Both the position numbers and the translations under genes were made by a program. Below, piece after piece: positions 1 through 64,000 of a stretch of 64,000 nucleotides of DNA. The notes under the pieces were generated by a model. That model saw only the letters and a list, made by a program, of their open reading frames with translations, was not told the DNA's origin and searched no databases. The DNA is from Solwaraspora sp. WMMD792 (GTDB taxonomy: Bacteria; Actinomycetota; Actinomycetes; Mycobacteriales; Micromonosporaceae): positions 3,100,001-3,164,000 of the forward strand of contig NZ_JARUBH010000009.1 in NCBI RefSeq assembly GCF_029626105.1. The letters run 5' to 3'. Every line of letters begins with the position of its first letter. Position 1 is the stretch's first letter.

Positions 1-67
1 TCTGACGCTCGGCTCCGACGATCCGGCGACCCTTCTCGGTGGTGGCGGCTGTGCCGGTGGCTGCCAT
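1..67 (-). CDS. Helix-turn-helix protein, N-terminal fragment (cut by window edge)
   Basis: Only the first 22 codons lie in the window; they read MAATGTAATTEKGRRIVGAE and two more residues. The start follows a GAGG ribosome site (GAGGAATCAAC-ATG). From memory, this opening resembles small actinobacterial helix-turn-helix proteins that sit downstream of an ABC-F gene and continue with a RALAxxTGRSYGFVHR-type helix. The family call rests on that resemblance and on position, because the HTH itself is outside the window. Confidence 0.6.
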   Translation of the reverse strand, partial: MAATGTAATTEKGRRIVGAERQ

Positions 68-342
68 GTTGATTCCTCACGTCCCAGACTGTGCGGTTCG
101 ATGCGGTCCCACCTATTAGACCGCCTCCAACGATCATGCGCCAGATATCAACTGTTCGCCAACCGACACGCACAGCCCTGTCAGTTACCCGATACGGCGC
201 CGCCGAGGAATCCCAGCGGCATGCCGGCAGCCCTTCGTCGACCTCAACCCGGTACCCCTTGTTCATACAATTCACGCTATCCGATAATGACGTTCACCGA
301 TGCGGCATCGACCCGGGCTGGCATGTCGAGCGGGCCACGTCC

Positions 343-1950
343 TCATGCAAGTTCCACGAGTTCGAGCAGGTCGTCGCTCCACGCATCCTCGTCTCCGTCG
401 GGCAGGAGAATCGCCCGGTCCGGTTTGAGAGCCAGCACTGCACCCGGATCATGGGTCACCAGGACGATGGCTCCGGGATACCGGGCGATGGCATCGAGAA
501 CCTGTTCACGGCTGACCGGATCCAGGTTGTTGGTCGGCTCGTCGAGCAGCAATACGTTCGCCCCCGAACAGACCAGCGTGGCCAACGCGAGCCGGGTCTT
601 CTCCCCGCCCGAGAGCACCCCGGCCGGCTTGTTCACGTCCTCACCGCTGAACAGGAACGCACCGAGAATTTTTCGCAGGTCGGTGTCCGCCTGGTCGATC
701 GCCGCACTGCGCATGTGGTCGAGCACCGAACGCTCCACGTCCAGGGTCTCGTGCTCCTGCGCGTAGTAGCCGATCCGCAGCCCGTGCCCGGGCCGCACCG
801 CCCCGGAATCCGGCTCGACCAGGCCACCGAGAATCCGCAGCAACGTCGTCTTACCGGCACCGTTCAGCCCGAGGATCGCCACCCGGGAGCCACGGTCGAC
901 CGCCACGTCGACCCCGGAGAAGATCTCCAACGATCCGTACGACTTCGACAGCCCCGCCGCCGTCAACGGCGTCTTGCCGCACGGGGCCGGGCTGGGGAAC
1001 CGGACCTTGGCCACCTTGTCGGCGACCCGCTCGTCCTCCAGACCGGCGAGCAGTTTCTCCGCCCGCCGGGCCATGTTCTGCGCGGCCACCGTCTTGGTGG
1101 CCTTGGCCCGCATCTTGTCGGCCTGGGCGAGTAGCGCCCCGGCCTTCTTCTCCGCGTTCGCCCGTTCCCGGCGGCGGCGCCGCTCGTCGGTCTCCCGCTG
1201 CTGCTGGTACGCCGCCCAGCCGACGTTGTAGACGTCCACCACCGAGCGGGTGGCGTCGAGGAACCAGACCTTGTTGACCACCGCGTCCAGCAGATCCACG
1301 TCGTGGCTGATCACCACCAGCCCGCCCTTGTGCCCGGCGAGGAAGCCACGCAGCCAGGTGATCGAGTCGGCGTCCAGGTGGTTGGTCGGCTCGTCGAGCA
1401 GCAGGATGCCGCCGCCGTTCTCGGCCGCGTCCCGGAACAGGATCCTGGCCAGCTCGATACGGCGGCGCTGACCGCCGGAGAGCGTCCCGATCGGCTGGCC
1501 CAGCACCCGGTCCGGCAGACCCAGGTTGGCGCAGATCCGGGCTGCCTCCGCCTCCGCGGCGTACCCGCCGAGGGAGGCGAACTGGTCCTCCAGCGTGCCG
1601 TAGCGGCGGACCAGGCGCTCATCGGTGCCGCCCTGCGCCAACTGCTGCTCGAGTTCGTTCATCTGGGACATCAGCCGGTCCAGGCCGCGGGCCGACAGCA
1701 CCCGGTCGCGGGCGGTCACGTTCAAATCGCCGGTACGCGGATCCTGCGGAAGATAACCGACCGCGCTGCGCCGGTCGATCTGTCCGGTGTACGGCAGGCC
1801 CTCGCCGGCCAGCACCTTCAGGGTGGTGGTCTTGCCGGCACCGTTGCGGCCGACCAGACCGATCCGGTCGCCGGGCTGCACCCGCAGGGTGGTGTCGGAC
1901 AGCAGGATCCGCGAGCCCGCACGCAGTTCCAGGCCGGTAGCGGTGATCAT
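343..1950 (-). CDS. ABC-F family ribosome-associated ATPase
   Basis: The 535-residue protein has two ABC ATPase domains and no membrane segment, which defines the ABC-F class (EttA/Uup/Vga-like translation factors). Walker A GRNGAGKTTT lies near residue 40 and GLNGAGKTTL near 350. Signature motifs LSGGQRRR and LSGGEKTR and Walker B LLLDEPTNHLD and LLLDEPTNNLD are intact. The Arg/Lys-rich linker between domains, around residues 240-310, is the probable P-site tRNA interaction motif. The ATG at 1950 is preferred because AGGAGTG precedes it by about 9 nt, although the frame stays open further upstream. It may act in translation quality control or antibiotic resistance; sequence alone does not separate these. 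Confidence 0.93.
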   Translation of the reverse strand: MITATGLELRAGSRILLSDTTLRVQPGDRIGLVGRNGAGKTTTLKVLAGEGLPYTGQIDRRSAVGYLPQDPRTGDLNVTARDRVLSARGLDRLMSQMNELEQQLAQGGTDERLVRRYGTLEDQFASLGGYAAEAEAARICANLGLPDRVLGQPIGTLSGGQRRRIELARILFRDAAENGGGILLLDEPTNHLDADSITWLRGFLAGHKGGLVVISHDVDLLDAVVNKVWFLDATRSVVDVYNVGWAAYQQQRETDERRRRRERANAEKKAGALLAQADKMRAKATKTVAAQNMARRAEKLLAGLEDERVADKVAKVRFPSPAPCGKTPLTAAGLSKSYGSLEIFSGVDVAVDRGSRVAILGLNGAGKTTLLRILGGLVEPDSGAVRPGHGLRIGYYAQEHETLDVERSVLDHMRSAAIDQADTDLRKILGAFLFSGEDVNKPAGVLSGGEKTRLALATLVCSGANVLLLDEPTNNLDPVSREQVLDAIARYPGAIVLVTHDPGAVLALKPDRAILLPDGDEDAWSDDLLELVELA

Positions 1951-2336
1951 TGGTAGCTCACTCCTGAGATCGGAAGCTGACTCGCGGACACGACAAAACG
2001 CCGACCGGACGTCCTGTCCGTCGGCGTGGGGCGGTTCAGCCTTCGCAGAGCAGCACGGACCCATACTACCGGCGGCCGGCACCGGCACCCAGCCGGTTAC
2101 CGGGGCCAAGATCATCGACGGTGATGGGTGGATCCGACGGCATCCGGTGATCCATCCCCGACGGTGTCGCGGGACGCCGGCTGACCAAGCGGTACGCGGC
2201 GCACCGCCGGCCCGGTGGACCGGCCTGACCGAATCGGGGAACTTGTCCGCCGACGGGGTGATGCAACGCGCCGACCAGGGATGTTAGGCACATCAGGCGC
2301 GCGTAACGATCACTTGACTCCCTGGAGACGACACTC
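1951..2336. promoter_or_regulatory. Divergent intergenic region: leader of the ABC-F gene and 5' region of the MgtE-like gene
   Basis: This 386-nt gap holds no convincing gene. On the minus strand a possible -10 TAGTAT (2063-2068) precedes the ABC-F gene by about 110 nt. The resulting leader would contain a terminator-like hairpin (see 1995-2026). A 7-codon open frame, GTG at 2056 to TGA at 2036, reads M-L-L-C-E-G just ahead of it. The frame of the ABC-F gene is also open back to an ATG at 2064. On the plus strand GGAG about 10 nt before 2337 is the ribosome site of the next gene. Confidence 0.45.
1995..2026 (-). terminator. Terminator-like hairpin in the ABC-F leader (possible attenuator)
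   Basis: On the minus strand CGCCGAC pairs with GTCGGCG (2020-2026 with 1999-2005). An inner GGAC/GTCC pairing extends the stem, and TTTT follows at once. It lies about 50 nt upstream of the ABC-F start, so transcription must pass it to reach the gene. The shape is that of an intrinsic terminator. A role in ribosome-mediated attenuation is inferred from known antibiotic-responsive ABC-F genes. Confidence 0.5.
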
Positions 2337-3098
2337 ATGCTGCCCGGTGGGATGATGCCCATAACCCAGCTGATCGCGATGGTCCGCAGCACTCCGCCGC
2401 GACAGGCTGTCGGGCTGCTGGCAGCCATGCCGGCCGACCGTATCCCGGTGGCAGTCGCCGAGCTGACGACCTCCGACCTGGTCCGGCTGCTCCCGGCCGC
2501 CGGCGACGATCTGCGCTCCCGGTTGATGGGTCTGCTCAGCACCGATCAGCTGGCCGACCTGGCCCGAGCCATGCCGACCGCCGAGGCGGTGGCCATGCTC
2601 AATCGGCTTCCGGCCGAGCAGGTGCACGCGGTGGCCGACCGGCTGCCGCAACCCACCGTCGCTGCCCTGCTCACCGCGATGCCTGCGGACCGGCAGGCCG
2701 ACCTGCTGTCGGTGATGCGTCCGCAACAGGCGCAGGCGGCCTGGGCCGGTACCTACCAACGGGAGGTGGCCGAGGCGCTCGCCCGGGCCAATGCCGAGGT
2801 GAGCATCCCGGCGAACGCCCCGCCCGGAATCGTGCTGGTCCAGATCTTCGGCTGGCAGATCACCGTGGCCGCCCGCCGCGACGACGACGGACGGGTGGCG
2901 GTACGCGACGCCGAGGACGCGGCGTACCGCATGCGCGCCAACGCGGCGCTCGCGGTGACCGACTACCAGCCGGCCACCGACGTGCTGGACTACTGCGACG
3001 AGGCCCGCCGGCAGGGGCGCCCGATCAGTGCGGTCAGCTGGGTCGACGACCGGCACGACGGTTTCCTCAAACGGGCCCTGGTCAGCCTGGTGCACTGA
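2337..3098 (+). CDS. Protein with MgtE N-domain-like helical repeats
   Basis: A 253-residue soluble protein. Residues about 10-145 are short helical repeats built around LLxAMPADR, LVRLLPAAGDD, LADLARAMPTAEAVAMLNRLPAEQ and LLTAMPADRQADLLSVM. These resemble the superhelical N domain of MgtE magnesium channels, but no transmembrane channel follows. The C-terminal 90 residues (QIFGWQITVAARRDDDGRVAV onward) are a separate alpha/beta region I cannot name. The ATG at 2337 follows GGAG. It converges on sufT. Function unknown; a scaffold or nucleotide/metal-sensing role is only a guess. Confidence 0.75.
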   Translation: MLPGGMMPITQLIAMVRSTPPRQAVGLLAAMPADRIPVAVAELTTSDLVRLLPAAGDDLRSRLMGLLSTDQLADLARAMPTAEAVAMLNRLPAEQVHAVADRLPQPTVAALLTAMPADRQADLLSVMRPQQAQAAWAGTYQREVAEALARANAEVSIPANAPPGIVLVQIFGWQITVAARRDDDGRVAVRDAEDAAYRMRANAALAVTDYQPATDVLDYCDEARRQGRPISAVSWVDDRHDGFLKRALVSLVH

Positions 3099-3147
3099 CC
3101 CGCCGCGCGCCGCCGGCCGGACTGGACGGTCGGCGGCGGCGCGGGTG
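3099..3147. terminator. Imperfect GC-rich hairpin between convergent genes
   Basis: CCGCGCGCCGCCGGCCG and CGGTCGGCGGCGGCGCGG face each other across a short loop, between the stop of the MgtE-like gene and the stop of sufT. Pairing is imperfect and there is no T-tract. It may serve as a shared terminator. Confidence 0.35.
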
Positions 3148-3150
3148 CCG

Positions 3151-3558
3151 TCAGACGTTGAAGCCGAGCGCCCGCAACTGGTCCCGGCCCTCGTCAGTGA
3201 TCTTGTCGGGCCCCCACGGCGGCATCCACACCCAGTTGATCCGGATGTCGGACACCAGTCCGCCACCGGGTCCAGTGGTCAACGCGGTACGGGCCTGCTC
3301 CTCGATCACGTCGGTCAGCGGGCAGGCCGCGCTGGTCAACGTCATGTCCAGGGTGGCGATGTTGTCATCGTCGACGTGTACGCCGTACACCAGGCCGAGA
3401 TCGACCACGTTGATGCCCAGCTCCGGGTCGACGACGTCCTTCATCGCCTCCTCGATGTCGGCGATCGCCGGCTGGCCAACGGTCGCCGCCGCGGCGGTAC
3501 CGCCGTCGGTGGGCTCCGTCGCCTGTGTCGCCCCGGTCATGGTCTCTTCGGCACTCAC
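3151..3558 (-). CDS. sufT: SUF-associated MIP18/DUF59 protein SufT
   Basis: A 135-residue protein of the metal-sulfur cluster assembly factor (DUF59) family. The core IEEAMKDVVDPELGINVVDLGLVYG is diagnostic, and the SAACPLTDVIEEQ segment carries the conserved cysteine. Actinobacterial SUF operons usually end with this gene; its product helps mature Fe-S proteins or transfer clusters. The GTG at 3558 overlaps the sufU stop (GTGA), so it is preferred over the longer open frame. It is the last gene of the operon. Confidence 0.92.
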   Translation of the reverse strand: MSAEETMTGATQATEPTDGGTAAAATVGQPAIADIEEAMKDVVDPELGINVVDLGLVYGVHVDDDNIATLDMTLTSAACPLTDVIEEQARTALTTGPGGGLVSDIRINWVWMPPWGPDKITDEGRDQLRALGFNV

Positions 3559-4013
3559 TGCTTCACCTCCGGGCTCGCACCCACACCGGCGCGCGCCGCG
3601 GCGTCCTTGAAGGCCATCCACGGCAGCAACGCACACTTCACCCGGGCCGGATAGCGCGCCACACCGGCGAACGCCACCCCGTCACCCAGCACATCCTCGT
3701 CCGGCTCGACCTCGCCGCGGCCGGACACCAGCGCGACGAAGGCGCCGTGCACCGCGAACGCCTCGTCCACCGGCCGACCGTCGACCAGCTCGTACAGCAC
3801 ACTCGCCGAGGCCTGGCTGATCGAACAGCCCTGGCCGTCGTGCGACACCCCGAGCCGGGTGTCCGCACCCAGATTCACCCGTACGGTGATCTCGTCGCCG
3901 CAGGTCGGGTTGACGTGGTGCGCCTCCGCCGCGTACGGCTCGCGTAGACCACGCCCCTGCGGACGCTTGTAGTGGTCCAGGATGATCTCCTGGTACAGCT
4001 GGTCGAGCTCCAT
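3555..4013 (-). CDS. sufU: SUF zinc-dependent sulfurtransferase SufU
   Basis: A 152-residue SufU/IscU-like protein. The order MELDQLYQEIILDHYKRPQG, NPTCGDE, GQGCSIS and RVKCALLPW shows the three conserved cysteines and the Asp of the zinc site, plus the SufU-type insertion absent from IscU. In Gram-positive bacteria SufU accepts persulfide sulfur from SufS and passes it to the SufBCD scaffold. The ATG at 4013 overlaps the sufS stop (ATGA). Confidence 0.95.
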   Translation of the reverse strand: MELDQLYQEIILDHYKRPQGRGLREPYAAEAHHVNPTCGDEITVRVNLGADTRLGVSHDGQGCSISQASASVLYELVDGRPVDEAFAVHGAFVALVSGRGEVEPDEDVLGDGVAFAGVARYPARVKCALLPWMAFKDAAARAGVGASPEVKQ

Positions 4014-5323
4014 CAGCCGAAGACCTTCCGCGCCTTCTCCAGACCATGCACCAGCGCGTCGACCTCGCCGGTCGTGGTGTAGAGGTAGAACGAGGCCCGG
4101 GTGGTCGCCGGGACGCCGTAGCGCACGCAGACCGGCCGGGCGCAGTGGTGGCCGACCCGTACCTGCACCCCCTGGGCGTCGAGGATCTGACCCACGTCGT
4201 GCGGGTGGATCCCGTCCACCGCGAACGAGACCGTGCCACCTCGCCCGTGTGGGCCGGGCGGGCCGACGATCCGCAGCCCCGGCACGGTGGCCAGCGCCTC
4301 CAGGGCGTACCCGGTGATCCGCTGCTCGTGCGCGGCGACCGCCGGCATGCCCAGCCCGGCGAGGTAGTCGACGGCGGCACCGAGGCCGACCGCCTGGGCG
4401 ATCGGCGGGGTGCCGGCCTCGAACCGGGCCGGCGGGGCGGCGAACGTGGACCCGCTCATCGCCACCGTCTCGATCATCGAGCCGCCACCGAGCACCGGTG
4501 GCATCGCGGCGAGCAGCGCGGCGCGGCCCCACAGCACCCCGATCCCGGTCGGTCCGCACATCTTGTGCCCGGTGAAGACGATGAAGTCGGCATCCAGCGC
4601 GGCGACGTCGACCGGGCGGTGCGGCACCGACTGCGAGCAGTCCAGCAGCAGCAGCGCACCGACTTCGCGGACCCGCCGGGTGATCGCGGTGAGGTCGTTG
4701 ACCGTGCCGAGGATGTTCGACATGTGCACCAGCGAGACCAGTTTGGTCCGCTCGGTGACCAGTTCGTCCAGCTGCGACTCGTCCAGCCGACCGTCCTCGG
4801 TCAGCCCGAACCAGCGCAGCGTGGCACCGGTGCGTTCGCAGAGCAGCTGCCACGGCACGATGTTCGAGTGGTGCTCCATCTCGGAGATCACCACCTCGTC
4901 GCCGGGGCCGAGCCGGAACCGGGGGTCGGCCCCGATCGCGGCGCCCGTCGAGGCGTTGGAGAACGCGTACGCGACCAGGTTGATCGCCTCGGTGGAGTTC
5001 TTGGTGAAGACCACCTCGTCCGGGCTGCCCGCGTTGACGAACGCGGCCAGCTTGGCCCGGGCGCCCTCGTACGCCTCGGTGGACTCGGTGCCGAGCGTGT
5101 GCACCGAGCGGGCGACGTTGGCATTGTGCGACTGGTAGTAGTCGGTCAGCGCGTCGAGCACCTGGCGCGGCTTGTGCGAGGTGTTGGCGCTGTCCAGGTA
5201 GACCAGCGGATGCCCGTTGACCTCCCGACCGAGGATCGGGAAGTCGGCCCGGACGGCGTCGACGTCCAGAGCGGACGGACCGCCCGGCGCCGGCGTGTCC
5301 CGGGGGATGGCTATGGTGCTCAT
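4013..5323 (-). CDS. sufS: Cysteine desulfurase SufS
   Basis: A 436-residue class V PLP enzyme (SufS/CsdA type). The PLP lysine is in FTGHKMCGPTGIG and the persulfide-forming cysteine in RVGHHCARPVC near the C terminus. It removes sulfur from cysteine for Fe-S cluster assembly. The start MSTIAIPRD at 5323 is preferred to a longer frame. Overlaps with sufU indicate translational coupling. A second, diverged copy lies in the island at 49573. Confidence 0.96.
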   Translation of the reverse strand: MSTIAIPRDTPAPGGPSALDVDAVRADFPILGREVNGHPLVYLDSANTSHKPRQVLDALTDYYQSHNANVARSVHTLGTESTEAYEGARAKLAAFVNAGSPDEVVFTKNSTEAINLVAYAFSNASTGAAIGADPRFRLGPGDEVVISEMEHHSNIVPWQLLCERTGATLRWFGLTEDGRLDESQLDELVTERTKLVSLVHMSNILGTVNDLTAITRRVREVGALLLLDCSQSVPHRPVDVAALDADFIVFTGHKMCGPTGIGVLWGRAALLAAMPPVLGGGSMIETVAMSGSTFAAPPARFEAGTPPIAQAVGLGAAVDYLAGLGMPAVAAHEQRITGYALEALATVPGLRIVGPPGPHGRGGTVSFAVDGIHPHDVGQILDAQGVQVRVGHHCARPVCVRYGVPATTRASFYLYTTTGEVDALVHGLEKARKVFG

Positions 5324-5365
5324 CGGCTCGACGCCGCCCTTCTGCACACAGGGTGATAGTGAGTC

Positions 5366-6139
5366 TCAGGCCGAGGCCGCGCCGGCACCCGCGACGTACC
5401 GCTCGTAGCCTTCGGCTTCCAGCTTCTCCGCCAGCTCCGGGCCGCCCTCCTCGACGATGCGTCCGCCGACGAAGACATGCACGAAGTCGGGCTTGATGTA
5501 GCGCAGGATCCGGGTGTAGTGGGTGATCAGCAGCAGGCCGGTCTCCCCGGTGGAGCGGACCCGGTTGACCCCTTCGCTGACCACTCGCAGGGCGTCGATG
5601 TCGAGCCCGGAGTCGGTCTCGTCGAGGATGGCCATCTTCGGCTTGAGCAGCTCCAGCTGCACGATCTCGTGCCGCTTCTTCTCCCCACCGGAGAAGCCCT
5701 CGTTGACGTTGCGCTGCGCGAACGCCGGGTCCATCTGCAGCCGCTCCATGGCCCCGCGCAGCTCACCGGCCCAGGTGCGCAGCTTCGGCGCGGCGCCGTC
5801 GACAGCGGTCTTGGCCGTACGCAGGAAGTTCGCCACCGAGACGCCGGGCACCTCCACCGGGTACTGCATGGCGAGGAACAGCCCGGCGCGGGCCCGCTCG
5901 TCGACCGACATGGCCAGCACGTCCGCACCGTCGAGCAGCACCTCCCCGCCGGTGATCTCGTACTTGGGGTGCCCGGCGATCGAGTACGCCAGCGTCGACT
6001 TGCCGGAGCCGTTCGGGCCCATGATGGCGTGTGTCTCCCCCGACCGGATGGTCAGCGTCACCCCGGCCAGGATCGGCTTGAGCTCGCCTTCCGGCAGCTT
6101 GACCGATACCTGCAGGTCACGGATCTCCAGAACGCTCAT
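5366..6139 (-). CDS. sufC: SUF scaffold ATPase SufC
   Basis: A 257-residue ABC-type ATPase with Walker A GPNGSGKSTL (about residue 40), a SufC-type signature FSGGEKKRHEI and Walker B AILDETDSGLD. It powers the SufBCD scaffold on which Fe-S clusters are built. Its ATG overlaps the stop of the upstream Rieske gene (ATGA). The gap to sufS is 42 nt. Confidence 0.97.
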   Translation of the reverse strand: MSVLEIRDLQVSVKLPEGELKPILAGVTLTIRSGETHAIMGPNGSGKSTLAYSIAGHPKYEITGGEVLLDGADVLAMSVDERARAGLFLAMQYPVEVPGVSVANFLRTAKTAVDGAAPKLRTWAGELRGAMERLQMDPAFAQRNVNEGFSGGEKKRHEIVQLELLKPKMAILDETDSGLDIDALRVVSEGVNRVRSTGETGLLLITHYTRILRYIKPDFVHVFVGGRIVEEGGPELAEKLEAEGYERYVAGAGAASA

Positions 6140-6474
6140 GGTGCGGTCACTCCATTGCTCGGCGTCAGACTGACGTAGATGTCGCCGTCGCGGATCTCGA
6201 CGGGGAAGACGGGTACAGGTTCGGTGGCGGGCAGCCCGGTCGGCTCACCGGTGCGCAGATCGAAGCGCGAACCGTGCAGCCAGCACTCCAACGTGCAGCC
6301 GTCCACCTCGCCTTCGGAGAGGGCGACCGCGGCGTGCGAGCACTCGTCGTACACCGCGTGGAAGGAGTCCTCGTCGGTGTGCACCAGGGCGATCTGCGTA
6401 CCGTCGATGTCGGCGCTGACCGCCGTCCCCTTCGGGATCTCGGCGGTGGCGCAGACCCGGATCAGGTCGGACAT
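6136..6474 (-). CDS. Rieske-type [2Fe-2S] ferredoxin of the SUF operon
   Basis: A 112-residue non-heme oxygenase-type ferredoxin. The Rieske ligands are CSH (about residue 45) and CWLH (about residue 64), separated by the usual short loop. Such a gene is a regular member of actinobacterial suf operons, between sufD and sufC. It probably supplies electrons or is an early cluster recipient; its exact role is not established. It starts 2 nt after the sufD stop. Confidence 0.93.
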   Translation of the reverse strand: MSDLIRVCATAEIPKGTAVSADIDGTQIALVHTDEDSFHAVYDECSHAAVALSEGEVDGCTLECWLHGSRFDLRTGEPTGLPATEPVPVFPVEIRDGDIYVSLTPSNGVTAP

Positions 6475-6476
6475 GC

Positions 6477-7712
6477 TCAGCGGGTCCCCTCGGTGACCGC
6501 ACCGGGCTGGCCGGGCTGGCCGGGCACGGTCGGTGGTGCCGCCACGTCGGCGGTGCGCGGCGCGGCCGCGCCGGCCTCGACACGCCGCAGCCGCTGCTCG
6601 ATCGCGTCGCCGAGCCGGTCGCGCAGCTCGGCCACCGGGATCTTGTCGACCAGCTCGGCGAAGAACCCGCGGACCACCAGCTTGCGCGCCTCGGCCTCCG
6701 GGATGCCCCGGGCCATCAGGTAGAACAGCTGCTCGTCGTCGAACCGGCCGGTGGCGCTGGCGTGCCCGGCCCCGGCCACCTCGCCGGTCTCGATCTCCAG
6801 GTTGGGCACCGAGTCGGCCCGGGCGCCGTCGGTCAGCACCAGGTTCCGGTTGATCTCGTACGTGTCGGTGCCGGTGGCCTCGGCGCGGATCAGTACGTCG
6901 CCGACCCAGACGGTGTGCGCGCCGTCGCCCTGCAGCGCCCCCCGGTAGCCGACGTTGCTGCGGCAGTCCGGCACGGTGTGGTCCACCAGTTGCCGGTGCT
7001 CCAGGTGCTGGTCGGCGTCGGCGAAGTAGAGCCCGAACAGCTCGGCGTCGCCGCCCCGGCCGGTGTACTCGACGCTGGTGAACTGGCGCACCAGGTCACC
7101 GCCGAGGGTGACCTGGATGTGCGTGACCCGGGCGTCGCGGCCGAGCCGGAACTTCAGATGCTGCGCCTGCACCGCGTCGGGTGCCCAGTCGGCGACGGTG
7201 ACCAGGGTCAGCGTCGCACCGTCACCGACGAGCACCTCGACGTTGTCGGCCAAAGTGGTCGAACCGACCTGGTCGAACACCAGGGTCACCTCGGCGAACC
7301 GGCCGACGTCGACCAGGGTGTGCCCGTACGCGATCTGGTCCGCCCCGGTGCCGAGCACCCGGACCACCGCCGGCTCGGCCGGGGTGGCCTCCGGTGCGAC
7401 CTCCACCAGCAGGACCTCGGAGCACCCGGTGTAGGCCAGGGCACTGATCCGGTCGAACGGGGTCAGCACACCGCCCATCCGTCGGTCGGTGCGGTCGACC
7501 TGGCCCGCCGTCACTCCGGCGGGCAGGTCGGCGTACTCGTACCGGACCGAGCCGCTGGCCGCCGGAGTCCCGGTGGCCAGTCCCCGCATCCGCTTGAGCG
7601 GGGTGAAGCGCCACTCCTCCTCCAGGCCGGTCAGGGCCGGGAAGTCGGCGACATCGTACGAGCGCAACGCCTGCGACTTGGTCTTGGGCGGCGCGGAGGC
7701 CTGAATAGTCAT
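6477..7712 (-). CDS. sufD: SUF scaffold protein SufD
   Basis: A 411-residue SufB/SufD-family protein. The C-terminal beta-helix region carries the family pattern (GDGAHTVWVGDVLIRAEATGTDTYEINRNLVLTDGARADSVPNLEIE) and ends with FYLMARGIPEAEARKLVVRGFFAELVDKI. SufD pairs with SufB and SufC in the assembly scaffold. It starts 46 nt after sufB. Confidence 0.95.
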   Translation of the reverse strand: MTIQASAPPKTKSQALRSYDVADFPALTGLEEEWRFTPLKRMRGLATGTPAASGSVRYEYADLPAGVTAGQVDRTDRRMGGVLTPFDRISALAYTGCSEVLLVEVAPEATPAEPAVVRVLGTGADQIAYGHTLVDVGRFAEVTLVFDQVGSTTLADNVEVLVGDGATLTLVTVADWAPDAVQAQHLKFRLGRDARVTHIQVTLGGDLVRQFTSVEYTGRGGDAELFGLYFADADQHLEHRQLVDHTVPDCRSNVGYRGALQGDGAHTVWVGDVLIRAEATGTDTYEINRNLVLTDGARADSVPNLEIETGEVAGAGHASATGRFDDEQLFYLMARGIPEAEARKLVVRGFFAELVDKIPVAELRDRLGDAIEQRLRRVEAGAAAPRTADVAAPPTVPGQPGQPGAVTEGTR

Positions 7713-7758
7713 CTCTTCCTGTTCTCGGCGGTGTCGGTGGGGCGGTGTCTCGGGCGGG

Positions 7759-9189
7759 TCAGCCGACCGCGCCCTCCATCTGCAGCTCGATCAGCCGGTT
7801 CAGCTCGAGGGCGTACTCCATCGGGAGTTCCTTGGCGATCGGCTCGATGAAGCCCCGGACGATCATGGCCATCGCCTCGTCCTCGCTCAGACCCCGGCTC
7901 ATCAGGTAGAACAGCTGGTCGTCGCTGACCTTGGAGACGGTCGCCTCGTGCCCCATGGCGACGTCGTCCTCGCGGATGTCGACGTAGGGGTAGGTGTCCG
8001 ACCGGGAGACCGCGTCGACCAGCAGCGCGTCGCACTTCACCGTCGACCGGCTGTGCTGCGAGCCCTCCAGCACCTGGACCAGCCCGCGATAGGAGGTCCG
8101 GCCGCCGCCGCGGGCGATCGACTTGGAGACGATCGTCGAGGAGGTGTGCGGTGCCGCGTGCACCATCTTCGCGCCGGCGTCCTGGTGCTGCCCCTCGCCG
8201 GCCATCGCCACCGAGAGCACCTCGCCCTTGGCGTGCTCACCGGTCATGAACACGGCCGGGTACTTCATGGTGACCTTGGAACCGATGTTGCCGTCGATCC
8301 ACTCCATGGTCGCGCCGGCGTGGCAGACGGCCCGCTTGGTGACCAGGTTGTAGACGTTGTTCGACCAGTTCTGGATGGTCGTGTAGCGGCAGCGGGCGTT
8401 CTTCTTCACCACGATCTCGACCACCGCGCTGTGCAGCGAGTCGGAGGAGTAGATCGGCGCGGTGCAGCCCTCGACGTAGTGCACGTAGGCGCCCTCGTCG
8501 ACGATGATCAGGGTCCGCTCGAACTGGCCCATGTTTTCCGTGTTGATCCGGAAGTAGGCCTGCAGCGGGATCTCCACGTGCACACCCTTCGGCACGTAGA
8601 TGAACGATCCACCGGACCAGACCGCGGTGTTCAGCGCGGCGAACTTGTTGTCGCCGACCGGGATCACGGTGCCGAAGTACTCCTTGAAGATGTCCTCGTG
8701 CTCGCGCAGCGCGGTGTCGGTGTCGAGGAACACCACGCCCTGCTCCTCCAGGTCCTCACGGATCTTGTGGTAGACCACCTCGGACTCGTACTGGGCGGCG
8801 ACGCCGGCGATCAGCCGCTGCTTCTCCGCCTCCGGGATGCCCAGCTTGTCGTAGGTGTTCTTGATCTCCTCGGGCAGGTCCTCCCAGCTGGCGGCCTGCT
8901 TCTCGGTGGAGCGGACGAAGTACTTGATGTTGTCGAAGTCGATCCCGGTGAGGTCGGCACCCCAGGCCGGCATGGGCTTGCGGCCGAACAGCCGCAGCCC
9001 TTTGAGCCGCAGGTCGAGCATCCACTGCGGCTCGTTCTTCTTGGCGGAGATGTCACGCACCACCGCCTCGTTGAGCCCGCGCTGGGCGGCAGCGCCGGCC
9101 ACGTCGCGGTCGGCCCAGCCGTACTCGTACCGGCCGAGGGCCGCGAGGTGCTCCTCCTGGGAGATGGGCGCGACGGTCTGCTCGGTCAT
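7759..9189 (-). CDS. sufB: SUF scaffold protein SufB
   Basis: A 476-residue SufB, normal length. It contains [29 protein letters not shown] and the [11 protein letters not shown] segment close to the conserved cluster-assembly cysteine, and ends with the SufB/D C-terminal motif [25 protein letters not shown]. No intein is inserted, unlike some mycobacterial SufB. Its ATG overlaps the sufR stop (ATGA), so both are translated from one message. Confidence 0.97.
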
Positions 9190-10052
9190 CTATCTGTCCT
9201 CACAGTGCTGGTGACGTGGTCGGTGGAAACTTTGGTGGCAACGGTCCGGGTGCCGCCGGTCGCGACAGCACCGAGCGGATCGGAACCGGATGGGTCGGCA
9301 CCGGATGGGTCGGAACCGGATGGGTCGGAACCGGGTGCCGGGGCGGCGTCGGCCCGTCTCGGGTCTGGAATGTGCGTGGTGCACACCCCGTCGCCGTGGG
9401 CGATGGTGGCCAGCCGCTGGACGTGGGTGCCGATCAGCCGGGAGATCACCGCAGTCTCAGCCTCGCACAACTGCGGAAACTCGGCAGCCACATGGGCCAC
9501 GGGACAGTGATGCTGGCACAACTGCCCCCCGGACGCGATGGTGGACGCGTTGGCAGCGTAGCCCTCGGCGCTGAGTGCGGCGGCGAGGGCCTCGGCGCGG
9601 GCGATCGGGTCCGCACCGGCACCGTCGATCGCCGCCCGGCACCGCGTCTCCAACCCGGCGACCTGAGCCGCCGCGAACGCCTCCAGCTCCGCCTCGCCGC
9701 CGTGGCCGGCGATCCAGCGCAGAGCGGCGGCGGCCATGCTGTCGTAGCGGTAGCGCCCGTGCCGGGACCGGGCGTCGTCGCTGAGCCGGAAGACCTTGGC
9801 CGGCCGGCCGCGTCGCCGACGGGCCCGAGTGACCGCGTCCCGGGTCACCACGTCGCCGTCGGCGAGCATCGCGTCCAGGTGGCGGCGGATCGCCGCCGGG
9901 CTCAGCCCGAGCTCGTCACCGAGCTGAGCGGCGGTCGCCGCCCCCCGCTCCAGCAGCAGCGCGACCAGGCGGTCTCGGGTACGCCCGTCCGGGCCGGCGG
10001 CGACCGCACCGGTCGCCGACCCGCCCTCTGTAAGGCCCACCCTGTTTTTCAC
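9186..10052 (-). CDS. sufR: SufR-type Fe-S-sensing repressor
   Basis: A 288-residue ArsR/DeoR-like regulator. A winged-helix domain ([26 protein letters not shown]) is followed by the (R)[16 protein letters not shown] hinge and a C-terminal cysteine set CQHHC, QLCEAE and GVCTTHIP that probably binds the Fe-S cluster. SufR represses suf operons when its cluster is intact. The GTG at 10052 lies 7 nt from a good -10, suggesting leaderless translation. The C-terminal tail is unusual, with five GSDP/GADP-type units encoded by a 15-bp repeat. Confidence 0.93.
9270..9340. repeat. 15-bp tandem repeat inside the 3' end of sufR
   Basis: The unit CGGAACCGGATGGGT occurs at 9281, 9296 (one change), 9311 and 9326 (degenerate end). 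It stays in frame and encodes the acidic Ser/Gly/Asp/Pro tail of SufR (PSGSD units). Multiples of 15 bp mean copy-number change would not break the frame. Confidence 0.85.
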
Positions 10053-10240
10053 TACGCCAACGTTACGTATTTCAGCGGTCGGCCGCAAACGCGCCCCCAG
10101 GTGATCCACCGCACCGAGCGTGACCGCCACCGGGACCAGCACGGCGCGGCCTTGCCGCAGTCGGCCGGCGGCACCGTGGGGCTGTGGTACCGGCGGCACC
10201 GCACGGCTGTGGTATCCGCCATATCGGTACGATTGCCGCC
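10053..10240. promoter_or_regulatory. Divergent sufR / ctaA promoter region
   Basis: On the minus strand TTGCGG (10083-10088), a 17-nt spacer and TAACGT (10060-10065) lie 7 nt before the sufR GTG, fitting a leaderless message. The -10 overlaps an imperfect dyad TACG-N9-CGTA (10054-10070) that could be the SufR operator. On the plus strand TACGAT (10228-10233) lies 7 nt before the ctaA GTG; its -35 is weak. Confidence 0.55.
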
Positions 10241-11299
10241 GTGCCCGTCTCCCCGTCCGGTCGGCTGACCGCCGGCCCCGCCCTGCTCCGGCGGCTCACG
10301 CTCGCCTCCTTGGTGGCCAACGTCGCGATCGTGCTGACCGGGGGCGGCGTGCGGCTCACCGGGTCCGGGCTCGGCTGCCCGACCTGGCCGCGCTGCACCG
10401 ACGATTCCTACGTCACCACGCCGGAGATGGGCGTGCTCGGCATCATCGAGTTCGGCAACCGGGTCCTCGGCATCCTGGTCGGCATGATCGCGCTCGCCAC
10501 CCTGCTGGCGGTGCTGCGGTCCCGACCACGCCGGTTGGACCTGCGCGGACCAGCTCTCGGCGTACTGGGTCTGGTGATCCTGCAGGGCCTGATCGGCGGG
10601 GTCAGCGTCCGAGTGCAGCTCAACCCCTGGGTGGTGGCGCTGCACTTCATGCTGTCGATGGTCGCCCTCGCGATGGCGTACGGGTTGTGGCGACGGGTAC
10701 GCGCCGGCGGCCGCGCCACCCGCGACGTGGTGGCCCGGCCACTGCGCCAGTTGGCCTTCGTGATCACCGCCGTGAGCTTCGGGGTGCTGGTACTCGGCAC
10801 CGTGGTGACCGGCAGCGGCCCGCACGCCGGCGACCCGGACGCCGGGCGCACCGGGCTGGACCCGCAGGCCATGTCCCAGCTGCACGCCGACTCGGTCGCC
10901 CTGCTGATCGGGCTGTCGGTCGCCTGGTGGTTCGCGTTGCGTGCGGTCGGCGCACCCCGACCTGCGGTACGCGCGGCGGCCGGGCTCATCGCCGTGGAGC
11001 TCGCCCAGGGACTGATCGGCGTGGTCCAGTACCTCACCGACCTGCCGGTCGCGCTGGTCAGCGCGCACATGCTCGGCGCCTGCCTGGTGTGGCTGGCCAC
11101 CCTCGGCGTGCTCTGGTCCACCCGGACCCGGGACCCGGCCGGGCCGGAACCAGGCGCCACCGGGCCGGAATCAGGCGCCACCGGGCCGGAATCAGCCGCT
11201 ACCGGGCCGGGATCAGCCGCTACCGGGCCGGAGTCGGGCGCGGCCGGGTTGGTTTCCGGTGACGCAAACAAGCGCCCCCTGGTCAGAGCGCAACCGTAA
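10241..11299 (+). CDS. ctaA: Heme A synthase (COX15/CtaA)
   Basis: A 352-residue membrane protein with about eight transmembrane helices. It oxidises the C8 methyl of heme O to a formyl group for cytochrome aa3 oxidase. Family marks include GGGVRLTGSGLGCPTWPRC with the extracytoplasmic cysteines, IIEFGNRVLG, VVALHFMLSM and LHADSVALLIGL with heme-ligand histidines. The GTG at 10241 is preferred over the longer frame because of a -10 placed for leaderless translation. The C-terminal 35 residues are a tandem TGPES/GATGPE tail outside the family core. Confidence 0.93.
   Translation: MPVSPSGRLTAGPALLRRLTLASLVANVAIVLTGGGVRLTGSGLGCPTWPRCTDDSYVTTPEMGVLGIIEFGNRVLGILVGMIALATLLAVLRSRPRRLDLRGPALGVLGLVILQGLIGGVSVRVQLNPWVVALHFMLSMVALAMAYGLWRRVRAGGRATRDVVARPLRQLAFVITAVSFGVLVLGTVVTGSGPHAGDPDAGRTGLDPQAMSQLHADSVALLIGLSVAWWFALRAVGAPRPAVRAAAGLIAVELAQGLIGVVQYLTDLPVALVSAHMLGACLVWLATLGVLWSTRTRDPAGPEPGATGPESGATGPESAATGPGSAATGPESGAAGLVSGDANKRPLVRAQP
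11141..11245. repeat. 21-bp tandem repeat in the 3' end of ctaA
   Basis: Five copies of GGGCCGGAATCAGGCGCCAC plus C, with substitutions, run head to tail and encode GPExGAT-like units. The reading frame is kept throughout. Confidence 0.85.
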
Positions 11300-11305
11300 G
11301 GTCGC

Positions 11306-11324
11306 CAACCGTTGAAGACGGTTG
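11306..11324 (+). terminator. Short hairpin after ctaA
   Basis: CAACCGT-TGAAG-ACGGTTG is a perfect 7-bp stem, 6 nt after the ctaA stop. It has no T-tract, so it may be a weak terminator or an RNA-stabilising end. Confidence 0.35.
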
Positions 11325-11406
11325 AAAACGGCAGACCTATCCCCATAGCGGAGAGTACCGGTGAGGCTACGCCTGTGCCGGGGCACAACCACCGGCACGA
11401 CGAACC

Positions 11407-11450
11407 GGGCGCGGCAGTGACGGTCCCCCCGTGCCGTGGCTGCCGCGCCC
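11407..11450. other. Inverted repeat upstream of the APC permease
   Basis: GGGCGCGGCAG and CTGCCGCGCCC form a perfect 11-bp stem with a 22-nt loop that has internal ACGG/CCGT pairing. It lies about 110 nt upstream of the permease start, in a 263-nt gap. It could be the ctaA terminator or a 5' leader structure. I could not match it to a riboswitch class. Confidence 0.4.
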
Positions 11451-11562
11451 CTGGTCGGTCCCCTGCCTGGACCAGACCCGCGTAGCGGCACCCCGGACGA
11501 TCCTCCGTCACCGCACGCGCACTCCCGCGTTTTCCTGACTGACCCACTTTCGGAGCTCCCGC

Positions 11563-13062
11563 GTGTCTACCTTCCGTACGAGCCGGTCCGGCACCGTCGC
11601 CGCGACGTTGGCCCGGTCCCGCCTGGGCGTACCCCAGGTGTTGTTCTTCGTTCTCGCCGCCGCCGCGCCGCTGACCGTGGTGGCCGGCGGCGCCAGCACC
11701 GGCTACGCCGTCACCGGCACCACCGCGGTGCCGGTCGCCTACCTGCTCATCGCGGTGGTGATGGCGGTCTTCGCCGTCGGCTACGTGGCGATGAGCCGGC
11801 ACGTCGTCAACGCCGGCGCGATGTACAGCTACGTCGCGCACGGTCTCGGCCGGATCCCCGGCATCGCGGCGGCGTTCGTCGCCGTCGTCGCGTACAACGC
11901 GATGCAGATCGGGCTGTACGGCGCCTTCGGCGTGGTTGCCGCCGAGGTACTCGCCGTCGCCGGTGCCACCGTGCCGTGGTGGCTCTGCGCGCTGGCCGGC
12001 TGGGCCCTGGTGACCGTGCTCGGCCTGGCCCGCGTCGACCTCAACGGCCGGATCCTGGCCGGCCTGCTGCTGGCCGAGCTCGCGGTCATCATCGGCTACA
12101 GCATCGTCATGGTCGGCCACCCCGCCGACGGTGCCGCCGTGGCGGGTCTCGACCCCCGCCAGCTGCTCACCCCGGGGGTGGCGGCGATGCTGGTCGGCGG
12201 CATAGCCGGTTTCGTCGGTGTCGAGGCCGGCACGGTGTTCGCCGAGGAGACCCGGGATCCGCGTCGTACGGTCGCCCGGGCCACCTACTTCGCGGTGACG
12301 ATCGCCGGAGTGTGCTACGCGGGTTCCGCCTGGGCGATGGCGGTGGCGGCCGGCCCGAACGACGTCGTCGCCCAGGCCCGCGAGCACGGCACCGAACTGA
12401 TGTTCGTGCTGGTCGACCCGCACATCGGCACGACGCTCGTGGACGCCGGCCGGTTGTTGTTCCTGACCAGCCTGTTCGCCGCGCTGCTCGCGTTCCACAA
12501 CACCGTTGCCCGCTACCTGTTCGCCCTCGGGCGGGAACGGGTGCTGCCGGCGGCGCTCGGCCGGACAAACCGGCGGACCGGCGCGCCGAAGCTGGGCTCG
12601 CTGGTGCAGAGCGGGCTGGCCGTCGCGGTGATCGTGGCGTACGCGGCGACCGGCCTGGATCCCATCACCCACCTGTTCTTCTGGGTGACCGTCACCGGTG
12701 GGCTCGGCGTGCTGATCCTGATGACCGTGACCTCGCTCGCGGTGATCGGCTACTTCCGCCGCGACCCGCGTGGCGAGTCGGCCTGGCGGCGACTGGTCGC
12801 GCCGGGCGCGGCCACCGGCGCGCTCGGGCTGATCCTCGTCGGCACCGTCACCAGCTTCGGTGACCTGCTCGGCATCGGCGCGTCCCCGCTGCGCTGGTGG
12901 TTCCCGGCCGGGTACGCCCTGGCCGCGCTGGCTGGCGTCGGCTGGGCGCTCTGGCTGCGCGCCAGGCGTCCGCAGACGTATCGGACGATCGGCTGGGGCG
13001 CCGACAGCGGCACCGCGCTACCGGTGCCACCGGCACCCGTCCGGCCGCCGGCCCACGTCTAG
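11563..13062 (+). CDS. APC-family amino acid/polyamine permease
   Basis: A 499-residue transporter with about 12 hydrophobic segments. The first helix region FFVLAAAAPLTVVAGGASTGYAVTG and the GGIAGFVGVEAGTVFAEETRDPRRTV segment are typical of the amino acid-polyamine-organocation superfamily. Substrate cannot be read from the sequence. The GTG start follows GGAG. A strong bidirectional terminator lies downstream, so it is probably a single-gene unit. Confidence 0.88.
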   Translation: MSTFRTSRSGTVAATLARSRLGVPQVLFFVLAAAAPLTVVAGGASTGYAVTGTTAVPVAYLLIAVVMAVFAVGYVAMSRHVVNAGAMYSYVAHGLGRIPGIAAAFVAVVAYNAMQIGLYGAFGVVAAEVLAVAGATVPWWLCALAGWALVTVLGLARVDLNGRILAGLLLAELAVIIGYSIVMVGHPADGAAVAGLDPRQLLTPGVAAMLVGGIAGFVGVEAGTVFAEETRDPRRTVARATYFAVTIAGVCYAGSAWAMAVAAGPNDVVAQAREHGTELMFVLVDPHIGTTLVDAGRLLFLTSLFAALLAFHNTVARYLFALGRERVLPAALGRTNRRTGAPKLGSLVQSGLAVAVIVAYAATGLDPITHLFFWVTVTGGLGVLILMTVTSLAVIGYFRRDPRGESAWRRLVAPGAATGALGLILVGTVTSFGDLLGIGASPLRWWFPAGYALAALAGVGWALWLRARRPQTYRTIGWGADSGTALPVPPAPVRPPAHV

Positions 13063-13117
13063 CCGCGGCTAGCCGCCGAACAGCCGGACGTGCAGCCGCG
13101 GTTACGGCGGCGGACAA

Positions 13118-13155
13118 CGAGCGAGACCCGGGCGTAACCGCCCGGGTCTCGCTCG
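13118..13155. terminator. Strong bidirectional terminator
   Basis: CGAGCGAGACCCGGGCG and CGCCCGGGTCTCGCTCG form a perfect 17-bp stem with a TAAC loop, between the convergent APC permease and the small gene at 13237. Confidence 0.85.
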
Positions 13156-13236
13156 GCTCTATTCCTCCAGCTGACGGACCGCTCGTCCAGTCACGCAACT
13201 GGTCGTCGTTCGTTGTGCAGGACGGGAACGGGCTGG

Positions 13237-13569
13237 TCAGCGCGCCAGACTGCGACGCGACATCGACCGCCACAGGTCGTTGCTGGGCCGCATCTGATCC
13301 ATCAGCTCCCGCTCCCACTCGTTCTCGATCTCGACCCCCGCCTTGAGGCAGGCGGCGCGGGCCACGTCGGTGCCGTCAGCGAACTGGTCGCCCCAGGCGC
13401 CGTCCTCCCCCACCAGGACGATCCGTGCGCCACGCTTGCCGACATACTCGATGACCGCCTTCGCACCGCCGTGGCCAGCGGCGAAGGACCGGATGCCGGC
13501 GACCAGACCAGAGGGGGCGTCCCCCGGGACGGATTCGGTCGCCAGCGTCGTATCGGAACCATCTGCCAT
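13237..13569 (-). CDS. Small conserved-looking protein of unknown function
   Basis: A 110-residue soluble protein. It contains AVIEYVGKRGARIVLVGEDGAWGDQFADGTDVARAACLKAGVEIENEWERELMDQM, an alpha/beta-looking stretch with an acidic C-terminal half. No catalytic motif is recognised. The ATG at 13569 (MADGSD) is preferred to the longer frame, which runs into AT-rich upstream DNA. Coding bias agrees with its neighbours. Confidence 0.65.
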   Translation of the reverse strand: MADGSDTTLATESVPGDAPSGLVAGIRSFAAGHGGAKAVIEYVGKRGARIVLVGEDGAWGDQFADGTDVARAACLKAGVEIENEWERELMDQMRPSNDLWRSMSRRSLAR

Positions 13570-13761
13570 ACGCGAAGCGTAAGCAGAGCGACGACGTTTC
13601 GCCGATCGGATGTCGGCTTTTTGTGACTCCAATCATCCGTGAGTTTAAGAAGTCCCACAGGTGATTGATGGTGATTTCAGCCTACAAAAAGGGACAAATT
13701 TCAGCACGAAAAACGGCAAACACGACAGAAGTTCGGGGCCTGGACGGGGCGGGACCCGGCG

Positions 13762-14745
13762 TCAGATCAGCGCGTCCAACGCCACGGCGACGAAGAGCAC
13801 CGTGAGGTAGGTCGTCGACCAGTGGAACAGCCGCATCGGCTGGACCGGCAGACCACGCCCGGACCGGCGCTGCAGCCGGTGGGCCTCCAGCAGGAAGACG
13901 ACCCCGACCACGACCGCCGGCACCGCGTAGATCAACGACATGCCCAACGGCCAGACCAGCACCGACGACCCGACCGTCAACCAGCTGAACAGCACGATCT
14001 CCACGCCCACCCGACGTTCGGAGGCCACCACCGGCAGCATCGGGATCCCGGCCCGCGCGTAGTCCACCTTGTACTTGATCGCCAACGCGTAGAAGTGCGG
14101 CAGCTGCCAGAAGAACACCACGGCGAACAGCGCCCAGGCCACCGGCGCCAGGCCACCGGTCACCGCTGCCCAGCCGATCAGCACCGGGGCAGCGCCGCAG
14201 ATGCCACCCCAGAACGTGTTCTGCGGCGTCGTGCGCTTCAACCACAGCGTGTAGACGAGGTCGTAGTAGGCGATCGCCGCGAGGGTCAGCCCGGTGGCGA
14301 TCCAGTTGGTGAAGACCGCCATCAGGGCCACCGAGCCCACCGCGAGCACCAACCCGAAGATCAGCGCGTGCCTGGGGCTGACCACGTGGTTCGGCAGCGG
14401 CCGGCGCTTCGTCCGGCGCATCAGCTGGTCGATGTCCCGGTCGATGAAGCAGTTCAACGCGTTCGCCGCACCGGCGGCCAGGGTACCGCCGACCAGCACC
14501 ACCGCCACCAGCCCCAGCGACGGCAGCCCACCGGCCGCGACCATCATCGTCGGTACGGTCGTGACCAGCAGCAGCTCGATGATCCGCGGTTTGGTGAGCG
14601 ACACGTACGCCCGGACCACGGCCAGCCAGTCGGGGGCGGCCACCGGTCCCGGATCCACCGCCGCTGTGCCGGGCACCCGGTCCGCTTCGGCGACGGACCT
14701 GACCCGCGCCCGGTCATGGGCGGGGCGCTCGGTGACCATGCTCAC
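13762..14745 (-). CDS. ctaB: Protoheme IX farnesyltransferase (heme O synthase)
   Basis: A 327-residue UbiA-family prenyltransferase with about nine membrane helices. The prenyl-diphosphate binding motif [21 protein letters not shown] and the second Asp-rich region near [12 protein letters not shown] are intact. It converts heme B to heme O, the substrate of CtaA. The GTG at 14745 has GGAAGG about 8 nt upstream; the ATG at 14739 is an alternative. An AT-rich gap of 192 nt separates it from the small gene at 13237. Confidence 0.94.
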
Positions 14746-15058
14746 GGGCTGCACCTTCCGGCGTCGGCGGCGGGTGACCTTCAACTGGCGGCGACCTGCG
14801 GGCCGACGCGCCTCCGACAGCGTACGCGCAGGTATTTTGCCTGCCCGGCCGACCCGTCACCGGTGCTCGTCGTCACACCCGACAGGCTTTCCACCGGCCA
14901 CGATGCGTATCCCCCGGTGGTCGGTCGGAGGGTCCGACGGCCGACCACGACCCAGGACGACCATCCGGTTGTCGAGATCGGCGGGCGCGCGTTCAACCCT
15001 GCTCGATAGGGTCGTGACGAGGGTTCCGCCTACCTGCTGGACGAGGAGCACACCCACC
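14746..15058. promoter_or_regulatory. Divergent ctaB / tkt intergenic region with a long hairpin
   Basis: This 313-nt gap has no convincing gene. At 14917-14948 GTGGTCGG-TCGGA pairs with TCCGA-CGG-CCGACCAC (13 bp with a 3-nt bulge). It may be a leader structure or operator for the tkt operon. GAGGAG lies about 9 nt before the tkt GTG. I see no confident -35/-10 pair. Confidence 0.4.
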
Positions 15059-17194
15059 GTGGCTGCAACACCAACCGATGCCCCCCTGAACTGGTCCGAC
15101 CTCGACCGCCGCGCGGTCGACACCGCACGCGTGCTGGCCGCCGACGCCGTGGAGAAATCCGGCAACGGCCATCCGGGCACCGCGATGAGCCTCGCTCCCG
15201 CGGCGTACCTGCTGTTCAACCGGGTCATGCGGCACGACCCGAGCGACCCGGACTGGGCCGGCCGGGACCGGTTCGTCCTCTCCGCCGGGCACTCCAGTCT
15301 CACCCTGTACATCCAACTCTTCTTCTCCGGTTACGGACTGAGCCTGGACGACCTCAAAGTGTTGCGGCAATGGGGATCGCTGACCCCCGGGCACCCGGAG
15401 CACGGACACACCCGGGGCGTCGAGACCACCACCGGGCCGCTCGGCCAGGGGCTGGCCAACGGGGTCGGCATGGCGATGGCCGCCCGCCGGGAGCGCGGCC
15501 TGCTCGACCCGGACGCCGCGCCCGGCGAGTCGGTCTTCGACCACAACATCTGGGTGATCGCCTCCGACGGTGACATTGAGGAAGGCATCACCCACGAGGC
15601 CAGCGCCCTGGCCGGGCACCAGAAGCTCGGCAACCTGACCGTCGTCTACGACGACAATCAGATCTCCATCGAGGACGACACCCGGATCGCGCTCAGCGAG
15701 GACGTCGCCGCCCGCTACGCCGCGTACGGCTGGCACGTGCAGACCGTCGACTGGCGGGCCGGCGCGGCCGGCGACGGCGAGTACCACGAGGACGTCGAGG
15801 CGCTGTACGCGGCGCTGACCGCCGCCCGCGCCGAGACCGACCGCCCGTCGTTCATCGCGCTGCGCACCATCATCGGCTGGCCGGCGCCGAAGAAGCAGAA
15901 CACCGGCAAGATCCACGGCTCGGCGCTCGGCGCCGACGAGGTCGCCGCCACCAAGGAGATCCTCGGTTTCGACCCCAACCAGCACTTCGCGGTCGACGAC
16001 AAGGTCCTCGCCCACATCCGCGAGGTGCTCGACCGGGGCCGGCAGGCACACGCGAAGTGGACCGAGAAGTACGACGCCTGGGCGCAGGCCAACCCGGAGC
16101 GCAAGGCGCTGCACGACCGGCTCGTCACCCGTACCCTGCCGACCAGCTGGACCGACGCGCTGCCGGACTGGCCGGCGGACCCCAAGGGGGTCGCCACCCG
16201 GGCCGCCTCCGGCAAGGTGCTGACCGCCCTCGCTTCCGAGCTGCCGGAGCTGTGGGGCGGCTCGGCGGACCTGGCGGAGAGCAACAACACCACGATGAAG
16301 GGCGAGCCGTCGTTCGTCCCGGCCGAGTACGCCACCAAGGAGTTCCCCGGCCACGAGTACGGCCGCACCCTGCACTTCGGCATCCGCGAACACGCGATGG
16401 GGGCGATCCTCAACGGCATCGCGCTGCACGGCGGCACCCGTCCGTACGGCGGCACGTTCCTGGTGTTCAGCGACTACATGCGCCCGGCGGTGCGGCTGGC
16501 CGCGCTGATGAAACTCCCGGTGATCTACGTCTGGACGCACGACTCGATCGGTCTCGGCGAGGACGGCCCCACCCACCAACCGATCGAGCACCTGTCGGCG
16601 CTGCGGGCCATCCCCGGCCTGGACGTGGTCCGCCCGGCCGACGCCAACGAGACCGCCTGGGCGTGGCGGGTCGCCCTGGAGCACACCGACCGGCCGACCG
16701 CGCTGGCGCTGACCCGGCAGGCGGTGCCGGTCATCGACCGGGACACCTACGCCTCGGCCGAAGGGGTCCGCAAGGGCGGCTACGTGCTGGCCGACGCCGG
16801 CAACGCCCAGCCGCAGGTGATCCTGATGGGCTCCGGCTCCGAGGTGCAGCTGCTGCTCACCGCCCGGGAACGCCTCGAAGCCGAGGGCGTCGCCACCCGG
16901 GTGGTCTCGATGCCGTGTCAGGAATGGTTCACCGAGCAGGACGAGGCGTACCGCGAGTCGGTGCTGCCGCGCGGGGTCAAGGCCCGGGTCAGCGTCGAGG
17001 CCGGCATCGGCATGTCCTGGCGTGGCCTGGTCGGCGACTGTGGCGAATCGGTCAGCATTGAACACTACGGGGCCAGCGCCCCGTACCAGGTGCTGTTCGA
17101 GCAGTTCGGCTTCACCGCCGACGCCGTGGTCGCGGCGGCGCACGCGTCGCTGACCCGGGTCGGCGCCATCACCGGCACCACCACCGGAAACTGA
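15059..17194 (+). CDS. tkt: Transketolase
   Basis: A 711-residue thiamine diphosphate enzyme of normal length, moving two-carbon units between sugar phosphates. It has [21 protein letters not shown], the GDG-type ThDP motif ASDGDIEEG followed by [17 protein letters not shown], and the glutamate region [20 protein letters not shown]. The GTG at 15059 follows GAGGAG; the open frame before it is not coding. It is the first gene of the pentose-phosphate operon, 11 nt from tal. Confidence 0.97.
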
Positions 17195-17205
17195 GGAGGC
17201 ACCAG

Positions 17206-18384
17206 ATGACGGACCGATTGGGTGAGCTCACCGCCGCAGGCGTGGCGGTCTGGCTCGACGACCTGTCCCGGCAACGGCTCAGCACCGGCAACCTGGACCA
17301 GCTGCGCCGCGAGAAGCACGTCGCCGGCGTGACCACCAACCCGACCATCTTCGCCGCCGCGCTCGCCGACGCCGACGAGTACAACTGGCAGCTGCGTGAC
17401 CTGGCCGCCCGAGGTGTCAGCGTGGACGAGGCGGTCCGGATGCTCACCACCTACGACGTGCGGTGGGGCTGCGACGTGATGCGCCCGGCGTACGAGACCA
17501 GCGGCGGCGTCGACGGCCGGGTGTCGATCGAGGTCGACCCGCGGCTGGCGTACCGCACCGCGGAGACCGTCGCCGAGGCGAAGGCGCTGTGGTGGCTGGT
17601 CGACCGGCCGAACCTGTTCATCAAGATCCCGGCGACCGAGGCCGGGCTGCCGGCGATCACCGCCACCCTGGCCGAGGGGATCAGCGTCAACGTGACCCTG
17701 ATCTTCTCGCTGGACCGCTACAGCGCGGTGATGGACGCCTTCCTCGCCGGCCTGGAGCAGGCGAAGGCCAACGGCCACGACCTGACCACCATCGGCTCGG
17801 TCGCGTCGTTCTTCGTCTCCCGGGTGGACACCGAGATCGACAAGCGCCTCGACAAGATCGGCAGCGACCAGGCCAAGGCGCTCAAGGGCAAGGCCGCCGT
17901 GGCGAACGCGCAGCTGGCGTACGAGCGGTACGCGGAGGTCTTCTCCTCGGACCGCTGGCAGGCCCTGGCCGACGCCGGCGCCCACCCGCAACGCCCGCTG
18001 TGGGCCTCCACCTCGACGAAGAACCCGGCCTACCGCGACGTGATCTACGTCGAGGAGCTGATCGCCCCCGGCACGGTCAACACCATGCCGGAGTCGGTGG
18101 TGCACGCCTACGCCGACCACGGCGAGACCCGGGGCGACACGGTCACCGGCTCCTACCCGGCCGCCCGGCAGGTGCTCGACGACCTGATCGCCGTCGGCGT
18201 CGACCTCGACGACGTGGTCAAGACCTTGGAGTCTGAGGGGGTGAGCAAGTTCGAGGCCAGCTGGCAGGAGCTGCTCGACGGGGTCCGCTCGTCGCTGGAC
18301 GCAGCGGCGGCCGGCGCCGGTGAGCCGAACGCGGCCGCGAGCGGGCACGCCGCCGCAGCCAAACAGGCCGGAGGTAACGCATGA
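17206..18384 (+). CDS. tal: Transaldolase
   Basis: A 392-residue actinobacterial-type transaldolase. The Schiff-base lysine is in [11 protein letters not shown], with [13 protein letters not shown] and [14 protein letters not shown] as further family motifs. It exchanges dihydroxyacetone units between fructose-6-P and erythrose-4-P. The ATG follows GAGGAG. The end overlaps the pgi start (ATGA). The last 35 residues are an Ala/Gly-rich tail. Confidence 0.97.
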
Positions 18385-20030
18385 GCGACTTCTTCGACGG
18401 CGGGGTCGAGGCCGCAGCCGGGCTGAGCGTGTACGGGGCCGACGCGGTCGACGCCTCGGCCGCCTCGTCGACCCGGGGCGCGCTGGTCGGCGACGGGGTG
18501 CCCGGCTCGCTCGCCCGCAAGGACCCGACGCTGTGGGGCCCGGACGCCGAGGCCGAGGCGAAGATCCGGCTCGGCTGGCTGGACACCTTCACCCGCAGCC
18601 GGGAACTGCTGCCGCAGCTCGCCGAACTGCAGGCCGAGCTGGGCGACCTGGACCACGTGGTGCTGGCCGGAATGGGTGGCTCGTCGCTGGCGCCCGAGGT
18701 CATCTCGCTCACCGTCGGCAAGCCGGTGACCGTGCTGGACACCACCGACCCGCACCAGGTGCGGGCGGCGCTCGGCGACCGACTGGACCGGACCGTCGTG
18801 GTCGTGGCCAGCAAGTCCGGCGGCACCGTGGAGACCGACAGCCACCGTCGCGCGTATTGGCAGGCGTTCCTCGACGCGGGGCTGAGCGAGGCCGAGGCCG
18901 GGCGGCGGTTCGTCATCGTCACCGACCCCGGCTCGCCGCTGGCCACCACCGCCGAGGAGATGGGTGCCACCGTGGTGCTCGCCGACCCGGAGGTCGGCGG
19001 ACGGTATTCGGCGCTGACCGCGTTCGGCCTGGTCCCGTCGGCGCTGGCCGGCGTGGACGTGGTCGAGCTGCTCGACCAGGCCGAGCAGCTGTCCGCCGCG
19101 CTCGGCGGCGACCGGGACAACCCGGGGCTGGCGCTCGGCGCAGCGCTCGGCGCGGCGGCGACCACCGGCCGGGACAAGGTCGCGCTGGTCTCCGACGGCA
19201 CCGGGATCGAAGGGCTCGGCGACTGGATCGAGCAGCTGATCGCCGAGTCGACCGGCAAGGACGGCATCGGCATCCTGCCGGTGGTCGTCGAGGCACCGGA
19301 CGCCCCCGGCGCCGCCGGCCCGGACGTGCTCACCGTCACCTACGGCGGTGCCGGCCAGCCGGGCGGGGTGCCCGGCGGCGGGGTCCGCCCCGACCTGGCG
19401 GTCAACGGACCGCTCGGCGCGCAGTTCCTGGTCTGGGAGTACGCGACGGCGGTCGCCGGCCGGGTGCTCGGCATCGACCCGTTCAACCAGCCCAACGTCA
19501 CCGAGTCGAAGGAGAACACCAACCGGATCCTGGCGTCCGGGCCGCCGACCGAGGCACCGTCGTTCGTCGACGGATCCATCGAGGTGTACGGGCCGGACGG
19601 CGTACCGGGTGACCTGGTCGGCGCGCTGCGCTGGCTGATCGACGGCGTCGGCACCGACGGCTACCTCGCAGTGATGGCCTACCTGGACCGGTTCGGCGAC
19701 GCCGACGCCGCCGGGGTACGCCCGCTGCTGGCGGCCGCCGCCGACCGGCCGGTCACCTTCGGCTGGGGGCCACGGTTCCTGCACTCCACCGGGCAGTACC
19801 ACAAGGGCGGGCCGCAGGTCGGCGCGTTCCTGCAGATCACCGGCGCGGTCACCGACGACCTGCCGGTGCCCGGTCGCCCGTACAGCTTCGGTGAGCTGCA
19901 GGCGGCGCAGGCCGCCGGTGACCGCGAGGCGCTCGCCGGACGGGGCCGGCCGCTGCTGCGGCTGCACCTGACCGATCGGGCCGCCGGCGTCGCCCAACTC
20001 CTGGACACGATTCGAAACCTGCCCAGCTGA
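18381..20030 (+). CDS. pgi: Glucose-6-phosphate isomerase
   Basis: A 549-residue phosphoglucose isomerase of the type found in actinobacterial pentose-phosphate operons. SIS-domain motifs include [16 protein letters not shown] and [13 protein letters not shown], and [18 protein letters not shown] holds active-site residues near the C terminus. It links fructose-6-P with glucose-6-P, the zwf substrate. Start coupled to tal by ATGA. Confidence 0.95.
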
Positions 20031-20066
20031 CAATTGGTCCGGAGGAAAACGGACTGAGGAGGCGAC

Positions 20067-21581
20067 GTGAACCCCCTGCGCGACCCGCAGGACCGGCGGC
20101 TGCCGCGCATCCCGGAGCCCTGCGCTCTGGTGATCTTCGGTGTCACCGGTGATCTGGCTCGCAAGAAACTACTCCCCGGCATCTACGACCTGGCCAACCG
20201 AGGGCTGCTGCCGCCCGGCTTCGTGGTGCTCGGCTTCGCCCGGCGGGACTGGACCGACGGCGACTTCGAGTCACTGGCCCACGACTCGGCCAAGGAGTAC
20301 GCGCGTACCCCGTGGCGTGAGGAGGTCTGGTCCCGCCTGGCCGGCAACATCAAGTTCGTCGGCGGCTCGTTCGACGACGACGCCGCGTTCGACAAGCTGT
20401 CGGCCTGCCTGGACGGGCTGCGCGAATCGCACGGCATCCACGGCAACGCCGCGTTCTACTTCTCCATCCCCCCGTCGGCGTTCCCGCAGGTGCTCAAGCA
20501 GCTGGCCCGCACCGGCATGGCCGACAACGAGCGGTGCGGCGGCTGGCGCCGGGTGGTGGTGGAGAAGCCGTTCGGCTACGACCTGCCGTCGGCGAAGTCG
20601 CTCAACGACCTGGTCGACGACGTGTTCACCCGCGACGACGTGTTCCGCATCGACCACTACCTGGGCAAGGAGACCGTCCAGAACATCATGGCGCTGCGGT
20701 TCGCCAACAACCTGTTCGAGCCGCTGTGGAACTCCAAGTACGTCGACTCGGTGCAGATCACCATGGCCGAGGACGTCGGCATCGGCAGCCGGGCCGGCTT
20801 CTACGACGCCACCGGCGCCGCCCGTGACGTGGTGCAGAACCATCTGCTGCAGCTGCTGGCCCTGGTCACCATGGAGGAGCCGACCAGCTTCGACGCCACC
20901 GAGATCCGGGCGGAGAAGCTGAAGGTGCTGCGGGCGATCAGCCTGCCCGACGACGTGGCCGCCGGCACCGTACGCGGTCAGTACCTGAAGGGCTGGGTGG
21001 CCGGGCAGCGGGCCGTCGGCTACCTGGAGGAGCCGAACGTGCCGGCCGACTCGACCACCGAGACGTACGTGGCGATGCGGCTGGGCATCCAGAACCGCCG
21101 GTGGGCCGGTGTGCCGTTCTATCTGCGCGCCGGTAAGCGGTTGCCGCGCCGGGTGACCGAGGTGGCGGTGATGTTCAAGGCCGCACCACACCTGCCGTTC
21201 AACGGCACCGACGTGGAGATGCTCAGCAACAACCAGCTGGTCATCCGGGTGCAGCCCGACGAGGGCGTGGTGCTCAAGTTCGGCGCCAAGGTGCCGGGCA
21301 CCACCATGGAGGTCCGTGACATCGCGATGGACTTCCAGTACGGCGAGGCGTTCACCGAGGCCAGCCCGGAGGCGTACGAGCGGTTGGTGCTCGACGTGCT
21401 GATCGGTGACCGCACCCTGTTCCCCGACGCCGCCGAGGTGGAGCAGAGCTGGCGGGTGATCGACCCTCTCGAAGAGGCCTGGGAGGGCACCCGGCCGGAG
21501 CCGTACCGGTCCGGCGAGTGGGGTCCACGGGCCGCCGACGAGATGCTGGCCCGCGAGGGCCGGTCCTGGAGGAGAGCATGA
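20067..21581 (+). CDS. zwf: Glucose-6-phosphate 1-dehydrogenase
   Basis: A 504-residue enzyme with the nucleotide-binding FGVTGDLARKKLLPG near the N terminus, the substrate motif RIDHYLGKETVQN and VEKPFGYDL. It makes 6-phosphogluconolactone and NADPH. The GTG follows GAGGAG. A 36-nt gap separates it from pgi. Its stop overlaps opcA (ATGA). Confidence 0.97.
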   Translation: MNPLRDPQDRRLPRIPEPCALVIFGVTGDLARKKLLPGIYDLANRGLLPPGFVVLGFARRDWTDGDFESLAHDSAKEYARTPWREEVWSRLAGNIKFVGGSFDDDAAFDKLSACLDGLRESHGIHGNAAFYFSIPPSAFPQVLKQLARTGMADNERCGGWRRVVVEKPFGYDLPSAKSLNDLVDDVFTRDDVFRIDHYLGKETVQNIMALRFANNLFEPLWNSKYVDSVQITMAEDVGIGSRAGFYDATGAARDVVQNHLLQLLALVTMEEPTSFDATEIRAEKLKVLRAISLPDDVAAGTVRGQYLKGWVAGQRAVGYLEEPNVPADSTTETYVAMRLGIQNRRWAGVPFYLRAGKRLPRRVTEVAVMFKAAPHLPFNGTDVEMLSNNQLVIRVQPDEGVVLKFGAKVPGTTMEVRDIAMDFQYGEAFTEASPEAYERLVLDVLIGDRTLFPDAAEVEQSWRVIDPLEEAWEGTRPEPYRSGEWGPRAADEMLAREGRSWRRA

Positions 21582-22606
21582 TCAGCCTGTGGGACACCAC
21601 CGGCAACGAGGTGGTCAAGGCCCTGGCCGCGGAGCGGCGCAGCGCCGGCGGCGTGGCCAGCGGGATGGCGCTGACCCTGATCGTGGTGGTCGACGAGAAG
21701 CGGGTACGCGAGGCGGAGGCGGCGGCCACCATCGCCGCCGCCGCCCACCCGTGCCGGCTGCTCGTGGTGGTCCGCTCCGACATCGACCGCAAGGTCAGCC
21801 GGCTCGACGCCGAAGTGGTCGTCGGCGGCCGGCTCGGGCCGTGCGAGGCGGTCGTCATGCGTACCTCCGGCCGGCTGGCGCTGCACGCCGAGTCGGTGGT
21901 GATGCCGCTGCTGGTGCCGGACGTACCGGTGGTGACCTGGTGGCACGGCGAGCCGCCGGAGCAGATCGCCAACGACTACCTGGGGGTGGTCGCCGACCGG
22001 CGGATCACCGACTCGGCGCAGGCCCCCAACCCGGTGCAGGCGCTGCTGCAACGGGCGGTCGACTACGCGTCGGGCGACACCGATCTGGCGTGGACCCGGA
22101 TCACCCCGTGGCGCACCCTGGTCGCCGGGGCGTTCGACACCACCGACGCGCAGATCACCGGCGCCACGGTGACCGCGCCCCGGGCCGACCCGACCGCCGC
22201 CTTGATGATCAGCTGGCTGGCGGCCCGGCTCGGCATCACGCCGCGCTGGGAGGAGACCAGCGAGTTCCCCCGGATGCGGTCGGTGGAGCTGCGCTGCGCC
22301 AACGGCGACGGGCTGAGCCTGGTCCGCGAGGACAGTTCGGCGATGTTCACCCGGACCGGCCAGCCGGAGCGACAGATGCCGCTGGTCCGCCGGCCGCTCG
22401 GCGAGGAGCTCGCCGAGGAACTGCGCCGGCTCGACGCCGACCAGGTCTACTCCGAGGCGCTGGGCACCCTCGCCGGACTGCCGGATCTGTCGGCCCGGCC
22501 CGCCAAACGGGTACACATCTGGAAGGACCCGGCGGAGGCCACGGGGCCGGCCGCCGGCACGGACCCGGCGGTCGTCGCGGCCGGTCCGGCTCGGAGTGGC
22601 TCGTGA
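21578..22606 (+). CDS. opcA: Glucose-6-phosphate dehydrogenase assembly protein OpcA
   Basis: A 342-residue OpcA, a protein of actinobacteria and cyanobacteria that supports G6PDH assembly and redox control. MISLWDTTGNEVVKALAAERR, VTWWHGEPPEQIANDYLG and KRVHIWKDPAEA are family segments. The ATG at 21578 follows GGAGAG and overlaps the zwf stop. It ends inside the pgl start (GTGA). Confidence 0.95.
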   Translation: MISLWDTTGNEVVKALAAERRSAGGVASGMALTLIVVVDEKRVREAEAAATIAAAAHPCRLLVVVRSDIDRKVSRLDAEVVVGGRLGPCEAVVMRTSGRLALHAESVVMPLLVPDVPVVTWWHGEPPEQIANDYLGVVADRRITDSAQAPNPVQALLQRAVDYASGDTDLAWTRITPWRTLVAGAFDTTDAQITGATVTAPRADPTAALMISWLAARLGITPRWEETSEFPRMRSVELRCANGDGLSLVREDSSAMFTRTGQPERQMPLVRRPLGEELAEELRRLDADQVYSEALGTLAGLPDLSARPAKRVHIWKDPAEATGPAAGTDPAVVAAGPARSGS

Positions 22607-23376
22607 GCGGCCCCGGCATGCTCGTCGTGCACCCGGACGCCACCGTGCTGGCCAGCGCGGTGGCGTCCCGGCTCGTCGTCCGGCTGATCGACGCCCAGGC
22701 CGAGCGGGGCGAAGCGTCTGTGGTGCTGACCGGCGGGCGGGTCGCGGCGGCCGTGCTGCGCGCGGTCGGCGAACTGCCGGCCCGGCACGCGGTCGACTGG
22801 TCCCGGGTGGACGTCTGGTGGGGTGACGAGCGGTTCCTGCCCGCCGGCGACCCGGACCGCAACGAGACCCAGGCCCGCGAGGCGCTGCTCGACGTACTGC
22901 CGCTGGATCCGCAGCGGGTGCACGCGATGCCCGCGTCGGACGGGCCGGACGGCGACGACCCGGAGGCGGCCGCCGCCCGGTACGCCGCCGCCCTCGACCG
23001 GGTCGCCGGCCCGGGCACGGCCCCGCTGCCCCGGTTCGACGTGCTGATGCTCGGCGTCGGCGAGGACGGGCACGTGGCGTCGGTGTTCCCGGGGCATCCG
23101 GTCACCGGCGAGACCCGCCCGGTGGCGGCGGTACGGGACAGCCCGAAGCCGCCGCCGACCCGGATCACGCTGACCCTGTCCACCATCAACACCGCCGACG
23201 AGGTGTGGCTGGTCGCCGCCGGGGCGGACAAGGCGGCGGCGGTCGGCGGGGCGTACGGCGGCAGCGACCCGGTCGCGGTGCCGGCCTGCGGCGTACGCGG
23301 GGTGCGCCGTACCTGGTGGCTGCTCGATCAGGCGGCCGCAGCCGAGGTGGCGATGGCGGCAGCAGCGGCCGACTGA
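22603..23376 (+). CDS. pgl: 6-phosphogluconolactonase
   Basis: A 257-residue lactonase (DevB/Pgl type) with VVLTGGRV, WGDERFLPAGDPDRN and MLGVGEDGHVASVFPG, the last carrying catalytic-site residues. It hydrolyses the zwf product. The GTG start overlaps the opcA stop. It is the last gene of the operon and is followed by a strong hairpin. Confidence 0.96.
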   Translation: MSGPGMLVVHPDATVLASAVASRLVVRLIDAQAERGEASVVLTGGRVAAAVLRAVGELPARHAVDWSRVDVWWGDERFLPAGDPDRNETQAREALLDVLPLDPQRVHAMPASDGPDGDDPEAAAARYAAALDRVAGPGTAPLPRFDVLMLGVGEDGHVASVFPGHPVTGETRPVAAVRDSPKPPPTRITLTLSTINTADEVWLVAAGADKAAAVGGAYGGSDPVAVPACGVRGVRRTWWLLDQAAAAEVAMAAAAAD

Positions 23377-23393
23377 CCGGGCCTACGCGTTTC

Positions 23394-23427
23394 AGTGGCC
23401 GCCGGACGTCGCCGTCCGGCGGCCACT
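23394..23427 (+). terminator. Terminator hairpin of the pentose-phosphate operon
   Basis: AGTGGCCGCCGGACG and CGTCCGGCGGCCACT form a perfect 15-bp stem with a TCGC loop, 18 nt after the pgl stop. There is no T-tract. Confidence 0.75.
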
Positions 23428-23488
23428 TCAGTCCGACGGCCACTTCAGTCCGACGGCCACTTCAGTCCGACGGCCGCTTCAGTCCGGT
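23421..23488. repeat. 17-bp tandem repeat derived from the terminator arm
   Basis: Four copies of GGCCACTTCAGTCCGAC start at 23421, 23438, 23455 and 23472 (last one slightly diverged). The first copy contains the 3' arm of the preceding terminator hairpin, so the arm appears to have been amplified. The array touches the stop codon of the next, convergent gene. Confidence 0.85.
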
Positions 23489-24183
23489 CTGACGAAGGCA
23501 AGCAGCCGGTCGAGAGGTCGTGGCAGGGTGTCGCGGGCAACGGCCGCCTCGACGAGCAGCCGGGCGTAGCGTGACTTGCGGCGCGAGCCGCTGCCCATGA
23601 ACCGGCGCAGCTGCGCTGCGGGTCGCCGGTCGCGCCAGGCGGGCTGGCCCTGCAGCGTACGGAACGATCCGAGGTCGCCCTGCGAGTCCAGGACGGTCTC
23701 CACCGTCTGGACGCCCAGGGCACGGATCAGTTCGTCCTCCAGGTCGTCGACGCAGACGAAGAATCCGAGATCCGCCAGATCGGTCCGGGTGCGGGGCGTA
23801 CCGACACCGGCGGCGGCCAGTCCGCGCCGGACGATGTCCGCCTCAGCCAGGTCGCACAGCCCGGCGAGCCGCACCCGCGACCGCAGCGGGCCGAGGCCGG
23901 TCAGGAACCGGCCGGTGGCATGTGCTCCACCGATCGGCACGACCGCCACCCGTTCGGCGTCGAAGTCCCAGCCACGGCCGGCCGCCGCCGTCTCCACCGC
24001 GATCTGGTCGCTCACGCCTTCGACGAGCACCAGGGCGACGGCGCGGTCGATCTTCACCAGCGCGTCGGCGGTCGCCTGGACCGGTGCGTCGGGACCGCTG
24101 GCATAGCCGTCGAGCACCCGGCGGGCAAGCTCACGGCGACGAGCGGCGTCCATCGGCTGTTCGCCCGTCGCCATGACGGTCAT
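23479..24183 (-). CDS. TOPRIM-domain (OLD-like) protein
   Basis: About 234 residues. The TOPRIM glutamate is in ALVLVEGVSDQIAVE, followed by VPIGGAHATGRFL, LAGLCDLAEADIVRRGL and FFVCVDDLEDELIRALG with the acidic cluster. This order matches the stand-alone actinobacterial relatives of OLD-nuclease TOPRIM domains; there is no ATPase domain. A nuclease or nucleotidyl-transfer role is expected but unproven. ATGs at 24183, 24174 and 24153 compete and none has a clear ribosome site. Confidence 0.8.
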   Translation of the reverse strand: MTVMATGEQPMDAARRRELARRVLDGYASGPDAPVQATADALVKIDRAVALVLVEGVSDQIAVETAAAGRGWDFDAERVAVVPIGGAHATGRFLTGLGPLRSRVRLAGLCDLAEADIVRRGLAAAGVGTPRTRTDLADLGFFVCVDDLEDELIRALGVQTVETVLDSQGDLGSFRTLQGQPAWRDRRPAAQLRRFMGSGSRRKSRYARLLVEAAVARDTLPRPLDRLLAFVRPD

Positions 24184-24258
24184 CGTCGGTGACGCCCGGC
24201 CCCGCCGGCAACCGGATAACGGACGTCGAACCCCCCGGGTCACTACATCGCCGCACAT

Positions 24259-24350
24259 CTATTGACAAACAGTGTTAACAGTAAGACTCTTCTCGGAGAG
24301 CGCTCTCTCACCGTCCTGCCACCGACCGATCCCGACCGGAGGAGTCCCTC
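24259..24350 (+). promoter_or_regulatory. Promoter region of the GH64 glucanase with a LacI-type palindrome
   Basis: TTGACA (24263-24268) is a good -35; the -10 is unclear. The 12-bp perfect palindrome GAGAGCGCTCTC (24296-24307) with a central CG has the form of LacI-family operators in actinobacteria (for example the cellobiose CebR box), which control secreted polysaccharidases. GGAGGAG is the ribosome site of 24351. Confidence 0.55.
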
Positions 24351-25538
24351 ATGGTTGTCCGAAGAAAGCTGCTGGCCGTCGCGGCCGCCCTGCTCACCGC
24401 CGTCCCGACCGGCCTCGTCGCCGCCGCGCCCGCCCAGGCCGTCGGCCCGGCGCTGCTGCCGGTCACCGTCACCAACAACACCGGCCGAGCCGGCCCCGTC
24501 CACCTGTACGTCATCGGCGTTCAGCTCTCCTCCGGCCGCCTCGGCTACGTCAACCAGGCCGGCACGTTCATCCCCTGGTCCGGTGGACAGATCCCGCCGT
24601 CGCCGGCCCCGGACGCGTCGATCGCCGGACCGGCCAACGGTGGCAGCACGACGGTCCGCTTCCCGCGCGGCTTCTCCGGCCGGGTCTACTTCTCCCTCGG
24701 TGAGAAGCTGAAGTTCTTCCTCACCCCGACCGGCCTGGTCCAGCCCGCCCCCTGGGCAGCCGGCGACCCCAACCGCGACATCCTGTTCGACTGGAGCGAG
24801 TTCACCTACAACGACGCCGGGCTGTGGCTCAACAGCTCCCAGGTGGACATGTTCGCCGTGCCGCACGCGGTCACCGTGACCGGCGCCAACGGCGTCACCA
24901 AGCGCACCGGCGACGTCGTCGCGGGCGGCCGAAACGCGATCATCAACGGGATCCGCGCCCAGTCCGGCTGGGCCAACACGGTGCAGACCCGCAGCGACGG
25001 TACGGTGCTACGGGTGCTGGCACCCGGCAAGGCCACCGGCGCCGGCCTGTTCAGCCCCACCTACCTGGACTCGTACATCACCTCGGCATGGAACACCTAC
25101 ACCAGCCGGACGCTGACCGTCGTACCGTTCGGCGACCGCCCCGACATCCGCTACCACGGGCGGACCTCGGGCCGGGTGATGACCTTCACCAACGGTGCCG
25201 GCCAGGTCGTCGCCTCGTTCAACCGGCCCTCGTCGGCGAGCGTGTGGGGCTGCGACGGTGACCTGCCCGCCCCCAACGACCAGGTGGTCGGGCCGATCTC
25301 CCGGACGCTGTGCGCCGCACTGAACCGGGGCACCCTCGGCACCATCCACACCCAGCCCAGCACCAACGCCGCCGAGTTCTACCGCAACAACCCGACCAAC
25401 CAGTACGCCCGGATCATCCACGCCAACATGCGCGACGGAAAGGCGTACGCGTTCGCCTTCGACGACGTCGGCGCGTTCGAGTCCCTCGTGCACGACGGCG
25501 AGCCCCGCTCCGCAGGAGTGGTCCTCAGCCCATTCTGA
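24351..25538 (+). CDS. Secreted GH64-type beta-1,3-glucanase
   Basis: A 395-residue secreted enzyme. Residues 1-30 are a signal peptide (VRRKLLAVAAALLTAVPTG, cleavage near APAQA). The mature part has the GH64/thaumatin-like pattern: VTVTNNTGRAGPVHLYVIG, DWSEFTYNDAGLWLNSSQVDMFA with probable catalytic acids, and the C-terminal FYRNNPTNQYARIIHANMRDGKAYAFAFDDV. It should release oligosaccharides from beta-1,3-glucans such as fungal walls or laminarin. It is monocistronic. Confidence 0.9.
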   Translation: MVVRRKLLAVAAALLTAVPTGLVAAAPAQAVGPALLPVTVTNNTGRAGPVHLYVIGVQLSSGRLGYVNQAGTFIPWSGGQIPPSPAPDASIAGPANGGSTTVRFPRGFSGRVYFSLGEKLKFFLTPTGLVQPAPWAAGDPNRDILFDWSEFTYNDAGLWLNSSQVDMFAVPHAVTVTGANGVTKRTGDVVAGGRNAIINGIRAQSGWANTVQTRSDGTVLRVLAPGKATGAGLFSPTYLDSYITSAWNTYTSRTLTVVPFGDRPDIRYHGRTSGRVMTFTNGAGQVVASFNRPSSASVWGCDGDLPAPNDQVVGPISRTLCAALNRGTLGTIHTQPSTNAAEFYRNNPTNQYARIIHANMRDGKAYAFAFDDVGAFESLVHDGEPRSAGVVLSPF

Positions 25539-25542
25539 CCGG

Positions 25543-25574
25543 GCCGGTCGCCGCCGATCCACCGTGCGACCGGC
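25543..25574. terminator. Hairpin between GH64 and the first Mo enzyme
   Basis: GCCGGTCGC and GCGACCGGC form a perfect 9-bp stem with a 14-nt loop between two convergent stop codons. No T-tract. It also marks the left limit of the metalloid island. Confidence 0.5.
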
Positions 25575-25631
25575 GCGTACTGACGCGGCGGCGGGTCGCC
25601 TTTCTGGGCCCGCATCGGCGCCGCGCCCAGC

Positions 25632-27662
25632 TCAGCGCGCCGGTCGCACATCGACATAGGTGTCATGGAACGCGGATCCGCCGGCGTCGGTGAGGCTGTC
25701 CGGGGTGAGTAGGTTCACCGCCGGGCCCGAGGCGGCGGTGTGCGTGACGCTCCAGGCGCCGAACACGACCGCCACCACCCCTGGCCGGGTCCGGGCTCCG
25801 ACCCGCGCGTGAAGGGTGATGGTGGCGTGCTGGTTGTGCACCTCGATCAGGTCCCCGTCGACGATGGCTCGTGCGGCCGCGTCGTCGGGGTGCAGGTCGA
25901 GCCACGGGCCGCCGTCGCGGGCGCACTGGGTCGTGTCCGCATAGGTGGAGTTCATCGACCGTAGGCCCTTGACGCTGAGCAGTTGCAGCGGCCACCGGGC
26001 ATCCGGCGGGCGTGGAAGCGCGGTCGTGGCGGCGCGGGCGGCGGCGGCCAGGCGCGCCCGGCCGTCCGGGGTGGCGAACTCGGCCGCGTACGGGGTGCGC
26101 GGGGTGGGAATGTTGAGGCGTTGCCAGCCGTGTTCGCGCAGCTGCTCCAGAGTGATTCCAGCCAGGTGGGGGTGGGTGGAGCTCAACGCGGTGGCGAGCA
26201 GATCGTCGTCGCTGTCGGTGAAGCAGGGTTCGGGGAAACCCATCCGCGCGGCAAGCGCCCGGAACAGGTCGGTGACACTGATCGCGTCGCCGGGCGGATC
26301 GATGGCTGGCAGGTTGAGCATGAGGTCGGTGTGACCCCACGATTTCATCAGGTCGAGGTGTTCGAGCTGGGTGGTGGCGGGCAGGACGATGTCGGCGTAG
26401 CGCGCGCTGTCAGTGAGGACATGCTCGTGGACGACAGTGAACAGGTCGTCGCGAGTCATACCGCGGCGGACGAGAGGCTGGCGGGGCACGATGACGGCGG
26501 GGTTGCTGCCGTGCACGACCAACGCGCGGGCGGGCGGGTCGGCGTCCGGGTCGGCGAGGGCCTGGCCGAGTTGCACCATGTTGATGCGGCGGCGCGGTCC
26601 GGGTGCCAGGTGCGCCATTCGCAGACCGTCGAGGTTGAGGGACCGGTTGAACAGGGGCGAGGTGTGGTAAGCGATCCCGCCACCAGGATGGCGCCACATT
26701 CCGGTCAACACGGGCAGCGCGGCGATGGCGGCGTACAGGGCGGCTCCGTTGGTGTGGTGCTCCATACCGACCATGAGCCGGATCAGCGCCGGTCGGGCCG
26801 CAGCGTACTCGGCGGCGAGGGCACGGAGGTCGGACTCGGCGATGCCGGTGACGTCGGCGGTACGGCCGGGGGTGAAGTCCGCAGCGGCGGCGGCAAGCTC
26901 GTCGAAGCCGGTGGTGCGGGTGGCGATGAAGTCGTGGTCGACGAAGTCCCCGGCGATGACCAGGTGAGCGAGGCCGAGGGCGAGCGCGGCGTCCGACCCG
27001 GGCCGGGGCATCAGGTGCCAGTCGGCCGCACGGGCGGTACGGGTAGCCACCGGATCGATGACGATGATGCGGGCCCCGCGAGATCGGGCGGCGAGCATCG
27101 CCGGCCACAGGTGCTGATTGGTCACTACCGGGTTGGCGCCCCAGACGATGATCAGTTCGGCATGGACGGCGTCTTCGGGCAGCGCACCGACGGTGAACCC
27201 GTTGACCGCCGACAGGCCGGCAGCGCCGGTCGGTCCGCAGATGGTGTGGCTGACCTCGGCGGCGCCCAGACGGGCGAAGAACCGCTCGCTCATCGACTTG
27301 GACTGCAGGAGCCCTTGGGTGCCCTCGTAGCTGAACGGGATGATCGTCGCAGGTCCTTCGGTGGCGGCGATCCTAGTCAGCCGAGTGGCGACTTCGTCAA
27401 GTGCTTCGTCCAGGTCGATCGGGGTGAACTGTCCGGAACCTTTGGGGCCGACCCTGCGCAGCGCCCGAGTGATCCGGTGTGGGCTGTAGACCCGGTCCTG
27501 GAGATAGCCGTTGACCTTGGTGCACAGTCGGCCGGCGGTGAGCGGGTGGTCGGTGTTGCCGTTGAGGGCCACGGCGGTGCCGGCGTCGTCGACGGTGACG
27601 ACCCAGCTGCACCGGTCGGGGCAGTCGTGCGGGCAGGCTCCACGTACCTTTCTGTTCGCCAA
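25632..27662 (-). CDS. Molybdopterin-dependent oxidoreductase (paralogue 1)
   Basis: A 676-residue DMSO-reductase-superfamily enzyme, cytoplasmic (no Tat signal). The N-terminal 4Fe-4S set is CPHDCPDRC plus a fourth Cys in GRLCTK. A cysteine at the usual Mo-ligand place is in HTICGPTGAAGL near residue 150, which fits Nap/Psr/Fdh-type rather than AioA-type active sites. The C-terminal cofactor domain (KGLRSMNSTYADTTQ, HPDDAA, GDLIEVHNQ) is complete. The TTG start lies 1 nt after the upstream arsR stop. Its substrate is unknown; arsenic or sulfur oxyanion chemistry is suggested only by context. It is clearly paralogous to the gene at 46506. Confidence 0.88.
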   Translation of the reverse strand: MANRKVRGACPHDCPDRCSWVVTVDDAGTAVALNGNTDHPLTAGRLCTKVNGYLQDRVYSPHRITRALRRVGPKGSGQFTPIDLDEALDEVATRLTRIAATEGPATIIPFSYEGTQGLLQSKSMSERFFARLGAAEVSHTICGPTGAAGLSAVNGFTVGALPEDAVHAELIIVWGANPVVTNQHLWPAMLAARSRGARIIVIDPVATRTARAADWHLMPRPGSDAALALGLAHLVIAGDFVDHDFIATRTTGFDELAAAAADFTPGRTADVTGIAESDLRALAAEYAAARPALIRLMVGMEHHTNGAALYAAIAALPVLTGMWRHPGGGIAYHTSPLFNRSLNLDGLRMAHLAPGPRRRINMVQLGQALADPDADPPARALVVHGSNPAVIVPRQPLVRRGMTRDDLFTVVHEHVLTDSARYADIVLPATTQLEHLDLMKSWGHTDLMLNLPAIDPPGDAISVTDLFRALAARMGFPEPCFTDSDDDLLATALSSTHPHLAGITLEQLREHGWQRLNIPTPRTPYAAEFATPDGRARLAAAARAATTALPRPPDARWPLQLLSVKGLRSMNSTYADTTQCARDGGPWLDLHPDDAAARAIVDGDLIEVHNQHATITLHARVGARTRPGVVAVVFGAWSVTHTAASGPAVNLLTPDSLTDAGGSAFHDTYVDVRPAR

Positions 27663-27663
27663 G

Positions 27664-28026
27664 TCAGAACCCGCAGTCCGTCAGGTCGTTGCTGCCGGCG
27701 GCCAGGTCGTCGGCGAGATCGAGGAGCAGACGCAGCCGTGGGTCGCCAATCCGGTAGAGCACTCGTCGGCCCTGCCGTTCGGCTACGACCAGGCGGCAGG
27801 TTCGCAGGCAGGCCAGGTGGTTGGAGATTCGACTCTGCGGCAACCTGGTCGCGGCGACGATCTGTCCGACATGGTGCGGGCCGGTCAGCAGCAGCGTCAA
27901 GATCGCCATGCGGGTCGGGTCGGCCAGCATCTGGAACCAGCGGGTACGGGCGTTCGGGCCCGCCGGGCCGCACTCGGCTGGTCCGCAGCTCGCAGCTGCC
28001 TCGACTTGAAGGGCTGCTGGCGCCAT
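27664..28026 (-). CDS. ArsR/SmtB regulator, CmtR-like
   Basis: A 120-residue winged-helix repressor. The recognition region LPQSRISNHLACLRTCRLVVAERQGRRVLYRI carries two cysteines four apart, and the protein ends in TDCGF. This C-x3-C plus C-terminal Cys pattern resembles the Cd/Pb sensor CmtR of mycobacteria. A second cysteine pair, SCGPAECGPAG, lies in the N-terminal arm. The ATG at 28026 overlaps the stop of the BTAD gene (TGATG). It is translationally linked to Mo enzyme 1. Confidence 0.88.
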   Translation of the reverse strand: MAPAALQVEAAASCGPAECGPAGPNARTRWFQMLADPTRMAILTLLLTGPHHVGQIVAATRLPQSRISNHLACLRTCRLVVAERQGRRVLYRIGDPRLRLLLDLADDLAAGSNDLTDCGF

Positions 28027-28808
28027 CACGACCACGACTCCGTCATGACGGCACCGGCTGGGCTGATCGACGCGCGTGGCCCGAGCCGTCGTTGCAGTGC
28101 CGGTGTGGGTTGCAGACCGAGTTCGGCATGCAGGACGACGGCGAACGCCTGATACTGGCGGACTGCCTCGCTGACGTTGCCCTCGGTCAAGTAGGCGTCG
28201 ATGAGCACCCGGCGGGCCGACTCCCGTAACGGGTCAGCCCGTACGGCTTCCAGTCCCGTGTCCACCGCGTCGCCGTGCCTGCCGACCAGGCTGAAATGGG
28301 TGCACAGTGCTTCGAGTGCGTGCAGCCGGAGCTGGTGGAAGCGTTCGCGCTCGTGGACCAGCCACGGCTCCGGCCAGCCCGGCAGCAGGTCTTCGCGTAG
28401 CTGTGCGACGACCTCCGGGACGGGCTGCGCCGTGGTGGCGGGTGGGGTCAGCAGGCGTCGGGCGGTGGCGACGGCGATCAGGTAGTCGACTCGGACCTGG
28501 GGCGCGAGTCTCAGGTCGGTCGCGGAGGTGCGCAGCAGTGCGGGGCAATGCCGTTGCAGCCGCCACAGCAGGGCCCGCAGGTTCGCCGCTGCGTTCGCGT
28601 CCACCGTCGTCGGGTACAGCGCCTGGGCCGCCTGCCACCGGGCGAGCACTCCACCGTTGACCGCGATAAGCGCCAACAGTCGCTGCCCGGCTGCACCCAG
28701 TGCACTGGCCGGTACCCCGGTCACCTCGAAGCGGCCCAGCAACCGCAGTGTCAGTGCCTCCCCATCGTCCGACGGTAGGACTTGGTCGTGCGGTGCCGTC
28801 ACCGTCAT
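28026..28808 (-). CDS. BTAD-domain (SARP-like) transcriptional activator
   Basis: A 260-residue protein. An N-terminal OmpR-like wHTH (LRLLGRFEVTGVPASALGAAGQRLLALIAVNGGVLARWQAAQALYP) is followed by a bacterial transcriptional activator domain of TPR-like helices (PGWPEPWLVHERERFHQLRLHALEAL through ARRVLIDAYLTEGNVSEAVRQYQAF). SARP proteins switch on secondary-metabolite and RiPP clusters in actinobacteria. It is divergent from the RiPP exporter unit and first in an operon with arsR and Mo enzyme 1. Confidence 0.88.
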   Translation of the reverse strand: MTVTAPHDQVLPSDDGEALTLRLLGRFEVTGVPASALGAAGQRLLALIAVNGGVLARWQAAQALYPTTVDANAAANLRALLWRLQRHCPALLRTSATDLRLAPQVRVDYLIAVATARRLLTPPATTAQPVPEVVAQLREDLLPGWPEPWLVHERERFHQLRLHALEALCTHFSLVGRHGDAVDTGLEAVRADPLRESARRVLIDAYLTEGNVSEAVRQYQAFAVVLHAELGLQPTPALQRRLGPRASISPAGAVMTESWS

Positions 28809-29090
28809 CCGCGACCTCCGCTGCGCGTCATCCTTGTCGATACAACAGGATAGCCTGATATTTTTTCATGTCTATGTTCTGGCTTTTCGGGATGAACCCC
28901 CCTGATCGTCATGGCGACATCACGCCGCCGTCACGGTTCAGTCGCGGCCGATGGGTGACAGTACTGCCAACCACTGGACGCCCAACGCGGCGAAAGGCAG
29001 GCATGAGCGGTTTGGCGACACCACTGGGTCACAACGGACTCTCGCGTCCCCGGCTGTGCTGTTCCGGCGAAGGTGAAGGCGGGTGTGCCG
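28809..29090. promoter_or_regulatory. Divergent region between the BTAD activator and the RiPP export unit
   Basis: The 282-nt gap contains an AT-rich patch at 28845-28880 (GATATTTTTTCATG), low for this genome, and an imperfect dyad CAGG-CTAT-CCTG on the minus strand near 28850. No gene is convincing here. It is the natural place for control of the peptide unit by the adjacent activator. Confidence 0.4.
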
Positions 29091-29252
29091 ATGTTCGGTG
29101 ACCACGGTCGACGCATGCTCGACGACCCACGGGCCGAGCTGTTTCCCCGCACCGTGCGGCCCCGGTTCCTCGCGCTGCTGTGGGCCGTGCTGGTCGCGCT
29201 CGCCGCCGTGGCCGGCGTGCTTCTCACGACGGTGACCGGACGGTTGCCGTGA
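29091..29252 (+). CDS. Small single-span membrane protein preceding the peptide exporter
   Basis: A 53-residue frame: MFGDHGRRMLDDPRAELFPR, then a basic stretch and one hydrophobic helix (FLALLWAVLVALAAVAGVLL) and a short tail. Its stop overlaps the exporter GTG (GTGA), so the two are translationally coupled. The layout looks like the N-terminal anchor of an HlyD-family adaptor with the periplasmic part missing. It may be a remnant or a mini-subunit. No separate AGGAGG is seen; GTG codons nearby are alternative starts. Confidence 0.6.
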   Translation: MFGDHGRRMLDDPRAELFPRTVRPRFLALLWAVLVALAAVAGVLLTTVTGRLP

Positions 29253-31489
29253 CCCGGCTCCGGGTGCCGCTGGTGCTGCAGGGCAGCGACACCGAGTGCG
29301 CCCCCGCCTGCCTGGCCATGGTCGCGACCGCCCACGGTCACCACCTGTCCCTACGAGAGGCCGCGCAACTGTGTCCCGCCGGACGTGACGGCGCCACCGC
29401 CGCCGCCCTGGCCCGGGCTGCCCGCAACGTGGGTCTGACCGTCAGCGCCTACCGGACCGCGCCGGGGCTACTTCCCCGGCTACCGCTACCTGTCGTGGCG
29501 CACTGGGGCAGCGACCACTTCGTCGTCGTCGACCGGGTTCGCCGGGGCCGGGTGCACCTGGCCGATCCCGCTCGTGGACGTCGCCGAATCACCATGAACG
29601 AGTTCGACGCCGGCCGCGGTCAGGTCCTGCTGGCCGTCAGCCCCGGGCCCGACTTCACCAGCCGGCCACCATCAACCGCACCATTCTGGCGCCGTTACCT
29701 ACAGGCGCTGTTCCGGTTGCCGGGCAGCAGGCTGGCCGCCGGGCAACTGCTCGCGGTCAGCGCGGTGCTACAACTGCTTGGCTTGGCGTTGCCGCTGCTG
29801 GCGGGTGTCGTCGTCGATCGGCTGGCCCCAGCCCCGACCTCATCGGTGCTCACCCTGCTCGGCATCGGTGTGGTCGTGGTCTTCGCCGCTCATCTCGTCA
29901 GCAGCTATCTGCGCTCCGCCCTGATCATCTACCTGCAAGGACGCCTCGACACCCATGCGATGGTCAGCTTCAGCGCCCATCTGCTCGCCCTGCCACTGTC
30001 CTACTTTCAGCGCCGTAGCGCCGCCGACATCATGTTGCGAGCCTCCAGCATCGGCATCCTGCGCGACGTTCTCACCGCCCAGACCCTGACCGCAGCTCTC
30101 GACCTCGCCGTAATCGGGATCTACCTGGCTGTCATGGCCACCATCGACCTGCCGGTCACCGGCGTGGTCACGATCGTCATCGCCGCTCAGGTCGCCCTGC
30201 TGGCCGTCACCTTGCCGCTGGCCCGAGACCGGATGTCCGCCGAACTGTCTGCGCAGGCGCAGAGCTACGGTCGGATGACCGAAACGGTCGAGGGCGTCAC
30301 CACCATCAAGGCCGCCGCGGCTGAGGACCGGGCGCAGGCACGCTGGTCGGAGTTGTTCCTAACCTGGATCCGCACGGTCATCTCCCGCAACCACCTCACC
30401 GCAGCCCTCGATACCGCCTCCACCGCACTGCGGACCTTGACACCTCTGCTGGTCCTCTGGCTCGGGGCCACCCGCCTGGCCTCAGGTCAGTTGTCCGCCG
30501 GCACCGCGATCGCCCTCACCTGGCTGGCCGCCGCAGTCGTCGTGCCACTCGCGGTCCTGGCAGCGAACGGTCAACGGCTGCAACACGCAGGCGCGCAACT
30601 GCAACGCCTCGCCGACGTCTTCGACACGCCGGCGGAGCTCTCCGAAAGCTCGCCGACAAACGTCGCCCCCAACGCCGCGGGCCGTATCGAGCTACGCGAC
30701 GTCGCCTTCCGCTACGACACCAACAGCCCGCCGGTCCTGCGCGGCATCGACCTCGTCATCGCCCCTGGCAGCCGTGTCGCGATCGTCGGGCCGTCCGGCA
30801 CGGGCAAGTCCACCCTGGCACTTCTGCTTCTCGGCCTCCATCAGCCGACCGCCGGTACGGTCACCATCGACGGCACCGACCTGACGGCCCTCGACGTGCG
30901 TGCGTTGCGCCGACAGGTCGGCACGGTCCTGCAGGAGCCGGCTCTGTTCGCCGGCACCATCAGTGAGAACATCGCTTTCCACGACAGCGCCGTCGGCCAC
31001 GCCGATATCGAGCGTGCCGCCCGGCTCGCCTGTCTGCACGACGAGATCACCGCGATGCAGCTCGGCTACCGTACCCGACTGACCGAACGGGGCGGCGGCC
31101 TGTCGGGCGGGCAACGGCAGCGGCTCGCCATCGCCCGCGCGTTGGTGCGGCGGCCCCGGCTGCTGCTGCTCGACGAGGCCACCAGCCACCTCGACGCCGT
31201 CACCGAGGCCGCCATCCATCGCAACCTCGCCACCCTGGACTGTAGCCAGATCATCATCGCGCACCGGCTCAGCACCGTCCGCGACGCTGACCTCATCGTC
31301 GTTCTGGATCAAGGCAAGGTGAGCGAGCAGGGCAGCCACACTGATCTCCTCGACCGTGCTGGCCGCTACGCCGATCTGGTCGCCGCGCAGCTGGGTGAGC
31401 CACCATCCGCCGTCACCGCCGCTCCATCGCCCACCGACCCCGGCGGCGCGACGGCACGGATCCGCCCACGAGCAGCGGGAAGGAGGTGA
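29249..31489 (+). CDS. Peptidase-containing ABC transporter (C39, double-glycine peptide exporter)
   Basis: A 746-residue PCAT. Residues 1-135 are a C39 protease with Gln11, catalytic Cys17 (TECAPACLAM), His90 (SDHFVVVD) and Asp106 (ADPARG) present. Residues about 150-430 are the membrane domain. Residues about 490-720 are the ATPase, with Walker A GPSGTGKSTL, signature LSGGQRQRLAIARAL and Walker B LLLLDEATSHLD. Such exporters cut leader peptides after Gly-Gly and secrete the core. The next gene, 5 nt downstream, encodes a peptide with exactly this site, so it is the likely substrate. Confidence 0.95.
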   Translation: MTRLRVPLVLQGSDTECAPACLAMVATAHGHHLSLREAAQLCPAGRDGATAAALARAARNVGLTVSAYRTAPGLLPRLPLPVVAHWGSDHFVVVDRVRRGRVHLADPARGRRRITMNEFDAGRGQVLLAVSPGPDFTSRPPSTAPFWRRYLQALFRLPGSRLAAGQLLAVSAVLQLLGLALPLLAGVVVDRLAPAPTSSVLTLLGIGVVVVFAAHLVSSYLRSALIIYLQGRLDTHAMVSFSAHLLALPLSYFQRRSAADIMLRASSIGILRDVLTAQTLTAALDLAVIGIYLAVMATIDLPVTGVVTIVIAAQVALLAVTLPLARDRMSAELSAQAQSYGRMTETVEGVTTIKAAAAEDRAQARWSELFLTWIRTVISRNHLTAALDTASTALRTLTPLLVLWLGATRLASGQLSAGTAIALTWLAAAVVVPLAVLAANGQRLQHAGAQLQRLADVFDTPAELSESSPTNVAPNAAGRIELRDVAFRYDTNSPPVLRGIDLVIAPGSRVAIVGPSGTGKSTLALLLLGLHQPTAGTVTIDGTDLTALDVRALRRQVGTVLQEPALFAGTISENIAFHDSAVGHADIERAARLACLHDEITAMQLGYRTRLTERGGGLSGGQRQRLAIARALVRRPRLLLLDEATSHLDAVTEAAIHRNLATLDCSQIIIAHRLSTVRDADLIVVLDQGKVSEQGSHTDLLDRAGRYADLVAAQLGEPPSAVTAAPSPTDPGGATARIRPRAAGRR

Positions 31490-31494
31490 CAACT

Positions 31495-31617
31495 ATGGAG
31501 ACCAGCGACGAGACTGACGTGGAGGTCATCGAGGTCAGCGACGAGGAGCTCGAGACCGTCGCCGGCGGCCTCATCGAGCCGCCATGCGCATGCGTCGGCG
31601 CCTGCGACGCCCGGTAA
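31495..31617 (+). CDS. RiPP-type precursor peptide with double-glycine leader and three-cysteine core
   Basis: A 40-residue gene directly behind the exporter, with a perfect AAGGAGGTGA ribosome site. Residues 1-25 form an acidic leader that ends SDEELETVAGG, the classic C39 processing site. The predicted 15-residue core is LIEPPCACVGACDAR with Cys31, Cys33 and Cys37 (CxCx3C). No lanthionine synthetase, YcaO or rSAM maturase is adjacent. Three close thiols are suitable for binding As(III) or another soft metal, and the gene sits inside an arsenic island. A transcription terminator follows. I know no described family with this core. Confidence 0.85.
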   Translation: METSDETDVEVIEVSDEELETVAGGLIEPPCACVGACDAR

Positions 31618-31626
31618 GGGGCACCG

Positions 31627-31661
31627 TCCGGTAGACGGCCCACCTGGGGCCGTCTACCGGA
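31627..31661 (+). terminator. Terminator after the precursor peptide
   Basis: TCCGGTAGACGGCCC and GGGCCGTCTACCGGA form a perfect 15-bp stem with a 5-nt loop, 9 nt after the stop. It ends the peptide-export operon and faces the convergent arsR. Confidence 0.8.
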
Positions 31662-31715
31662 TCGCCGGTGGAACGACAGGCTCAGCCAGCACTCGCGCGC
31701 GGATCGCCGCAGGCT

Positions 31716-32093
31716 CTAGACGTCGGTCGACGGCTCGATACTGAGCAGGGTCGCGAGCTGGCGCACGATGCCCGGCCGGGCCCGGTAGTAGACCCAGGTC
31801 CGTCGACGCTCGGCCGTAACGAGGCCGGCCTCACGCAGGGTCTTGAGGTGGTGGGAGATCGTCGGCCCGGACAGGTCGAACGCCGGAGTGAGGTCGCAGA
31901 CGCAGATCTCGCCGCCGGGCGCGGAGGCGATCATCGACATCAGCCGCAGCCGCACTGGATCACCGAGCGCCTTGAAGGCCGGTGCGAGTATCACGGCGGT
32001 CTCGGCGGGTATCGACCGTTCACTCATCGGCACGCAGCAGGGCGCACCCGCACCGACGTCTGCCGGGCCGAGCCAACCAGACTGCTTAGACAC
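31716..32093 (-). CDS. arsR: ArsR-type As(III)-responsive repressor
   Basis: A winged-helix repressor of up to 125 residues. GGEICVCDLTPAFDLSGPTISHHLKTLREAGLV contains the CVC metal site of E. coli-type ArsR. I chose the GTG at 32093 because relatives have about 20 residues before AFKALGDPVRLRL, and because it adds a vicinal pair (APCCVP) like the extra As(III) site of corynebacterial ArsR. The ATG at 32027 gives a 103-residue form. Neither start has a clear ribosome site. Confidence 0.85.
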   Translation of the reverse strand: MSKQSGWLGPADVGAGAPCCVPMSERSIPAETAVILAPAFKALGDPVRLRLMSMIASAPGGEICVCDLTPAFDLSGPTISHHLKTLREAGLVTAERRRTWVYYRARPGIVRQLATLLSIEPSTDV

Positions 32094-32100
32094 GTATCTA
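32087..32100. promoter_or_regulatory. Dyad at the arsR (31716) start, possible operator
   Basis: TAGACACGTATCTA is palindromic at 12 of 14 positions and overlaps the proposed GTG start of arsR, with TGTTGACAG beside it. Autoregulation by ArsR binding is inferred. Confidence 0.4.
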
Positions 32101-32724
32101 TGTTGACAGAAGTCAGTGCAATCGCCAACACGGGTTGCCGACGGCCACACAGCCCGGGATGGGAAAACCACTGCCGCGACCGCCGCTGGCGACCACGGGA
32201 GGTTCGCTGCAACAAGCGCCGCCCTACCCTGTCGCCGACCCGCAGCGGATCCCTCAGGTCGCTGCCTACCTGACGTGAAATTAGGGTATTCAATGCCGAA
32301 TCCGGATTTCGCGCTATTCGAGCCCGAGGCAGCGATGGCGGCGCAGGTGGCGATGGCGCTTGGGTGACGCCATGCCGCCACCGGGTCAACGATCACGAGC
32401 GCAGCGACGAGCCGGACCGGACTCGAGCAGACGCACTCGTGTCGGATCGCCGACTGTCGACCCAAGGCAGGGCGCGACCACCGAGTGCCACGTCGCGACA
32501 CCGCCCGATATATCAGAACATAGCCGGCAGTCAATCAGCTCTCTCCCGTTCAGATCTTTTATATACGCACCCGGAGCAGCTAACCAAAACGGGTCACTGA
32601 AGGCGGCCTCTTGCCCGGCTTCACGCGCACCGATAGCATCGCAGATGCCATTGAAATCAGTAACTTTTGATGATGGCGATGATCTTGAGTTGATTGTGGG
32701 TAGTGGGAGACGGGGAGGCCGGCC
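32094..32724. other. Long intergenic region upstream of the first unknown-family gene
   Basis: This 631-nt gap has lower GC than the island average, including TTTTATATACG near 32560 and TGATGATGGCGATGATC near 32670, the latter an imperfect repeat that could bind an ArsR dimer. A 24-codon frame at 32293-32367 (MPNPDFALFEPEAAMAAQVA...) is too short to support. I see no full gene. The promoter of 32725 must lie here, but no -35/-10 pair is convincing. Confidence 0.4.
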
Positions 32725-33708
32725 ATGCCTTTCGATCGAGCGGCTCTCGAGCCGGAGCTGGAGTACCTCGTGCGCCGCCAGCTCCTCTCCCGACGCGAGC
32801 CCGACCAACTGCTGATACTCCTCGACCGAGGGTTCGACTTCACCGAGGCCGTGTCCAGCGCCGAGTCCATCCACATCCACGTCAAGCTCGACGATCTCTC
32901 TGACCTGCCGCATCATGAACTGCACGCCAGGGGCCAGTTGGAACGATGGAAGGCCCCCGGTTACGTGAAGTACCGGCTGCCTGGCGACATGAACGTCATC
33001 TTTTCGTCCTTCCCCATCGCCCAGGACGACCTGATCAAGGGTGCGGTCACCCTGCCGAGACCCTTCGTCGACCACTTCGGGGTCGACATGCGCACCGAGG
33101 ACACCCGGACACGGCGCAGGTTCGACGACATTCCGACGGTCGCTGCGCACAACCGATGGCGCAGCGTCCGGCAGGGCGGACCTGGGCGACCCGTCCACGG
33201 GGCGCACACCCAGGTGGCCGAGAAGTACTGGGTGTACGGGCCGGGTGGGGCCGAGGACTGGTTGCGGCCGACCGAGTTCGCCTACGGCCAGCTACGCATC
33301 GACGAAAATTACCTGGGTTGCGACCACCGGCCCATCGACCCTGCCCATCCGATGGCGACGATGGCGCTGCCGTGGGAGGAGAGCCGTCGCGCGAGCCTCA
33401 GCGAGGACATGGCGGGCATAATCGTCTACGTCAAGTCCGACGAGGAAGCACGAGCCGCCCAGGCGATCTTCGACCAACTCGACGAACCACCGCAGGACCG
33501 GCTTCGGATCCGCCTGCTGTCCAACGATCGTCCGGACGAGTTCCCGGACGTCGTCGTGGCCCTCTGGCGGCTCAAGGAGTCCTGCCCGCTGCCGTTGACC
33601 GTGGTCGACGGATATCCGGTTGTCACCCAGCGGGTCCCGACAAAACCCGAAGCTGTTCGGATCACCACCGAGGAGACCACCGCGCCGGCGCCCGGTGTCT
33701 TCCAGTAG
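32725..33708 (+). CDS. Island unknown family, member 1, with C-terminal thioredoxin-like module
   Basis: A 327-residue protein whose family I do not recognise. Residues about 1-225 share ordered motifs with the genes at 42596 and 50848: AESIHIHV, a glycine turn then MNVIF, DHFGVDMR, WRSVRQGGPGRPV, KYWVYGP and GCDHRPIDPAHP. Residues about 232-310 (IIVYVKSDEEARAAQAIFDQ, LPLTVVDGYPVVTQRVPT) form a thioredoxin/ArsD-like module that recurs at 41712 and 48557. Unlike the other members it lacks the CC/CxC in the middle motif. ATG follows GGGGAGG. It leads into the PhnD/E/C genes. Confidence 0.75.
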   Translation: MPFDRAALEPELEYLVRRQLLSRREPDQLLILLDRGFDFTEAVSSAESIHIHVKLDDLSDLPHHELHARGQLERWKAPGYVKYRLPGDMNVIFSSFPIAQDDLIKGAVTLPRPFVDHFGVDMRTEDTRTRRRFDDIPTVAAHNRWRSVRQGGPGRPVHGAHTQVAEKYWVYGPGGAEDWLRPTEFAYGQLRIDENYLGCDHRPIDPAHPMATMALPWEESRRASLSEDMAGIIVYVKSDEEARAAQAIFDQLDEPPQDRLRIRLLSNDRPDEFPDVVVALWRLKESCPLPLTVVDGYPVVTQRVPTKPEAVRITTEETTAPAPGVFQ

Positions 33709-33875
33709 ATACGGAACGGGCACGTCCGAAGGTGCCACCTGGTCGCTGGGTCCGATCGGTCCGGCTTTCGCGGGCCGGATCGGCCGTCACCGTTGCCCAC
33801 CACCGCAGAAGCGATCTATCGCAGCAGCGCTACCCGGCCACCACCCGGCATCGCCACGACAAGGGAGATTCCACA

Positions 33876-34823
33876 GTGCCTACATGGACCACCAGGAGAC
33901 GGCGGTTGCTGGCCGCCGTAACCGTGACGGCTCTCGCCGCAACCGGCTGCGGCGGCGACTCCGATGAGACGGGCACGGATACGAACGGCTGGCCGGAGAA
34001 GATCGTCTTCGCGGCGACGCCGAGTGGTGAGGCCCGCACGTTCGACGACGACTACGGACCCTTCGTCGACGCGCTGTCCCGGGACGTCGGCATCAAGATC
34101 GAGACCTTCCAGGCTGCGGACTACGCCGGGGTCATCGAGGGCATGATCGCCGGCACCGTCGACGTCGCGCAGCTCGGCGCGTTCTCCTACGCCCTCGCCG
34201 TGCAGAACGGGGCGCGAATCGAGCCGTCCGGTGTCCGTATCCACGCCAAGGGCGACCAGGCCGGCTACGTTATCTACGGCATGGTGCCGTCGTCGAGCGC
34301 CATCAGCGGCTTCCCCGACTTCCGCGGCAAGACCGTCTGCTTTCCCGACCCGGCCTCCACCACGACCCTCATCCCGCTGTTCGAGTTCCACAAGGCGGGC
34401 ATGACCGTCGACAAGGACTTCCGTCGGCTCACCGTACCGGCCGGCGCGACCATCCCCCGCACCGTCAAACGCGGCGACTGCCAAGTCGGCCTCGCCTCTC
34501 AGGCCCAACTCGAATCCGCCATCCGGCAGGGCGATGTCGGGCCGGACGACCTCGAGGTCGTCTGGGAGGTTCGGGCGCCTGGTTCCCCGCTGGCGACCCG
34601 CAGCGAGCTCCCGCAGGACCTGCGGGACAGGATCCGGGAGGCCACCAACCGCATCAACGCCGAGTACCTGGAGCAGCAGGGCTTCTGCTCCGGTGGTGAC
34701 GCCTGCCTGATCAGCGCCAGCGGCGACTACGGCTACATCCCGATCGACGGCACCTACTACCAGGTGATCTGGGATGCTTGTGAAGCCACCCGGATCGATG
34801 CCTGCGGCCCAATCGGCAGCTAG
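33876..34823 (+). CDS. PhnD-like substrate-binding lipoprotein 1 with conserved cysteines
   Basis: A 315-residue lipoprotein (signal LLAAVTVTALAATGC). The PhnD/AioX/PtxB-type fold is shown by KIVFAATPSGEA, IETFQAADYAGVIEGMIAGTVDVAQLGAFSYALA and GKTVCFPDPASTTT. Relatives bind phosphonate, phosphite or, for AioX, arsenite. The mature protein has six cysteines shared with the paralogue at 37449 (TVCFPD, GDC, FCSGGDAC, DACEATRIDAC), unusual for an exported binding protein. The GTG at 33876 follows GGGAGA. The ligand is unknown; an As(III) species is inferred. Confidence 0.88.
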   Translation: MPTWTTRRRRLLAAVTVTALAATGCGGDSDETGTDTNGWPEKIVFAATPSGEARTFDDDYGPFVDALSRDVGIKIETFQAADYAGVIEGMIAGTVDVAQLGAFSYALAVQNGARIEPSGVRIHAKGDQAGYVIYGMVPSSSAISGFPDFRGKTVCFPDPASTTTLIPLFEFHKAGMTVDKDFRRLTVPAGATIPRTVKRGDCQVGLASQAQLESAIRQGDVGPDDLEVVWEVRAPGSPLATRSELPQDLRDRIREATNRINAEYLEQQGFCSGGDACLISASGDYGYIPIDGTYYQVIWDACEATRIDACGPIGS

Positions 34824-34834
34824 CGGTCCGTTCG

Positions 34835-36559
34835 ATGACCAGCCCGACGGACCGCACCGAACGCCCGGACCGCGCCGCCACCGGTCGTGCGGGGACGACG
34901 TCGACAGATGCGGCGATCGACGAGCGCGCGCTGCGGCCGCCGTGGAGCCGCAACCGCATCGTGGGCATCGCGGCGGCCATCGGTGCCGTTCTCGCGATAG
35001 TGGTCAGTGCCCGTGAGGTGGGTGTCGATCCGCAACGGCTCGTCGACGGCTGGGCAGACCTGGGCAACCTGCTCGGCCGGATGCTGCCGGTCGAGATACC
35101 GCAGCCGTCCCGCGTCGTCGGCCCCATCCTCGACACGCTGATGATGGCGGTCGCCGGCACTGCCCTGGCGCTGCTGCTGTCCCTGCCCCTGTCGTTTCTC
35201 GCCGCCGCCAACACGGCCCCGTCCCCCGCCGTGCGAGCCGTCGCACGGGCGATCATCCTCGGCGCCCGGTCGATCCCCGACCTGGTGTACGCCCTGATCT
35301 TCGTCCGAGTCCTCGGCGTCGGTGTGCTGCCGGGTGTGCTCGCCGTCGCGATCTATTCCACCGGCATGATCGGGAAGCTGTTTGCCGACGCCATCGAGGA
35401 AGTCGACGACGAAATCCACCAGGCCGTGGCGACGGTTGGGGCGACCCGCCTGCAGGCGATCATGACCGGGATCATCCCGCAGGTGCTGCCGTCGTTCGTC
35501 TCCACCACTCTGTACCGGCTGGACATGAACGTGGCCGCCTCCGCCGTCCTCGGGTTCGTAGGCGCCGGCGGCATCGGCTTCGAGCTCTACAACACCTTGC
35601 GCACCCTCCAGTACCAGCGCGGCCTCGGCCTCGCACTGATCATCATCGCCCTGGTCGTGATCGTCGAACGGATCTCGGCCGCGATCCGGGCCAGCATCCT
35701 CGCCCACGAACAGCCCGCCCGGGCACGACCTCGCCCCCGCCGGCCTAGCCAGGCCCGGCCGGCCACTGCCAGGGGTCCACGGCTCAGTCCGCCGTGGACC
35801 AGGGACCGGCTGGCCCGACAGATCGCCGTGGTGACGGCCGCCGGGCTGGCCATGGTCAGCTTCGCAGGCCTCGGCATCAGTCCCGGCGCGCTGCTACGGG
35901 CCATTCCCGAGCTCGTCGCGAGCGTCGGAACGTTCCTGCCTCCGGACTTCGCCTCCGTCCGGGAAGACCTGGGACCAGCGATCGTGGAGACGCTCACCAT
36001 CGCCGTATGCGCCACCGCGTTGGCGACGGCACTGAGTCTGCCGATCGCGTTCCTCGCCGCCCGTACCGTTGCGCCACATCCCGCCGTCTATCACGCTGCC
36101 CGCCTGGTCATCGTCCTGTCCCGAGGTCTGCCGCCGCTGGTCCTCGCACTGATCTTCGTCTCCGCGTTCGGCCTCGGACCGTTCGCCGGCGTGATCGCGC
36201 TCGGCCTGGGATCGATCGGTCTGACCGCGAAGCTGATGGCCGATGCGATCGAGCATCTCGACCCGGGGCCGCGGGCCGCGCTCCGGTCGGTCGGTGCGAC
36301 CCGGCTCCAGCAGGCGGCTGCCGGCGTCGTGCCACAGGTCGCGCCGTCCTTCGTGGCCACGACGCTGTTCACCCTGGACAGCACGATCCGATCGTCGACG
36401 ATCGTCGGGATCGTCGGTGCCGGCGGTATCGGGTTCATCACCTACCAGTCCGTGCACACGCTGCAGTTCCGCACCACCGCCGCAGTGCTGATCGTCATTT
36501 TCGGCACCGTTTTCATCGTCGAGCGCTTCTCCGACATGATCAGAAAGAGGATTCTGTGA
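34835..36559 (+). CDS. Tandem PhnE-type ABC permease (two permease domains fused)
   Basis: A 574-residue protein with two homologous permease halves, about 40-290 and 330-570. Each half has the cytoplasmic EAA-like loop: VGATRLQAIMTGIIPQVLPSF and VGATRLQQAAAGVVPQVAPSF. A Pro/Arg-rich linker (residues about 290-320) joins them. Standard PhnE is a single half that dimerises, so one chain here supplies the whole channel and allows asymmetry. It lies between the binding protein and the ATPase, whose start overlaps its stop (GTGA). Confidence 0.93.
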   Translation: MTSPTDRTERPDRAATGRAGTTSTDAAIDERALRPPWSRNRIVGIAAAIGAVLAIVVSAREVGVDPQRLVDGWADLGNLLGRMLPVEIPQPSRVVGPILDTLMMAVAGTALALLLSLPLSFLAAANTAPSPAVRAVARAIILGARSIPDLVYALIFVRVLGVGVLPGVLAVAIYSTGMIGKLFADAIEEVDDEIHQAVATVGATRLQAIMTGIIPQVLPSFVSTTLYRLDMNVAASAVLGFVGAGGIGFELYNTLRTLQYQRGLGLALIIIALVVIVERISAAIRASILAHEQPARARPRPRRPSQARPATARGPRLSPPWTRDRLARQIAVVTAAGLAMVSFAGLGISPGALLRAIPELVASVGTFLPPDFASVREDLGPAIVETLTIAVCATALATALSLPIAFLAARTVAPHPAVYHAARLVIVLSRGLPPLVLALIFVSAFGLGPFAGVIALGLGSIGLTAKLMADAIEHLDPGPRAALRSVGATRLQQAAAGVVPQVAPSFVATTLFTLDSTIRSSTIVGIVGAGGIGFITYQSVHTLQFRTTAAVLIVIFGTVFIVERFSDMIRKRIL

Positions 36560-37425
36560 AACGGCCGACAGCTGCATCGCCTGACCGCCAGCCGGCGCCG
36601 GCTGTCCGCGTCGCCCACCTTACGAAGCGATTCGGCGACCACACCGCCCTCGACGACGTCTCCTTCGACCTGCCCAGCGGGCAGTTCCTCGCCGTCATCG
36701 GCCTGTCCGGATCGGGAAAGTCGACCCTGCTCCGGCTGCTCAACGGACTGCACACACCCAGCGACGGCACGGTCGAGGTGCTCGGCGTCGATGTGGTGCG
36801 CGCCCGCGCCCGCGCGATCCGTCACCTGCGCTGCCAGGTCGGCTTCATCTTTCAGCAGTTCAACCTGGTCGGCCGGCTCAGCTGCATGGAGAATGTCCTG
36901 TCCGGGGCACTCGGCGGACTGCGCGGCCCGCGGCTCGGCGTGTCGACCTACTCCAAGGCGCTACGCCGTACCGCCCTCGACCACCTCGACCGGGTCGGTC
37001 TCGGCCACAAGGCATTCCAACGCGCCGACACCCTCTCCGGTGGGGAACAGCAGCGGGTCGCGATTGCGAGGAGCCTCATGCAGCGACCGCAACTGCTGCT
37101 TGCCGACGAACCTGTCGCCTCCCTCGACCCGGAGTCGTCCGGCCAGGTGATGGACGTCCTACGCCGCATCTGCGTCGAGGAACACCTCACCGTCATCTGC
37201 AGCCTGCACCAGGTCGACATGGCACTCGGTTGGGCACACCGGGTCATCGGCCTGTGCGCAGGCAGCACCGTGCTGGACCGGCCGACCGGGGACCTGACCC
37301 GACAGCAGCTGATGCAGGTCTACCAACGTGACGGCGTGCCCGTCACGTTGGAGGCTCCGGACGGCGACGAGCCGGACGACGACCTCGCCGACCTCTCCCC
37401 CACCCCACAACGGCTGGTCCCCTAG
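36556..37425 (+). CDS. PhnC-type ABC importer ATPase
   Basis: A 289-residue ATPase with Walker A GLSGSGKSTLLRLLNGL, Q-loop FIFQQFNLVGRLSCMENVL, signature LSGGEQQRVAIARSLMQ and Walker B LLLADEPVASLDPESS. The PhnC family powers phosphonate/phosphite-type importers. The C terminus is extended by an acidic tail (DGDEPDDDLADLSP). GTG overlaps the permease stop. The second binding protein follows after 23 nt. Confidence 0.94.
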   Translation: MKRPTAASPDRQPAPAVRVAHLTKRFGDHTALDDVSFDLPSGQFLAVIGLSGSGKSTLLRLLNGLHTPSDGTVEVLGVDVVRARARAIRHLRCQVGFIFQQFNLVGRLSCMENVLSGALGGLRGPRLGVSTYSKALRRTALDHLDRVGLGHKAFQRADTLSGGEQQRVAIARSLMQRPQLLLADEPVASLDPESSGQVMDVLRRICVEEHLTVICSLHQVDMALGWAHRVIGLCAGSTVLDRPTGDLTRQQLMQVYQRDGVPVTLEAPDGDEPDDDLADLSPTPQRLVP

Positions 37426-37448
37426 AGCATCAACGAGGAGAGCTCATC

Positions 37449-38390
37449 ATGAAACAGAATCGGCGGATCGCGACGGCTGCGATCGCCCTTGTGCTGGGGG
37501 CCGCCACCAGCGGCTGCGGCGCCGGCGACGGTGACGGTGGTGGCCGATCGCAGACGGGCTGGCCGGACAAGATCGTGTTCGCGGCCGTACCGGCCGGTGA
37601 AGCGAGCACTTTCAAGGACCACTACGGACTGTTCATCAGGGCCCTGTCCGAGGAGGTCGGCATCGAGGTCGAGACGTTCCAGGCCGCCGACTACGCGGGA
37701 GTCATCGAGGCCCTCATCGCCGGCAGCGTCGACATGGCGCAGCTCGGTGCGTTCTCCTACGCCCTCGCTGTGCAGAACGGGGCAGAGATCGAGCCGACCG
37801 GGCTGCTGCAGCACCGCAAGGGCGACCAACCGGGCTACGTCGTCCTCGGGGTGACCAGAGCATCGAGCACGCTGTCGTCGGTGGAGGACTTCCGTGGCAG
37901 GACCGTCTGCTTCCCGGACCCGGCGTCGACCTCCACGCTGCTGCCGCTGTTCGAGTTCTCCAAGGCCGGCCTCGCCCCTGACCGGGACTTCAAACGCCTC
38001 GTCGTACCAGCTGGCAACACCATCCCGCGCGCGGTCAAACGGGGTGACTGCGAAATCGGGCTGGTCGCAGACGCTCAACTGGAAAACGCCATCCGGACCG
38101 GTGACGTCACCGAGGGCGAGCTGAAGTCGTTCTGGCAGGTCCGGGCACCACACTCGCCGGTGGTCACCCGATCCGCGCTGCCCGACGACCTACGAGCCAA
38201 GATCCGCACCGCCACGCTGAAGATCAATTCGGAGTATCTGGAGGGACGCGGCTGGTGCACGGGCGACGCCTGTCTGGTCAGCTCCAACCGTGACTACGGC
38301 TACCTGCCAGTGGAGCACTCCTATTACCAAATCATCTGGGACGCGTGCGAGGCGACCCGCATCGAGGCATGCGGACCGATCGGCAGCTGA
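37449..38390 (+). CDS. PhnD-like substrate-binding lipoprotein 2 with conserved cysteines
   Basis: A 313-residue paralogue of the protein at 33876. The lipobox is ATSGC. The same ligand-site segments appear (KIVFAAVPAGEA, AADYAGVIEALIAGSVDMAQLGAFSYALA, RTVCFPDPASTST) with the same six cysteines (GDC, WCTGDAC, DACEATRIEACGPIGS end). Two binding proteins for one transporter suggest two related ligands, for example inorganic and methylated arsenicals. ATG follows GAGGAGAG. Confidence 0.88.
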   Translation: MKQNRRIATAAIALVLGAATSGCGAGDGDGGGRSQTGWPDKIVFAAVPAGEASTFKDHYGLFIRALSEEVGIEVETFQAADYAGVIEALIAGSVDMAQLGAFSYALAVQNGAEIEPTGLLQHRKGDQPGYVVLGVTRASSTLSSVEDFRGRTVCFPDPASTSTLLPLFEFSKAGLAPDRDFKRLVVPAGNTIPRAVKRGDCEIGLVADAQLENAIRTGDVTEGELKSFWQVRAPHSPVVTRSALPDDLRAKIRTATLKINSEYLEGRGWCTGDACLVSSNRDYGYLPVEHSYYQIIWDACEATRIEACGPIGS

Positions 38391-38425
38391 TGTCGGAGGT
38401 CGCCCTATCTGACACCGCGCGCCGG

Positions 38426-39586
38426 TCAGCAGCCACACCCACCACCTGGCTGGGCGCAACTGGCCGGTTCGGAAACGGGCCGGTACCGGGTTCGCCCAGC
38501 GGCGGCGCTGGGACCGGCCCCCGGAGCCGTACCTGTTGGCAGCGCAGCTTCCGATGGCGACGACGTCGAATCGACCGGCTCGGCTTCCAGGATGAAGGTG
38601 TGCTCCGCGAACGGGCCGGCGAGAATCGACCGGAGGTCCTCCGCATCGATCGGTACGACTCGGCCTCGGATCATCTGCAGGCCGGAATCGATCGTAACGG
38701 CGGCGAACGGACCCCGGTAGACGACGGCGTGTCCTGTCAATGCGTTCTCGCGGCTCGGCGGCTTGTAAGCAGCGACGGTGACACTGCGAAACTCGACCTC
38801 GCCGACCGTTTCCCAGGGACGGGTCTCGCGTTTGAGAATCGTCAGTCCGGTCAGTCCGGCCTGGTTGAACCCGTCGAGGAAGCGCTCCTCCTGCAGTGCG
38901 CCGCTGTAGCAGCCCGACCATAGCTGCGGATCGGCTCGCATTGCGGTCGGCACGTCGATGTCGCTGACGATGTCGCTGATCACCGCCCGGCCACCCGGCC
39001 GCAGTACGCGGGCGATCTCAGCGAACATGTCCTGCTTGCGCTGTGGCGCCACCAGGTTGAGTACGCAGTTGGAGATGACGACGTCGATACTGCCGTCGGG
39101 GACAAGCGGCGAGTCGCGGCGCAGCCGGCCGGCCAGCTCGTCGAGTCGGACGAGATCGTCGTGGGAGCGGACCGGGTGGCGGTCCAGGTGGCGGTCGAGG
39201 AACTCGAGGTCGAGCGCAAGGTCCTCGATCCGGGCTTTGGCAAAGGTGACGTTGCCGTATCCGAGTCGCCGGGTCACCTCGGGCTGCGCTCGCCGGGCCA
39301 CGGCGAGCATGTCGTCATTGAGGTCGACGCCGATGACGGCACCGGAGGGGCCGACGATCTGCGCGGCGATGAAACAGACCTTGCCGGCCCCGCTGCCGAG
39401 GTCCAGGGCGCGTTCTCCTGGTTGTAGATAGCTGACCGGGTCGCCGCATCCGTAGTCCTTCTCCAGCACGTCGGCCGGAATGGCCTTGAGGTACTGGGGG
39501 TCGTAGTCGACCGGGCAGCACAGACCCGGCTCTACGACCTCTGCGGCGGCGCTGTATCGCTGCTGGACGGCACGGTCGATACTCAC
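38426..39586 (-). CDS. ArsM-like methyltransferase with extra C-terminal domain and Cys-rich tail
   Basis: A 386-residue SAM-dependent methyltransferase. Residues about 1-50 have LCCPVDYDPQYLKAIPADVLEKDYGCGDP, a cysteine-rich opening. The Rossmann SAM site is ALDLGSGAGKVCFIAAQI, with VISNCVLNLV as in arsenite methyltransferases. After about residue 260 a second domain of unknown type begins (LTGHAVVYRGPFAAVTIDSGLQMIRG), and the chain ends in CAQPGGGCGC. It probably acts on an arsenical, but the product may differ from simple methylarsenite. The GTG overlaps the GTPase stop (GTGA). Confidence 0.85.
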   Translation of the reverse strand: MSIDRAVQQRYSAAAEVVEPGLCCPVDYDPQYLKAIPADVLEKDYGCGDPVSYLQPGERALDLGSGAGKVCFIAAQIVGPSGAVIGVDLNDDMLAVARRAQPEVTRRLGYGNVTFAKARIEDLALDLEFLDRHLDRHPVRSHDDLVRLDELAGRLRRDSPLVPDGSIDVVISNCVLNLVAPQRKQDMFAEIARVLRPGGRAVISDIVSDIDVPTAMRADPQLWSGCYSGALQEERFLDGFNQAGLTGLTILKRETRPWETVGEVEFRSVTVAAYKPPSRENALTGHAVVYRGPFAAVTIDSGLQMIRGRVVPIDAEDLRSILAGPFAEHTFILEAEPVDSTSSPSEAALPTGTAPGAGPSAAAGRTRYRPVSEPASCAQPGGGCGC

Positions 39587-40773
39587 GGTGCTACCCGACC
39601 TTTCCCGGACCCGTGACGGGTCGACGACGACAACGGCGCAGGGGGCAGATGGTGCCACTGGCCGGTGGTGTCACCGGCGAGCATGCGGTGCGTCGGACGC
39701 GGCTGCCCCGGCTTGAACGAGCGCTGACCGGCCGGGGTGGACCGTACGTCCTGGTCCTGGTCCGCCACAGCCGTCGAGGCGTCGGCGAGGCGTTCGAGCT
39801 GTTCCGGTTCGCAGGCGACCCGGGCGTTGAGGACCAGCCGCCCTCCGCTGCTGGTCGTGGCACCCGCGAGGTCGACGACGCCGGACTGACTGCTGTCGAT
39901 GAGGCTGGCTTTCGTCAACAGGCCGGAGGCGGTGTCCTGGAACATCAGCTTCACATGGCCGATCAGGTGTGCCTTGTCTCGGCTCGCGCGGGCCATCGCC
40001 GTCAGAAACGTCCGGGCCCATGCGGCCGGATCGAACGGACCGCGCACCGCCTGCAGGTCAAGGGTCCGGTCGAGCCAGGCGAGCCGGGCCTCGGCTGTTC
40101 CGTACCGCTGGTAGTCGAGGTCGAGGTTCCCGTCGTCGGCGGTATGCCGTCCGGCCCACGCGTCGAGCAACCGGGTGAGATGGCCGGTGGCGGCCGAGTA
40201 GGTGACCACTTCCGCACGCGGGAACCGGCGCGTGAGCGACTCGACGACCAGCTGGATCTCGTCGGCTGCCAGTAGATCGGCCTTGTTGACGCCGATCACG
40301 GCGGCGTCCTCGAGTTGCTTCCGATACAGGTACGCGATGTCAGTGCCGTCGTCTCCTCGGTCCAGGTCGGGCAGCATGCGCAGGTAGCGGATCGGATCGA
40401 CGACGGTGGTCATCGGGGCGGTGACGAACTCGTCGCCGTGCAGTGCGGTCAACGGGCGGACGACGGTGGCGGTCAGGTCGGTGCAGCTGCCGACGGATTC
40501 GGCGATGATGACGTCGGGGCTGGTGCGGTGAATCAGCTGCGACATGACGGCAAGCAGATCCTCGAACCGGCAGCAGAAGCAGCCGCCTGTGACCTCACCG
40601 ACGTCGGCCGACCCGTTGGCGGCGAAGGCGGTGTCGACCAGGTCGACGCCCTGGTCGTTGGTGATCACGGCGACCCGTTGGCCGGCGGCCCGCAGCTGAT
40701 CGGCCGCCACGGTCATCGTGGTCGTCTTGCCCGCGCCGAGAAACCCACTCAGCACAACGAACTTGGTACTCAT
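39583..40773 (-). CDS. COG0523 (CobW/YjiA-type) metal-linked GTPase
   Basis: A 396-residue G3E GTPase: P-loop LSGFLGAGKTTTM, the metal motif GGCFCC (CxCC), Asp in IIAESVG and the base-specifying GVNKADLL. The C-terminal CobW domain starts near residue 230. COG0523 proteins insert or deliver metals such as zinc or cobalt. Here it lies between two arsenic methyltransferase genes in an operon without ArsA, so a role in handling arsenic or in loading a metal cofactor is plausible but unproven. Confidence 0.88.
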   Translation of the reverse strand: MSTKFVVLSGFLGAGKTTTMTVAADQLRAAGQRVAVITNDQGVDLVDTAFAANGSADVGEVTGGCFCCRFEDLLAVMSQLIHRTSPDVIIAESVGSCTDLTATVVRPLTALHGDEFVTAPMTTVVDPIRYLRMLPDLDRGDDGTDIAYLYRKQLEDAAVIGVNKADLLAADEIQLVVESLTRRFPRAEVVTYSAATGHLTRLLDAWAGRHTADDGNLDLDYQRYGTAEARLAWLDRTLDLQAVRGPFDPAAWARTFLTAMARASRDKAHLIGHVKLMFQDTASGLLTKASLIDSSQSGVVDLAGATTSSGGRLVLNARVACEPEQLERLADASTAVADQDQDVRSTPAGQRSFKPGQPRPTHRMLAGDTTGQWHHLPPAPLSSSTRHGSGKGRVAP

Positions 40774-40797
40774 CGGCTCTCCCGGTTGCAGGCGTGG

Positions 40798-41682
40798 TCA
40801 GGACTTTTCGGCACGGACGATCGCGCTCGCGAATCGGGCCAGGATCTGCTCGACGACCGGTGTGGGTTCCAGCGCCGCGTACTCTGGTAGCCCGCTCGGG
40901 AACAGATCGGTGGCGTCGTGCTGGCGCAGGATGTCGATCCGCGCTTCGGTGAAGCCCTGGTCACGCAGCAGCCGCAGATACTCGTCGTCACTGAGCGCGC
41001 CGCCGACGCAGCTGCCCCACGCGTACAGGTCGGCGCGCAGCGCGTCGGCGAACGGGGACCCGGCCGGCAGACCACCCTGGATCACGACGTCGGCGACAGC
41101 GAGCCGCCCGCCGGGTCGCAGCACCCGCCAGGTCTCGGCGACGACCTTCCGCTTGTCGACCGCAAGGTTGATCACGCAGTTGGAGATGACCACGTCGACG
41201 CTGGCGTCGGGCATCGGCAGGTTGGCGATGTCGCCCTTGAGGAACGACACGTTGCCGACTCCGGCAGCGGCGGCGTTCTGCCAGGCAAGTCCGAGCATCT
41301 CGTCTGTCATGTCGATGCCGTACACCTGGCCGGCCTCGCCGACCCGCCGGGCAGCGAGGATCGCATCGAGGCCGCCGCCGGAGCCGAGGTCGAGTACGAC
41401 GTCGCCGGGGCGCAGCGCCGCGACGGCGGTCGGATTCGCGCAGCCGAGACGGGCCAGCGCCGCGCGCAGCGGCACCTCGTCCATCTCGTCGAGGGCGTAG
41501 ATGTCGGCGGAGAACTCATTGACGCCGACGGTCGGGGTGTCTCCACAGCAGCTGGAGTCGGTGCCGCAGCAGGAGGCCGCAGCGCTGGCACCCAGGTCCA
41601 CCGCAGCGGCGGCGCGGCCGCCGTACCGTTTCCGGATCGTCTCCTGGATCGTGTCCGCGGTGTGCGGCGTGGTGCTGGTCAT
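40798..41682 (-). CDS. arsM: Arsenite S-adenosylmethionine methyltransferase
   Basis: A 294-residue ArsM. The N-terminal region is cysteine-rich (SCCGTDSSCCGD). LGCANPTAV, the SAM motif VVLDLGSGGGLDAILAARRVG, VISNCVINLAVDK and GSCVGGALS place the conserved As-binding cysteines. It converts As(III) to methylated forms. The ATG at 41682 has AGGGA 6 nt upstream, better than the ATG at 41688. It is 29 nt from the arsI fusion gene. Confidence 0.93.
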   Translation of the reverse strand: MTSTTPHTADTIQETIRKRYGGRAAAAVDLGASAAASCCGTDSSCCGDTPTVGVNEFSADIYALDEMDEVPLRAALARLGCANPTAVAALRPGDVVLDLGSGGGLDAILAARRVGEAGQVYGIDMTDEMLGLAWQNAAAAGVGNVSFLKGDIANLPMPDASVDVVISNCVINLAVDKRKVVAETWRVLRPGGRLAVADVVIQGGLPAGSPFADALRADLYAWGSCVGGALSDDEYLRLLRDQGFTEARIDILRQHDATDLFPSGLPEYAALEPTPVVEQILARFASAIVRAEKS

Positions 41683-41711
41683 CGGCATTCCCTGTTCGCC
41701 TGGTCGGGGGC

Positions 41712-42503
41712 TCACGCCGAAACCGGCATCTTCGACGACACGCCGACGCTCACCCGACTGGGCGCGATCTCGGCGTAGCAGGCGCAGTCCGGTCCACAGC
41801 CCTCGTCGGCGTCGGCCTCGGTGACGACGTAGACCTCCCAACGGTTCCCGTCGGGGTCGCCTACCCACACTTTGGTCTGCACCGCGTAGCAGCAGGGGGT
41901 GGCGACCTCCTCGTCGGTGAGGAACCCGGCGGCAGCGAACCGCTCCTTCATCGCCATCACGATGTCGGTGCTCTTGACCTGCACACCGAGGTGGTTGACG
42001 GCGCCCCCGGAGGCGGGTTTGCGGTCCGGGTTGAACGAAATCACCAGGGGTGGCTCCGCGACCTCGAACTTGGCGTAGTCGGCGAGGTGCTTCGTCGGCG
42101 GTTGGCCGAAGAAGACCTGGTAGAACTTGACGCTCTCCTCGAGGTTGTTGACGAACATGCTGATGTGCATCCGGCTGGCGGTGGCGAACTCGACCGCCGA
42201 GTCGGCGCGATCGACGAGGCCGGCCGCAGCCTCGACGCCGTCAGTGATGTACCCGGTCAGTTGATCGACGGTCGGCAGCTCACCGGAGAGCACCGGCTTG
42301 CCGTCGACGACGGTGAGCGGCATGGTGCCCGACCGCTTGATCCGCATTACCTGCAGGACGACCGCCGGAACCCCGTCGAGGGTCGAGCCGTACAGGTTCG
42401 TGGCGACGAGTGTAACGGTGTCGGGAACGTCGGGTACCGCGTCCAACGTCTGCTGAGCGGTGAGTTGGTCGTCGTCGCTGCTGACGAACACTTCGATCTT
42501 CAT
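41712..42503 (-). CDS. arsI: ArsI C-As lyase fused to an N-terminal thioredoxin-like module
   Basis: A 263-residue two-domain protein. Residues about 1-105 are a thioredoxin/ArsD-like module without a CxxC (VEVFVSSDDDQLTAQQTLDA, MPLTVVDGKPVLSGELPTVDQL). Residues about 110-245 are a VOC dioxygenase of the ArsI/CadI type: MHISMFVNNLEESVKFYQVFF, NHLGVQV with a metal-ligand His, PCCYAVQTKVWV with the vicinal As-binding cysteines and GNRWEVYVV. ArsI cleaves methyl or aryl groups from trivalent organoarsenicals using O2. The tail CGPDCACYAEI adds three cysteines. Known ArsI proteins lack the N-terminal module. Confidence 0.9.
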   Translation of the reverse strand: MKIEVFVSSDDDQLTAQQTLDAVPDVPDTVTLVATNLYGSTLDGVPAVVLQVMRIKRSGTMPLTVVDGKPVLSGELPTVDQLTGYITDGVEAAAGLVDRADSAVEFATASRMHISMFVNNLEESVKFYQVFFGQPPTKHLADYAKFEVAEPPLVISFNPDRKPASGGAVNHLGVQVKSTDIVMAMKERFAAAGFLTDEEVATPCCYAVQTKVWVGDPDGNRWEVYVVTEADADEGCGPDCACYAEIAPSRVSVGVSSKMPVSA

Positions 42504-42595
42504 GGGCTGTTCCTGTCTCCTATGACGTCGAGTGATGCTGATTCGAATTCGACGGGCGGACGTGGTGGCTGCGGCTGGCGATCGGGCGAGGGTGG

Positions 42596-43651
42596 TCAGC
42601 AGCAGGCGTCGGTGGTGCAGCAGGCGTCAGCGGCGCTCGCCGGGCGGCGCAGCGGCGCCGACGCATGGTCGGGGTCGTCGATGAGCTCCGCTGCGGCGTC
42701 CGGCGTAGGCAGCCAGCCCTGTGTCCGGACCTTTCCGTCGACCACCAGCGCGGGCAGGCACCGCGAGCCCTCGGTCTGCAAGGCCAGGAACAACGCCGGC
42801 GGCAGGGGAACCATCCCGGTCGGCTTGGCCATGTCGAACGCCTTGATGTCGGCCGAGGGGTACCGCTCCTGCAACACGTCGAGAAGCGGCTGCGACGGTG
42901 TGGTGTTGCAGGAGCACTCCTCGAAGACGTAGATCTTCACCGGAGTCGACACCGGCCGGGTCGCGACGGCGGTCACGGCCGGCGCCGCAGACGGTCCACA
43001 GTCCGCAAGCAACTCACCCGCCTTGGCGGCGAGCGGGTGTGCCGGGTCGATCGGCCGGTAGTCGCAGCCCAGGTACTCGTCGGACGAGTGCAGGTCCCCG
43101 AACGCGAACTCGATCGGCCGACGAGATCCCTGCGCCCCTTCCGGCGGGTAGACCCAGTGCTTCGGCCCCATCATCGTGTGGCAGCAGCGCACCGGTCCGG
43201 CCTGGTAGACGTGCCGCCATCCGGCACTGCTCGCGGCGTCCGGGATCGCATCGAAGATCCGTTGCGTCGCCGCGTTCTCCTCGCGCAGGTCCACCCCGAG
43301 ATGGTCGACGTATGGCTTCACCGGTGGGGCCGCGCCGGGGATGAACTCGTCCTGGGCAGTCGGCTCGGAGGCGAAGATGACGTTGAGGCCGCTAGGGAAG
43401 GAGAACTTCCGCTCCTGGGCGGAGTTGGAGGTCTCCTGGCATGCGTCCGCCAGCCGCTGTCCCACCGGCAGGTTCGCCACGTCGTCTGCGTTGACGTGCA
43501 CATGAATTGACTCGGCATTGTCCATCGCCTGAGCGAATGGGAAGGCATCGCTGATCACCTCGAGGACCTGCTCGGCCTCTTGTGCGGCGAGCAGACCGGC
43601 TTCGGTGAACAGGCGAAGATCGTTTTGAACCGTGGAGACGTTGAAGGCCAT
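42596..43651 (-). CDS. Island unknown family, member 2, fused to an ArsD arsenic metallochaperone domain
   Basis: A 351-residue fusion. Residues about 1-225 are the unknown family (AESIHVHV, FPSGLNVIF, DHLGVDLRE, GPVRCCHTMMGPKHWVYPP, GCDYRPIDPAHP). Residues about 250-351 are ArsD: VKIYVFEECSCNTTP replaces the CCxxxxC site, LPALVVDGKVRTQGWLP is typical, and the end ACCTTDACC matches the two C-terminal vicinal pairs of E. coli ArsD (CCGGNTSCC). ArsD hands As(III) to the ArsA ATPase, which is absent here. ATG follows a strong AGGAGGT. It is first in the arsI-arsM-GTPase-methyltransferase operon. Confidence 0.85.
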   Translation of the reverse strand: MAFNVSTVQNDLRLFTEAGLLAAQEAEQVLEVISDAFPFAQAMDNAESIHVHVNADDVANLPVGQRLADACQETSNSAQERKFSFPSGLNVIFASEPTAQDEFIPGAAPPVKPYVDHLGVDLREENAATQRIFDAIPDAASSAGWRHVYQAGPVRCCHTMMGPKHWVYPPEGAQGSRRPIEFAFGDLHSSDEYLGCDYRPIDPAHPLAAKAGELLADCGPSAAPAVTAVATRPVSTPVKIYVFEECSCNTTPSQPLLDVLQERYPSADIKAFDMAKPTGMVPLPPALFLALQTEGSRCLPALVVDGKVRTQGWLPTPDAAAELIDDPDHASAPLRRPASAADACCTTDACC

Positions 43652-44230
43652 ACCGATACCTCCTGGCGGATGATAGATGTACAAGATCGGGGTATCCGAA
43701 TGCCGCCGGAATAGGCGCAGCCGAGGGGTGGCCGCAGAGCTGACAAGCCACCCGTCGACTTTCATCATCGTCTAACCAGCCCTCACCCATGTCAAGGACG
43801 ATCCACCCACCCAATCTAAGATCGACATGCGTCACGCGCATCGGCGCACACCGCTTCAGCTGGCACTTCCCCGCTATCGCCGAGATCGCTATATGCCGAA
43901 AATGATCAGCAAGGATGTTTCACGATGTGAACAAACAAGCACACCATCGCATGCCACTCACACGGTTGACCGCAGTGATTAACGTTGGGAAGACTGGCGG
44001 CCAGGACCCCAACCTACCGCCTCGATCATCTTTCTGCATCGCATTGATCAAAGCTGCTCCTCGTCGCACGACTCCATCGAGAAGCGGCCCGCCCGCCTGC
44101 CCGCGGCATGTCCTGTCGCGCCAGCGAGCCGATTCTTGCGACACGGATCCGGCGAACAGTGCCCGGTCCAAAGTCCACGGCGTCGCAACCGTCATCGACC
44201 GTGGAGCCCAACGACGACGGGAGCTTCCTC
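43652..44230. promoter_or_regulatory. Divergent region between the ArsD-fusion operon and arsR
   Basis: This 579-nt gap holds no supported gene. On the minus strand TTGACA (43790-43795) with GACGAT 17 nt on (43767-43772), or TAGACG closer, is a candidate promoter, giving a leader of more than 100 nt. TTCAC-GAT-GTGAA (43919-43931) and ATGCG-N5-CGCAT (43827-43841) are small dyads that could bind the nearby ArsR proteins. GGGAGC lies 8 nt before 44231. Confidence 0.45.
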
Positions 44231-44677
44231 ATGCCGCGACCGGGTGAGCCGGAATCGAATTCGGCCGACACGCCCACCGAGGCGAGTCTCCTGTCGAAGA
44301 CCCATCCGCACGGTGGAGGTCGGCATGGCCGGAGCCGTCGCTCCCGCAAGGCATTCCACCCGGCTCACCTCGTCGGCGGTGATCTCGACGGCCCTCGGCA
44401 CCAAGTGATCGCCGCGATGTGCAGGGCGCTCGGGGACCCGGCCCGGCTAAGGATGCTCACCACGATGGCGACCCGCGGTCAGGTTTGCGTATGCGATCTC
44501 GTCAGCGCCTCCGACCTGAGCGGACCCACCGTCTCCTACCACTTGAAGGTGTTGCGCGAGGCAGGTCTGGTCAACTGCCAGCGTCGTGGTACCTGGGTGT
44601 ACTACTGGCTCGTACCGACAGCGGTTGACCAGCTGGCCCAATGCCTCGCCGCCGTCTCGGCCCGCAGCGCTCGATAA
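44231..44677 (+). CDS. arsR: ArsR-type As(III)-responsive repressor
   Basis: A 148-residue ArsR with a long basic N-terminal arm (residues about 1-55, His/Arg-rich). The core HQVIAAMCRALGDPARLRMLTTMATRGQVCVCDLVSASDLSGPTVSYHLKVLREAGLVNC holds the CVC As(III) site. The ATG at 44231 has GGGAGC 8 nt upstream. It is followed 53 nt later by another arsR, and both may control the divergent operon and the downstream PiT gene. Confidence 0.9.
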   Translation: MPRPGEPESNSADTPTEASLLSKTHPHGGGRHGRSRRSRKAFHPAHLVGGDLDGPRHQVIAAMCRALGDPARLRMLTTMATRGQVCVCDLVSASDLSGPTVSYHLKVLREAGLVNCQRRGTWVYYWLVPTAVDQLAQCLAAVSARSAR

Positions 44678-44730
44678 TCAGGAGACTCCCTGCCCTTGCG
44701 GTTTGTTGCAGTCACAGGCGACGATGGAGC

Positions 44731-45078
44731 GTGGCCAAGCAGAGTTCCGCTCCGCCGATCCCGATCTCCCGCTGGTCTCCCCTGCTGTCCGAGCCGATCG
44801 CCCCCGACGACGCGGTGGATTACGCGCAGGTGTTCAAGGCCCTCAGCGACCCGGTGAGGCTACGGCTGTTCTCGTTGATCGCCTCTCGCGATGGCGGTGA
44901 GGTGTGTGTCTGTGAGCTGACCAAGCAGTTCGAGGTCACCGGGCCCACCATTTCCCACCACCTGAAAGTGCTCCGCGAGACCGGCCTGGTGGGTTCACAG
45001 CGACGCGGCACCTGGGTCTACTACTGGGTCTATCCACAGACCCTCACCCGGCTCGGCCGGGTTTTTTCGCCGGCCTGA
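44731..45078 (+). CDS. arsR: ArsR-type As(III)-responsive repressor
   Basis: A 115-residue ArsR: VDYAQVFKALSDPVRLRLFSLIASRDGGEVCVCELTKQFEVTGPTISHHLKVLRETGLVGSQRRGTWVYYWV, with the CVC site. It is close to the products at 31716 and 44231. The GTG at 44731 is preferred; a longer frame overlaps the previous gene. Its last codons are built into an intrinsic terminator. Confidence 0.9.
   Translation: MAKQSSAPPIPISRWSPLLSEPIAPDDAVDYAQVFKALSDPVRLRLFSLIASRDGGEVCVCELTKQFEVTGPTISHHLKVLRETGLVGSQRRGTWVYYWVYPQTLTRLGRVFSPA
45046..45067 (+). terminator. Intrinsic terminator overlapping the 3' end of arsR
   Basis: ACCCGGC-TCG-GCCGGGT is a 7-bp stem with a 3-nt loop followed by six T. It lies wholly inside the last codons of the arsR at 44731 (RLGRVFSPA), a compact overlap of coding and termination signals. 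Confidence 0.85.
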
Positions 45079-45394
45079 CGAACGCCCCACCGCTGCCACA
45101 GCCCGTCTGGCACTCCGGATGGCCCCAGCCGTACGCCTGTCATCCAGCACCACGACACAGTGCTGCCCTTTTGCGACGGATCTGGACGAACCCAACATTC
45201 GCCGCGCAGCCCACACGACGCCGGCCGCCCCCTACACCGAATCCCACACCCGCCAGTCTTCAATTTTTTCGATACACGCAGGTCTGTCGCGTGCCCCAAC
45301 CCGACAGACAAACGAAAGGTGAATTGTTTATTGACAGACGGTGAACCGCGCTACAAACTTGAGCAAAGACCTGCGCCGAACACAGGGGGCGGAA
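45079..45394 (+). promoter_or_regulatory. PiT promoter region with PHO-box-like repeats
   Basis: GGTGAAT at 45318 and GGTGAAC at 45340 are exactly 22 nt apart, twice the 11-nt period of actinobacterial PhoP (PHO) boxes, whose unit is GTTCACC (complement GGTGAAC). The middle unit is degenerate. TTGACA (45331-45336) overlaps them, as usual for PHO boxes, with TACAAA 15 nt on. GACAGAC is repeated at 45303 and 45333. The rest of the 316-nt gap has no gene. Confidence 0.45.
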
Positions 45395-46453
45395 ATGACG
45401 GTTGCCATCCTTGTCACGCTGCTCTTCCTCGCCGCCGCCAACGGCGCAAACGATGTCTCCAAAGGCGTTTCCACCCTGGCTGGAGCCGGTGTTACCGCAT
45501 ACCGGACCGCCGTTGCCTGGGGCGCTGTCACCACGCTCTTCGGCGCCCTGCTCTCGATCGAAGTCGGACGAAGCATGGGGAAATTGTTTTCCAAAGGAAT
45601 CGTCGACGGAGCACCAACGGCGGCCTTCGCCCTCGCGGTCCTCGTCGGCGCCACCAGCTGGGTGGCGTTCGCGAGTCTCGCCAGGCTCCCGGTGTCCACC
45701 ACGCAGGCGATCATCGGCGCGCTGGTCGGTGCCGGGCTCGTACTGGCACCGACCAGCGTGCAGTGGTCCGGCGTGCTGCAACGATTCGTGCTGCCGCTAC
45801 TGCTGAGTATCGTCGTCGCGTACGGCATCTCAGCCGCACTCGCCATCGGCGTGCAGCTCATCCGACGCCGCCGCGCCGCCGGCAACCCCGAGATCGTCAC
45901 CGTGGGCGCGTCACCCATCGGCGGAAAAGGAACGTCGGCCAAGGAACGGCAGGCCGGGCAGTCCACCGACGGCGCTGGCGACCACCCGAACCGGGCCAGG
46001 CTCATCACGGTCCTACACTGGGTCTCCAGTGGAGCAACGGGATGCGCCCGAGGACTCAACGACACTCCGAAGATCGCCGCCGTCGGTGGATTTGCGCTGC
46101 TGCCAGCGGGATTCTCCGCCACGTCGGTGAGTCTGATGGTCGCCACCGCCATGGCGGTTGGCTCGCTGTTCGGCATCCGAGTGGCCCGCACCCTCGGCGA
46201 AAGGGTCGTCCGGATGAGTCACACCGAAGGCTTCACCGCCAACGCGACGACTGCCTGCCTGGTCGGAGCCGGCGCCGTCCTCGCCCTGCCGATGTCCACC
46301 ACCCAGGTCTCCACCGGAGCAATCGTCGGCTCCGCCGGCGGGCAACTCAGCCGGATCTCCGGCAGGACCCTCCGGGACTTCGCGATCGCCTGGACGGCCA
46401 CGCCCGTCTGTGCCGGACTGGTGGCCGCCGTCGTCCTCGGCTTCGCCGCCTGA
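45395..46453 (+). CDS. PiT-family inorganic phosphate (possibly arsenate) transporter
   Basis: A 352-residue membrane protein. Both inverted PiT repeats are visible: LFLAAANGANDVSKGVSTLAGAG with LPVSTTQAIIGALVGAG, and GLNDTPKIAAVGG with LPMSTTQVSTGAIVGSAGG. A hydrophilic loop (about 185-220) separates them. PiT carriers take up phosphate and, by mimicry, arsenate. The ATG at 45395 is preferred over an upstream ATG that begins in the promoter. It could feed arsenate to the island or protect phosphate supply. Confidence 0.9.
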   Translation: MTVAILVTLLFLAAANGANDVSKGVSTLAGAGVTAYRTAVAWGAVTTLFGALLSIEVGRSMGKLFSKGIVDGAPTAAFALAVLVGATSWVAFASLARLPVSTTQAIIGALVGAGLVLAPTSVQWSGVLQRFVLPLLLSIVVAYGISAALAIGVQLIRRRRAAGNPEIVTVGASPIGGKGTSAKERQAGQSTDGAGDHPNRARLITVLHWVSSGATGCARGLNDTPKIAAVGGFALLPAGFSATSVSLMVATAMAVGSLFGIRVARTLGERVVRMSHTEGFTANATTACLVGAGAVLALPMSTTQVSTGAIVGSAGGQLSRISGRTLRDFAIAWTATPVCAGLVAAVVLGFAA

Positions 46454-46505
46454 CCCGGCAGCTGTCAGTGCCCCGTCCTGCTGCCCTCGCCGTGAGGCCC
46501 CGTGG

Positions 46506-48542
46506 TCAACCCACGAGGTCGACCTCGACGAAGGTGTGGTGGAACGCCGCACCTCCCGCGTCCGTGAGGGTGTCGTCGGTCAGCAGGTTGGCCGGGCCTG
46601 CTGGGCGCCCGGCACTGGTCGTTGTCCCTCGGCCGAACTCGGTTGCGACGACCCCGGGTCGCACCCGCCGGCCGACCCGAGCCACGAGGTGGATCTCTCC
46701 TCGGTCGTTGTGCACCCGCACCACGCTGTTGTCGCCGATACCGCGCCGGGCAGCGTCGTCCGGGTGGATGTCCAGCCAGAACCTGCCGCCTCTGGTGGCG
46801 CGGGAAGTCTCCGCGTACGTCGAATTCATTGAATGCAGCGCCTTGACGGTCAGCAGTTGCAGTGGCCGTGTCGGAGAGCCATGGGGCGCGGGGCCGCCGT
46901 CGAGATCAGCCGCGACCCTCGCCACCGGGGAAAGCCTGGCCTTGCGGTCGGGAGTCGGGAAACCGTCGGCGAATGGCAGGTACGGCACCGGAAGGGCCAG
47001 CCGCTGCCAGCCGGTGGCGCGCAGTTCGTCCTCGTTGATGCCGGCCAGCCATGGATGGTCGCTGTCGACAGCGGTCGTGATCAGGTCAGCGTCGGTGTCG
47101 CCAAAACAGCGTTCGGTGAAGCCCATGCGGGCGGCGAGAGAGCGGAACAGGTCGGTGACGCTGATGGCGTCGCCGGGTGGGGTGAGCGCGGGGGTGTTGA
47201 GCATGAGGTCGGTGTGCCCCCACGACCACATGAGGTCGAGGTGTTCGGGCTGGGCGGTAGCCGGAATCACGATGTCGGCGAACCGGGCGGTGTCGGTGAG
47301 CACGTGGTCGTGCACGACGGTGAACAGGTCCTCGCGGCCGAGGCCGGCCTGGACGAGACCTGCCGAAGGCACGGTGACTGCCGGATTGCTGCCGTGCACG
47401 AACAGAGCGCGGACAGGTGGGTCCTGGTCCGGGTCGGTGAGCAGGTGGCCGAGCCGCACCATGTTGATCCGTCTCCGGGGGCCGGCCGCCAGGTGCGGCA
47501 TCTTCAGTCCGGCCATGTTGAGTGCGCTCATGAAGTGGGCGGCGGTGTGGAAGGAGAGGCCACCGCCGTGGTGTGCCCAAGCGCCGGTGAGTACCGGAAG
47601 GCCGGCGATCGCCGTGTAGGCGGCAGCGCCACCGGGATGGTGCTCCATGCCGATCATGAGGCGGATGAGGGCGGGTCTCGCCCCGGCGTAGGCGCGGGCC
47701 AGGTCGACGACCTCGGCGGCAGGGATGCCGACGATTCCCGCGACGTGTTCCGGGGTGAATCGCTCGAGGCACACGACGAGCTCGTCGAGGCCGGTGGCGT
47801 GGGCACCGAGCCAGTCCCGGTCGGTGTGCCCGTCACCGACGATGACGTGTGCGATGCCCAGAGCCAGAACCGCGTCGGTTCCAGGGCGGGGCTGTACGTG
47901 CCAGTCGGCGGCGGCTGCCGTCCGGGTACGGACCGGATCGATGACGACGATCCGTCCGCCGTTCGCCCGGGCGGCAAGCACCGCGGGCCAGAGGTGCTGG
48001 TTGGTGACGACCGGGTTGGCTCCCCAGACCAACACCAGTTGGGCGTGTCGGGCGTCCTCGGGCAGTACGCCGTTGGTGCTGCCGTTGACTGCGGAGACGC
48101 CAGCGCCTGCGGTGGCTCCGCAGATGGTGTGCAGGACTTCGGTGGCACCGAGCCGGGCGAAGAACCGTTCGCTCATCGACTTGGACTGCAGCAGCCCCTG
48201 GGTGCCCTCGTAGCTGAACGGGACGATGGCGGCGGGCCCGTCGGTGTCGGCGGTCTCGCGGAGCCGGTCGGCGATCTCGTCAAGAGCCTGGTCGAGGCCG
48301 ATCTCGATGAAGCGTCCCTGCCCCTTGCGGCCGACGCGGCGCAGTGCCCGGGTCAGTCTGTCGGGGTGGTAGACGCGGTCGTCGAGGTAGCCGGCCAGCT
48401 TCCCGCACAACCGCCCGGCGGTCAGCGGGTGGGTGCTGGATCCCCGGAGCGACACCGCCACGCCCGTCCCGTCGACGGTGACCTCCCAGCCGCAGCGGTC
48501 GGGGCAGTCGTGTGGACAGGCGCCCCGCACCGTACGCGACAT
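46506..48542 (-). CDS. Molybdopterin-dependent oxidoreductase (paralogue 2)
   Basis: A 678-residue paralogue of the enzyme at 25632, alike along the whole length. The 4Fe-4S ligands are CPHDCPDRC and the Cys of GRLCGK. The probable Mo-ligand Cys is in HTICGATAGAGVSAVNG, and the C-terminal cofactor segments KALHSMNSTYAET and HPDDAARRGIGDNSVV are present. There is no export signal. It starts 14 nt after the small thioredoxin-like gene. Keeping two copies at opposite parts of the island suggests two substrates or two conditions. Confidence 0.88.
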   Translation of the reverse strand: MSRTVRGACPHDCPDRCGWEVTVDGTGVAVSLRGSSTHPLTAGRLCGKLAGYLDDRVYHPDRLTRALRRVGRKGQGRFIEIGLDQALDEIADRLRETADTDGPAAIVPFSYEGTQGLLQSKSMSERFFARLGATEVLHTICGATAGAGVSAVNGSTNGVLPEDARHAQLVLVWGANPVVTNQHLWPAVLAARANGGRIVVIDPVRTRTAAAADWHVQPRPGTDAVLALGIAHVIVGDGHTDRDWLGAHATGLDELVVCLERFTPEHVAGIVGIPAAEVVDLARAYAGARPALIRLMIGMEHHPGGAAAYTAIAGLPVLTGAWAHHGGGLSFHTAAHFMSALNMAGLKMPHLAAGPRRRINMVRLGHLLTDPDQDPPVRALFVHGSNPAVTVPSAGLVQAGLGREDLFTVVHDHVLTDTARFADIVIPATAQPEHLDLMWSWGHTDLMLNTPALTPPGDAISVTDLFRSLAARMGFTERCFGDTDADLITTAVDSDHPWLAGINEDELRATGWQRLALPVPYLPFADGFPTPDRKARLSPVARVAADLDGGPAPHGSPTRPLQLLTVKALHSMNSTYAETSRATRGGRFWLDIHPDDAARRGIGDNSVVRVHNDRGEIHLVARVGRRVRPGVVATEFGRGTTTSAGRPAGPANLLTDDTLTDAGGAAFHHTFVEVDLVG

Positions 48543-48556
48543 CGCGTCGCCTCCGC

Positions 48557-48940
48557 TCAGGTCGTGCTCGGGAGCAGGTCCGGTGCGTGTCCTACGGTCT
48601 TGCCGGTGGTGAAGCGGACGAGTTCGTCGAATGTCGGCAGCCGGCGGGCGACCACCGCGTTGCCGTCGACCACGGTCAGCGGCAGTGGCCAGCCGCCGGT
48701 GTGGGCCGCGACGTCGCTGACGATTCGCGGGTGATTGGCCGGCGCGCCTTCGGTGAGCTGGCGGGTGCGCAGTCGGCAGCAGTCCGGCGGATTGTCGAGT
48801 CGGTCGAATACCTCGGTGACCTCGCGACTCTCGGCCTCGTCACGGACGTAGACGATGAGGCCCTTGCTCTCGTCCTGCGGAGCGCCGCCGCAGGTGGACG
48901 AGGCGGGTACTTGCGGCAGGGTGATCCGGTCGGCCGACAT
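48557..48940 (-). CDS. Stand-alone thioredoxin-like module of the island type
   Basis: A 127-residue protein: GLIVYVRDEAESREVTEVFDRLDNPPDCCRLRTRQLTEG, then LPLTVVDGNAVVARRLPTFDELVRF. It matches the C-terminal module of the gene at 32725 and the N-terminal module of the arsI fusion, and recalls ArsD. A vicinal pair PDCCR sits before the central strand and another Cys in STCGG. ATG at 48940 has GGGGGAG upstream. It is transcribed with Mo enzyme 2, so it may deliver substrate or electrons to it. Confidence 0.75.
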   Translation of the reverse strand: MSADRITLPQVPASSTCGGAPQDESKGLIVYVRDEAESREVTEVFDRLDNPPDCCRLRTRQLTEGAPANHPRIVSDVAAHTGGWPLPLTVVDGNAVVARRLPTFDELVRFTTGKTVGHAPDLLPSTT

Positions 48941-49100
48941 GCTCGTACTCCCCCTGTGCGCACAGCCACCTAACGACATATCCCGACATCATCAGGAGCT
49001 GCTGATGATAGAAACAAGCGCCAGGCTAACGGCGGGACCATCACGCGAGCAAGACTCGGGTAGTGACCGGGACCGATGACTGAGTGTCGGATTTCCGCGG

Positions 49101-49451
49101 TCAGGAGGCCGACGGCGGACAGGCGCAGTCCGGGTCAGTGGGGCTGACCATCGAGGTCAGGCACTGCGCGAGACAGGCCAGTGGGTCAATCTGGATCTCG
49201 TAGACGTTGCTGCGCCCGCGCGGGTTGCAGGTGACGACGCCCTGGTCACGCAACGTGCGGAGGTGATGACTGACCAGGGCCTGGTTATGCCCGAGGGCTT
49301 CCTGGAGCTCCTTGACGGTACGGGGGCGTGCCGCCAGGAGGAGGGTGATCTCGAGCCGGACCGGGTCGCCCAAAGCCTTGAACACCGGAGCCCACTGCTC
49401 CGCCGTCTCCGACGGGGAGTCCAGTGGTGCGACCTGCAGCGACTGCGCCAT
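49101..49451 (-). CDS. ArsR-family regulator with C-terminal cysteine cluster
   Basis: A 116-residue winged-helix protein: WAPVFKALGDPVRLEITLLLAARPRTVKELQEALGHNQALVSHHLRTLRDQGVVTCNPRGRSNVYEI. It lacks the CVC site; instead its C terminus has LACLAQCLTSM and DPDCACPPSAS. It therefore senses by a different cysteine set from the other island ArsR proteins. It is divergent from the desulfurase at 49573, which it probably controls. Confidence 0.88.
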   Translation of the reverse strand: MAQSLQVAPLDSPSETAEQWAPVFKALGDPVRLEITLLLAARPRTVKELQEALGHNQALVSHHLRTLRDQGVVTCNPRGRSNVYEIQIDPLACLAQCLTSMVSPTDPDCACPPSAS

Positions 49452-49572
49452 GGGACCATTCAACCAGATCCGACCGACAGCTAACAACAGTGTTTGTTGA
49501 TGATATTGGTCTGCCGTAGTGAAATCGAGTCTCGCTGTTGCAAGCAGGGAACATGAGTGCCAAGATGGCGGC
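49452..49572. promoter_or_regulatory. Divergent arsR / desulfurase promoter with a dyad
   Basis: CAACA-GTGTT-TGTTG (49485-49499) is a perfect 5-bp dyad in an AT-rich stretch with GATGATATTG beside it, between two divergent starts. It is a likely operator of the ArsR at 49101. Confidence 0.5.
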
Positions 49573-50844
49573 ATGGGCACTCCGCAGCAGCTCGCCTCGA
49601 CCTTCGACGTCGCCACGGTCCGCGGTGACTTCCCGACGCTGTCGGGCTCGTTGGCCTACTTCGACAGCGTCGCGTCATCCCTGACGCCACGACCGGTCAT
49701 CGACGCGATGACCGAGTACTACACCAGCTACCGCGCCAACGTGCACCGCGGCTCCTACGACCTGTCGATGCGCGCCTCGCAACGCTTCGACGACGCGTTG
49801 ACCACGATCGCCCGGTTCCTCAACGCCTCGACCGAGGAGATCGTGCTCACCTCCAACACCACCACGGCGATCAACCTGGTCGCCGCCACTCTGGACTTCG
49901 AACCGGGCGACGAGATCGTGCTGTCGAACCTCGAGCACACGTCGAACATGGCCCCGTGGATGCGGATCGCGAACAAGCAGGGCGTCAACGTGCGGTGGTA
50001 CAACGCCGACCGCGACGGCAGCTTCGATCTCGACACCTTCCGAGGACTGCTCAGCGATCGCACCAAGCTCGTCACGCTGGCGCACGTCACCAACATCCTC
50101 GGCAACCGGCTGCCGGTGGAGGAGATCGGGGCGATCTGCCGCGAACGCGGCGTGCTGTTCCTGATCGATGCCGCCCAGTCCGCCCCGCACCTGCCGCTGG
50201 ACGTGAGCAAGCTCAACTGCGACTTCCTCGCCTTCTCCGGCCACAAGATGCTCGGCCCGACCGGCATCGGAGTGCTCTACATCCGCCGCCAGTACGCCGT
50301 CTCACTCACCCCCGGCGTCCTGGGCGGCGGCACCATCGACACGACGGCCTGCGCCGCACCGACCCTGGACGGCTGTGTCCTGTCGGATTGTTCGTTCACC
50401 TCGTTGCCCGACAAGTGGCAGGCAGGCACCCCGCCGATCGCAGAGGCACTCGGACTGGCCGCCGCGATCGACTACCTCACCGCCCTGGGCCTGGACAACC
50501 TCGCCGCCCACGAGCGGCAACTCATGCACCAGCTCTGCACCGGCCTGTCCAGGATCGACGGCGTGGAACTGTACGGACCACCGGACCCCGCCGACCGGGT
50601 CGCCGTCGTCTCGTTCAACATCGCCGGCCGCGACTTCACCGAAGTGGGACAGCTCCTCAACGACAGCTACGGCGTCGCCGTACGCGCCGGACAACACTGC
50701 GCGCTCAACTACTTCTTCAACGAACTGCACGAGGAGGACAGCCGCGCCGGCAACGTCCGAGCCAGCCTCTACCTCTACAACACCGCCGACGAGGTCGACC
50801 GACTCGTCGCCGCCGTCGCAGACATCGCCGCCCAGGGAGCGTGA
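49573..50844 (+). CDS. SufS-like class V PLP enzyme (island cysteine desulfurase paralogue)
   Basis: A 423-residue homologue of the chromosomal SufS at 4013. The PLP lysine is in FSGHKMLGPTGIG and the catalytic Cys in RAGQHCALNYF. Where SufS has IETVAMSGSTF, this protein has DTTACAAPTLDGCVLSDCSF, so three or four extra cysteines sit next to the active-site entrance. It may mobilise sulfur for an arsenic- or peptide-linked product, or cleave a C-S or C-As bond. The ATG at 49573 is preferred. The next gene starts 4 nt after the stop. Confidence 0.85.
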   Translation: MGTPQQLASTFDVATVRGDFPTLSGSLAYFDSVASSLTPRPVIDAMTEYYTSYRANVHRGSYDLSMRASQRFDDALTTIARFLNASTEEIVLTSNTTTAINLVAATLDFEPGDEIVLSNLEHTSNMAPWMRIANKQGVNVRWYNADRDGSFDLDTFRGLLSDRTKLVTLAHVTNILGNRLPVEEIGAICRERGVLFLIDAAQSAPHLPLDVSKLNCDFLAFSGHKMLGPTGIGVLYIRRQYAVSLTPGVLGGGTIDTTACAAPTLDGCVLSDCSFTSLPDKWQAGTPPIAEALGLAAAIDYLTALGLDNLAAHERQLMHQLCTGLSRIDGVELYGPPDPADRVAVVSFNIAGRDFTEVGQLLNDSYGVAVRAGQHCALNYFFNELHEEDSRAGNVRASLYLYNTADEVDRLVAAVADIAAQGA

Positions 50845-50847
50845 CCG

Positions 50848-51546
50848 ATGCCCGAGCAGTCCTCCGCCGCCGCCACCCTTCGGTTCTTCACCGAGCTGGG
50901 CCTGATCAGCGCCGACGAGGCCGCCCTCGTCGACGAGCTGTTCGCTGCCGATTTCCCGTTCGCCGCCGCGATCGGCATCGCCGAGTCGGTGCACGTTCAG
51001 GTGAAGGTCGCCGACGTCCACGCGCTGCCCCACGACAAGATCCTGGCCCGGGACCTCTCCGCGCAACGCGACGCCCCCAACTTCCGCAAGTACGGCTTCC
51101 CCAGCGGCATCGCGGTCATCTTCACCAGCGGTGCCATCGCCGAGGAGGACCTCATTCCCGGCGCGGTGACCCACCCACTGCCGTTCGTCGACCACCTCGG
51201 CATCGACCTGCGCGAAGACAGCCCCGACAGCCGCGCGGTCTACGCCGACATCCGTGACCGGGCCGTCGCCGCCGGTTGGCGACACGTGCGTCAGGGCGGT
51301 CCGCAGGCCCCAGTCCGCGGCTGCCAGTGCGAGGTCTCCGAGAAGAGCTGGGTCTACCCGCCGGACAGCCCGCATGGGCGCGGCCGGCCGATTGAGTTCG
51401 CGTTCGGCGAGCTCGAACTACTGTCCAGCACCGACACCAACTGCGACTACCGCCCTATCGACCCGGCTCACCCGCTGGCCCGTCTGGTGCCGAAGACCAA
51501 CCAGGTACGCGCCCCTCAGACAGTGACCCTGTCGATCCGCCGGTAG
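50848..51546 (+). CDS. Island unknown family, member 3 (core domain only)
   Basis: A 232-residue version of the family seen at 32725 and 42596, without a fused module. Motifs in order: LRFFTELGLISADEAALVDELF, AESVHVQV, FPSGIAVIF, DHLGIDLRE, GWRHVRQGG, APVRGCQCEVSEKSWVYPP and NCDYRPIDPAHP. The CxC sits where member 2 has CC. It is coupled to the desulfurase gene, which suggests it handles a thiol or arsenical adduct. Function unknown. Confidence 0.8.
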   Translation: MPEQSSAAATLRFFTELGLISADEAALVDELFAADFPFAAAIGIAESVHVQVKVADVHALPHDKILARDLSAQRDAPNFRKYGFPSGIAVIFTSGAIAEEDLIPGAVTHPLPFVDHLGIDLREDSPDSRAVYADIRDRAVAAGWRHVRQGGPQAPVRGCQCEVSEKSWVYPPDSPHGRGRPIEFAFGELELLSSTDTNCDYRPIDPAHPLARLVPKTNQVRAPQTVTLSIRR

Positions 51547-51570
51547 AACCCACCCGTCGTCCCTGCCCAC

Positions 51571-51609
51571 GGCTGTCACCAGTGACGCGTTGCGTCACTG
51601 GTGACAGCC
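51571..51609. promoter_or_regulatory. Nested palindrome upstream of the luciferase-like gene
   Basis: GGCTGTCACCAGTGACGC and GCGTCACTGGTGACAGCC form a perfect 18-bp inverted repeat with a 3-nt centre. Each arm is itself a palindrome, GTCAC-N2-GTGAC, so two dimer-size sites lie 7 bp apart. It is 18 nt before the GTG at 51627. It could be a double operator or a very stable RNA hairpin separating two gene sets. Confidence 0.7.
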
Positions 51610-51626
51610 CTGCCCCGGAGCCGCTC

Positions 51627-52754
51627 GTGCGATTCAGCGTCTACGACATCACCTCGTCCACCTCCGACGGCGCGTCAGCCTGGCGCCCCGTCGACAACAA
51701 GTTCCCCCACTCCGCCGCCTACCAGCACTCCCTCGAACAGGCCCGCATCGCCGACGAGGTGGGCATCGACATCTACTTCTTCACCGAGCACCACTCCAAC
51801 GCAGGGTTCCAGATCGTCCCTTCTCCCCACCTGATGATCGCCGCCCTGTCCCAGACCACCAGCAAGGTCCGGCTCGGGGCCATGACCCTCAACCTGCCGC
51901 TGTACCACCCCGTACGGGCCGCCGAAGAGATCCGCATGCTCGACCTGCTCACCAACGGTCGTCTGGAGATCGGCCTCGGCCGTGGACTCGCCGGTCACGA
52001 ACAGGCCGGGTTCGGTGTCCAACGCGCCGACAGCGAAAGCCTGTTCGACGCGGCGTTCCCCTTGATCAAGCAGCTCCTCACCGACGGCGGCGCGGCGTCC
52101 TACGCCGCGGGCCCCTGGCAGGGCGAAGGTGTCGCCCTCGTCCCAGAGGCCACCCAGACGCCGCACCCGCCGATCTGGATGGCCGGGATCAGCGAGAAAT
52201 CCATCCGCAAAGCCGCCCGTCTCGGCGTCAACCTGTGCACCGCGTTCCTCGACGCCGACGACACCGCCCGTACCGCCGCCATCTACCGTGACGAATGGCA
52301 GGCCGCTCATCCGGGCACCCCGACCGGCAGCTACGCCACCATGCAGCACATCTTCGTGGCCGAGACCGAGGCTGAGGCCCGCAAACTCGCTCAACCCCAC
52401 CTCGCAGCCTGGCTCGGCGCTGGACACGAAGCCTCAGTGATGATCAGCCAAAGCACCACAGTCGACAAGGGCTACGAGGACCACAAGGCCTGGTTTGACA
52501 AGATCACCAGCCTTCCCTTCCAGGAAGCCGTCGAGAATCACCGGATCATTTTCGGCACCCCCGACCAGTGCGTGGCACAACTGCTGGAGAAGGCCAAGGC
52601 CGGAGTTGACATGTTCCAGGGCTGGTTCCAGTTCGGCGGCCTCGACTTCGAAGCCAGCAACCGCTCCATGCGCCTGTTCGGCGAACACGTCGCACCAGCG
52701 GTAAAGGCCGCCCTCGGCACCGACACCACCCCAGCCCAACCAGCCGCCATCTGA
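51627..52754 (+). CDS. Luciferase-like (LLM) flavin-dependent monooxygenase
   Basis: A 375-residue TIM-barrel oxidoreductase of the bacterial luciferase family: FSVYDITSST, EQARIADEVGIDIYFFTEHHSNAGF, LGAMTLNLPLYHPVRAAEEIRMLDLLTNGRLEIGLGRG and PPIWMAGISEKSIRKAARLG. Such enzymes use FMNH2 or F420; a flavin reductase two genes downstream supports FMNH2. Relatives cleave C-S bonds of sulfonates, so oxidation of an organoarsenical or thiol adduct is possible. The GTG at 51627 has CGGAG upstream. Confidence 0.88.
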   Translation: MRFSVYDITSSTSDGASAWRPVDNKFPHSAAYQHSLEQARIADEVGIDIYFFTEHHSNAGFQIVPSPHLMIAALSQTTSKVRLGAMTLNLPLYHPVRAAEEIRMLDLLTNGRLEIGLGRGLAGHEQAGFGVQRADSESLFDAAFPLIKQLLTDGGAASYAAGPWQGEGVALVPEATQTPHPPIWMAGISEKSIRKAARLGVNLCTAFLDADDTARTAAIYRDEWQAAHPGTPTGSYATMQHIFVAETEAEARKLAQPHLAAWLGAGHEASVMISQSTTVDKGYEDHKAWFDKITSLPFQEAVENHRIIFGTPDQCVAQLLEKAKAGVDMFQGWFQFGGLDFEASNRSMRLFGEHVAPAVKAALGTDTTPAQPAAI

Positions 52755-52764
52755 AGGAGTACCC

Positions 52765-53349
52765 GTGACCCTGGTCAAGTTCTGGTCCGATCCTGCCTGC
52801 TTCTGGTCCTGGCGTACCGGCCGCTGGCTGGTCGCCGCCGCCGAACAGCGGACCTTCGACATCGACTGGCGGCCATTCAGCCTCAAGGTCCTCTACGGCG
52901 CGGAGATGAACCCCGACTGGGCCGCCATGCTCGGTGCCTCCCACGCCGCCCTACGCGTCGGCGAGGCGCTACGCGACGCCGGGCGCCCCGCCGACGCCGC
53001 TGACTTCTACACCGCCGTCGGCACCGCCGCCCACGACAACGGCGAAGGGTTCACCGAAGACCTCGTCCGTCAAGCCAGCAAGTCCACCGGCGTCGAGGAT
53101 GCCTTCGACGCCTTCCACGACCCACGCTGGGACGCCCAGATCGAAGCGGAGACACACGCCGCCATCGCCTCGGCCGGTCCGGACGTGGGCAGCCCGGTCA
53201 TCGAGTTTCCCGACGCCCCCCGCGGAATCCACGGCCCGGTCTTCGAAACGATCCCGCCGACCGGCAACGCCGGCGAGCTCTACGACGCGATCACGACGCT
53301 CGCGAAGACCCCCTACTTCTATGAAGTCAAGCGCGGCCGCCCAAGCTGA
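52765..53349 (+). CDS. DsbA-family protein, mycothiol-dependent nitroreductase (Rv2466c)-like
   Basis: A 194-residue thioredoxin-fold protein with a helical insertion. The active-site region VKFWSDPACFWSWRTGRWLVAAAE resembles the DPxCPWA-type site of Rv2466c relatives but keeps only the first Cys (CFWS). The cis-Pro side is VGSPVIEF. Those proteins react with mycothiol, the actinobacterial thiol. In this operon it may handle a mycothiol adduct or reduce an intermediate. The GTG follows GAAGGAG. Confidence 0.82.
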   Translation: MTLVKFWSDPACFWSWRTGRWLVAAAEQRTFDIDWRPFSLKVLYGAEMNPDWAAMLGASHAALRVGEALRDAGRPADAADFYTAVGTAAHDNGEGFTEDLVRQASKSTGVEDAFDAFHDPRWDAQIEAETHAAIASAGPDVGSPVIEFPDAPRGIHGPVFETIPPTGNAGELYDAITTLAKTPYFYEVKRGRPS

Positions 53350-53367
53350 GTCAAGGAGACGCCAGCC

Positions 53368-53883
53368 GTGACACGTGCTGAAGGACCGGCGACCACGGAC
53401 GACTTTCGCCTACTGCTCGGGCACTTCCCCACCGGCGTCGTCGCAGTCACCGCCATCCACGCCACCCGCCCCGTCGGACTGGTCGTCGGTTCCTTCTTCT
53501 CCATCTCACTGCGGCCACCCCTCATCGGCTTCGGCATCAACAACACCTCCACCAGTTGGCCGCTGATCAGTGCGGGCCGCACTTTCTGCGTCAACGTCCT
53601 CGCCGCCGATCAGGACCACGTCAGCCGGGCACTGGCTGCCACCGGGCCCGACAAGTTCACCGACCTGAGCTGGCACGCGTCCGAGGCCGGCTCCCCCGTC
53701 ATCGACGGTTCCCTCGCCTACCTCGACTGTGACCTCCACGCCAGCCACAACGCCGGGGACCACCTGCTGATCATCGGTCTCGTACGCCGTTTCCGTCATC
53801 TGCGCAGCGCCGCACCGCTGGTATTCTTCCGCCGCGGATACTGGTCGCTGAGCAGCACGCCGGACTCCACACAAAGCACGTAG
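53368..53883 (+). CDS. Flavin reductase-like FMN-binding protein
   Basis: A 171-residue split-barrel flavin reductase: FRLLLGHFPTGVVAVTAI, GLVVGSFFSISLRPPLIGFGINNTSTSWPLI, FCVNVLAADQ and HLLIIGLVR. The family supplies reduced flavin to two-component monooxygenases, here most likely the enzyme at 51627. GTG after AAGGAG. It is the last gene of the island operon. Confidence 0.9.
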   Translation: MTRAEGPATTDDFRLLLGHFPTGVVAVTAIHATRPVGLVVGSFFSISLRPPLIGFGINNTSTSWPLISAGRTFCVNVLAADQDHVSRALAATGPDKFTDLSWHASEAGSPVIDGSLAYLDCDLHASHNAGDHLLIIGLVRRFRHLRSAAPLVFFRRGYWSLSSTPDSTQST

Positions 53884-53904
53884 GGAGCCCGGCCACCCGG
53901 CTCC
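53884..53904 (+). terminator. Hairpin ending the right island operon
   Basis: GGAGCCCGG and CCGGCTCC pair with a single bulged C and a 4-nt loop, directly after the flavin reductase stop. Confidence 0.5.
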
Positions 53905-53985
53905 TTACGGAGATCTGCAGGACGTGGTCGCAGCGGATGAAGCGGAGGATGCCGTGACCGACGCCGTAGGGCAATCCCCCCAAGG

Positions 53986-54333
53986 GTGCTGGCGGTCTCG
54001 TGGGGTCGGATGGAGGTCGAAGGCCTTGGGACCGGCAAGGACTTCATGCTCCACCCGGGCGGCGGCAGGCCCTGGGACTGGTCCGAGCCCGGAACCCGGC
54101 ACAGCCCGGGGATTCAACCCGAGGACGTCGAGGAGCTGCTGCGCCACGGCGCGACCGCGATCGTGCTGTCACGCGGCATGCAGCTCCAGCTCCAGGTCGA
54201 CCCACGCACCCTCGAACACCTCGACCGGCACGGCATCACGCCGTACATCGCCGAGACGACGCAAGCCGTGGAGCGCTACAACGAACTGGTCGCGACCCAG
54301 CCGGTGGGCGGCCTGTTCCACTCGACCTGCTGA
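53986..54333 (+). CDS. Mth938-like domain protein
   Basis: A 115-residue protein: SWGRMEVEGLGTGKDFMLHPGGGRPWDWSEPGTRHSPGIQPEDVEELL, then VVLSRGMQLQLQV-like IVLSRGMQLQLQV, ITPYIAETTQAVERYNEL and the end VGGLFHSTC. This matches the MTH938/NDUFAF3-like family, whose biochemical role in bacteria is unknown. The GTG at 53986 is the only start in frame that keeps the SWGRMEVEG opening. Confidence 0.82.
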   Translation: MLAVSWGRMEVEGLGTGKDFMLHPGGGRPWDWSEPGTRHSPGIQPEDVEELLRHGATAIVLSRGMQLQLQVDPRTLEHLDRHGITPYIAETTQAVERYNELVATQPVGGLFHSTC

Positions 54334-54370
54334 CCAACGACGGGGCGAGAACCCGGCCGGGCGTGATCCA

Positions 54371-54694
54371 CTACGCGCCATCGACCCGACACGCCGACGC
54401 CATGTCAGACCACGCGCATCCGATCGGCCACCGACAGATGGAGCCATCACGCAGAAGTGCCAGCACCGCTTTCGCGGTCGTCCCTTCGGCCTTCTCGTCC
54501 GCGTCCCGGGCTGCCCGCCTGGCGTCCAGAGCCACAGAAACCGGTTCGATGCCCAACAGCAACGCGATCGCTTCCCGAGCCATCGCAGCGACCTGGTCTA
54601 GTCGCCGGGCCTGGGTGTGCACGCCCTTGAGTTCAGGCACGCTGATGGCCCACCAGTTGCCGACCCGTCGGCAGACCACGGAGTAGGTCGTCAC
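54371..54694 (-). pseudogene. HicB-like antitoxin with damaged C terminus
   Basis: Residues 1-75 (TTYSVVCRRVGNWWAISVPELKGVHTQARRLDQVAAMAREAIALLLG) are the HicB-type antitoxin fold. After LLRDG the frame changes to a Trp/Cys-rich tail that fits nothing. A neighbouring frame reads LSVADRMRVV and stops, resembling the start of the expected helix-turn-helix. A frameshift near 54440 is therefore likely. No HicA toxin gene is adjacent. The GTG at 54694 has AAGGA upstream. Confidence 0.6.
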
Positions 54695-54827
54695 TTCCAC
54701 CAGTCCTTCTGACCGCCATACCGAAAGACTAAACACCAACTCGGATCACCGCTGCGTCCTGTCATCCAAGTCCTGCGGCGACTGCCTGAGATCAGCAAAT
54801 CGATCCGTGCGGCTACTGTTACTCGCC

Positions 54828-55748
54828 GTGGACCATGTCGAGGTCGAGGTCACCGCGGAGCTGGTCCGGTGTCTGCTCCGCGATCAGTGTCCCGACCTCG
54901 CCGACCGGCCGGTCCGGCTGGGCGCGCGCGGCTGGGACAACCAGATGTGGCGCCTCGGTGAGGATCTCGCCGTCCGGCTGCCCGGGGCGACCGGGTCGGC
55001 GGACGCGCTGCTGGTCAAGGAGTACGCCTGGCTGCCCGCGCTGGCACCGTATCTGCCGCTGCCGGTCCCCGTACCGCAGCGCCTCGGCGAGCCGTCCGTG
55101 CGGTTCCCCCGACCCTGGCTCGTCACCACCTGGGTCCCGGGTACCCCCGCCGACCGCGCCCCGGTCACCCGCGCCCGCGCGGCAGCTGAATCCCTGGCAG
55201 CGTTCCTGACCGCGCTGCACCGACCCGCTCCCAACAACGCACCCACAGGCAGCGGCAGCGGCCGGGGCGGGCCGTTGACCGACCACACCGCCCAGTTCAC
55301 TCGCGGCCTCGCCGAAGTCACCGCACGCGGGCTGATCGACGACCCGGACGCCGTCCACGCTGTATGGCAGGACGCGGTCACCGCACCTGGATGGACGGGA
55401 CCAGCGGTGTGGCTGCACGCCGACCTGCATCCGGCCAACGTCCTGACCGCCGACGGCACCATCTGCGGCGTCATCGACTTCGGGGACCTCTGCATGGGCG
55501 ACCCGGCGTACGACCTCGCCGCCGGGTGGATCCTGCTCCCGGACGACAGCATCGACCACTTCTACGCGGCGTACCAGCCGGCCCCCGACGCCGCCACCAT
55601 GCGCCGCGCCCGTGGCTGGGCGATGGCCCGCGCCCTCGGCGGCGTCCTGATCGGCGACGCCGGGGTCCATGGTCGCCCTGGCGGCAAGCCGACCTGGGGT
55701 CCACCGGCGCACGCCGCGCTGCGACGTCTCATCGCCACGATCGACTGA
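54828..55748 (+). CDS. Aminoglycoside phosphotransferase-family kinase
   Basis: A 306-residue APH-fold protein: catalytic loop VWLHADLHPANVL (HxDxxxxN) and DFGD in GVIDFGDLCMGDPAYDLA. The N-terminal RLGARGWDNQMWRLGEDLAVRLP is the nucleotide-binding part. Substrate unknown; such proteins phosphorylate antibiotics or small alcohols. The GTG at 54828 is chosen because TACTGT lies 8 nt upstream, consistent with leaderless translation. It converges on another kinase. Confidence 0.85.
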   Translation: MDHVEVEVTAELVRCLLRDQCPDLADRPVRLGARGWDNQMWRLGEDLAVRLPGATGSADALLVKEYAWLPALAPYLPLPVPVPQRLGEPSVRFPRPWLVTTWVPGTPADRAPVTRARAAAESLAAFLTALHRPAPNNAPTGSGSGRGGPLTDHTAQFTRGLAEVTARGLIDDPDAVHAVWQDAVTAPGWTGPAVWLHADLHPANVLTADGTICGVIDFGDLCMGDPAYDLAAGWILLPDDSIDHFYAAYQPAPDAATMRRARGWAMARALGGVLIGDAGVHGRPGGKPTWGPPAHAALRRLIATID

Positions 55749-55755
55749 CCGCAGG

Positions 55756-56730
55756 TCAGTCCTGGCGCAGCAGGGCGTGCGCGATGGCGCGATCCGGCGC
55801 GCTGTGCCATGCCGGGCCGCCGGCTCCGGACTCCCAGAGCAGGTTCTGCAGTACGCGGCCGAGCGTCCAGCCGATCGCCCGTTCCCGGTCGACGCCCAGC
55901 ACCTCGGTCATCAGGTCGAAGCGCCGCCGGACCGCACGCGGCACGTCGCCAGTGGCGACCACGTCGTCCCACCGGTTGTGCAGGGCGGGAAGCAGCTCGA
56001 ACGCAGGGTCTCCGGCGAGTGGTTTCGGGTCGATCGCCAGCCACGGCTCCCGAGCGCCGGACACGGTCGAATCGGACCTGGCCGAGTCGGCCCGGGACGC
56101 GAGGACGTTGTCGTAGTGCAGATCCCAGTGCAGCAGTCGGTCACCGGCCTCCGGCAGCAACTCCCGGACGGCTGCCGCGCACCGCCGGACCAGCGGACGG
56201 TCGGCGGCGGGTAGCCATACCAGCGCCTGTGGCACCCGGTCGAGCATCCCGGCGGCCACATCGGCGAGGCGGCGTACGTCGGGCGGGGCGGCCACCGAGG
56301 TCAGCCGGGCGAGCAGCTGGCTGAGGATGCGCAGCGCGGCCAGGTCGTCGGGGACGACTGCCAGGGTACGGTCGGCGTCGAGCCGTTCCAGCAGCATCGT
56401 GCCAGAGTGCCCGTCGTGCCGCAGGAGGCGTACCGCGCCGTCGCCGCGCCAGGCCCGCAGCGCCGCCGGCTCACCGACGGTCTCCTCGTCGATCGGCTGC
56501 ACCTTCAGCATCGCCGGTGACCCGTCGGCCTGCGTGACGGGCAGCACCAGGGCGATCGCTCCCCAGCTCGGCGGCCCGTCGCGACGCAGCCCCCAGCTGT
56601 CCATGAGGGCCGCAGTCAGCTGCGGCAGCGCCGCGATCCAGGCGCGGCCGGCGTCGCCGAAGTACCTAGTGTGGGATGCCGCCAGCTCCGTCGGGATTTC
56701 CAGGCCAGCGCCGCCGGCGGTCACGCTCAC
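55756..56730 (-). CDS. APH(6)/hydroxyurea-type phosphotransferase
   Basis: A 324-residue kinase of the streptomycin 6-phosphotransferase/hydroxyurea-resistance family: ALVLPVTQADGSPAMLKVQ, RLLRHDGHSGTMLLERL, catalytic LLHWDLHYDNVLAS and EPWLAIDPKPLAGDPAFELLPALHNRW. The family includes true resistance enzymes, but many members are untested. The stop is 7 nt from the convergent kinase stop. Confidence 0.87.
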   Translation of the reverse strand: MSVTAGGAGLEIPTELAASHTRYFGDAGRAWIAALPQLTAALMDSWGLRRDGPPSWGAIALVLPVTQADGSPAMLKVQPIDEETVGEPAALRAWRGDGAVRLLRHDGHSGTMLLERLDADRTLAVVPDDLAALRILSQLLARLTSVAAPPDVRRLADVAAGMLDRVPQALVWLPAADRPLVRRCAAAVRELLPEAGDRLLHWDLHYDNVLASRADSARSDSTVSGAREPWLAIDPKPLAGDPAFELLPALHNRWDDVVATGDVPRAVRRRFDLMTEVLGVDRERAIGWTLGRVLQNLLWESGAGGPAWHSAPDRAIAHALLRQD

Positions 56731-56736
56731 CGCCGG

Positions 56737-56934
56737 TCAGCTGGGGTCGACGGCCTTGATGGTGGTGAGGAAGCCGGTCCAGGCAGCCGGGTCGAAGGCG
56801 AGCGCTGGGCCGCCGCGGTCCTTGGAGTCGCGTACGCCGATAGTGTCGGCACTGAGGCGGACCTCGACGCAGGCGGCGTTGTTCGCGCTGCGGGAGGACG
56901 TGAACCAGCCGCGTGCGGGGGTGTGCTCGGTCAT
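56737..56934 (-). CDS. DUF397 protein
   Basis: A 65-residue DUF397 protein: ARGWFTSSRSANNAACVEVRLSADTIGVRDSKDRGGPALAFDPAAWTGFL. Such small proteins pair with XRE/DUF5753 regulators (WhiJ/BldB-like systems) in actinobacteria. Its ATG overlaps the regulator stop (ATGA). Confidence 0.93.
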   Translation of the reverse strand: MTEHTPARGWFTSSRSANNAACVEVRLSADTIGVRDSKDRGGPALAFDPAAWTGFLTTIKAVDPS

Positions 56935-57827
56935 GTCATCTCCTGGGCCACCTGGCGGATCAGGGCGAGGGACTCGTCGAAGCTTAACGCCCGCTCCAGC
57001 GTCTCACCGAAGGTGATCGTGTAGTCGGCGACCCGGGTGGACTGGTCGATGATGTCGCTGGAGGTGAGGACCTCCTGCCAGACCAGGTCCGGCACCCGGG
57101 TCGACGGGAACGACAGAATCTGGAACGGCGCACCGAGCGCCGGGTAGGCACCTGCCGAGTACGGAACGATGTGGATCTGGAACTGCTCCGGGTGCCGGGT
57201 CATCAGGTCGGCCAGGTGGGCGAGCTGGGCGCGCATCACCGCCGGGCCGCCGACCTGCTGGCGGATCGCACCCTCGCCAAAGATCGCGGTGATCCGCAGC
57301 GGCGGGTCCTCGGCGAGCCGGCGTTGGCGGGCCAGTCGTACCTCGATGCGCTGTTCGGTCTCGGTGAGCCGGACGTAGGTGTTGCCGCCACGCAGGATCG
57401 CGCGGGCGTACGCCTCGGTCTGCAACAGGCCGTCAATCAGTTCGCTCTGGTAGGTGCGGACGTGGTCGGCACCGGCCTCGTAGCCGAGGAAGCGCAGGAA
57501 CTCGGCGGGAAAGAGCTGCTTGTACGTGTGCCACCAGGCGCGGGCCATCGCACCGACCCGCAGCGCCTCCAGCTCGGTGGCCTCCTGGTCGTCGATCTCG
57601 TAGATCTTGACGAGCTGGGCGAGTCGGTCGGCGGGGAGTTTGACCTTGCCGATCTCCACTCCGGAGACGTACGCCTGGGTGATGCCGCTGCTGCGGCCGA
57701 CGCCGACGGCGGTCATGCCGAGCTCTTCGCGGCGCTCGCGGAGCCGGATGCCGAGCTCCATGGCCTGCACGGTCGGCGACATTGCGGGGTTGGCGGGTGC
57801 CTTGCGGGTCCTCGGTGCACGTGCCAT
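56931..57827 (-). CDS. XRE-family regulator with DUF5753 domain
   Basis: A 298-residue protein. Residues about 20-80 are the HTH (LGIRLRERREELGMTAVGVGRSSGITQAYVSGVEIGKVKLP). The rest is DUF5753 (RTYQSELIDGLLQTEAYARAI, HPEQFQIHIVPYSAGAYPALGAPFQILSFP). It regulates developmental or metabolic genes together with its DUF397 partner. ATG at 57827 after AGGGAGG. Confidence 0.93.
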   Translation of the reverse strand: MARAPRTRKAPANPAMSPTVQAMELGIRLRERREELGMTAVGVGRSSGITQAYVSGVEIGKVKLPADRLAQLVKIYEIDDQEATELEALRVGAMARAWWHTYKQLFPAEFLRFLGYEAGADHVRTYQSELIDGLLQTEAYARAILRGGNTYVRLTETEQRIEVRLARQRRLAEDPPLRITAIFGEGAIRQQVGGPAVMRAQLAHLADLMTRHPEQFQIHIVPYSAGAYPALGAPFQILSFPSTRVPDLVWQEVLTSSDIIDQSTRVADYTITFGETLERALSFDESLALIRQVAQEMT

Positions 57828-57966
57828 CGGTGGCCTCCCTCGCGATTGGATGGTGACCACGACATCACACCAGGTGATCATGAACAACACAAGGGGTTGA
57901 TATAAGCGCGTTTTAGCGCGATGCTTCGTTCACCGCAGCATCCAAACAATGATCATGGAGGACACA
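57828..57966. promoter_or_regulatory. Divergent promoter of the XRE/DUF397 pair and a small gene
   Basis: An AT-richer 139-nt region with AGCGCG repeated around TTTT (57905-57920) and CACC-AGG-TGATCATG elements. It is the likely binding region of the XRE protein. GGAGG lies 6 nt before the GTG at 57967. Confidence 0.4.
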
Positions 57967-58293
57967 GTGGCCGGACAACTGGCGTGGGTGGACGGTGAGC
58001 AGCGTGAACGGTACGGATTCTCGCTGTGCCGGGTGTTCGACCCCGGCGGCGCGGACGAACGCTACGACCTGCTCGGCGTCATCGAGGTCCCGTTCGACCA
58101 GCGCCACCCGGAGCGCGTCGCTGACCAGCTTCACCCGTGGGCCGTCGCCACCCTGCGGGCCGGCGGGTACGGCTTCGGCCACTACCTCGCCGAGCTGACC
58201 GGCCTCGACGAGAACGGCGAACCGTGGCACCACATCCGCAACGAGAACATCAGCTGGTCCGGCACCACCGTGCTGGTGCCCGCCGCCGACTGA
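57967..58293 (+). CDS. Small protein of unknown function, divergent from the XRE regulator
   Basis: A 108-residue soluble protein: QLAWVDGEQRERYGFSLCRVFDPGGADERYDLLGVIEVPFDQRHPERVADQLHPWAVATLRAGGYGFGHYLAELTGLDENGEPWHHI. I do not recognise a family. The GTG at 57967 is chosen over upstream ATGs because GGAGG is placed 6 nt before it. It may be a target of the XRE/DUF397 pair. Confidence 0.65.
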   Translation: MAGQLAWVDGEQRERYGFSLCRVFDPGGADERYDLLGVIEVPFDQRHPERVADQLHPWAVATLRAGGYGFGHYLAELTGLDENGEPWHHIRNENISWSGTTVLVPAAD

Positions 58294-58444
58294 CCCCCAC
58301 GCTGCAGTGGCGACGCAACCCTCTGCCTGACGGACGGCAGCGGGATACTGGAGTCCGACCAAGGAATTCGCCCGGTCGACGCCGATCCCGGGCATGATGA
58401 GCCGGGTCAGCCTCCGGTGCGTCGGGAGTGGGGTTAGGCGCCGG

Positions 58445-58789
58445 TCAGGACTCGCCGCGTCGGGCGCGGACCGCCGCGAGCGCCTCGGCGAGGATCGCCT
58501 CGGCGTCGGCGTCGCTGCGGCGCTCCTTCACGTACGCCAGGTGCGACTTGTACGGCTCGGTCCGCGGCCGGGCCGGCGGATTGTGCCGGTCCTGCCCGGC
58601 GGGCAGCCCACAGCGCGGGCACTCCCAGGTTTCCGGAGCCGCCGCGTCGACGGCGAGGCTGATCTCCACCGCGTGTCCGTTGGCGCACCAGTAAGTGGTC
58701 TGCCGGCGCGGTGCGGGTTCGGCCCGCTCGGTGGGCCGGGCCGGGCTGGCACCGATCCGGCTGCCCCGGATCGTGTTGGCACTCGCCAT
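58445..58789 (-). CDS. rbpA: RNA polymerase-binding protein RbpA
   Basis: A 114-residue RbpA: NTIRGSRIGASPARPTERAEPAPRRQTTYWCANGHAVEI, ETWECPRCGLPAGQDRHNPPARPRTEPYKSHLAYVKERRSDADAEAILAEALAAVR. It binds the primary sigma factor and stabilises open complexes. The zinc-type cysteines (WCANGH, CPRC) are present. It marks return to core chromosome genes. Confidence 0.96.
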   Translation of the reverse strand: MASANTIRGSRIGASPARPTERAEPAPRRQTTYWCANGHAVEISLAVDAAAPETWECPRCGLPAGQDRHNPPARPRTEPYKSHLAYVKERRSDADAEAILAEALAAVRARRGES

Positions 58790-58877
58790 GTTGTCGCTCC
58801 TGTCGTCGGGGAGGAGGTGTCACCACGGCACGAGGCGGTGGTGCGACGCCGGTGAAGCGGGCGTACCGAAAAAGAAT

Positions 58878-58903
58878 GCGCGGCCCGAATCAACGGGCCG
58901 CGC
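58878..58903 (-). terminator. Intrinsic terminator of secG
   Basis: On the minus strand GCGCGGCCCG-TTGATT-CGGGCCGCGC is followed by ATTCTTTTTC, 27 nt after the secG stop. It separates secG from rbpA transcription. Confidence 0.85.
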
Positions 58904-58929
58904 GAAATCTTACGACGGAAAGCGACGGA

Positions 58930-59190
58930 TCACACACCCGCACTCATCGCGACCTTCAGCCACAGGCCGAGGCCGACGATGCAGGCGAACCACACGATGC
59001 CGGTCAGCACGGTGTAGCGGTCGAGGTTCTTCTCGGCCACCGAGGATCCGGCCAGGCTGGTGCTCACGCCACCGCCGAACATGCTGGACATGCCGCCGCC
59101 CTTGCCCTTGTGCAGCAGGATCAGCATGGTGAGCATGACGCTCGTGATCACCAGCAAGACGATCAATACGTAGGCGAACTCGATCGGCAT
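58930..59190 (-). CDS. secG: Preprotein translocase subunit SecG
   Basis: An 86-residue SecG with two hydrophobic helices (FAYVLIVLLVITSVMLTMLILL and LTGIVWFACIVGLGLWLKV) and the conserved loop HKGKGGGMSSMFGGG between them. It assists SecYE translocation. In many actinobacteria tpiA lies immediately upstream; here a VKOR-like gene on the other strand is found instead. Confidence 0.95.
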   Translation of the reverse strand: MPIEFAYVLIVLLVITSVMLTMLILLHKGKGGGMSSMFGGGVSTSLAGSSVAEKNLDRYTVLTGIVWFACIVGLGLWLKVAMSAGV

Positions 59191-59374
59191 GGCAGTGGTC
59201 AGTCCTCTCATCACGGTCGCCGGCTCGCGAAGCGGGGCGAACCGGACAAACCCGAGTGGGCCGACACCCGGGCCACCCCAGGATAGCGGGCCGGCTCGAT
59301 CCATGCCGACCGGCTCCGACGGTCTCCGCGACCACCCACCCGTGTGGTCGGCAGGAAGGAGGGTAGCCGACCGG

Positions 59375-59950
59375 ATGAGACGACAGGGACAGCCCGCCGA
59401 GCGGCTCCGGGGACGCCCCATCGGCATCGGCCGGACGTCGGACCGGGCAGCCGAACGGGTCAGCGACGAGCTGCGCCTGGCCGACACGCCGACGCTGCGT
59501 CGACGACGGTGGTCCGCCGGGCTGACGCTGCTGGCGGCCGGCGCCTACGCGGTGGTCGCGACCTACCAGTACGGCCTGGTGCGGCACCTGTCGGAGCCGG
59601 CGCTGCCCTGGCTGGACGCCGACCGGGTGGACGCCAGCGGCGAGGCGTACGCCGCCGGACACACCCCGGACACCGCGCTCGCGCTGGCCAACGCCGGCGT
59701 CACCCTCGCCCTGATCGGGACGGGCGACGCCGACCGGGCGACCCGCCAGCCGTGGCGGCCGCTGCTCGCTGCCGGCAAGGCGGCCGGTGACGCGGCCGCC
59801 GGGGCCTGGCTGTTCGCCGAGCAGCTCAGCCGGCACCGCCGGATCTGCGGCTGGTGCACCCTGGCCGCCGCCACCACGGTCGTGGCGGCGGCGCTCACCG
59901 TGCCGGAAGCCACCCGGGCGTGGCGCCACCTCCGTGGTCGCCCGGCATGA
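59375..59950 (+). CDS. Vitamin K epoxide reductase (VKOR)-like membrane protein
   Basis: A 191-residue protein. After a basic N terminus it has hydrophobic segments at about 48-70 (WSAGLTLLAAGAYAVVATYQYG), 105-120 and 160-180. The VKOR active-site CxxC is in RRICGWCTLAAATTVVAAALTVPEA. VKOR proteins reoxidise DsbA-type enzymes with quinone. The YQYGLVRHLSEPALPWLDADRVDASGEAY segment is typical of the actinobacterial subgroup. Its stop overlaps the next gene (ATGA). Confidence 0.75.
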   Translation: MRRQGQPAERLRGRPIGIGRTSDRAAERVSDELRLADTPTLRRRRWSAGLTLLAAGAYAVVATYQYGLVRHLSEPALPWLDADRVDASGEAYAAGHTPDTALALANAGVTLALIGTGDADRATRQPWRPLLAAGKAAGDAAAGAWLFAEQLSRHRRICGWCTLAAATTVVAAALTVPEATRAWRHLRGRPA

Positions 59951-61557
59951 CGGCCCGGCAGCGGCGTACCCGCCGGGTCGTGGTGGTCGGTGGCGGCCAC
60001 AACGGCCTGGTCGCCGCCTGCTACCTGGCCCGTAGCGGCTGGCAGACGCAGGTGCTGGAGCAGTCCGACAAGCTGGGCGGCGGCGCCCGGACCGAGGAAC
60101 TGCTGCCGGGCCACCGCTTCAACACCCACTCCGCCGCGCACAACATCATCAACGCCACCGGTATCGTCGAGGACCTGCGGCTGCGGGACGCCGGGCTGGT
60201 CTACCGCGAGATGGACCCGTTCTCCATCGCGGCGTTCCGCGACGGCACGATCGTCCGGTTCCACCGCAGCGTCGCGGCCACCGTCGAGTCGATCGCCGAG
60301 GTCGACCGGCGTGCCGCGCGGCGGTACGCGGCCTGGATGCGCCAGGCGTGGCCGGTCGTCACCGCGATGCGGACCATGCTGGACCCCGGCACCAGCACGA
60401 TGCAGCGTCTGCGGCGGATGCCGGGCCTGGTCGCGGCAGGTGGCCGGGCGGTGGCCCGCAACGGCGGGCCGATCGGGCTGGCCCGGACCCTACTGGCGCC
60501 GTACGGGCGGGTGCTGCGGGAACGGTTCGACACCGAGCTGGTCCGGGCACCAGTGGCGGCGTTCGCCGCGCACGCCTCCGCGTCACCGCAGCAGGTCGGC
60601 GGGGCCACCTTCGCGTTGTGGCAGGCGTTCTACCACCAGGTCGGGCAGTGGCATCCGGTCGGCGGGTCGCAGGCGTTGACCGACGCGCTCGCCACCCGGC
60701 TGGCCAGCTACGGCGGCAGTTGGCGGGTGAACGCGCCGGTGGCCCGGATCCGGCGCACCGGTACCGGCACCGACCGGGTCACCGGGGTCGAGTTGGCCGA
60801 CGGTACGCGGATCACCGCCGACGCCGTCCTCACCGCCATCGACCCACGCAGCGCGCTGCTCGACCTGCTGGATCCGCCGCTGACCGGCCCGGTTGCCGAC
60901 CGGCTGCGGGCCGCCGGGCGCGGCAACGCCGTACAGAGCCTGGTGCTGCTGGCCACCACCGGGTTGCCCGGCTACCCGCAGGCCCGGCCCGGCGACTGGA
61001 ACGGATTGCAGTCGTACGTGGACAGCCTTGACTCGCTGTCCGCCGGGTTCGCCCAGGCCGAAGCCGGTCATCTGCCGGACGACCCGGTGCCGACGTACGC
61101 GTTCACGCCGACCGCGCTCGACGACAGCCTCGCCCCGCCCGGCCGGCACACCGTCTACCTGGCCTGCCCCTGCGCTCCGTACGAGGTGCGGGGCGGATGG
61201 GACGCCGCCCGGGAGGAGTTCGCCGACCGGATGATCGCCACCGTCGAGGCCCGGGCACCCGGGTTCGCCGCCAGTGTCGTCGACCGGGTGACGCACACCC
61301 CGGCCGACATGGCCCGGCAACTGCGCTGGCCGGGCGCGCACCCGATGCACCTGGACATCAGCCTGGACCAGCTGGCGATGCTGCGCCCGACGCCGGACCT
61401 GGCCGGCCACCGCACCCCGCTGCCCGGGCTGGTGGTGTCCGGGGCGGGCACCGCACCGGTCGGCGGCATCGCCGGCCTGCCCGGCCGCGACGCGGCGTAC
61501 GCGCTGATCACCCGGCCGCCCGCGCGGGGCGGGCCCGCCGGCCGCCGATGGCCGTGA
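59947..61557 (+). CDS. Phytoene desaturase-like NAD(P)/FAD oxidoreductase
   Basis: A 536-residue flavoprotein of the phytoene dehydrogenase/COG1233 family. The dinucleotide fold is VVVVGGGHNGLVAACYLARSGWQTQVLEQSDKLGGGA, and the C-terminal FAD segment is GLVVSGAGTAPVGGIAGLPGRDAAYALI. It lacks neighbours of a carotenoid cluster. Its 3' end overlaps the convergent flavoprotein gene at 61508 by 50 nt. Confidence 0.88.
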   Translation: MTARQRRTRRVVVVGGGHNGLVAACYLARSGWQTQVLEQSDKLGGGARTEELLPGHRFNTHSAAHNIINATGIVEDLRLRDAGLVYREMDPFSIAAFRDGTIVRFHRSVAATVESIAEVDRRAARRYAAWMRQAWPVVTAMRTMLDPGTSTMQRLRRMPGLVAAGGRAVARNGGPIGLARTLLAPYGRVLRERFDTELVRAPVAAFAAHASASPQQVGGATFALWQAFYHQVGQWHPVGGSQALTDALATRLASYGGSWRVNAPVARIRRTGTGTDRVTGVELADGTRITADAVLTAIDPRSALLDLLDPPLTGPVADRLRAAGRGNAVQSLVLLATTGLPGYPQARPGDWNGLQSYVDSLDSLSAGFAQAEAGHLPDDPVPTYAFTPTALDDSLAPPGRHTVYLACPCAPYEVRGGWDAAREEFADRMIATVEARAPGFAASVVDRVTHTPADMARQLRWPGAHPMHLDISLDQLAMLRPTPDLAGHRTPLPGLVVSGAGTAPVGGIAGLPGRDAAYALITRPPARGGPAGRRWP

Positions 61558-62875
61558 CGAACTGGGCGGCGGCCAGCTGGATCCCGTACGACCAGGTGGG
61601 GTAGGCATGGGTCGCCTGGGCGAGACGGCCAGCGAACATGCCGGTGGCCATCGCCAGCGCCGGTTCGTGGATCATCTCGCCGGCCCGGCCGGCGACGACG
61701 GTGGCCCCGAGGATCCGGCCGCCGCCGAGGTTGCCCAGCAGCCGGCGCGGCCCGGCGACCAGGGTGACGAACCCGTCGGTGGCGTCGGCGGTGACCGCCC
61801 GGTCCATCTCCGTCATCGGCAGGTACGCCACCCGGCCGCCCCGGCCGACCGACTGCGCCTCGGTCAGCCCGACCCGGGCCACCTCCGGGTCGGTGAAGAC
61901 CACCCACGGCGTGGCGGCTGGGTCGTAGCGCTGCCGCCGACGCGACAGCGCGTTGCCGGCGGCGATCCGCCCCATGGCGAACGCGGCATGGGTGAACGGC
62001 ATCCGGCCGGTGACGTCGCCGGCGGCGTACCCGCCGGGTGCGGTCGTGGCGAGGTGGGCGTCGGTGATTACGTGCCCCCGGTCGTCGACGGCGATCCCGG
62101 CGGCCGGCAGGTCGAGGCCGTCGGTGGTCGGCCGTCGGCCGGTCGCGACCAGCAGCCGGTCGGCGTGGACCTGGCTGCCGTCGGCCAGCCGCAGCGTCAC
62201 GCCGCCGACGGTGGTGCCCGCTTCGACGACCTGCGCACCGAGGCGCAGCGTGATCCCTTCGCGGGCGAACACGTCGGCGATCACCGCCGACACCGCCGGC
62301 TCGTGGCCGGGCAACAGGCGGTCGGCGGTCTCGACGACGGTCACCCGGGTGCCGAACCGGGCGTACGCCTGGGCGAGTTCGCAGCCGACCGGGCCGCCGC
62401 CGAGCACGATCAGCGACCCGGGTGCCGACGCGAGGTCGAAGACCGTCTCGGTGGTCAGGTACGGGACGTCGGCCAGCCCCGGCACCGACGGGACCGCCGG
62501 GACGGCACCGGTGGCGACGACGTAGCGGCGGGCGGCCAGCACGGTGCCGTCGACGTCGACCCGGCCCGGCGCGACGAACCGGGCCCGACCGCGGCGTACC
62601 TCGATGCCCTCGGCCCGCAGCGCGGCGTCGTCCTCGGTGGCGGCGATCCGCGCGATCACCGCCCGCATCCGTCGTACGGCGTCGTCGAACGCCAGCCCTC
62701 GGGCGGCCGCCTCGATCAGGGTCTTCGACGGGACGCAGCCGGTGAACGTGCAGTCGCCGCCGGGCGGTCCGTCGGTGACCAGCAGCACCCGGGCGCCGGC
62801 TCCGGCGGCGGCGCGGGCCGCACCGAGACCGGCCGCCCCGCCGCCGATCACCACCAGGTCGTGTCCGCCGGTCAC
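61508..62875 (-). CDS. Mercuric reductase/dihydrolipoamide dehydrogenase-like flavoprotein
   Basis: A 455-residue class I pyridine nucleotide-disulfide oxidoreductase: FAD site LVVIGGGAAGLGAARAAAGAGARVLLV, redox disulfide GGDCTFTGCVPSKTLIE, NAD(P) site LIVLGGGPVGCELAQAYARFGTRVTVVE and GYAAGDVTGRMPFTHAAFAMGR. The MerA C-terminal vicinal Cys pair is absent, so mercury reduction is unlikely. GTG overlaps the methyltransferase stop. It probably reduces a low-molecular-weight or protein disulfide for the two upstream gene products. Confidence 0.88.
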   Translation of the reverse strand: MTGGHDLVVIGGGAAGLGAARAAAGAGARVLLVTDGPPGGDCTFTGCVPSKTLIEAAARGLAFDDAVRRMRAVIARIAATEDDAALRAEGIEVRRGRARFVAPGRVDVDGTVLAARRYVVATGAVPAVPSVPGLADVPYLTTETVFDLASAPGSLIVLGGGPVGCELAQAYARFGTRVTVVETADRLLPGHEPAVSAVIADVFAREGITLRLGAQVVEAGTTVGGVTLRLADGSQVHADRLLVATGRRPTTDGLDLPAAGIAVDDRGHVITDAHLATTAPGGYAAGDVTGRMPFTHAAFAMGRIAAGNALSRRRQRYDPAATPWVVFTDPEVARVGLTEAQSVGRGGRVAYLPMTEMDRAVTADATDGFVTLVAGPRRLLGNLGGGRILGATVVAGRAGEMIHEPALAMATGMFAGRLAQATHAYPTWSYGIQLAAAQFVTAIGGRRARPARAAG

Positions 62876-63723
62876 GGTCTGACTGCCACCAGCAGGCCGT
62901 ACCCGATGATCTGTTCGGCGATCGCCGCGCGGGCGGCGGCCAGCACCGCCGGGGCCCGGGTGAAGTCCAGCCCGGCCGCCTCGGCCCGGTCCCGGGCGGT
63001 CATCCGGACCAGCGTCAGCCGGGCCTCGATCTGCTCCAGCATGGCGGCGACCGCGGCGTCGTGGCGTTGCGTGTACGTCACCCGCAGCCCGGCGGCGGCC
63101 AGCAGGTCGGCGTACTCGGCCAGCGGGCGGGCGTCGGCGACGCAGGCGATCCAGCCGCCGAGCCCGGCGAGTTCGGCCGGCAGCCGAGCCTGGTCGACGG
63201 TGACGTCGGTGAGGCCGAGGCGCCCGCCCGGCCGCAGCACCCGGGCGAACTCTGCGGCGGCGGTGGCCTTGTCGGGGAACGTGCAGAAGGCGCATTCGCA
63301 GACCACCGCGTCGAACGCCGCGTCCGGCACCGGCAGCCGCTCGGCGTCGCCGAGCTGGAACCGCACCGATCCCCGGGCACCGGCCGTCCCGGTCGCGGCA
63401 GCCGCCTGCGTCGCGGCGGAGACGTTGGCCGCCGACAGGTCGACGCCGGTGACGTCGGCCTTGTACGACTGGGCCAGCAGCAACGCGGTGGCGCCGCGCC
63501 CGCTGGCCACGTCGAGCACGGCCGCGCCGGGACGCAACGCGAGCCGGTCGGCGAGCCGCCGGGTCAACGCCAGACCGCCCGGATGGTACGACTCACCGAG
63601 CAGCAACGCGACGACGTCGGAGCCGTACGCGGCGGCGCAGCACGCCTTCGCGTCAGGCGTTGCGTCAGTCTTCGCGTCGGCGGAGACAGTGGGACCGTCC
63701 ACCGGCCAGGCCCGGCCGGTCAC
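62872..63723 (-). CDS. SAM-dependent methyltransferase with vicinal cysteines
   Basis: A 283-residue methyltransferase. The N-terminal part has KACCAAAYGSDVVALLLGESYHPGGLALTRRL. The SAM site is VLDVASGRGATALLLAQSYKADVTGVDLS, followed by VVCECAFCTFPDKATAAAEFARVLRPGG. The CC pair plus CxCxxC resembles thiol arrangements of As(III)-binding enzymes, but similarity to ArsM is low. GTG overlaps the radical SAM stop (GTGA), so the three genes form one coupled unit. Confidence 0.82.
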   Translation of the reverse strand: MTGRAWPVDGPTVSADAKTDATPDAKACCAAAYGSDVVALLLGESYHPGGLALTRRLADRLALRPGAAVLDVASGRGATALLLAQSYKADVTGVDLSAANVSAATQAAAATGTAGARGSVRFQLGDAERLPVPDAAFDAVVCECAFCTFPDKATAAAEFARVLRPGGRLGLTDVTVDQARLPAELAGLGGWIACVADARPLAEYADLLAAAGLRVTYTQRHDAAVAAMLEQIEARLTLVRMTARDRAEAAGLDFTRAPAVLAAARAAIAEQIIGYGLLVAVRP

Positions 63724-64000
63724 CGGACCCGCCGGCCGACGTTGGTGGTGTCCGGGGCGATCCGGCCGTTGCCGGTACGTCCACCGGGCCGGGCCACCTT
63801 CGATCCGTACGGCGAATCGGTCAGGACCGGCTGCAGCGGCAGCGCGTTGGGCACCACGTCGGCCACCGCGACACCGGACAGCTGCTCGCGGACCTGTTCC
63901 CGGTAGCCGACCGAGTTGTACGCGCAGAACGGAATCATCCGTCCGTCCGGGGTGATCTCCTCGACGCAGCATTTCATCAGCTGTTTGACGTTGAGCGTGT
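63720..64000 (-). CDS. Radical SAM protein, C-terminal fragment (cut by window edge)
   Basis: The last 93 codons are present. They open TLNVKQLMKCCVEEITPDGR and continue MIPFCAYNSVGYREQVREQLSG, then a variable tail. The CC and the PDGRMIPFC-YN segment resemble the C-terminal part of radical SAM proteins of the Tes-like/metalloid-linked type that I know from memory. The CxxxCxxC cluster motif is outside the window, so the call is tentative. Confidence 0.6.
   Translation of the reverse strand, partial: TLNVKQLMKCCVEEITPDGRMIPFCAYNSVGYREQVREQLSGVAVADVVPNALPLQPVLTDSPYGSKVARPGGRTGNGRIAPDTTNVGRRVR

Follow-up and report, generated by a model that had tools for sequence, protein, structure and literature searches.

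The window analysed here is the whole 64,000-nucleotide stretch between positions 3,100,001 and 3,164,000 of contig NZ_JARUBH010000009.1 (Solwaraspora sp. WMMD792, GCF_029626105.1), read on the forward strand, and all coordinates below refer to it. A preliminary description of this DNA had placed three paralogues of an unrecognised protein family in one island, and open reading frames for all three are present: gene B (32725-33708, + strand), the frame of A (42596-43768, − strand) and C (50848..51546, + strand). Their shared domain, which we call VOC (ArsI-like) on grounds given below, spans 32725..33360 in B, 43025..43651 in A and 50848..51546 in C. The start of A is most likely the inner ATG at 43651, the point at which the relatives align. 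When the genome was searched with the A domain, three places were found (C at E = 8.3e-55, B at E = 1.4e-52), and the similarity of the A domain to C and B is far beyond chance. The ordered motifs of the preliminary description occur in the order claimed, with small differences: in A, B and C, respectively, the first reads AESIHVHV, AESIHIHV and AESVHVQV, the second LNVIF, MNVIF and IAVIF, the third DHLGVDLR, DHFGVDMR and DHLGIDLR, and the fourth KHWVYPP, KYWVYGP and KSWVYPP, followed by the tail CDYRPIDPAHP in A and C and CDHRPIDPAHP in B. The middle motif also varies as had been described, with CC in A, GCQC (CxC) in C, and GAH, without Cys, in place of the Cys pair in B. A and B carry an extra C-terminal domain that is absent from C and had gone unmentioned.

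The paralogues do have different partners: three gene groups, each with its own paralogue, are conserved in three genera, so that the partners are kept in two other genera. One group encodes a PhnD-type substrate-binding protein (33915..34823, +, frame from 33915; PF12974, E 3.3e-39; TIGR01098 above cut-off), a double PhnE-type permease (34835..36559, +; TIGR01097, 501 bits in two stretches) and a PhnC-type ATPase (36562..37425, +; TIGR02315, 283 bits, cut-off 266); a second PhnD-type protein is encoded at 37449..38390 (+; PF12974, E 3e-43). Another group, on the − strand, consists of ArsI (41712..42503), in which an ArsD-like domain (42183-42503) is fused to a C-As lyase domain (NF041414, 143.8 bits, cut-off 116; PDB ArsI 5c4p, E 4.5e-23), the arsenite methyltransferase ArsM (40798..41868; NF008823, 282.9 bits, cut-off 263), a CobW-type GTPase (39583..40773; PF02492, E 2.2e-26) and a second, ArsM-like methyltransferase (38426..39658; NF040538, 350.8 bits, under the cut-off of 500). 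The remaining group contains a SufS-like PLP enzyme (49519..50844, +; TIGR01979, 404 bits, under the cut-off of 475), a luciferase-like monooxygenase (51582..52754, +; PF00296, E 4.9e-52) and a flavin reductase (53368..53883, +; NF045630, 155 bits, under the cut-off of 230). The island also encodes an ArsR-type regulator (44641..45078, +; NF033788, 91 bits, cut-off 55), a protein of the PiT-type phosphate transporter family (45341..46453, +; PF01384, E 2.4e-51), a molybdopterin oxidoreductase (46506..48542, −; PF00384, E 2.1e-31) and an Rv2466c-like protein of the mycothiol-dependent reductase family (52765..53349, +; PF22234, E 6.6e-29). EPSP-synthase-family genes, sought with a bisenarsan-type route in mind, occur at three places in the genome and none inside the window; the one nearest the window, the only one of the three to be classified, is MurA.

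None of the libraries tried recognises the family, as had been proposed: at E <= 0.1 the three N-terminal domains (~210 residues) match no Pfam or NCBIfam model, the curated ArsI/CadI model NF041414 included, and none of 11 family members matches Pfam at E <= 10; a plasmid relative is annotated 'hypothetical protein'. A PDB sequence search with the family profile gave chance hits only, the best being 3qv0 (E 0.53 and 0.81). Our literature search, beyond which most subscription journals lie, found no description of the family, of an ArsI-ArsD fusion or of Phn-type transport in arsenic islands. Arsenic-type neighbours accompany the family in five of six records, among which a single-copy relative (G115) has ArsC-type and PiT neighbours; of 39 annotated features around the Mycobacterium branderi copy, none carries an arsenic label.

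A predicted VOC fold close to ArsI

The confident AlphaFold model of the A domain (pLDDT 89.9) has its strands and helices in the order of the VOC fold, that is, two beta-alpha-beta-beta-beta modules around a metal-centred barrel, and Foldseek matched it to VOC entries with probability 1.00. On this model, a VOC fold in an arsenic setting is well supported for the ~210-residue domain. ArsI entries took Foldseek ranks 1-4 (5v0f, E 5.9e-6) and rows 1-10 of a closer structural alignment (Z 7.9-8.3), a lead over other VOC folds of less than one Z unit (3rhe, 7.7) that the tool itself calls a tie. As judged from the model, the nearest solved structure is thus the ArsI carbon-arsenic lyase, by a small margin. 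A 2025 review (PMC12607644) states that, of the As-lyases described, only Thermomonospora curvata ArsI has been crystallised. Among viral structures, Foldseek returned one match at E <= 0.001; it is labelled as a VOC domain, but its TM-scores are low (0.21-0.25).

Profile comparison also pointed to ArsI. The family profile scored 43.7 (P 2.9e-6) against an ArsI alignment of 14 rows, 13 of them above the ArsI cut-off and one (L047) below it, whereas five other profiles scored 14.8-18.3, the best of 300 column shuffles 24.4 and the reversed profile 14.3. When both profiles were cut before the Cys-pair stretch, the best match was 22.8, out of register, and the best of 200 shuffles was 21.3. B and C together scored 21.4, also out of register. 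Taken alone, A, B and C scored 24.8-25.1, in register but near the shuffle maximum, and comparison with the single ArsI of the island kept the register but gave a weak match (probability 4.7, P 0.0086). By this measure, the ArsI-specific sequence signal needs the Cys-pair stretch.

The other profiles bear on two further readings of the fold. The domains might be non-oxygenase VOC enzymes, glyoxalase- or FosA-like, that act on arsenical adducts with mycothiol or another thiol; the Rv2466c-like gene beside C would suit such a role, and glyoxalase 3b59 (Z 7.5) and the fosfomycin resistance protein 5v3d (E 4.1e-4, low TM) are among the fold matches. Against this, the general VOC profile scored only 14.8 (P 0.17), yet ArsI itself links to that set by the same method, and CC stands at the site of ArsI in six of 12 members; we regard this reading as distinctly unlikely. 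The domains might instead be HGLS-, HPPD- or extradiol-type oxygenases that use carbon substrates, with arsenic merely a neighbour. The upper Foldseek ranks include homoprotocatechuate dioxygenases and HPPD. In addition, 162 residues, the N-terminal helices among them, can be superposed on 3lho (Z 6.7), a 'putative hydrolase' that we take to be of the DUF1338/HGLS type; this suggests a helical N-terminus before the VOC core as in HGLS/DUF1338 (PF07063). However, that family has no Pfam match here even at E <= 10, and the profile scores were at chance level: 17.8 (hhalign, P 0.13) for HGLS, a thin control of three rows, 18.3 for HPPD (seven rows) and 16.8 for an extradiol-type set of ten rows of which only one exceeds the HpaD cut-off. 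Together with the Cys pair, the ArsD-like fusions and the frequent arsenic-type neighbours, these scores make such an oxygenase very unlikely.

Residues at the metal and arsenic sites of ArsI

His50, His117, Glu181 and Lys164 are invariant in all 12 family members, and the first three sit at the predicted positions of the ArsI iron ligands (Gln/His, His, Glu). The ends of the superposition fit a pairing of His50 with Gln8 (offset 42, nine of ten ArsI rows) and of Glu181 with Glu117 (offset 64, all ten), in each case provided that no gap lies between. The match of Glu181 to the ArsI Glu comes from these ends and not from the profile alignment, which leaves Glu181 unpaired: the local alignment ends earlier and the global one misplaces it. 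The vicinal pair (Cys98-Cys99 in T. curvata ArsI) is present as CC in six members, namely A-type proteins and three single-copy relatives, but not in B (GAH, three members) or C (GCxC, three members). The invariant Lys164 lies near the position of ArsI Lys105, with Cys-to-Lys spacing one residue longer, Tyr38 is retained in six of the 12, and Gln103 has a Gln counterpart in none.

The family thus resembles ArsI (NF041414; T. curvata 5c4p and 5v0f) in its predicted fold, iron-ligand positions, arsenic operon setting, the Cys pair of A and the single-copy members, and a conserved Lys before W-V. It differs in some 45 extra N-terminal residues (two helices), longer insertions, an invariant C-D-x-R-P-x-D-P-x-H tail, and the loss or alteration of the Cys pair in B and C. 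Because the profile signal needs the Cys-pair stretch, Gln103 is not kept and Glu181 is matched by superposition rather than by profile, support for a descent from ArsI itself is no more than moderate.

ArsD-like domains in the island

The C-terminal domains of B (33400..33708, +) and A (42596..42946, −, with ECSC and a CC..CC end) are ArsD-like, as are the N-terminus of the island ArsI and a stand-alone protein (48557..48979, −) that matches the C-terminal part of B; the ArsD-like domain is thus C-terminal in A and B and N-terminal in ArsI. Eight of nine members of this set match PF06953 at E <= 1, and PDB ArsD 3ktb is matched at E 3.2e-4. The C-terminal part of A alone scored 28.8 bits against a PF06953 cut-off of 27, and the whole protein 25.4. 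In the full-length A model, which is less sure (pLDDT 71.1), residues 239-325 are predicted to follow a beta-alpha-beta-alpha-beta-beta-alpha order, as expected of a thioredoxin/ArsD fold; no ArsD entry appeared among the 50 Foldseek matches listed for it.

The arsenite site of ArsD is formed by Cys12-Cys13-Cys18. Unlike ArsD (3ktb, 3kgk), the domains of A, B and ArsI are fused to VOC domains, and Cys-rich sites that look like an arsenic site occur in A alone, which has ECSC at the first strand rather than the Cys12-Cys13-Cys18 arrangement. First-strand Cys residues are absent from the ArsD-like parts of B and the ArsI fusion, and the 48557 protein has CC elsewhere. ArsA-family genes, by which the island also differs from ArsD systems, occur at five places in the genome and none inside the window.

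Proposed activity of the paralogues

The paralogues may, alternatively, be VOC-fold binding proteins for sequestration, transport or sensing, which would retain trivalent arsenicals and deliver them to the ArsD-like domains. ArsD-like carriers are fused or adjacent, the Cys pair is variable, and some VOC proteins do serve in binding, for example the mitomycin-resistance protein 1kmz (Z 7.2). However, it is the metal-ligand positions and Lys164 that are invariant and not the Cys sites, which suggests a tighter constraint on metal chemistry than on the binding of arsenic, and we consider a pure binding role unlikely. We favour the view that the family is probably a divergent ArsI-like VOC branch of Fe(II) oxygenases whose organoarsenical substrates differ. 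The suggestion of an enzyme or carrier for an arsenical is supported in kind for the enzyme (fold, metal-ligand pattern, Cys pair in half of the members), and the carrier fits the appended ArsD-like domains better than the VOC domain. No match to a characterised family of unrelated role spoke against it, since ArsI, the closest characterised family, acts in a related one; a central place in the pathway, or a thiol adduct, would be conjecture.

For an ArsI-like oxygenase, His50, His117 and Glu181 would bind Fe(II). A, with its CC, would capture a trivalent organoarsenical with two thiols, activate O2 and, in the manner of ArsI, break the C-As bond; the released arsenic could then move to the ArsD-like domain of A itself. 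The paralogues C (CxC) and B (no Cys) may have shifted to other arsenicals or to oxygenation without thiol capture. A likely pathway would run from PhnD/PhnE/PhnC uptake, perhaps of an arsonate, through cleavage by ArsI and the paralogues to methylation by ArsM. A fuller version, which we find rather doubtful, is that the paralogues are C-As lyases with three capture designs (vicinal CC, CxC and thiol-free), one per operon, two of them feeding the released arsenic to a fused ArsD-like module, that the island takes up a complex natural arsonate and breaks it down by several distinct C-As cleavages, and that the invariant tail is a further catalytic or arsenic site absent from ArsI.

An ArsI-related family that curated models miss, with the arsenic-binding Cys residues varied in parallel copies within one island, would amount to a natural experiment on the role of the Cys pair. 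Methylarsenite and roxarsone could then prove not to be the only organoarsenical substrates, and the lyases would be tied both to ArsD and to an importer of the phosphonate type. A gene so far annotated as merely hypothetical also gains a suggested function.

Three paralogues of a rare family

The preliminary description placed three paralogues at 32725, 42596 and 50848, and genes were found at these places, which we call B (32725-33708, plus strand), A (42596-43768, minus strand) and C (50848-51546, plus strand). The motifs listed for them were confirmed in the shared order with minor variation, and the middle motif varies as had been claimed, being CC in A, GCQC in C and GAH in B. A whole-genome search with the N-terminal domain of A recovered itself and two more places, C (E 8.3e-55) and B (E 1.4e-52). 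The relatives of A begin at its inner ATG (43651), which is therefore most likely the start codon. The N-terminal domains of A, B and C had no Pfam or NCBIfam match at E <= 0.1, and Pfam at E <= 10 matched none of 11 family members; the sole library matches of the three proteins fall in the C-terminal part of A, to ArsD (25.4 bits, cut-off 27) and, weakly, to thioredoxin-like models.

This is a rare family. Besides the window's three genes, full-length relatives came from Allorhizocola rhizosphaerae and Plantactinospora endophytica (three each), from G115 and G850, two genomes belonging to one other family in the class (a single gene each), and from a Mycobacterium branderi plasmid (a single gene), for a total of 12 genes across six genomes or records. 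Positives numbered 3 of 101 among the relatives searched (one an N-terminal piece only), 2 of 394 in the class, 3 of 354 in the bacterial family, 2 of 200 in the family of G115, 1 of 396 in the phylum (the window's own genome) and 1 of 72,556 plasmid records, these being per-search rates from overlapping genome sets in which the larger groups were sampled. A pattern-based contig scan returned five loci, one of which, in a Streptomyces MAG (L015:10001-10045, plus strand), matches over 15 residues only; this stretch of the CDYRPIDPAHP tail (93% identity) lies in an open frame with no other part of the domain, and is possibly a gene remnant. In another genome, G064, a gene (L006:1279-1890, minus strand) carries about 60 residues of the family N-terminus (43% identity over residues 8-63, E 2.2e-7), which run in frame into what by eye resembles an AhpD-type CxxC domain, the remaining VOC domain being absent.

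In a tree of the 12 genes, a branch sets each of A, B, C and the single-copy members apart from the rest (support 100/99, 100/99, 100/100 and 90/91). The most parsimonious account is that A, B and C would have diverged first, and the island would have been distributed among the three genera afterwards.

Fold and relation to ArsI

An AlphaFold2 model of the A domain, built from 11 aligned sequences (pLDDT 89.9, pTM 0.89), has strands and helices that follow the VOC order. In a Foldseek search of the PDB, ArsI C-As lyase entries took the top four ranks (5v0f, E 5.9e-6), and the 88 matches at E <= 0.001 included many other VOC enzymes. With a closer aligner, for which Z differences below 1 count as ties, ArsI filled rows 1-10 (Z 7.9-8.3), above 3rhe (Z 7.7), a glyoxalase (Z 7.5) and extradiol dioxygenases (Z 7.0-7.4). 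Based on these ranks and Z values, the model belongs firmly to the VOC fold, and among solved structures ArsI comes nearest to it, though narrowly.

Compared profile to profile with ArsI (14 aligned rows), the family scored 43.7 (P 2.9e-6, probability 88), in a register that pairs the first His, the His of VDHLG/NHLG, the Cys pair and the K-W-V stretch; HGLS, general VOC, ArsM, extradiol-type dioxygenase and HPPD profiles scored 14.8-18.3. Column shuffles (n=300) reached at best 24.4 and the reversed alignment 14.3; the same method linked the ArsI profile to the general VOC set (probability 99.6). Truncating both profiles ahead of the Cys pair left a top match that was out of register (22.8, against at most 21.3 in 200 shuffles), as was that of B and C combined (21.4). 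Taken singly, A, B and C scored 25.1, 24.8 and 24.9, all in register and near the shuffle maximum, and two single-copy members scored 34.6. Judging from the cut-profile and per-paralogue scores, the ArsI-specific signal depends on the Cys pair and the K-W stretch, and it peaks in the single-copy members. Descent of the family from ArsI is favoured by B, whose domain aligns in register with ArsI over almost its full length despite lacking a Cys pair; such descent is likely, but not proven.

According to a 2025 review (PMC12607644), the metal ligands are Gln8, His65 and Glu117 in T. curvata ArsI and His5, His62 and Glu115 in the Bacillus enzyme; for the former it also gives the substrate cysteines Cys98-Cys99 and the further essential residues Tyr38, Gln103 and Lys105. 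At the matching places, His50, His117, Lys164 and Glu181 (numbered as in the A-domain model) are present in all 12 members, Tyr at the place of Tyr38 in six (B and the single-copy members) and Gln at that of Gln103 in none. The Cys site is CC in six (A and single-copy), GCxC in the three C proteins and GAH in the three B proteins, and Cys and Lys lie one residue further apart than they do in ArsI. The assignment of Glu181 as the counterpart of Glu117 rests on superposition of the model: its ends (model 185 on ArsI 121) would place 181 on 117 in 10 of 10 ArsI rows, and its starts 50 on 8 in nine of 10, in each case if no gap intervenes. The pairing is absent from the profile alignment, where the local version stops before it and the forced global one misplaces it. 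The C-D-x-R-P-x-D-P-x-H tail, invariant in all 12 members, is not aligned with ArsI.

The family is an ArsI-like variant within VOC and does not represent a novel type of system. Classing it as ArsI proper is not warranted, since the curated NCBIfam ArsI model matches none of A, B and C, and B and C lack vicinal cysteines. The family and its ArsD-like fusions appear to be undescribed in Pfam, NCBIfam and the literature searched.

ArsD-like modules

Four domains of the island group into one ArsD-like set: those at the C-termini of A and B, the one at the N-terminus of the ArsI fusion (41712-42503), and one encoded by a stand-alone gene (48557-48979). The top three PDB matches of its profile were ArsD entries (3ktb, E 3.2e-4; the others 0.014 and 0.017), and Pfam ArsD matched eight of nine set members at E <= 1, with A's domain alone exceeding the cut-off. 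Only A has a Cys motif, ECSC, at the first strand and a CC..CC end; in the stand-alone protein, CC lies at a different place. Thus, the island holds four VOC domains (A, B, C and ArsI) and four ArsD-like domains, fused in both orders.

Gene surroundings and proposed working

The partner genes of each paralogue are kept across the three island-bearing genera: PhnD, a double PhnE and PhnC with B; ArsD-ArsI, ArsM1, a CobW-type GTPase and ArsM2 with A; and a SufS-like PLP enzyme, a luciferase-like monooxygenase, an Rv2466c-like protein and a flavin reductase with C. Interspersed with these groups are genes for ArsR, PiT, a second PhnD and a molybdopterin oxidoreductase, and no ArsB, ACR3 or ArsA was found among 21 scanned island proteins. 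Arsenic-type genes lie near two of the three single-copy relatives: that of G115 adjoins an LMW-phosphatase-family (ArsC-type) gene and PiT, and that of G850 is close to two ArsR-type genes, an LMW-phosphatase-family gene and a molybdoenzyme. The M. branderi copy has no arsenic-type gene among 39 annotated features. Mean third-position GC was 0.847 in 20 island genes and 0.938 in 10 flanking genes of our choice (Mann-Whitney P 2e-5), and the family is absent from six other genomes of the genus; both observations fit horizontal arrival of the island.

We propose that A would act as ArsI does and hand the product to its own ArsD-like end. C, with its CxC and its flavin, PLP and mycothiol-type partners, may handle another arsenical, and B, thiol-free with the metal set kept, may act on a substrate supplied by the Phn-type import system or on one for which thiol capture is not required. 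The single-copy members, in which the metal set, Tyr, CC and Lys are all kept, are by sequence the best candidates for plain lyases. Actinomycetes are described as making the arsonate natural product bisenarsan via arsonopyruvate (PMC12159101), so natural arsonates exist as possible substrates.

Several other genes were observed around the family. The second ArsM-like protein (38426-39658, minus strand) has as its top model the arsinothricin-biosynthesis ArsM (350.8 bits, cut-off 500), with no radical SAM partner among the scanned island proteins. A calcineurin-like phosphoesterase adjoins the single-copy gene in G850 (L062:10655-11881, plus strand; Pfam scan) and G115 (L018:188-1519, minus strand; sequence similarity to the G850 copy). 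FAD oxidoreductases occur in the Plantactinospora and Allorhizocola islands (L013:7143-8675, plus strand; L020:7258-8646, minus strand), the Allorhizocola one scoring 41 bits to ArsO (cut-off 425). A larger molybdopterin oxidoreductase (L011:6865-9654, minus strand) is also present in the Plantactinospora island. At the left edge of the window's island lies a second molybdopterin oxidoreductase (25632-27662, minus strand) with its own ArsR-type regulator (27664-28035, minus strand), and the best Allorhizocola match to this oxidoreductase is 68% identical.
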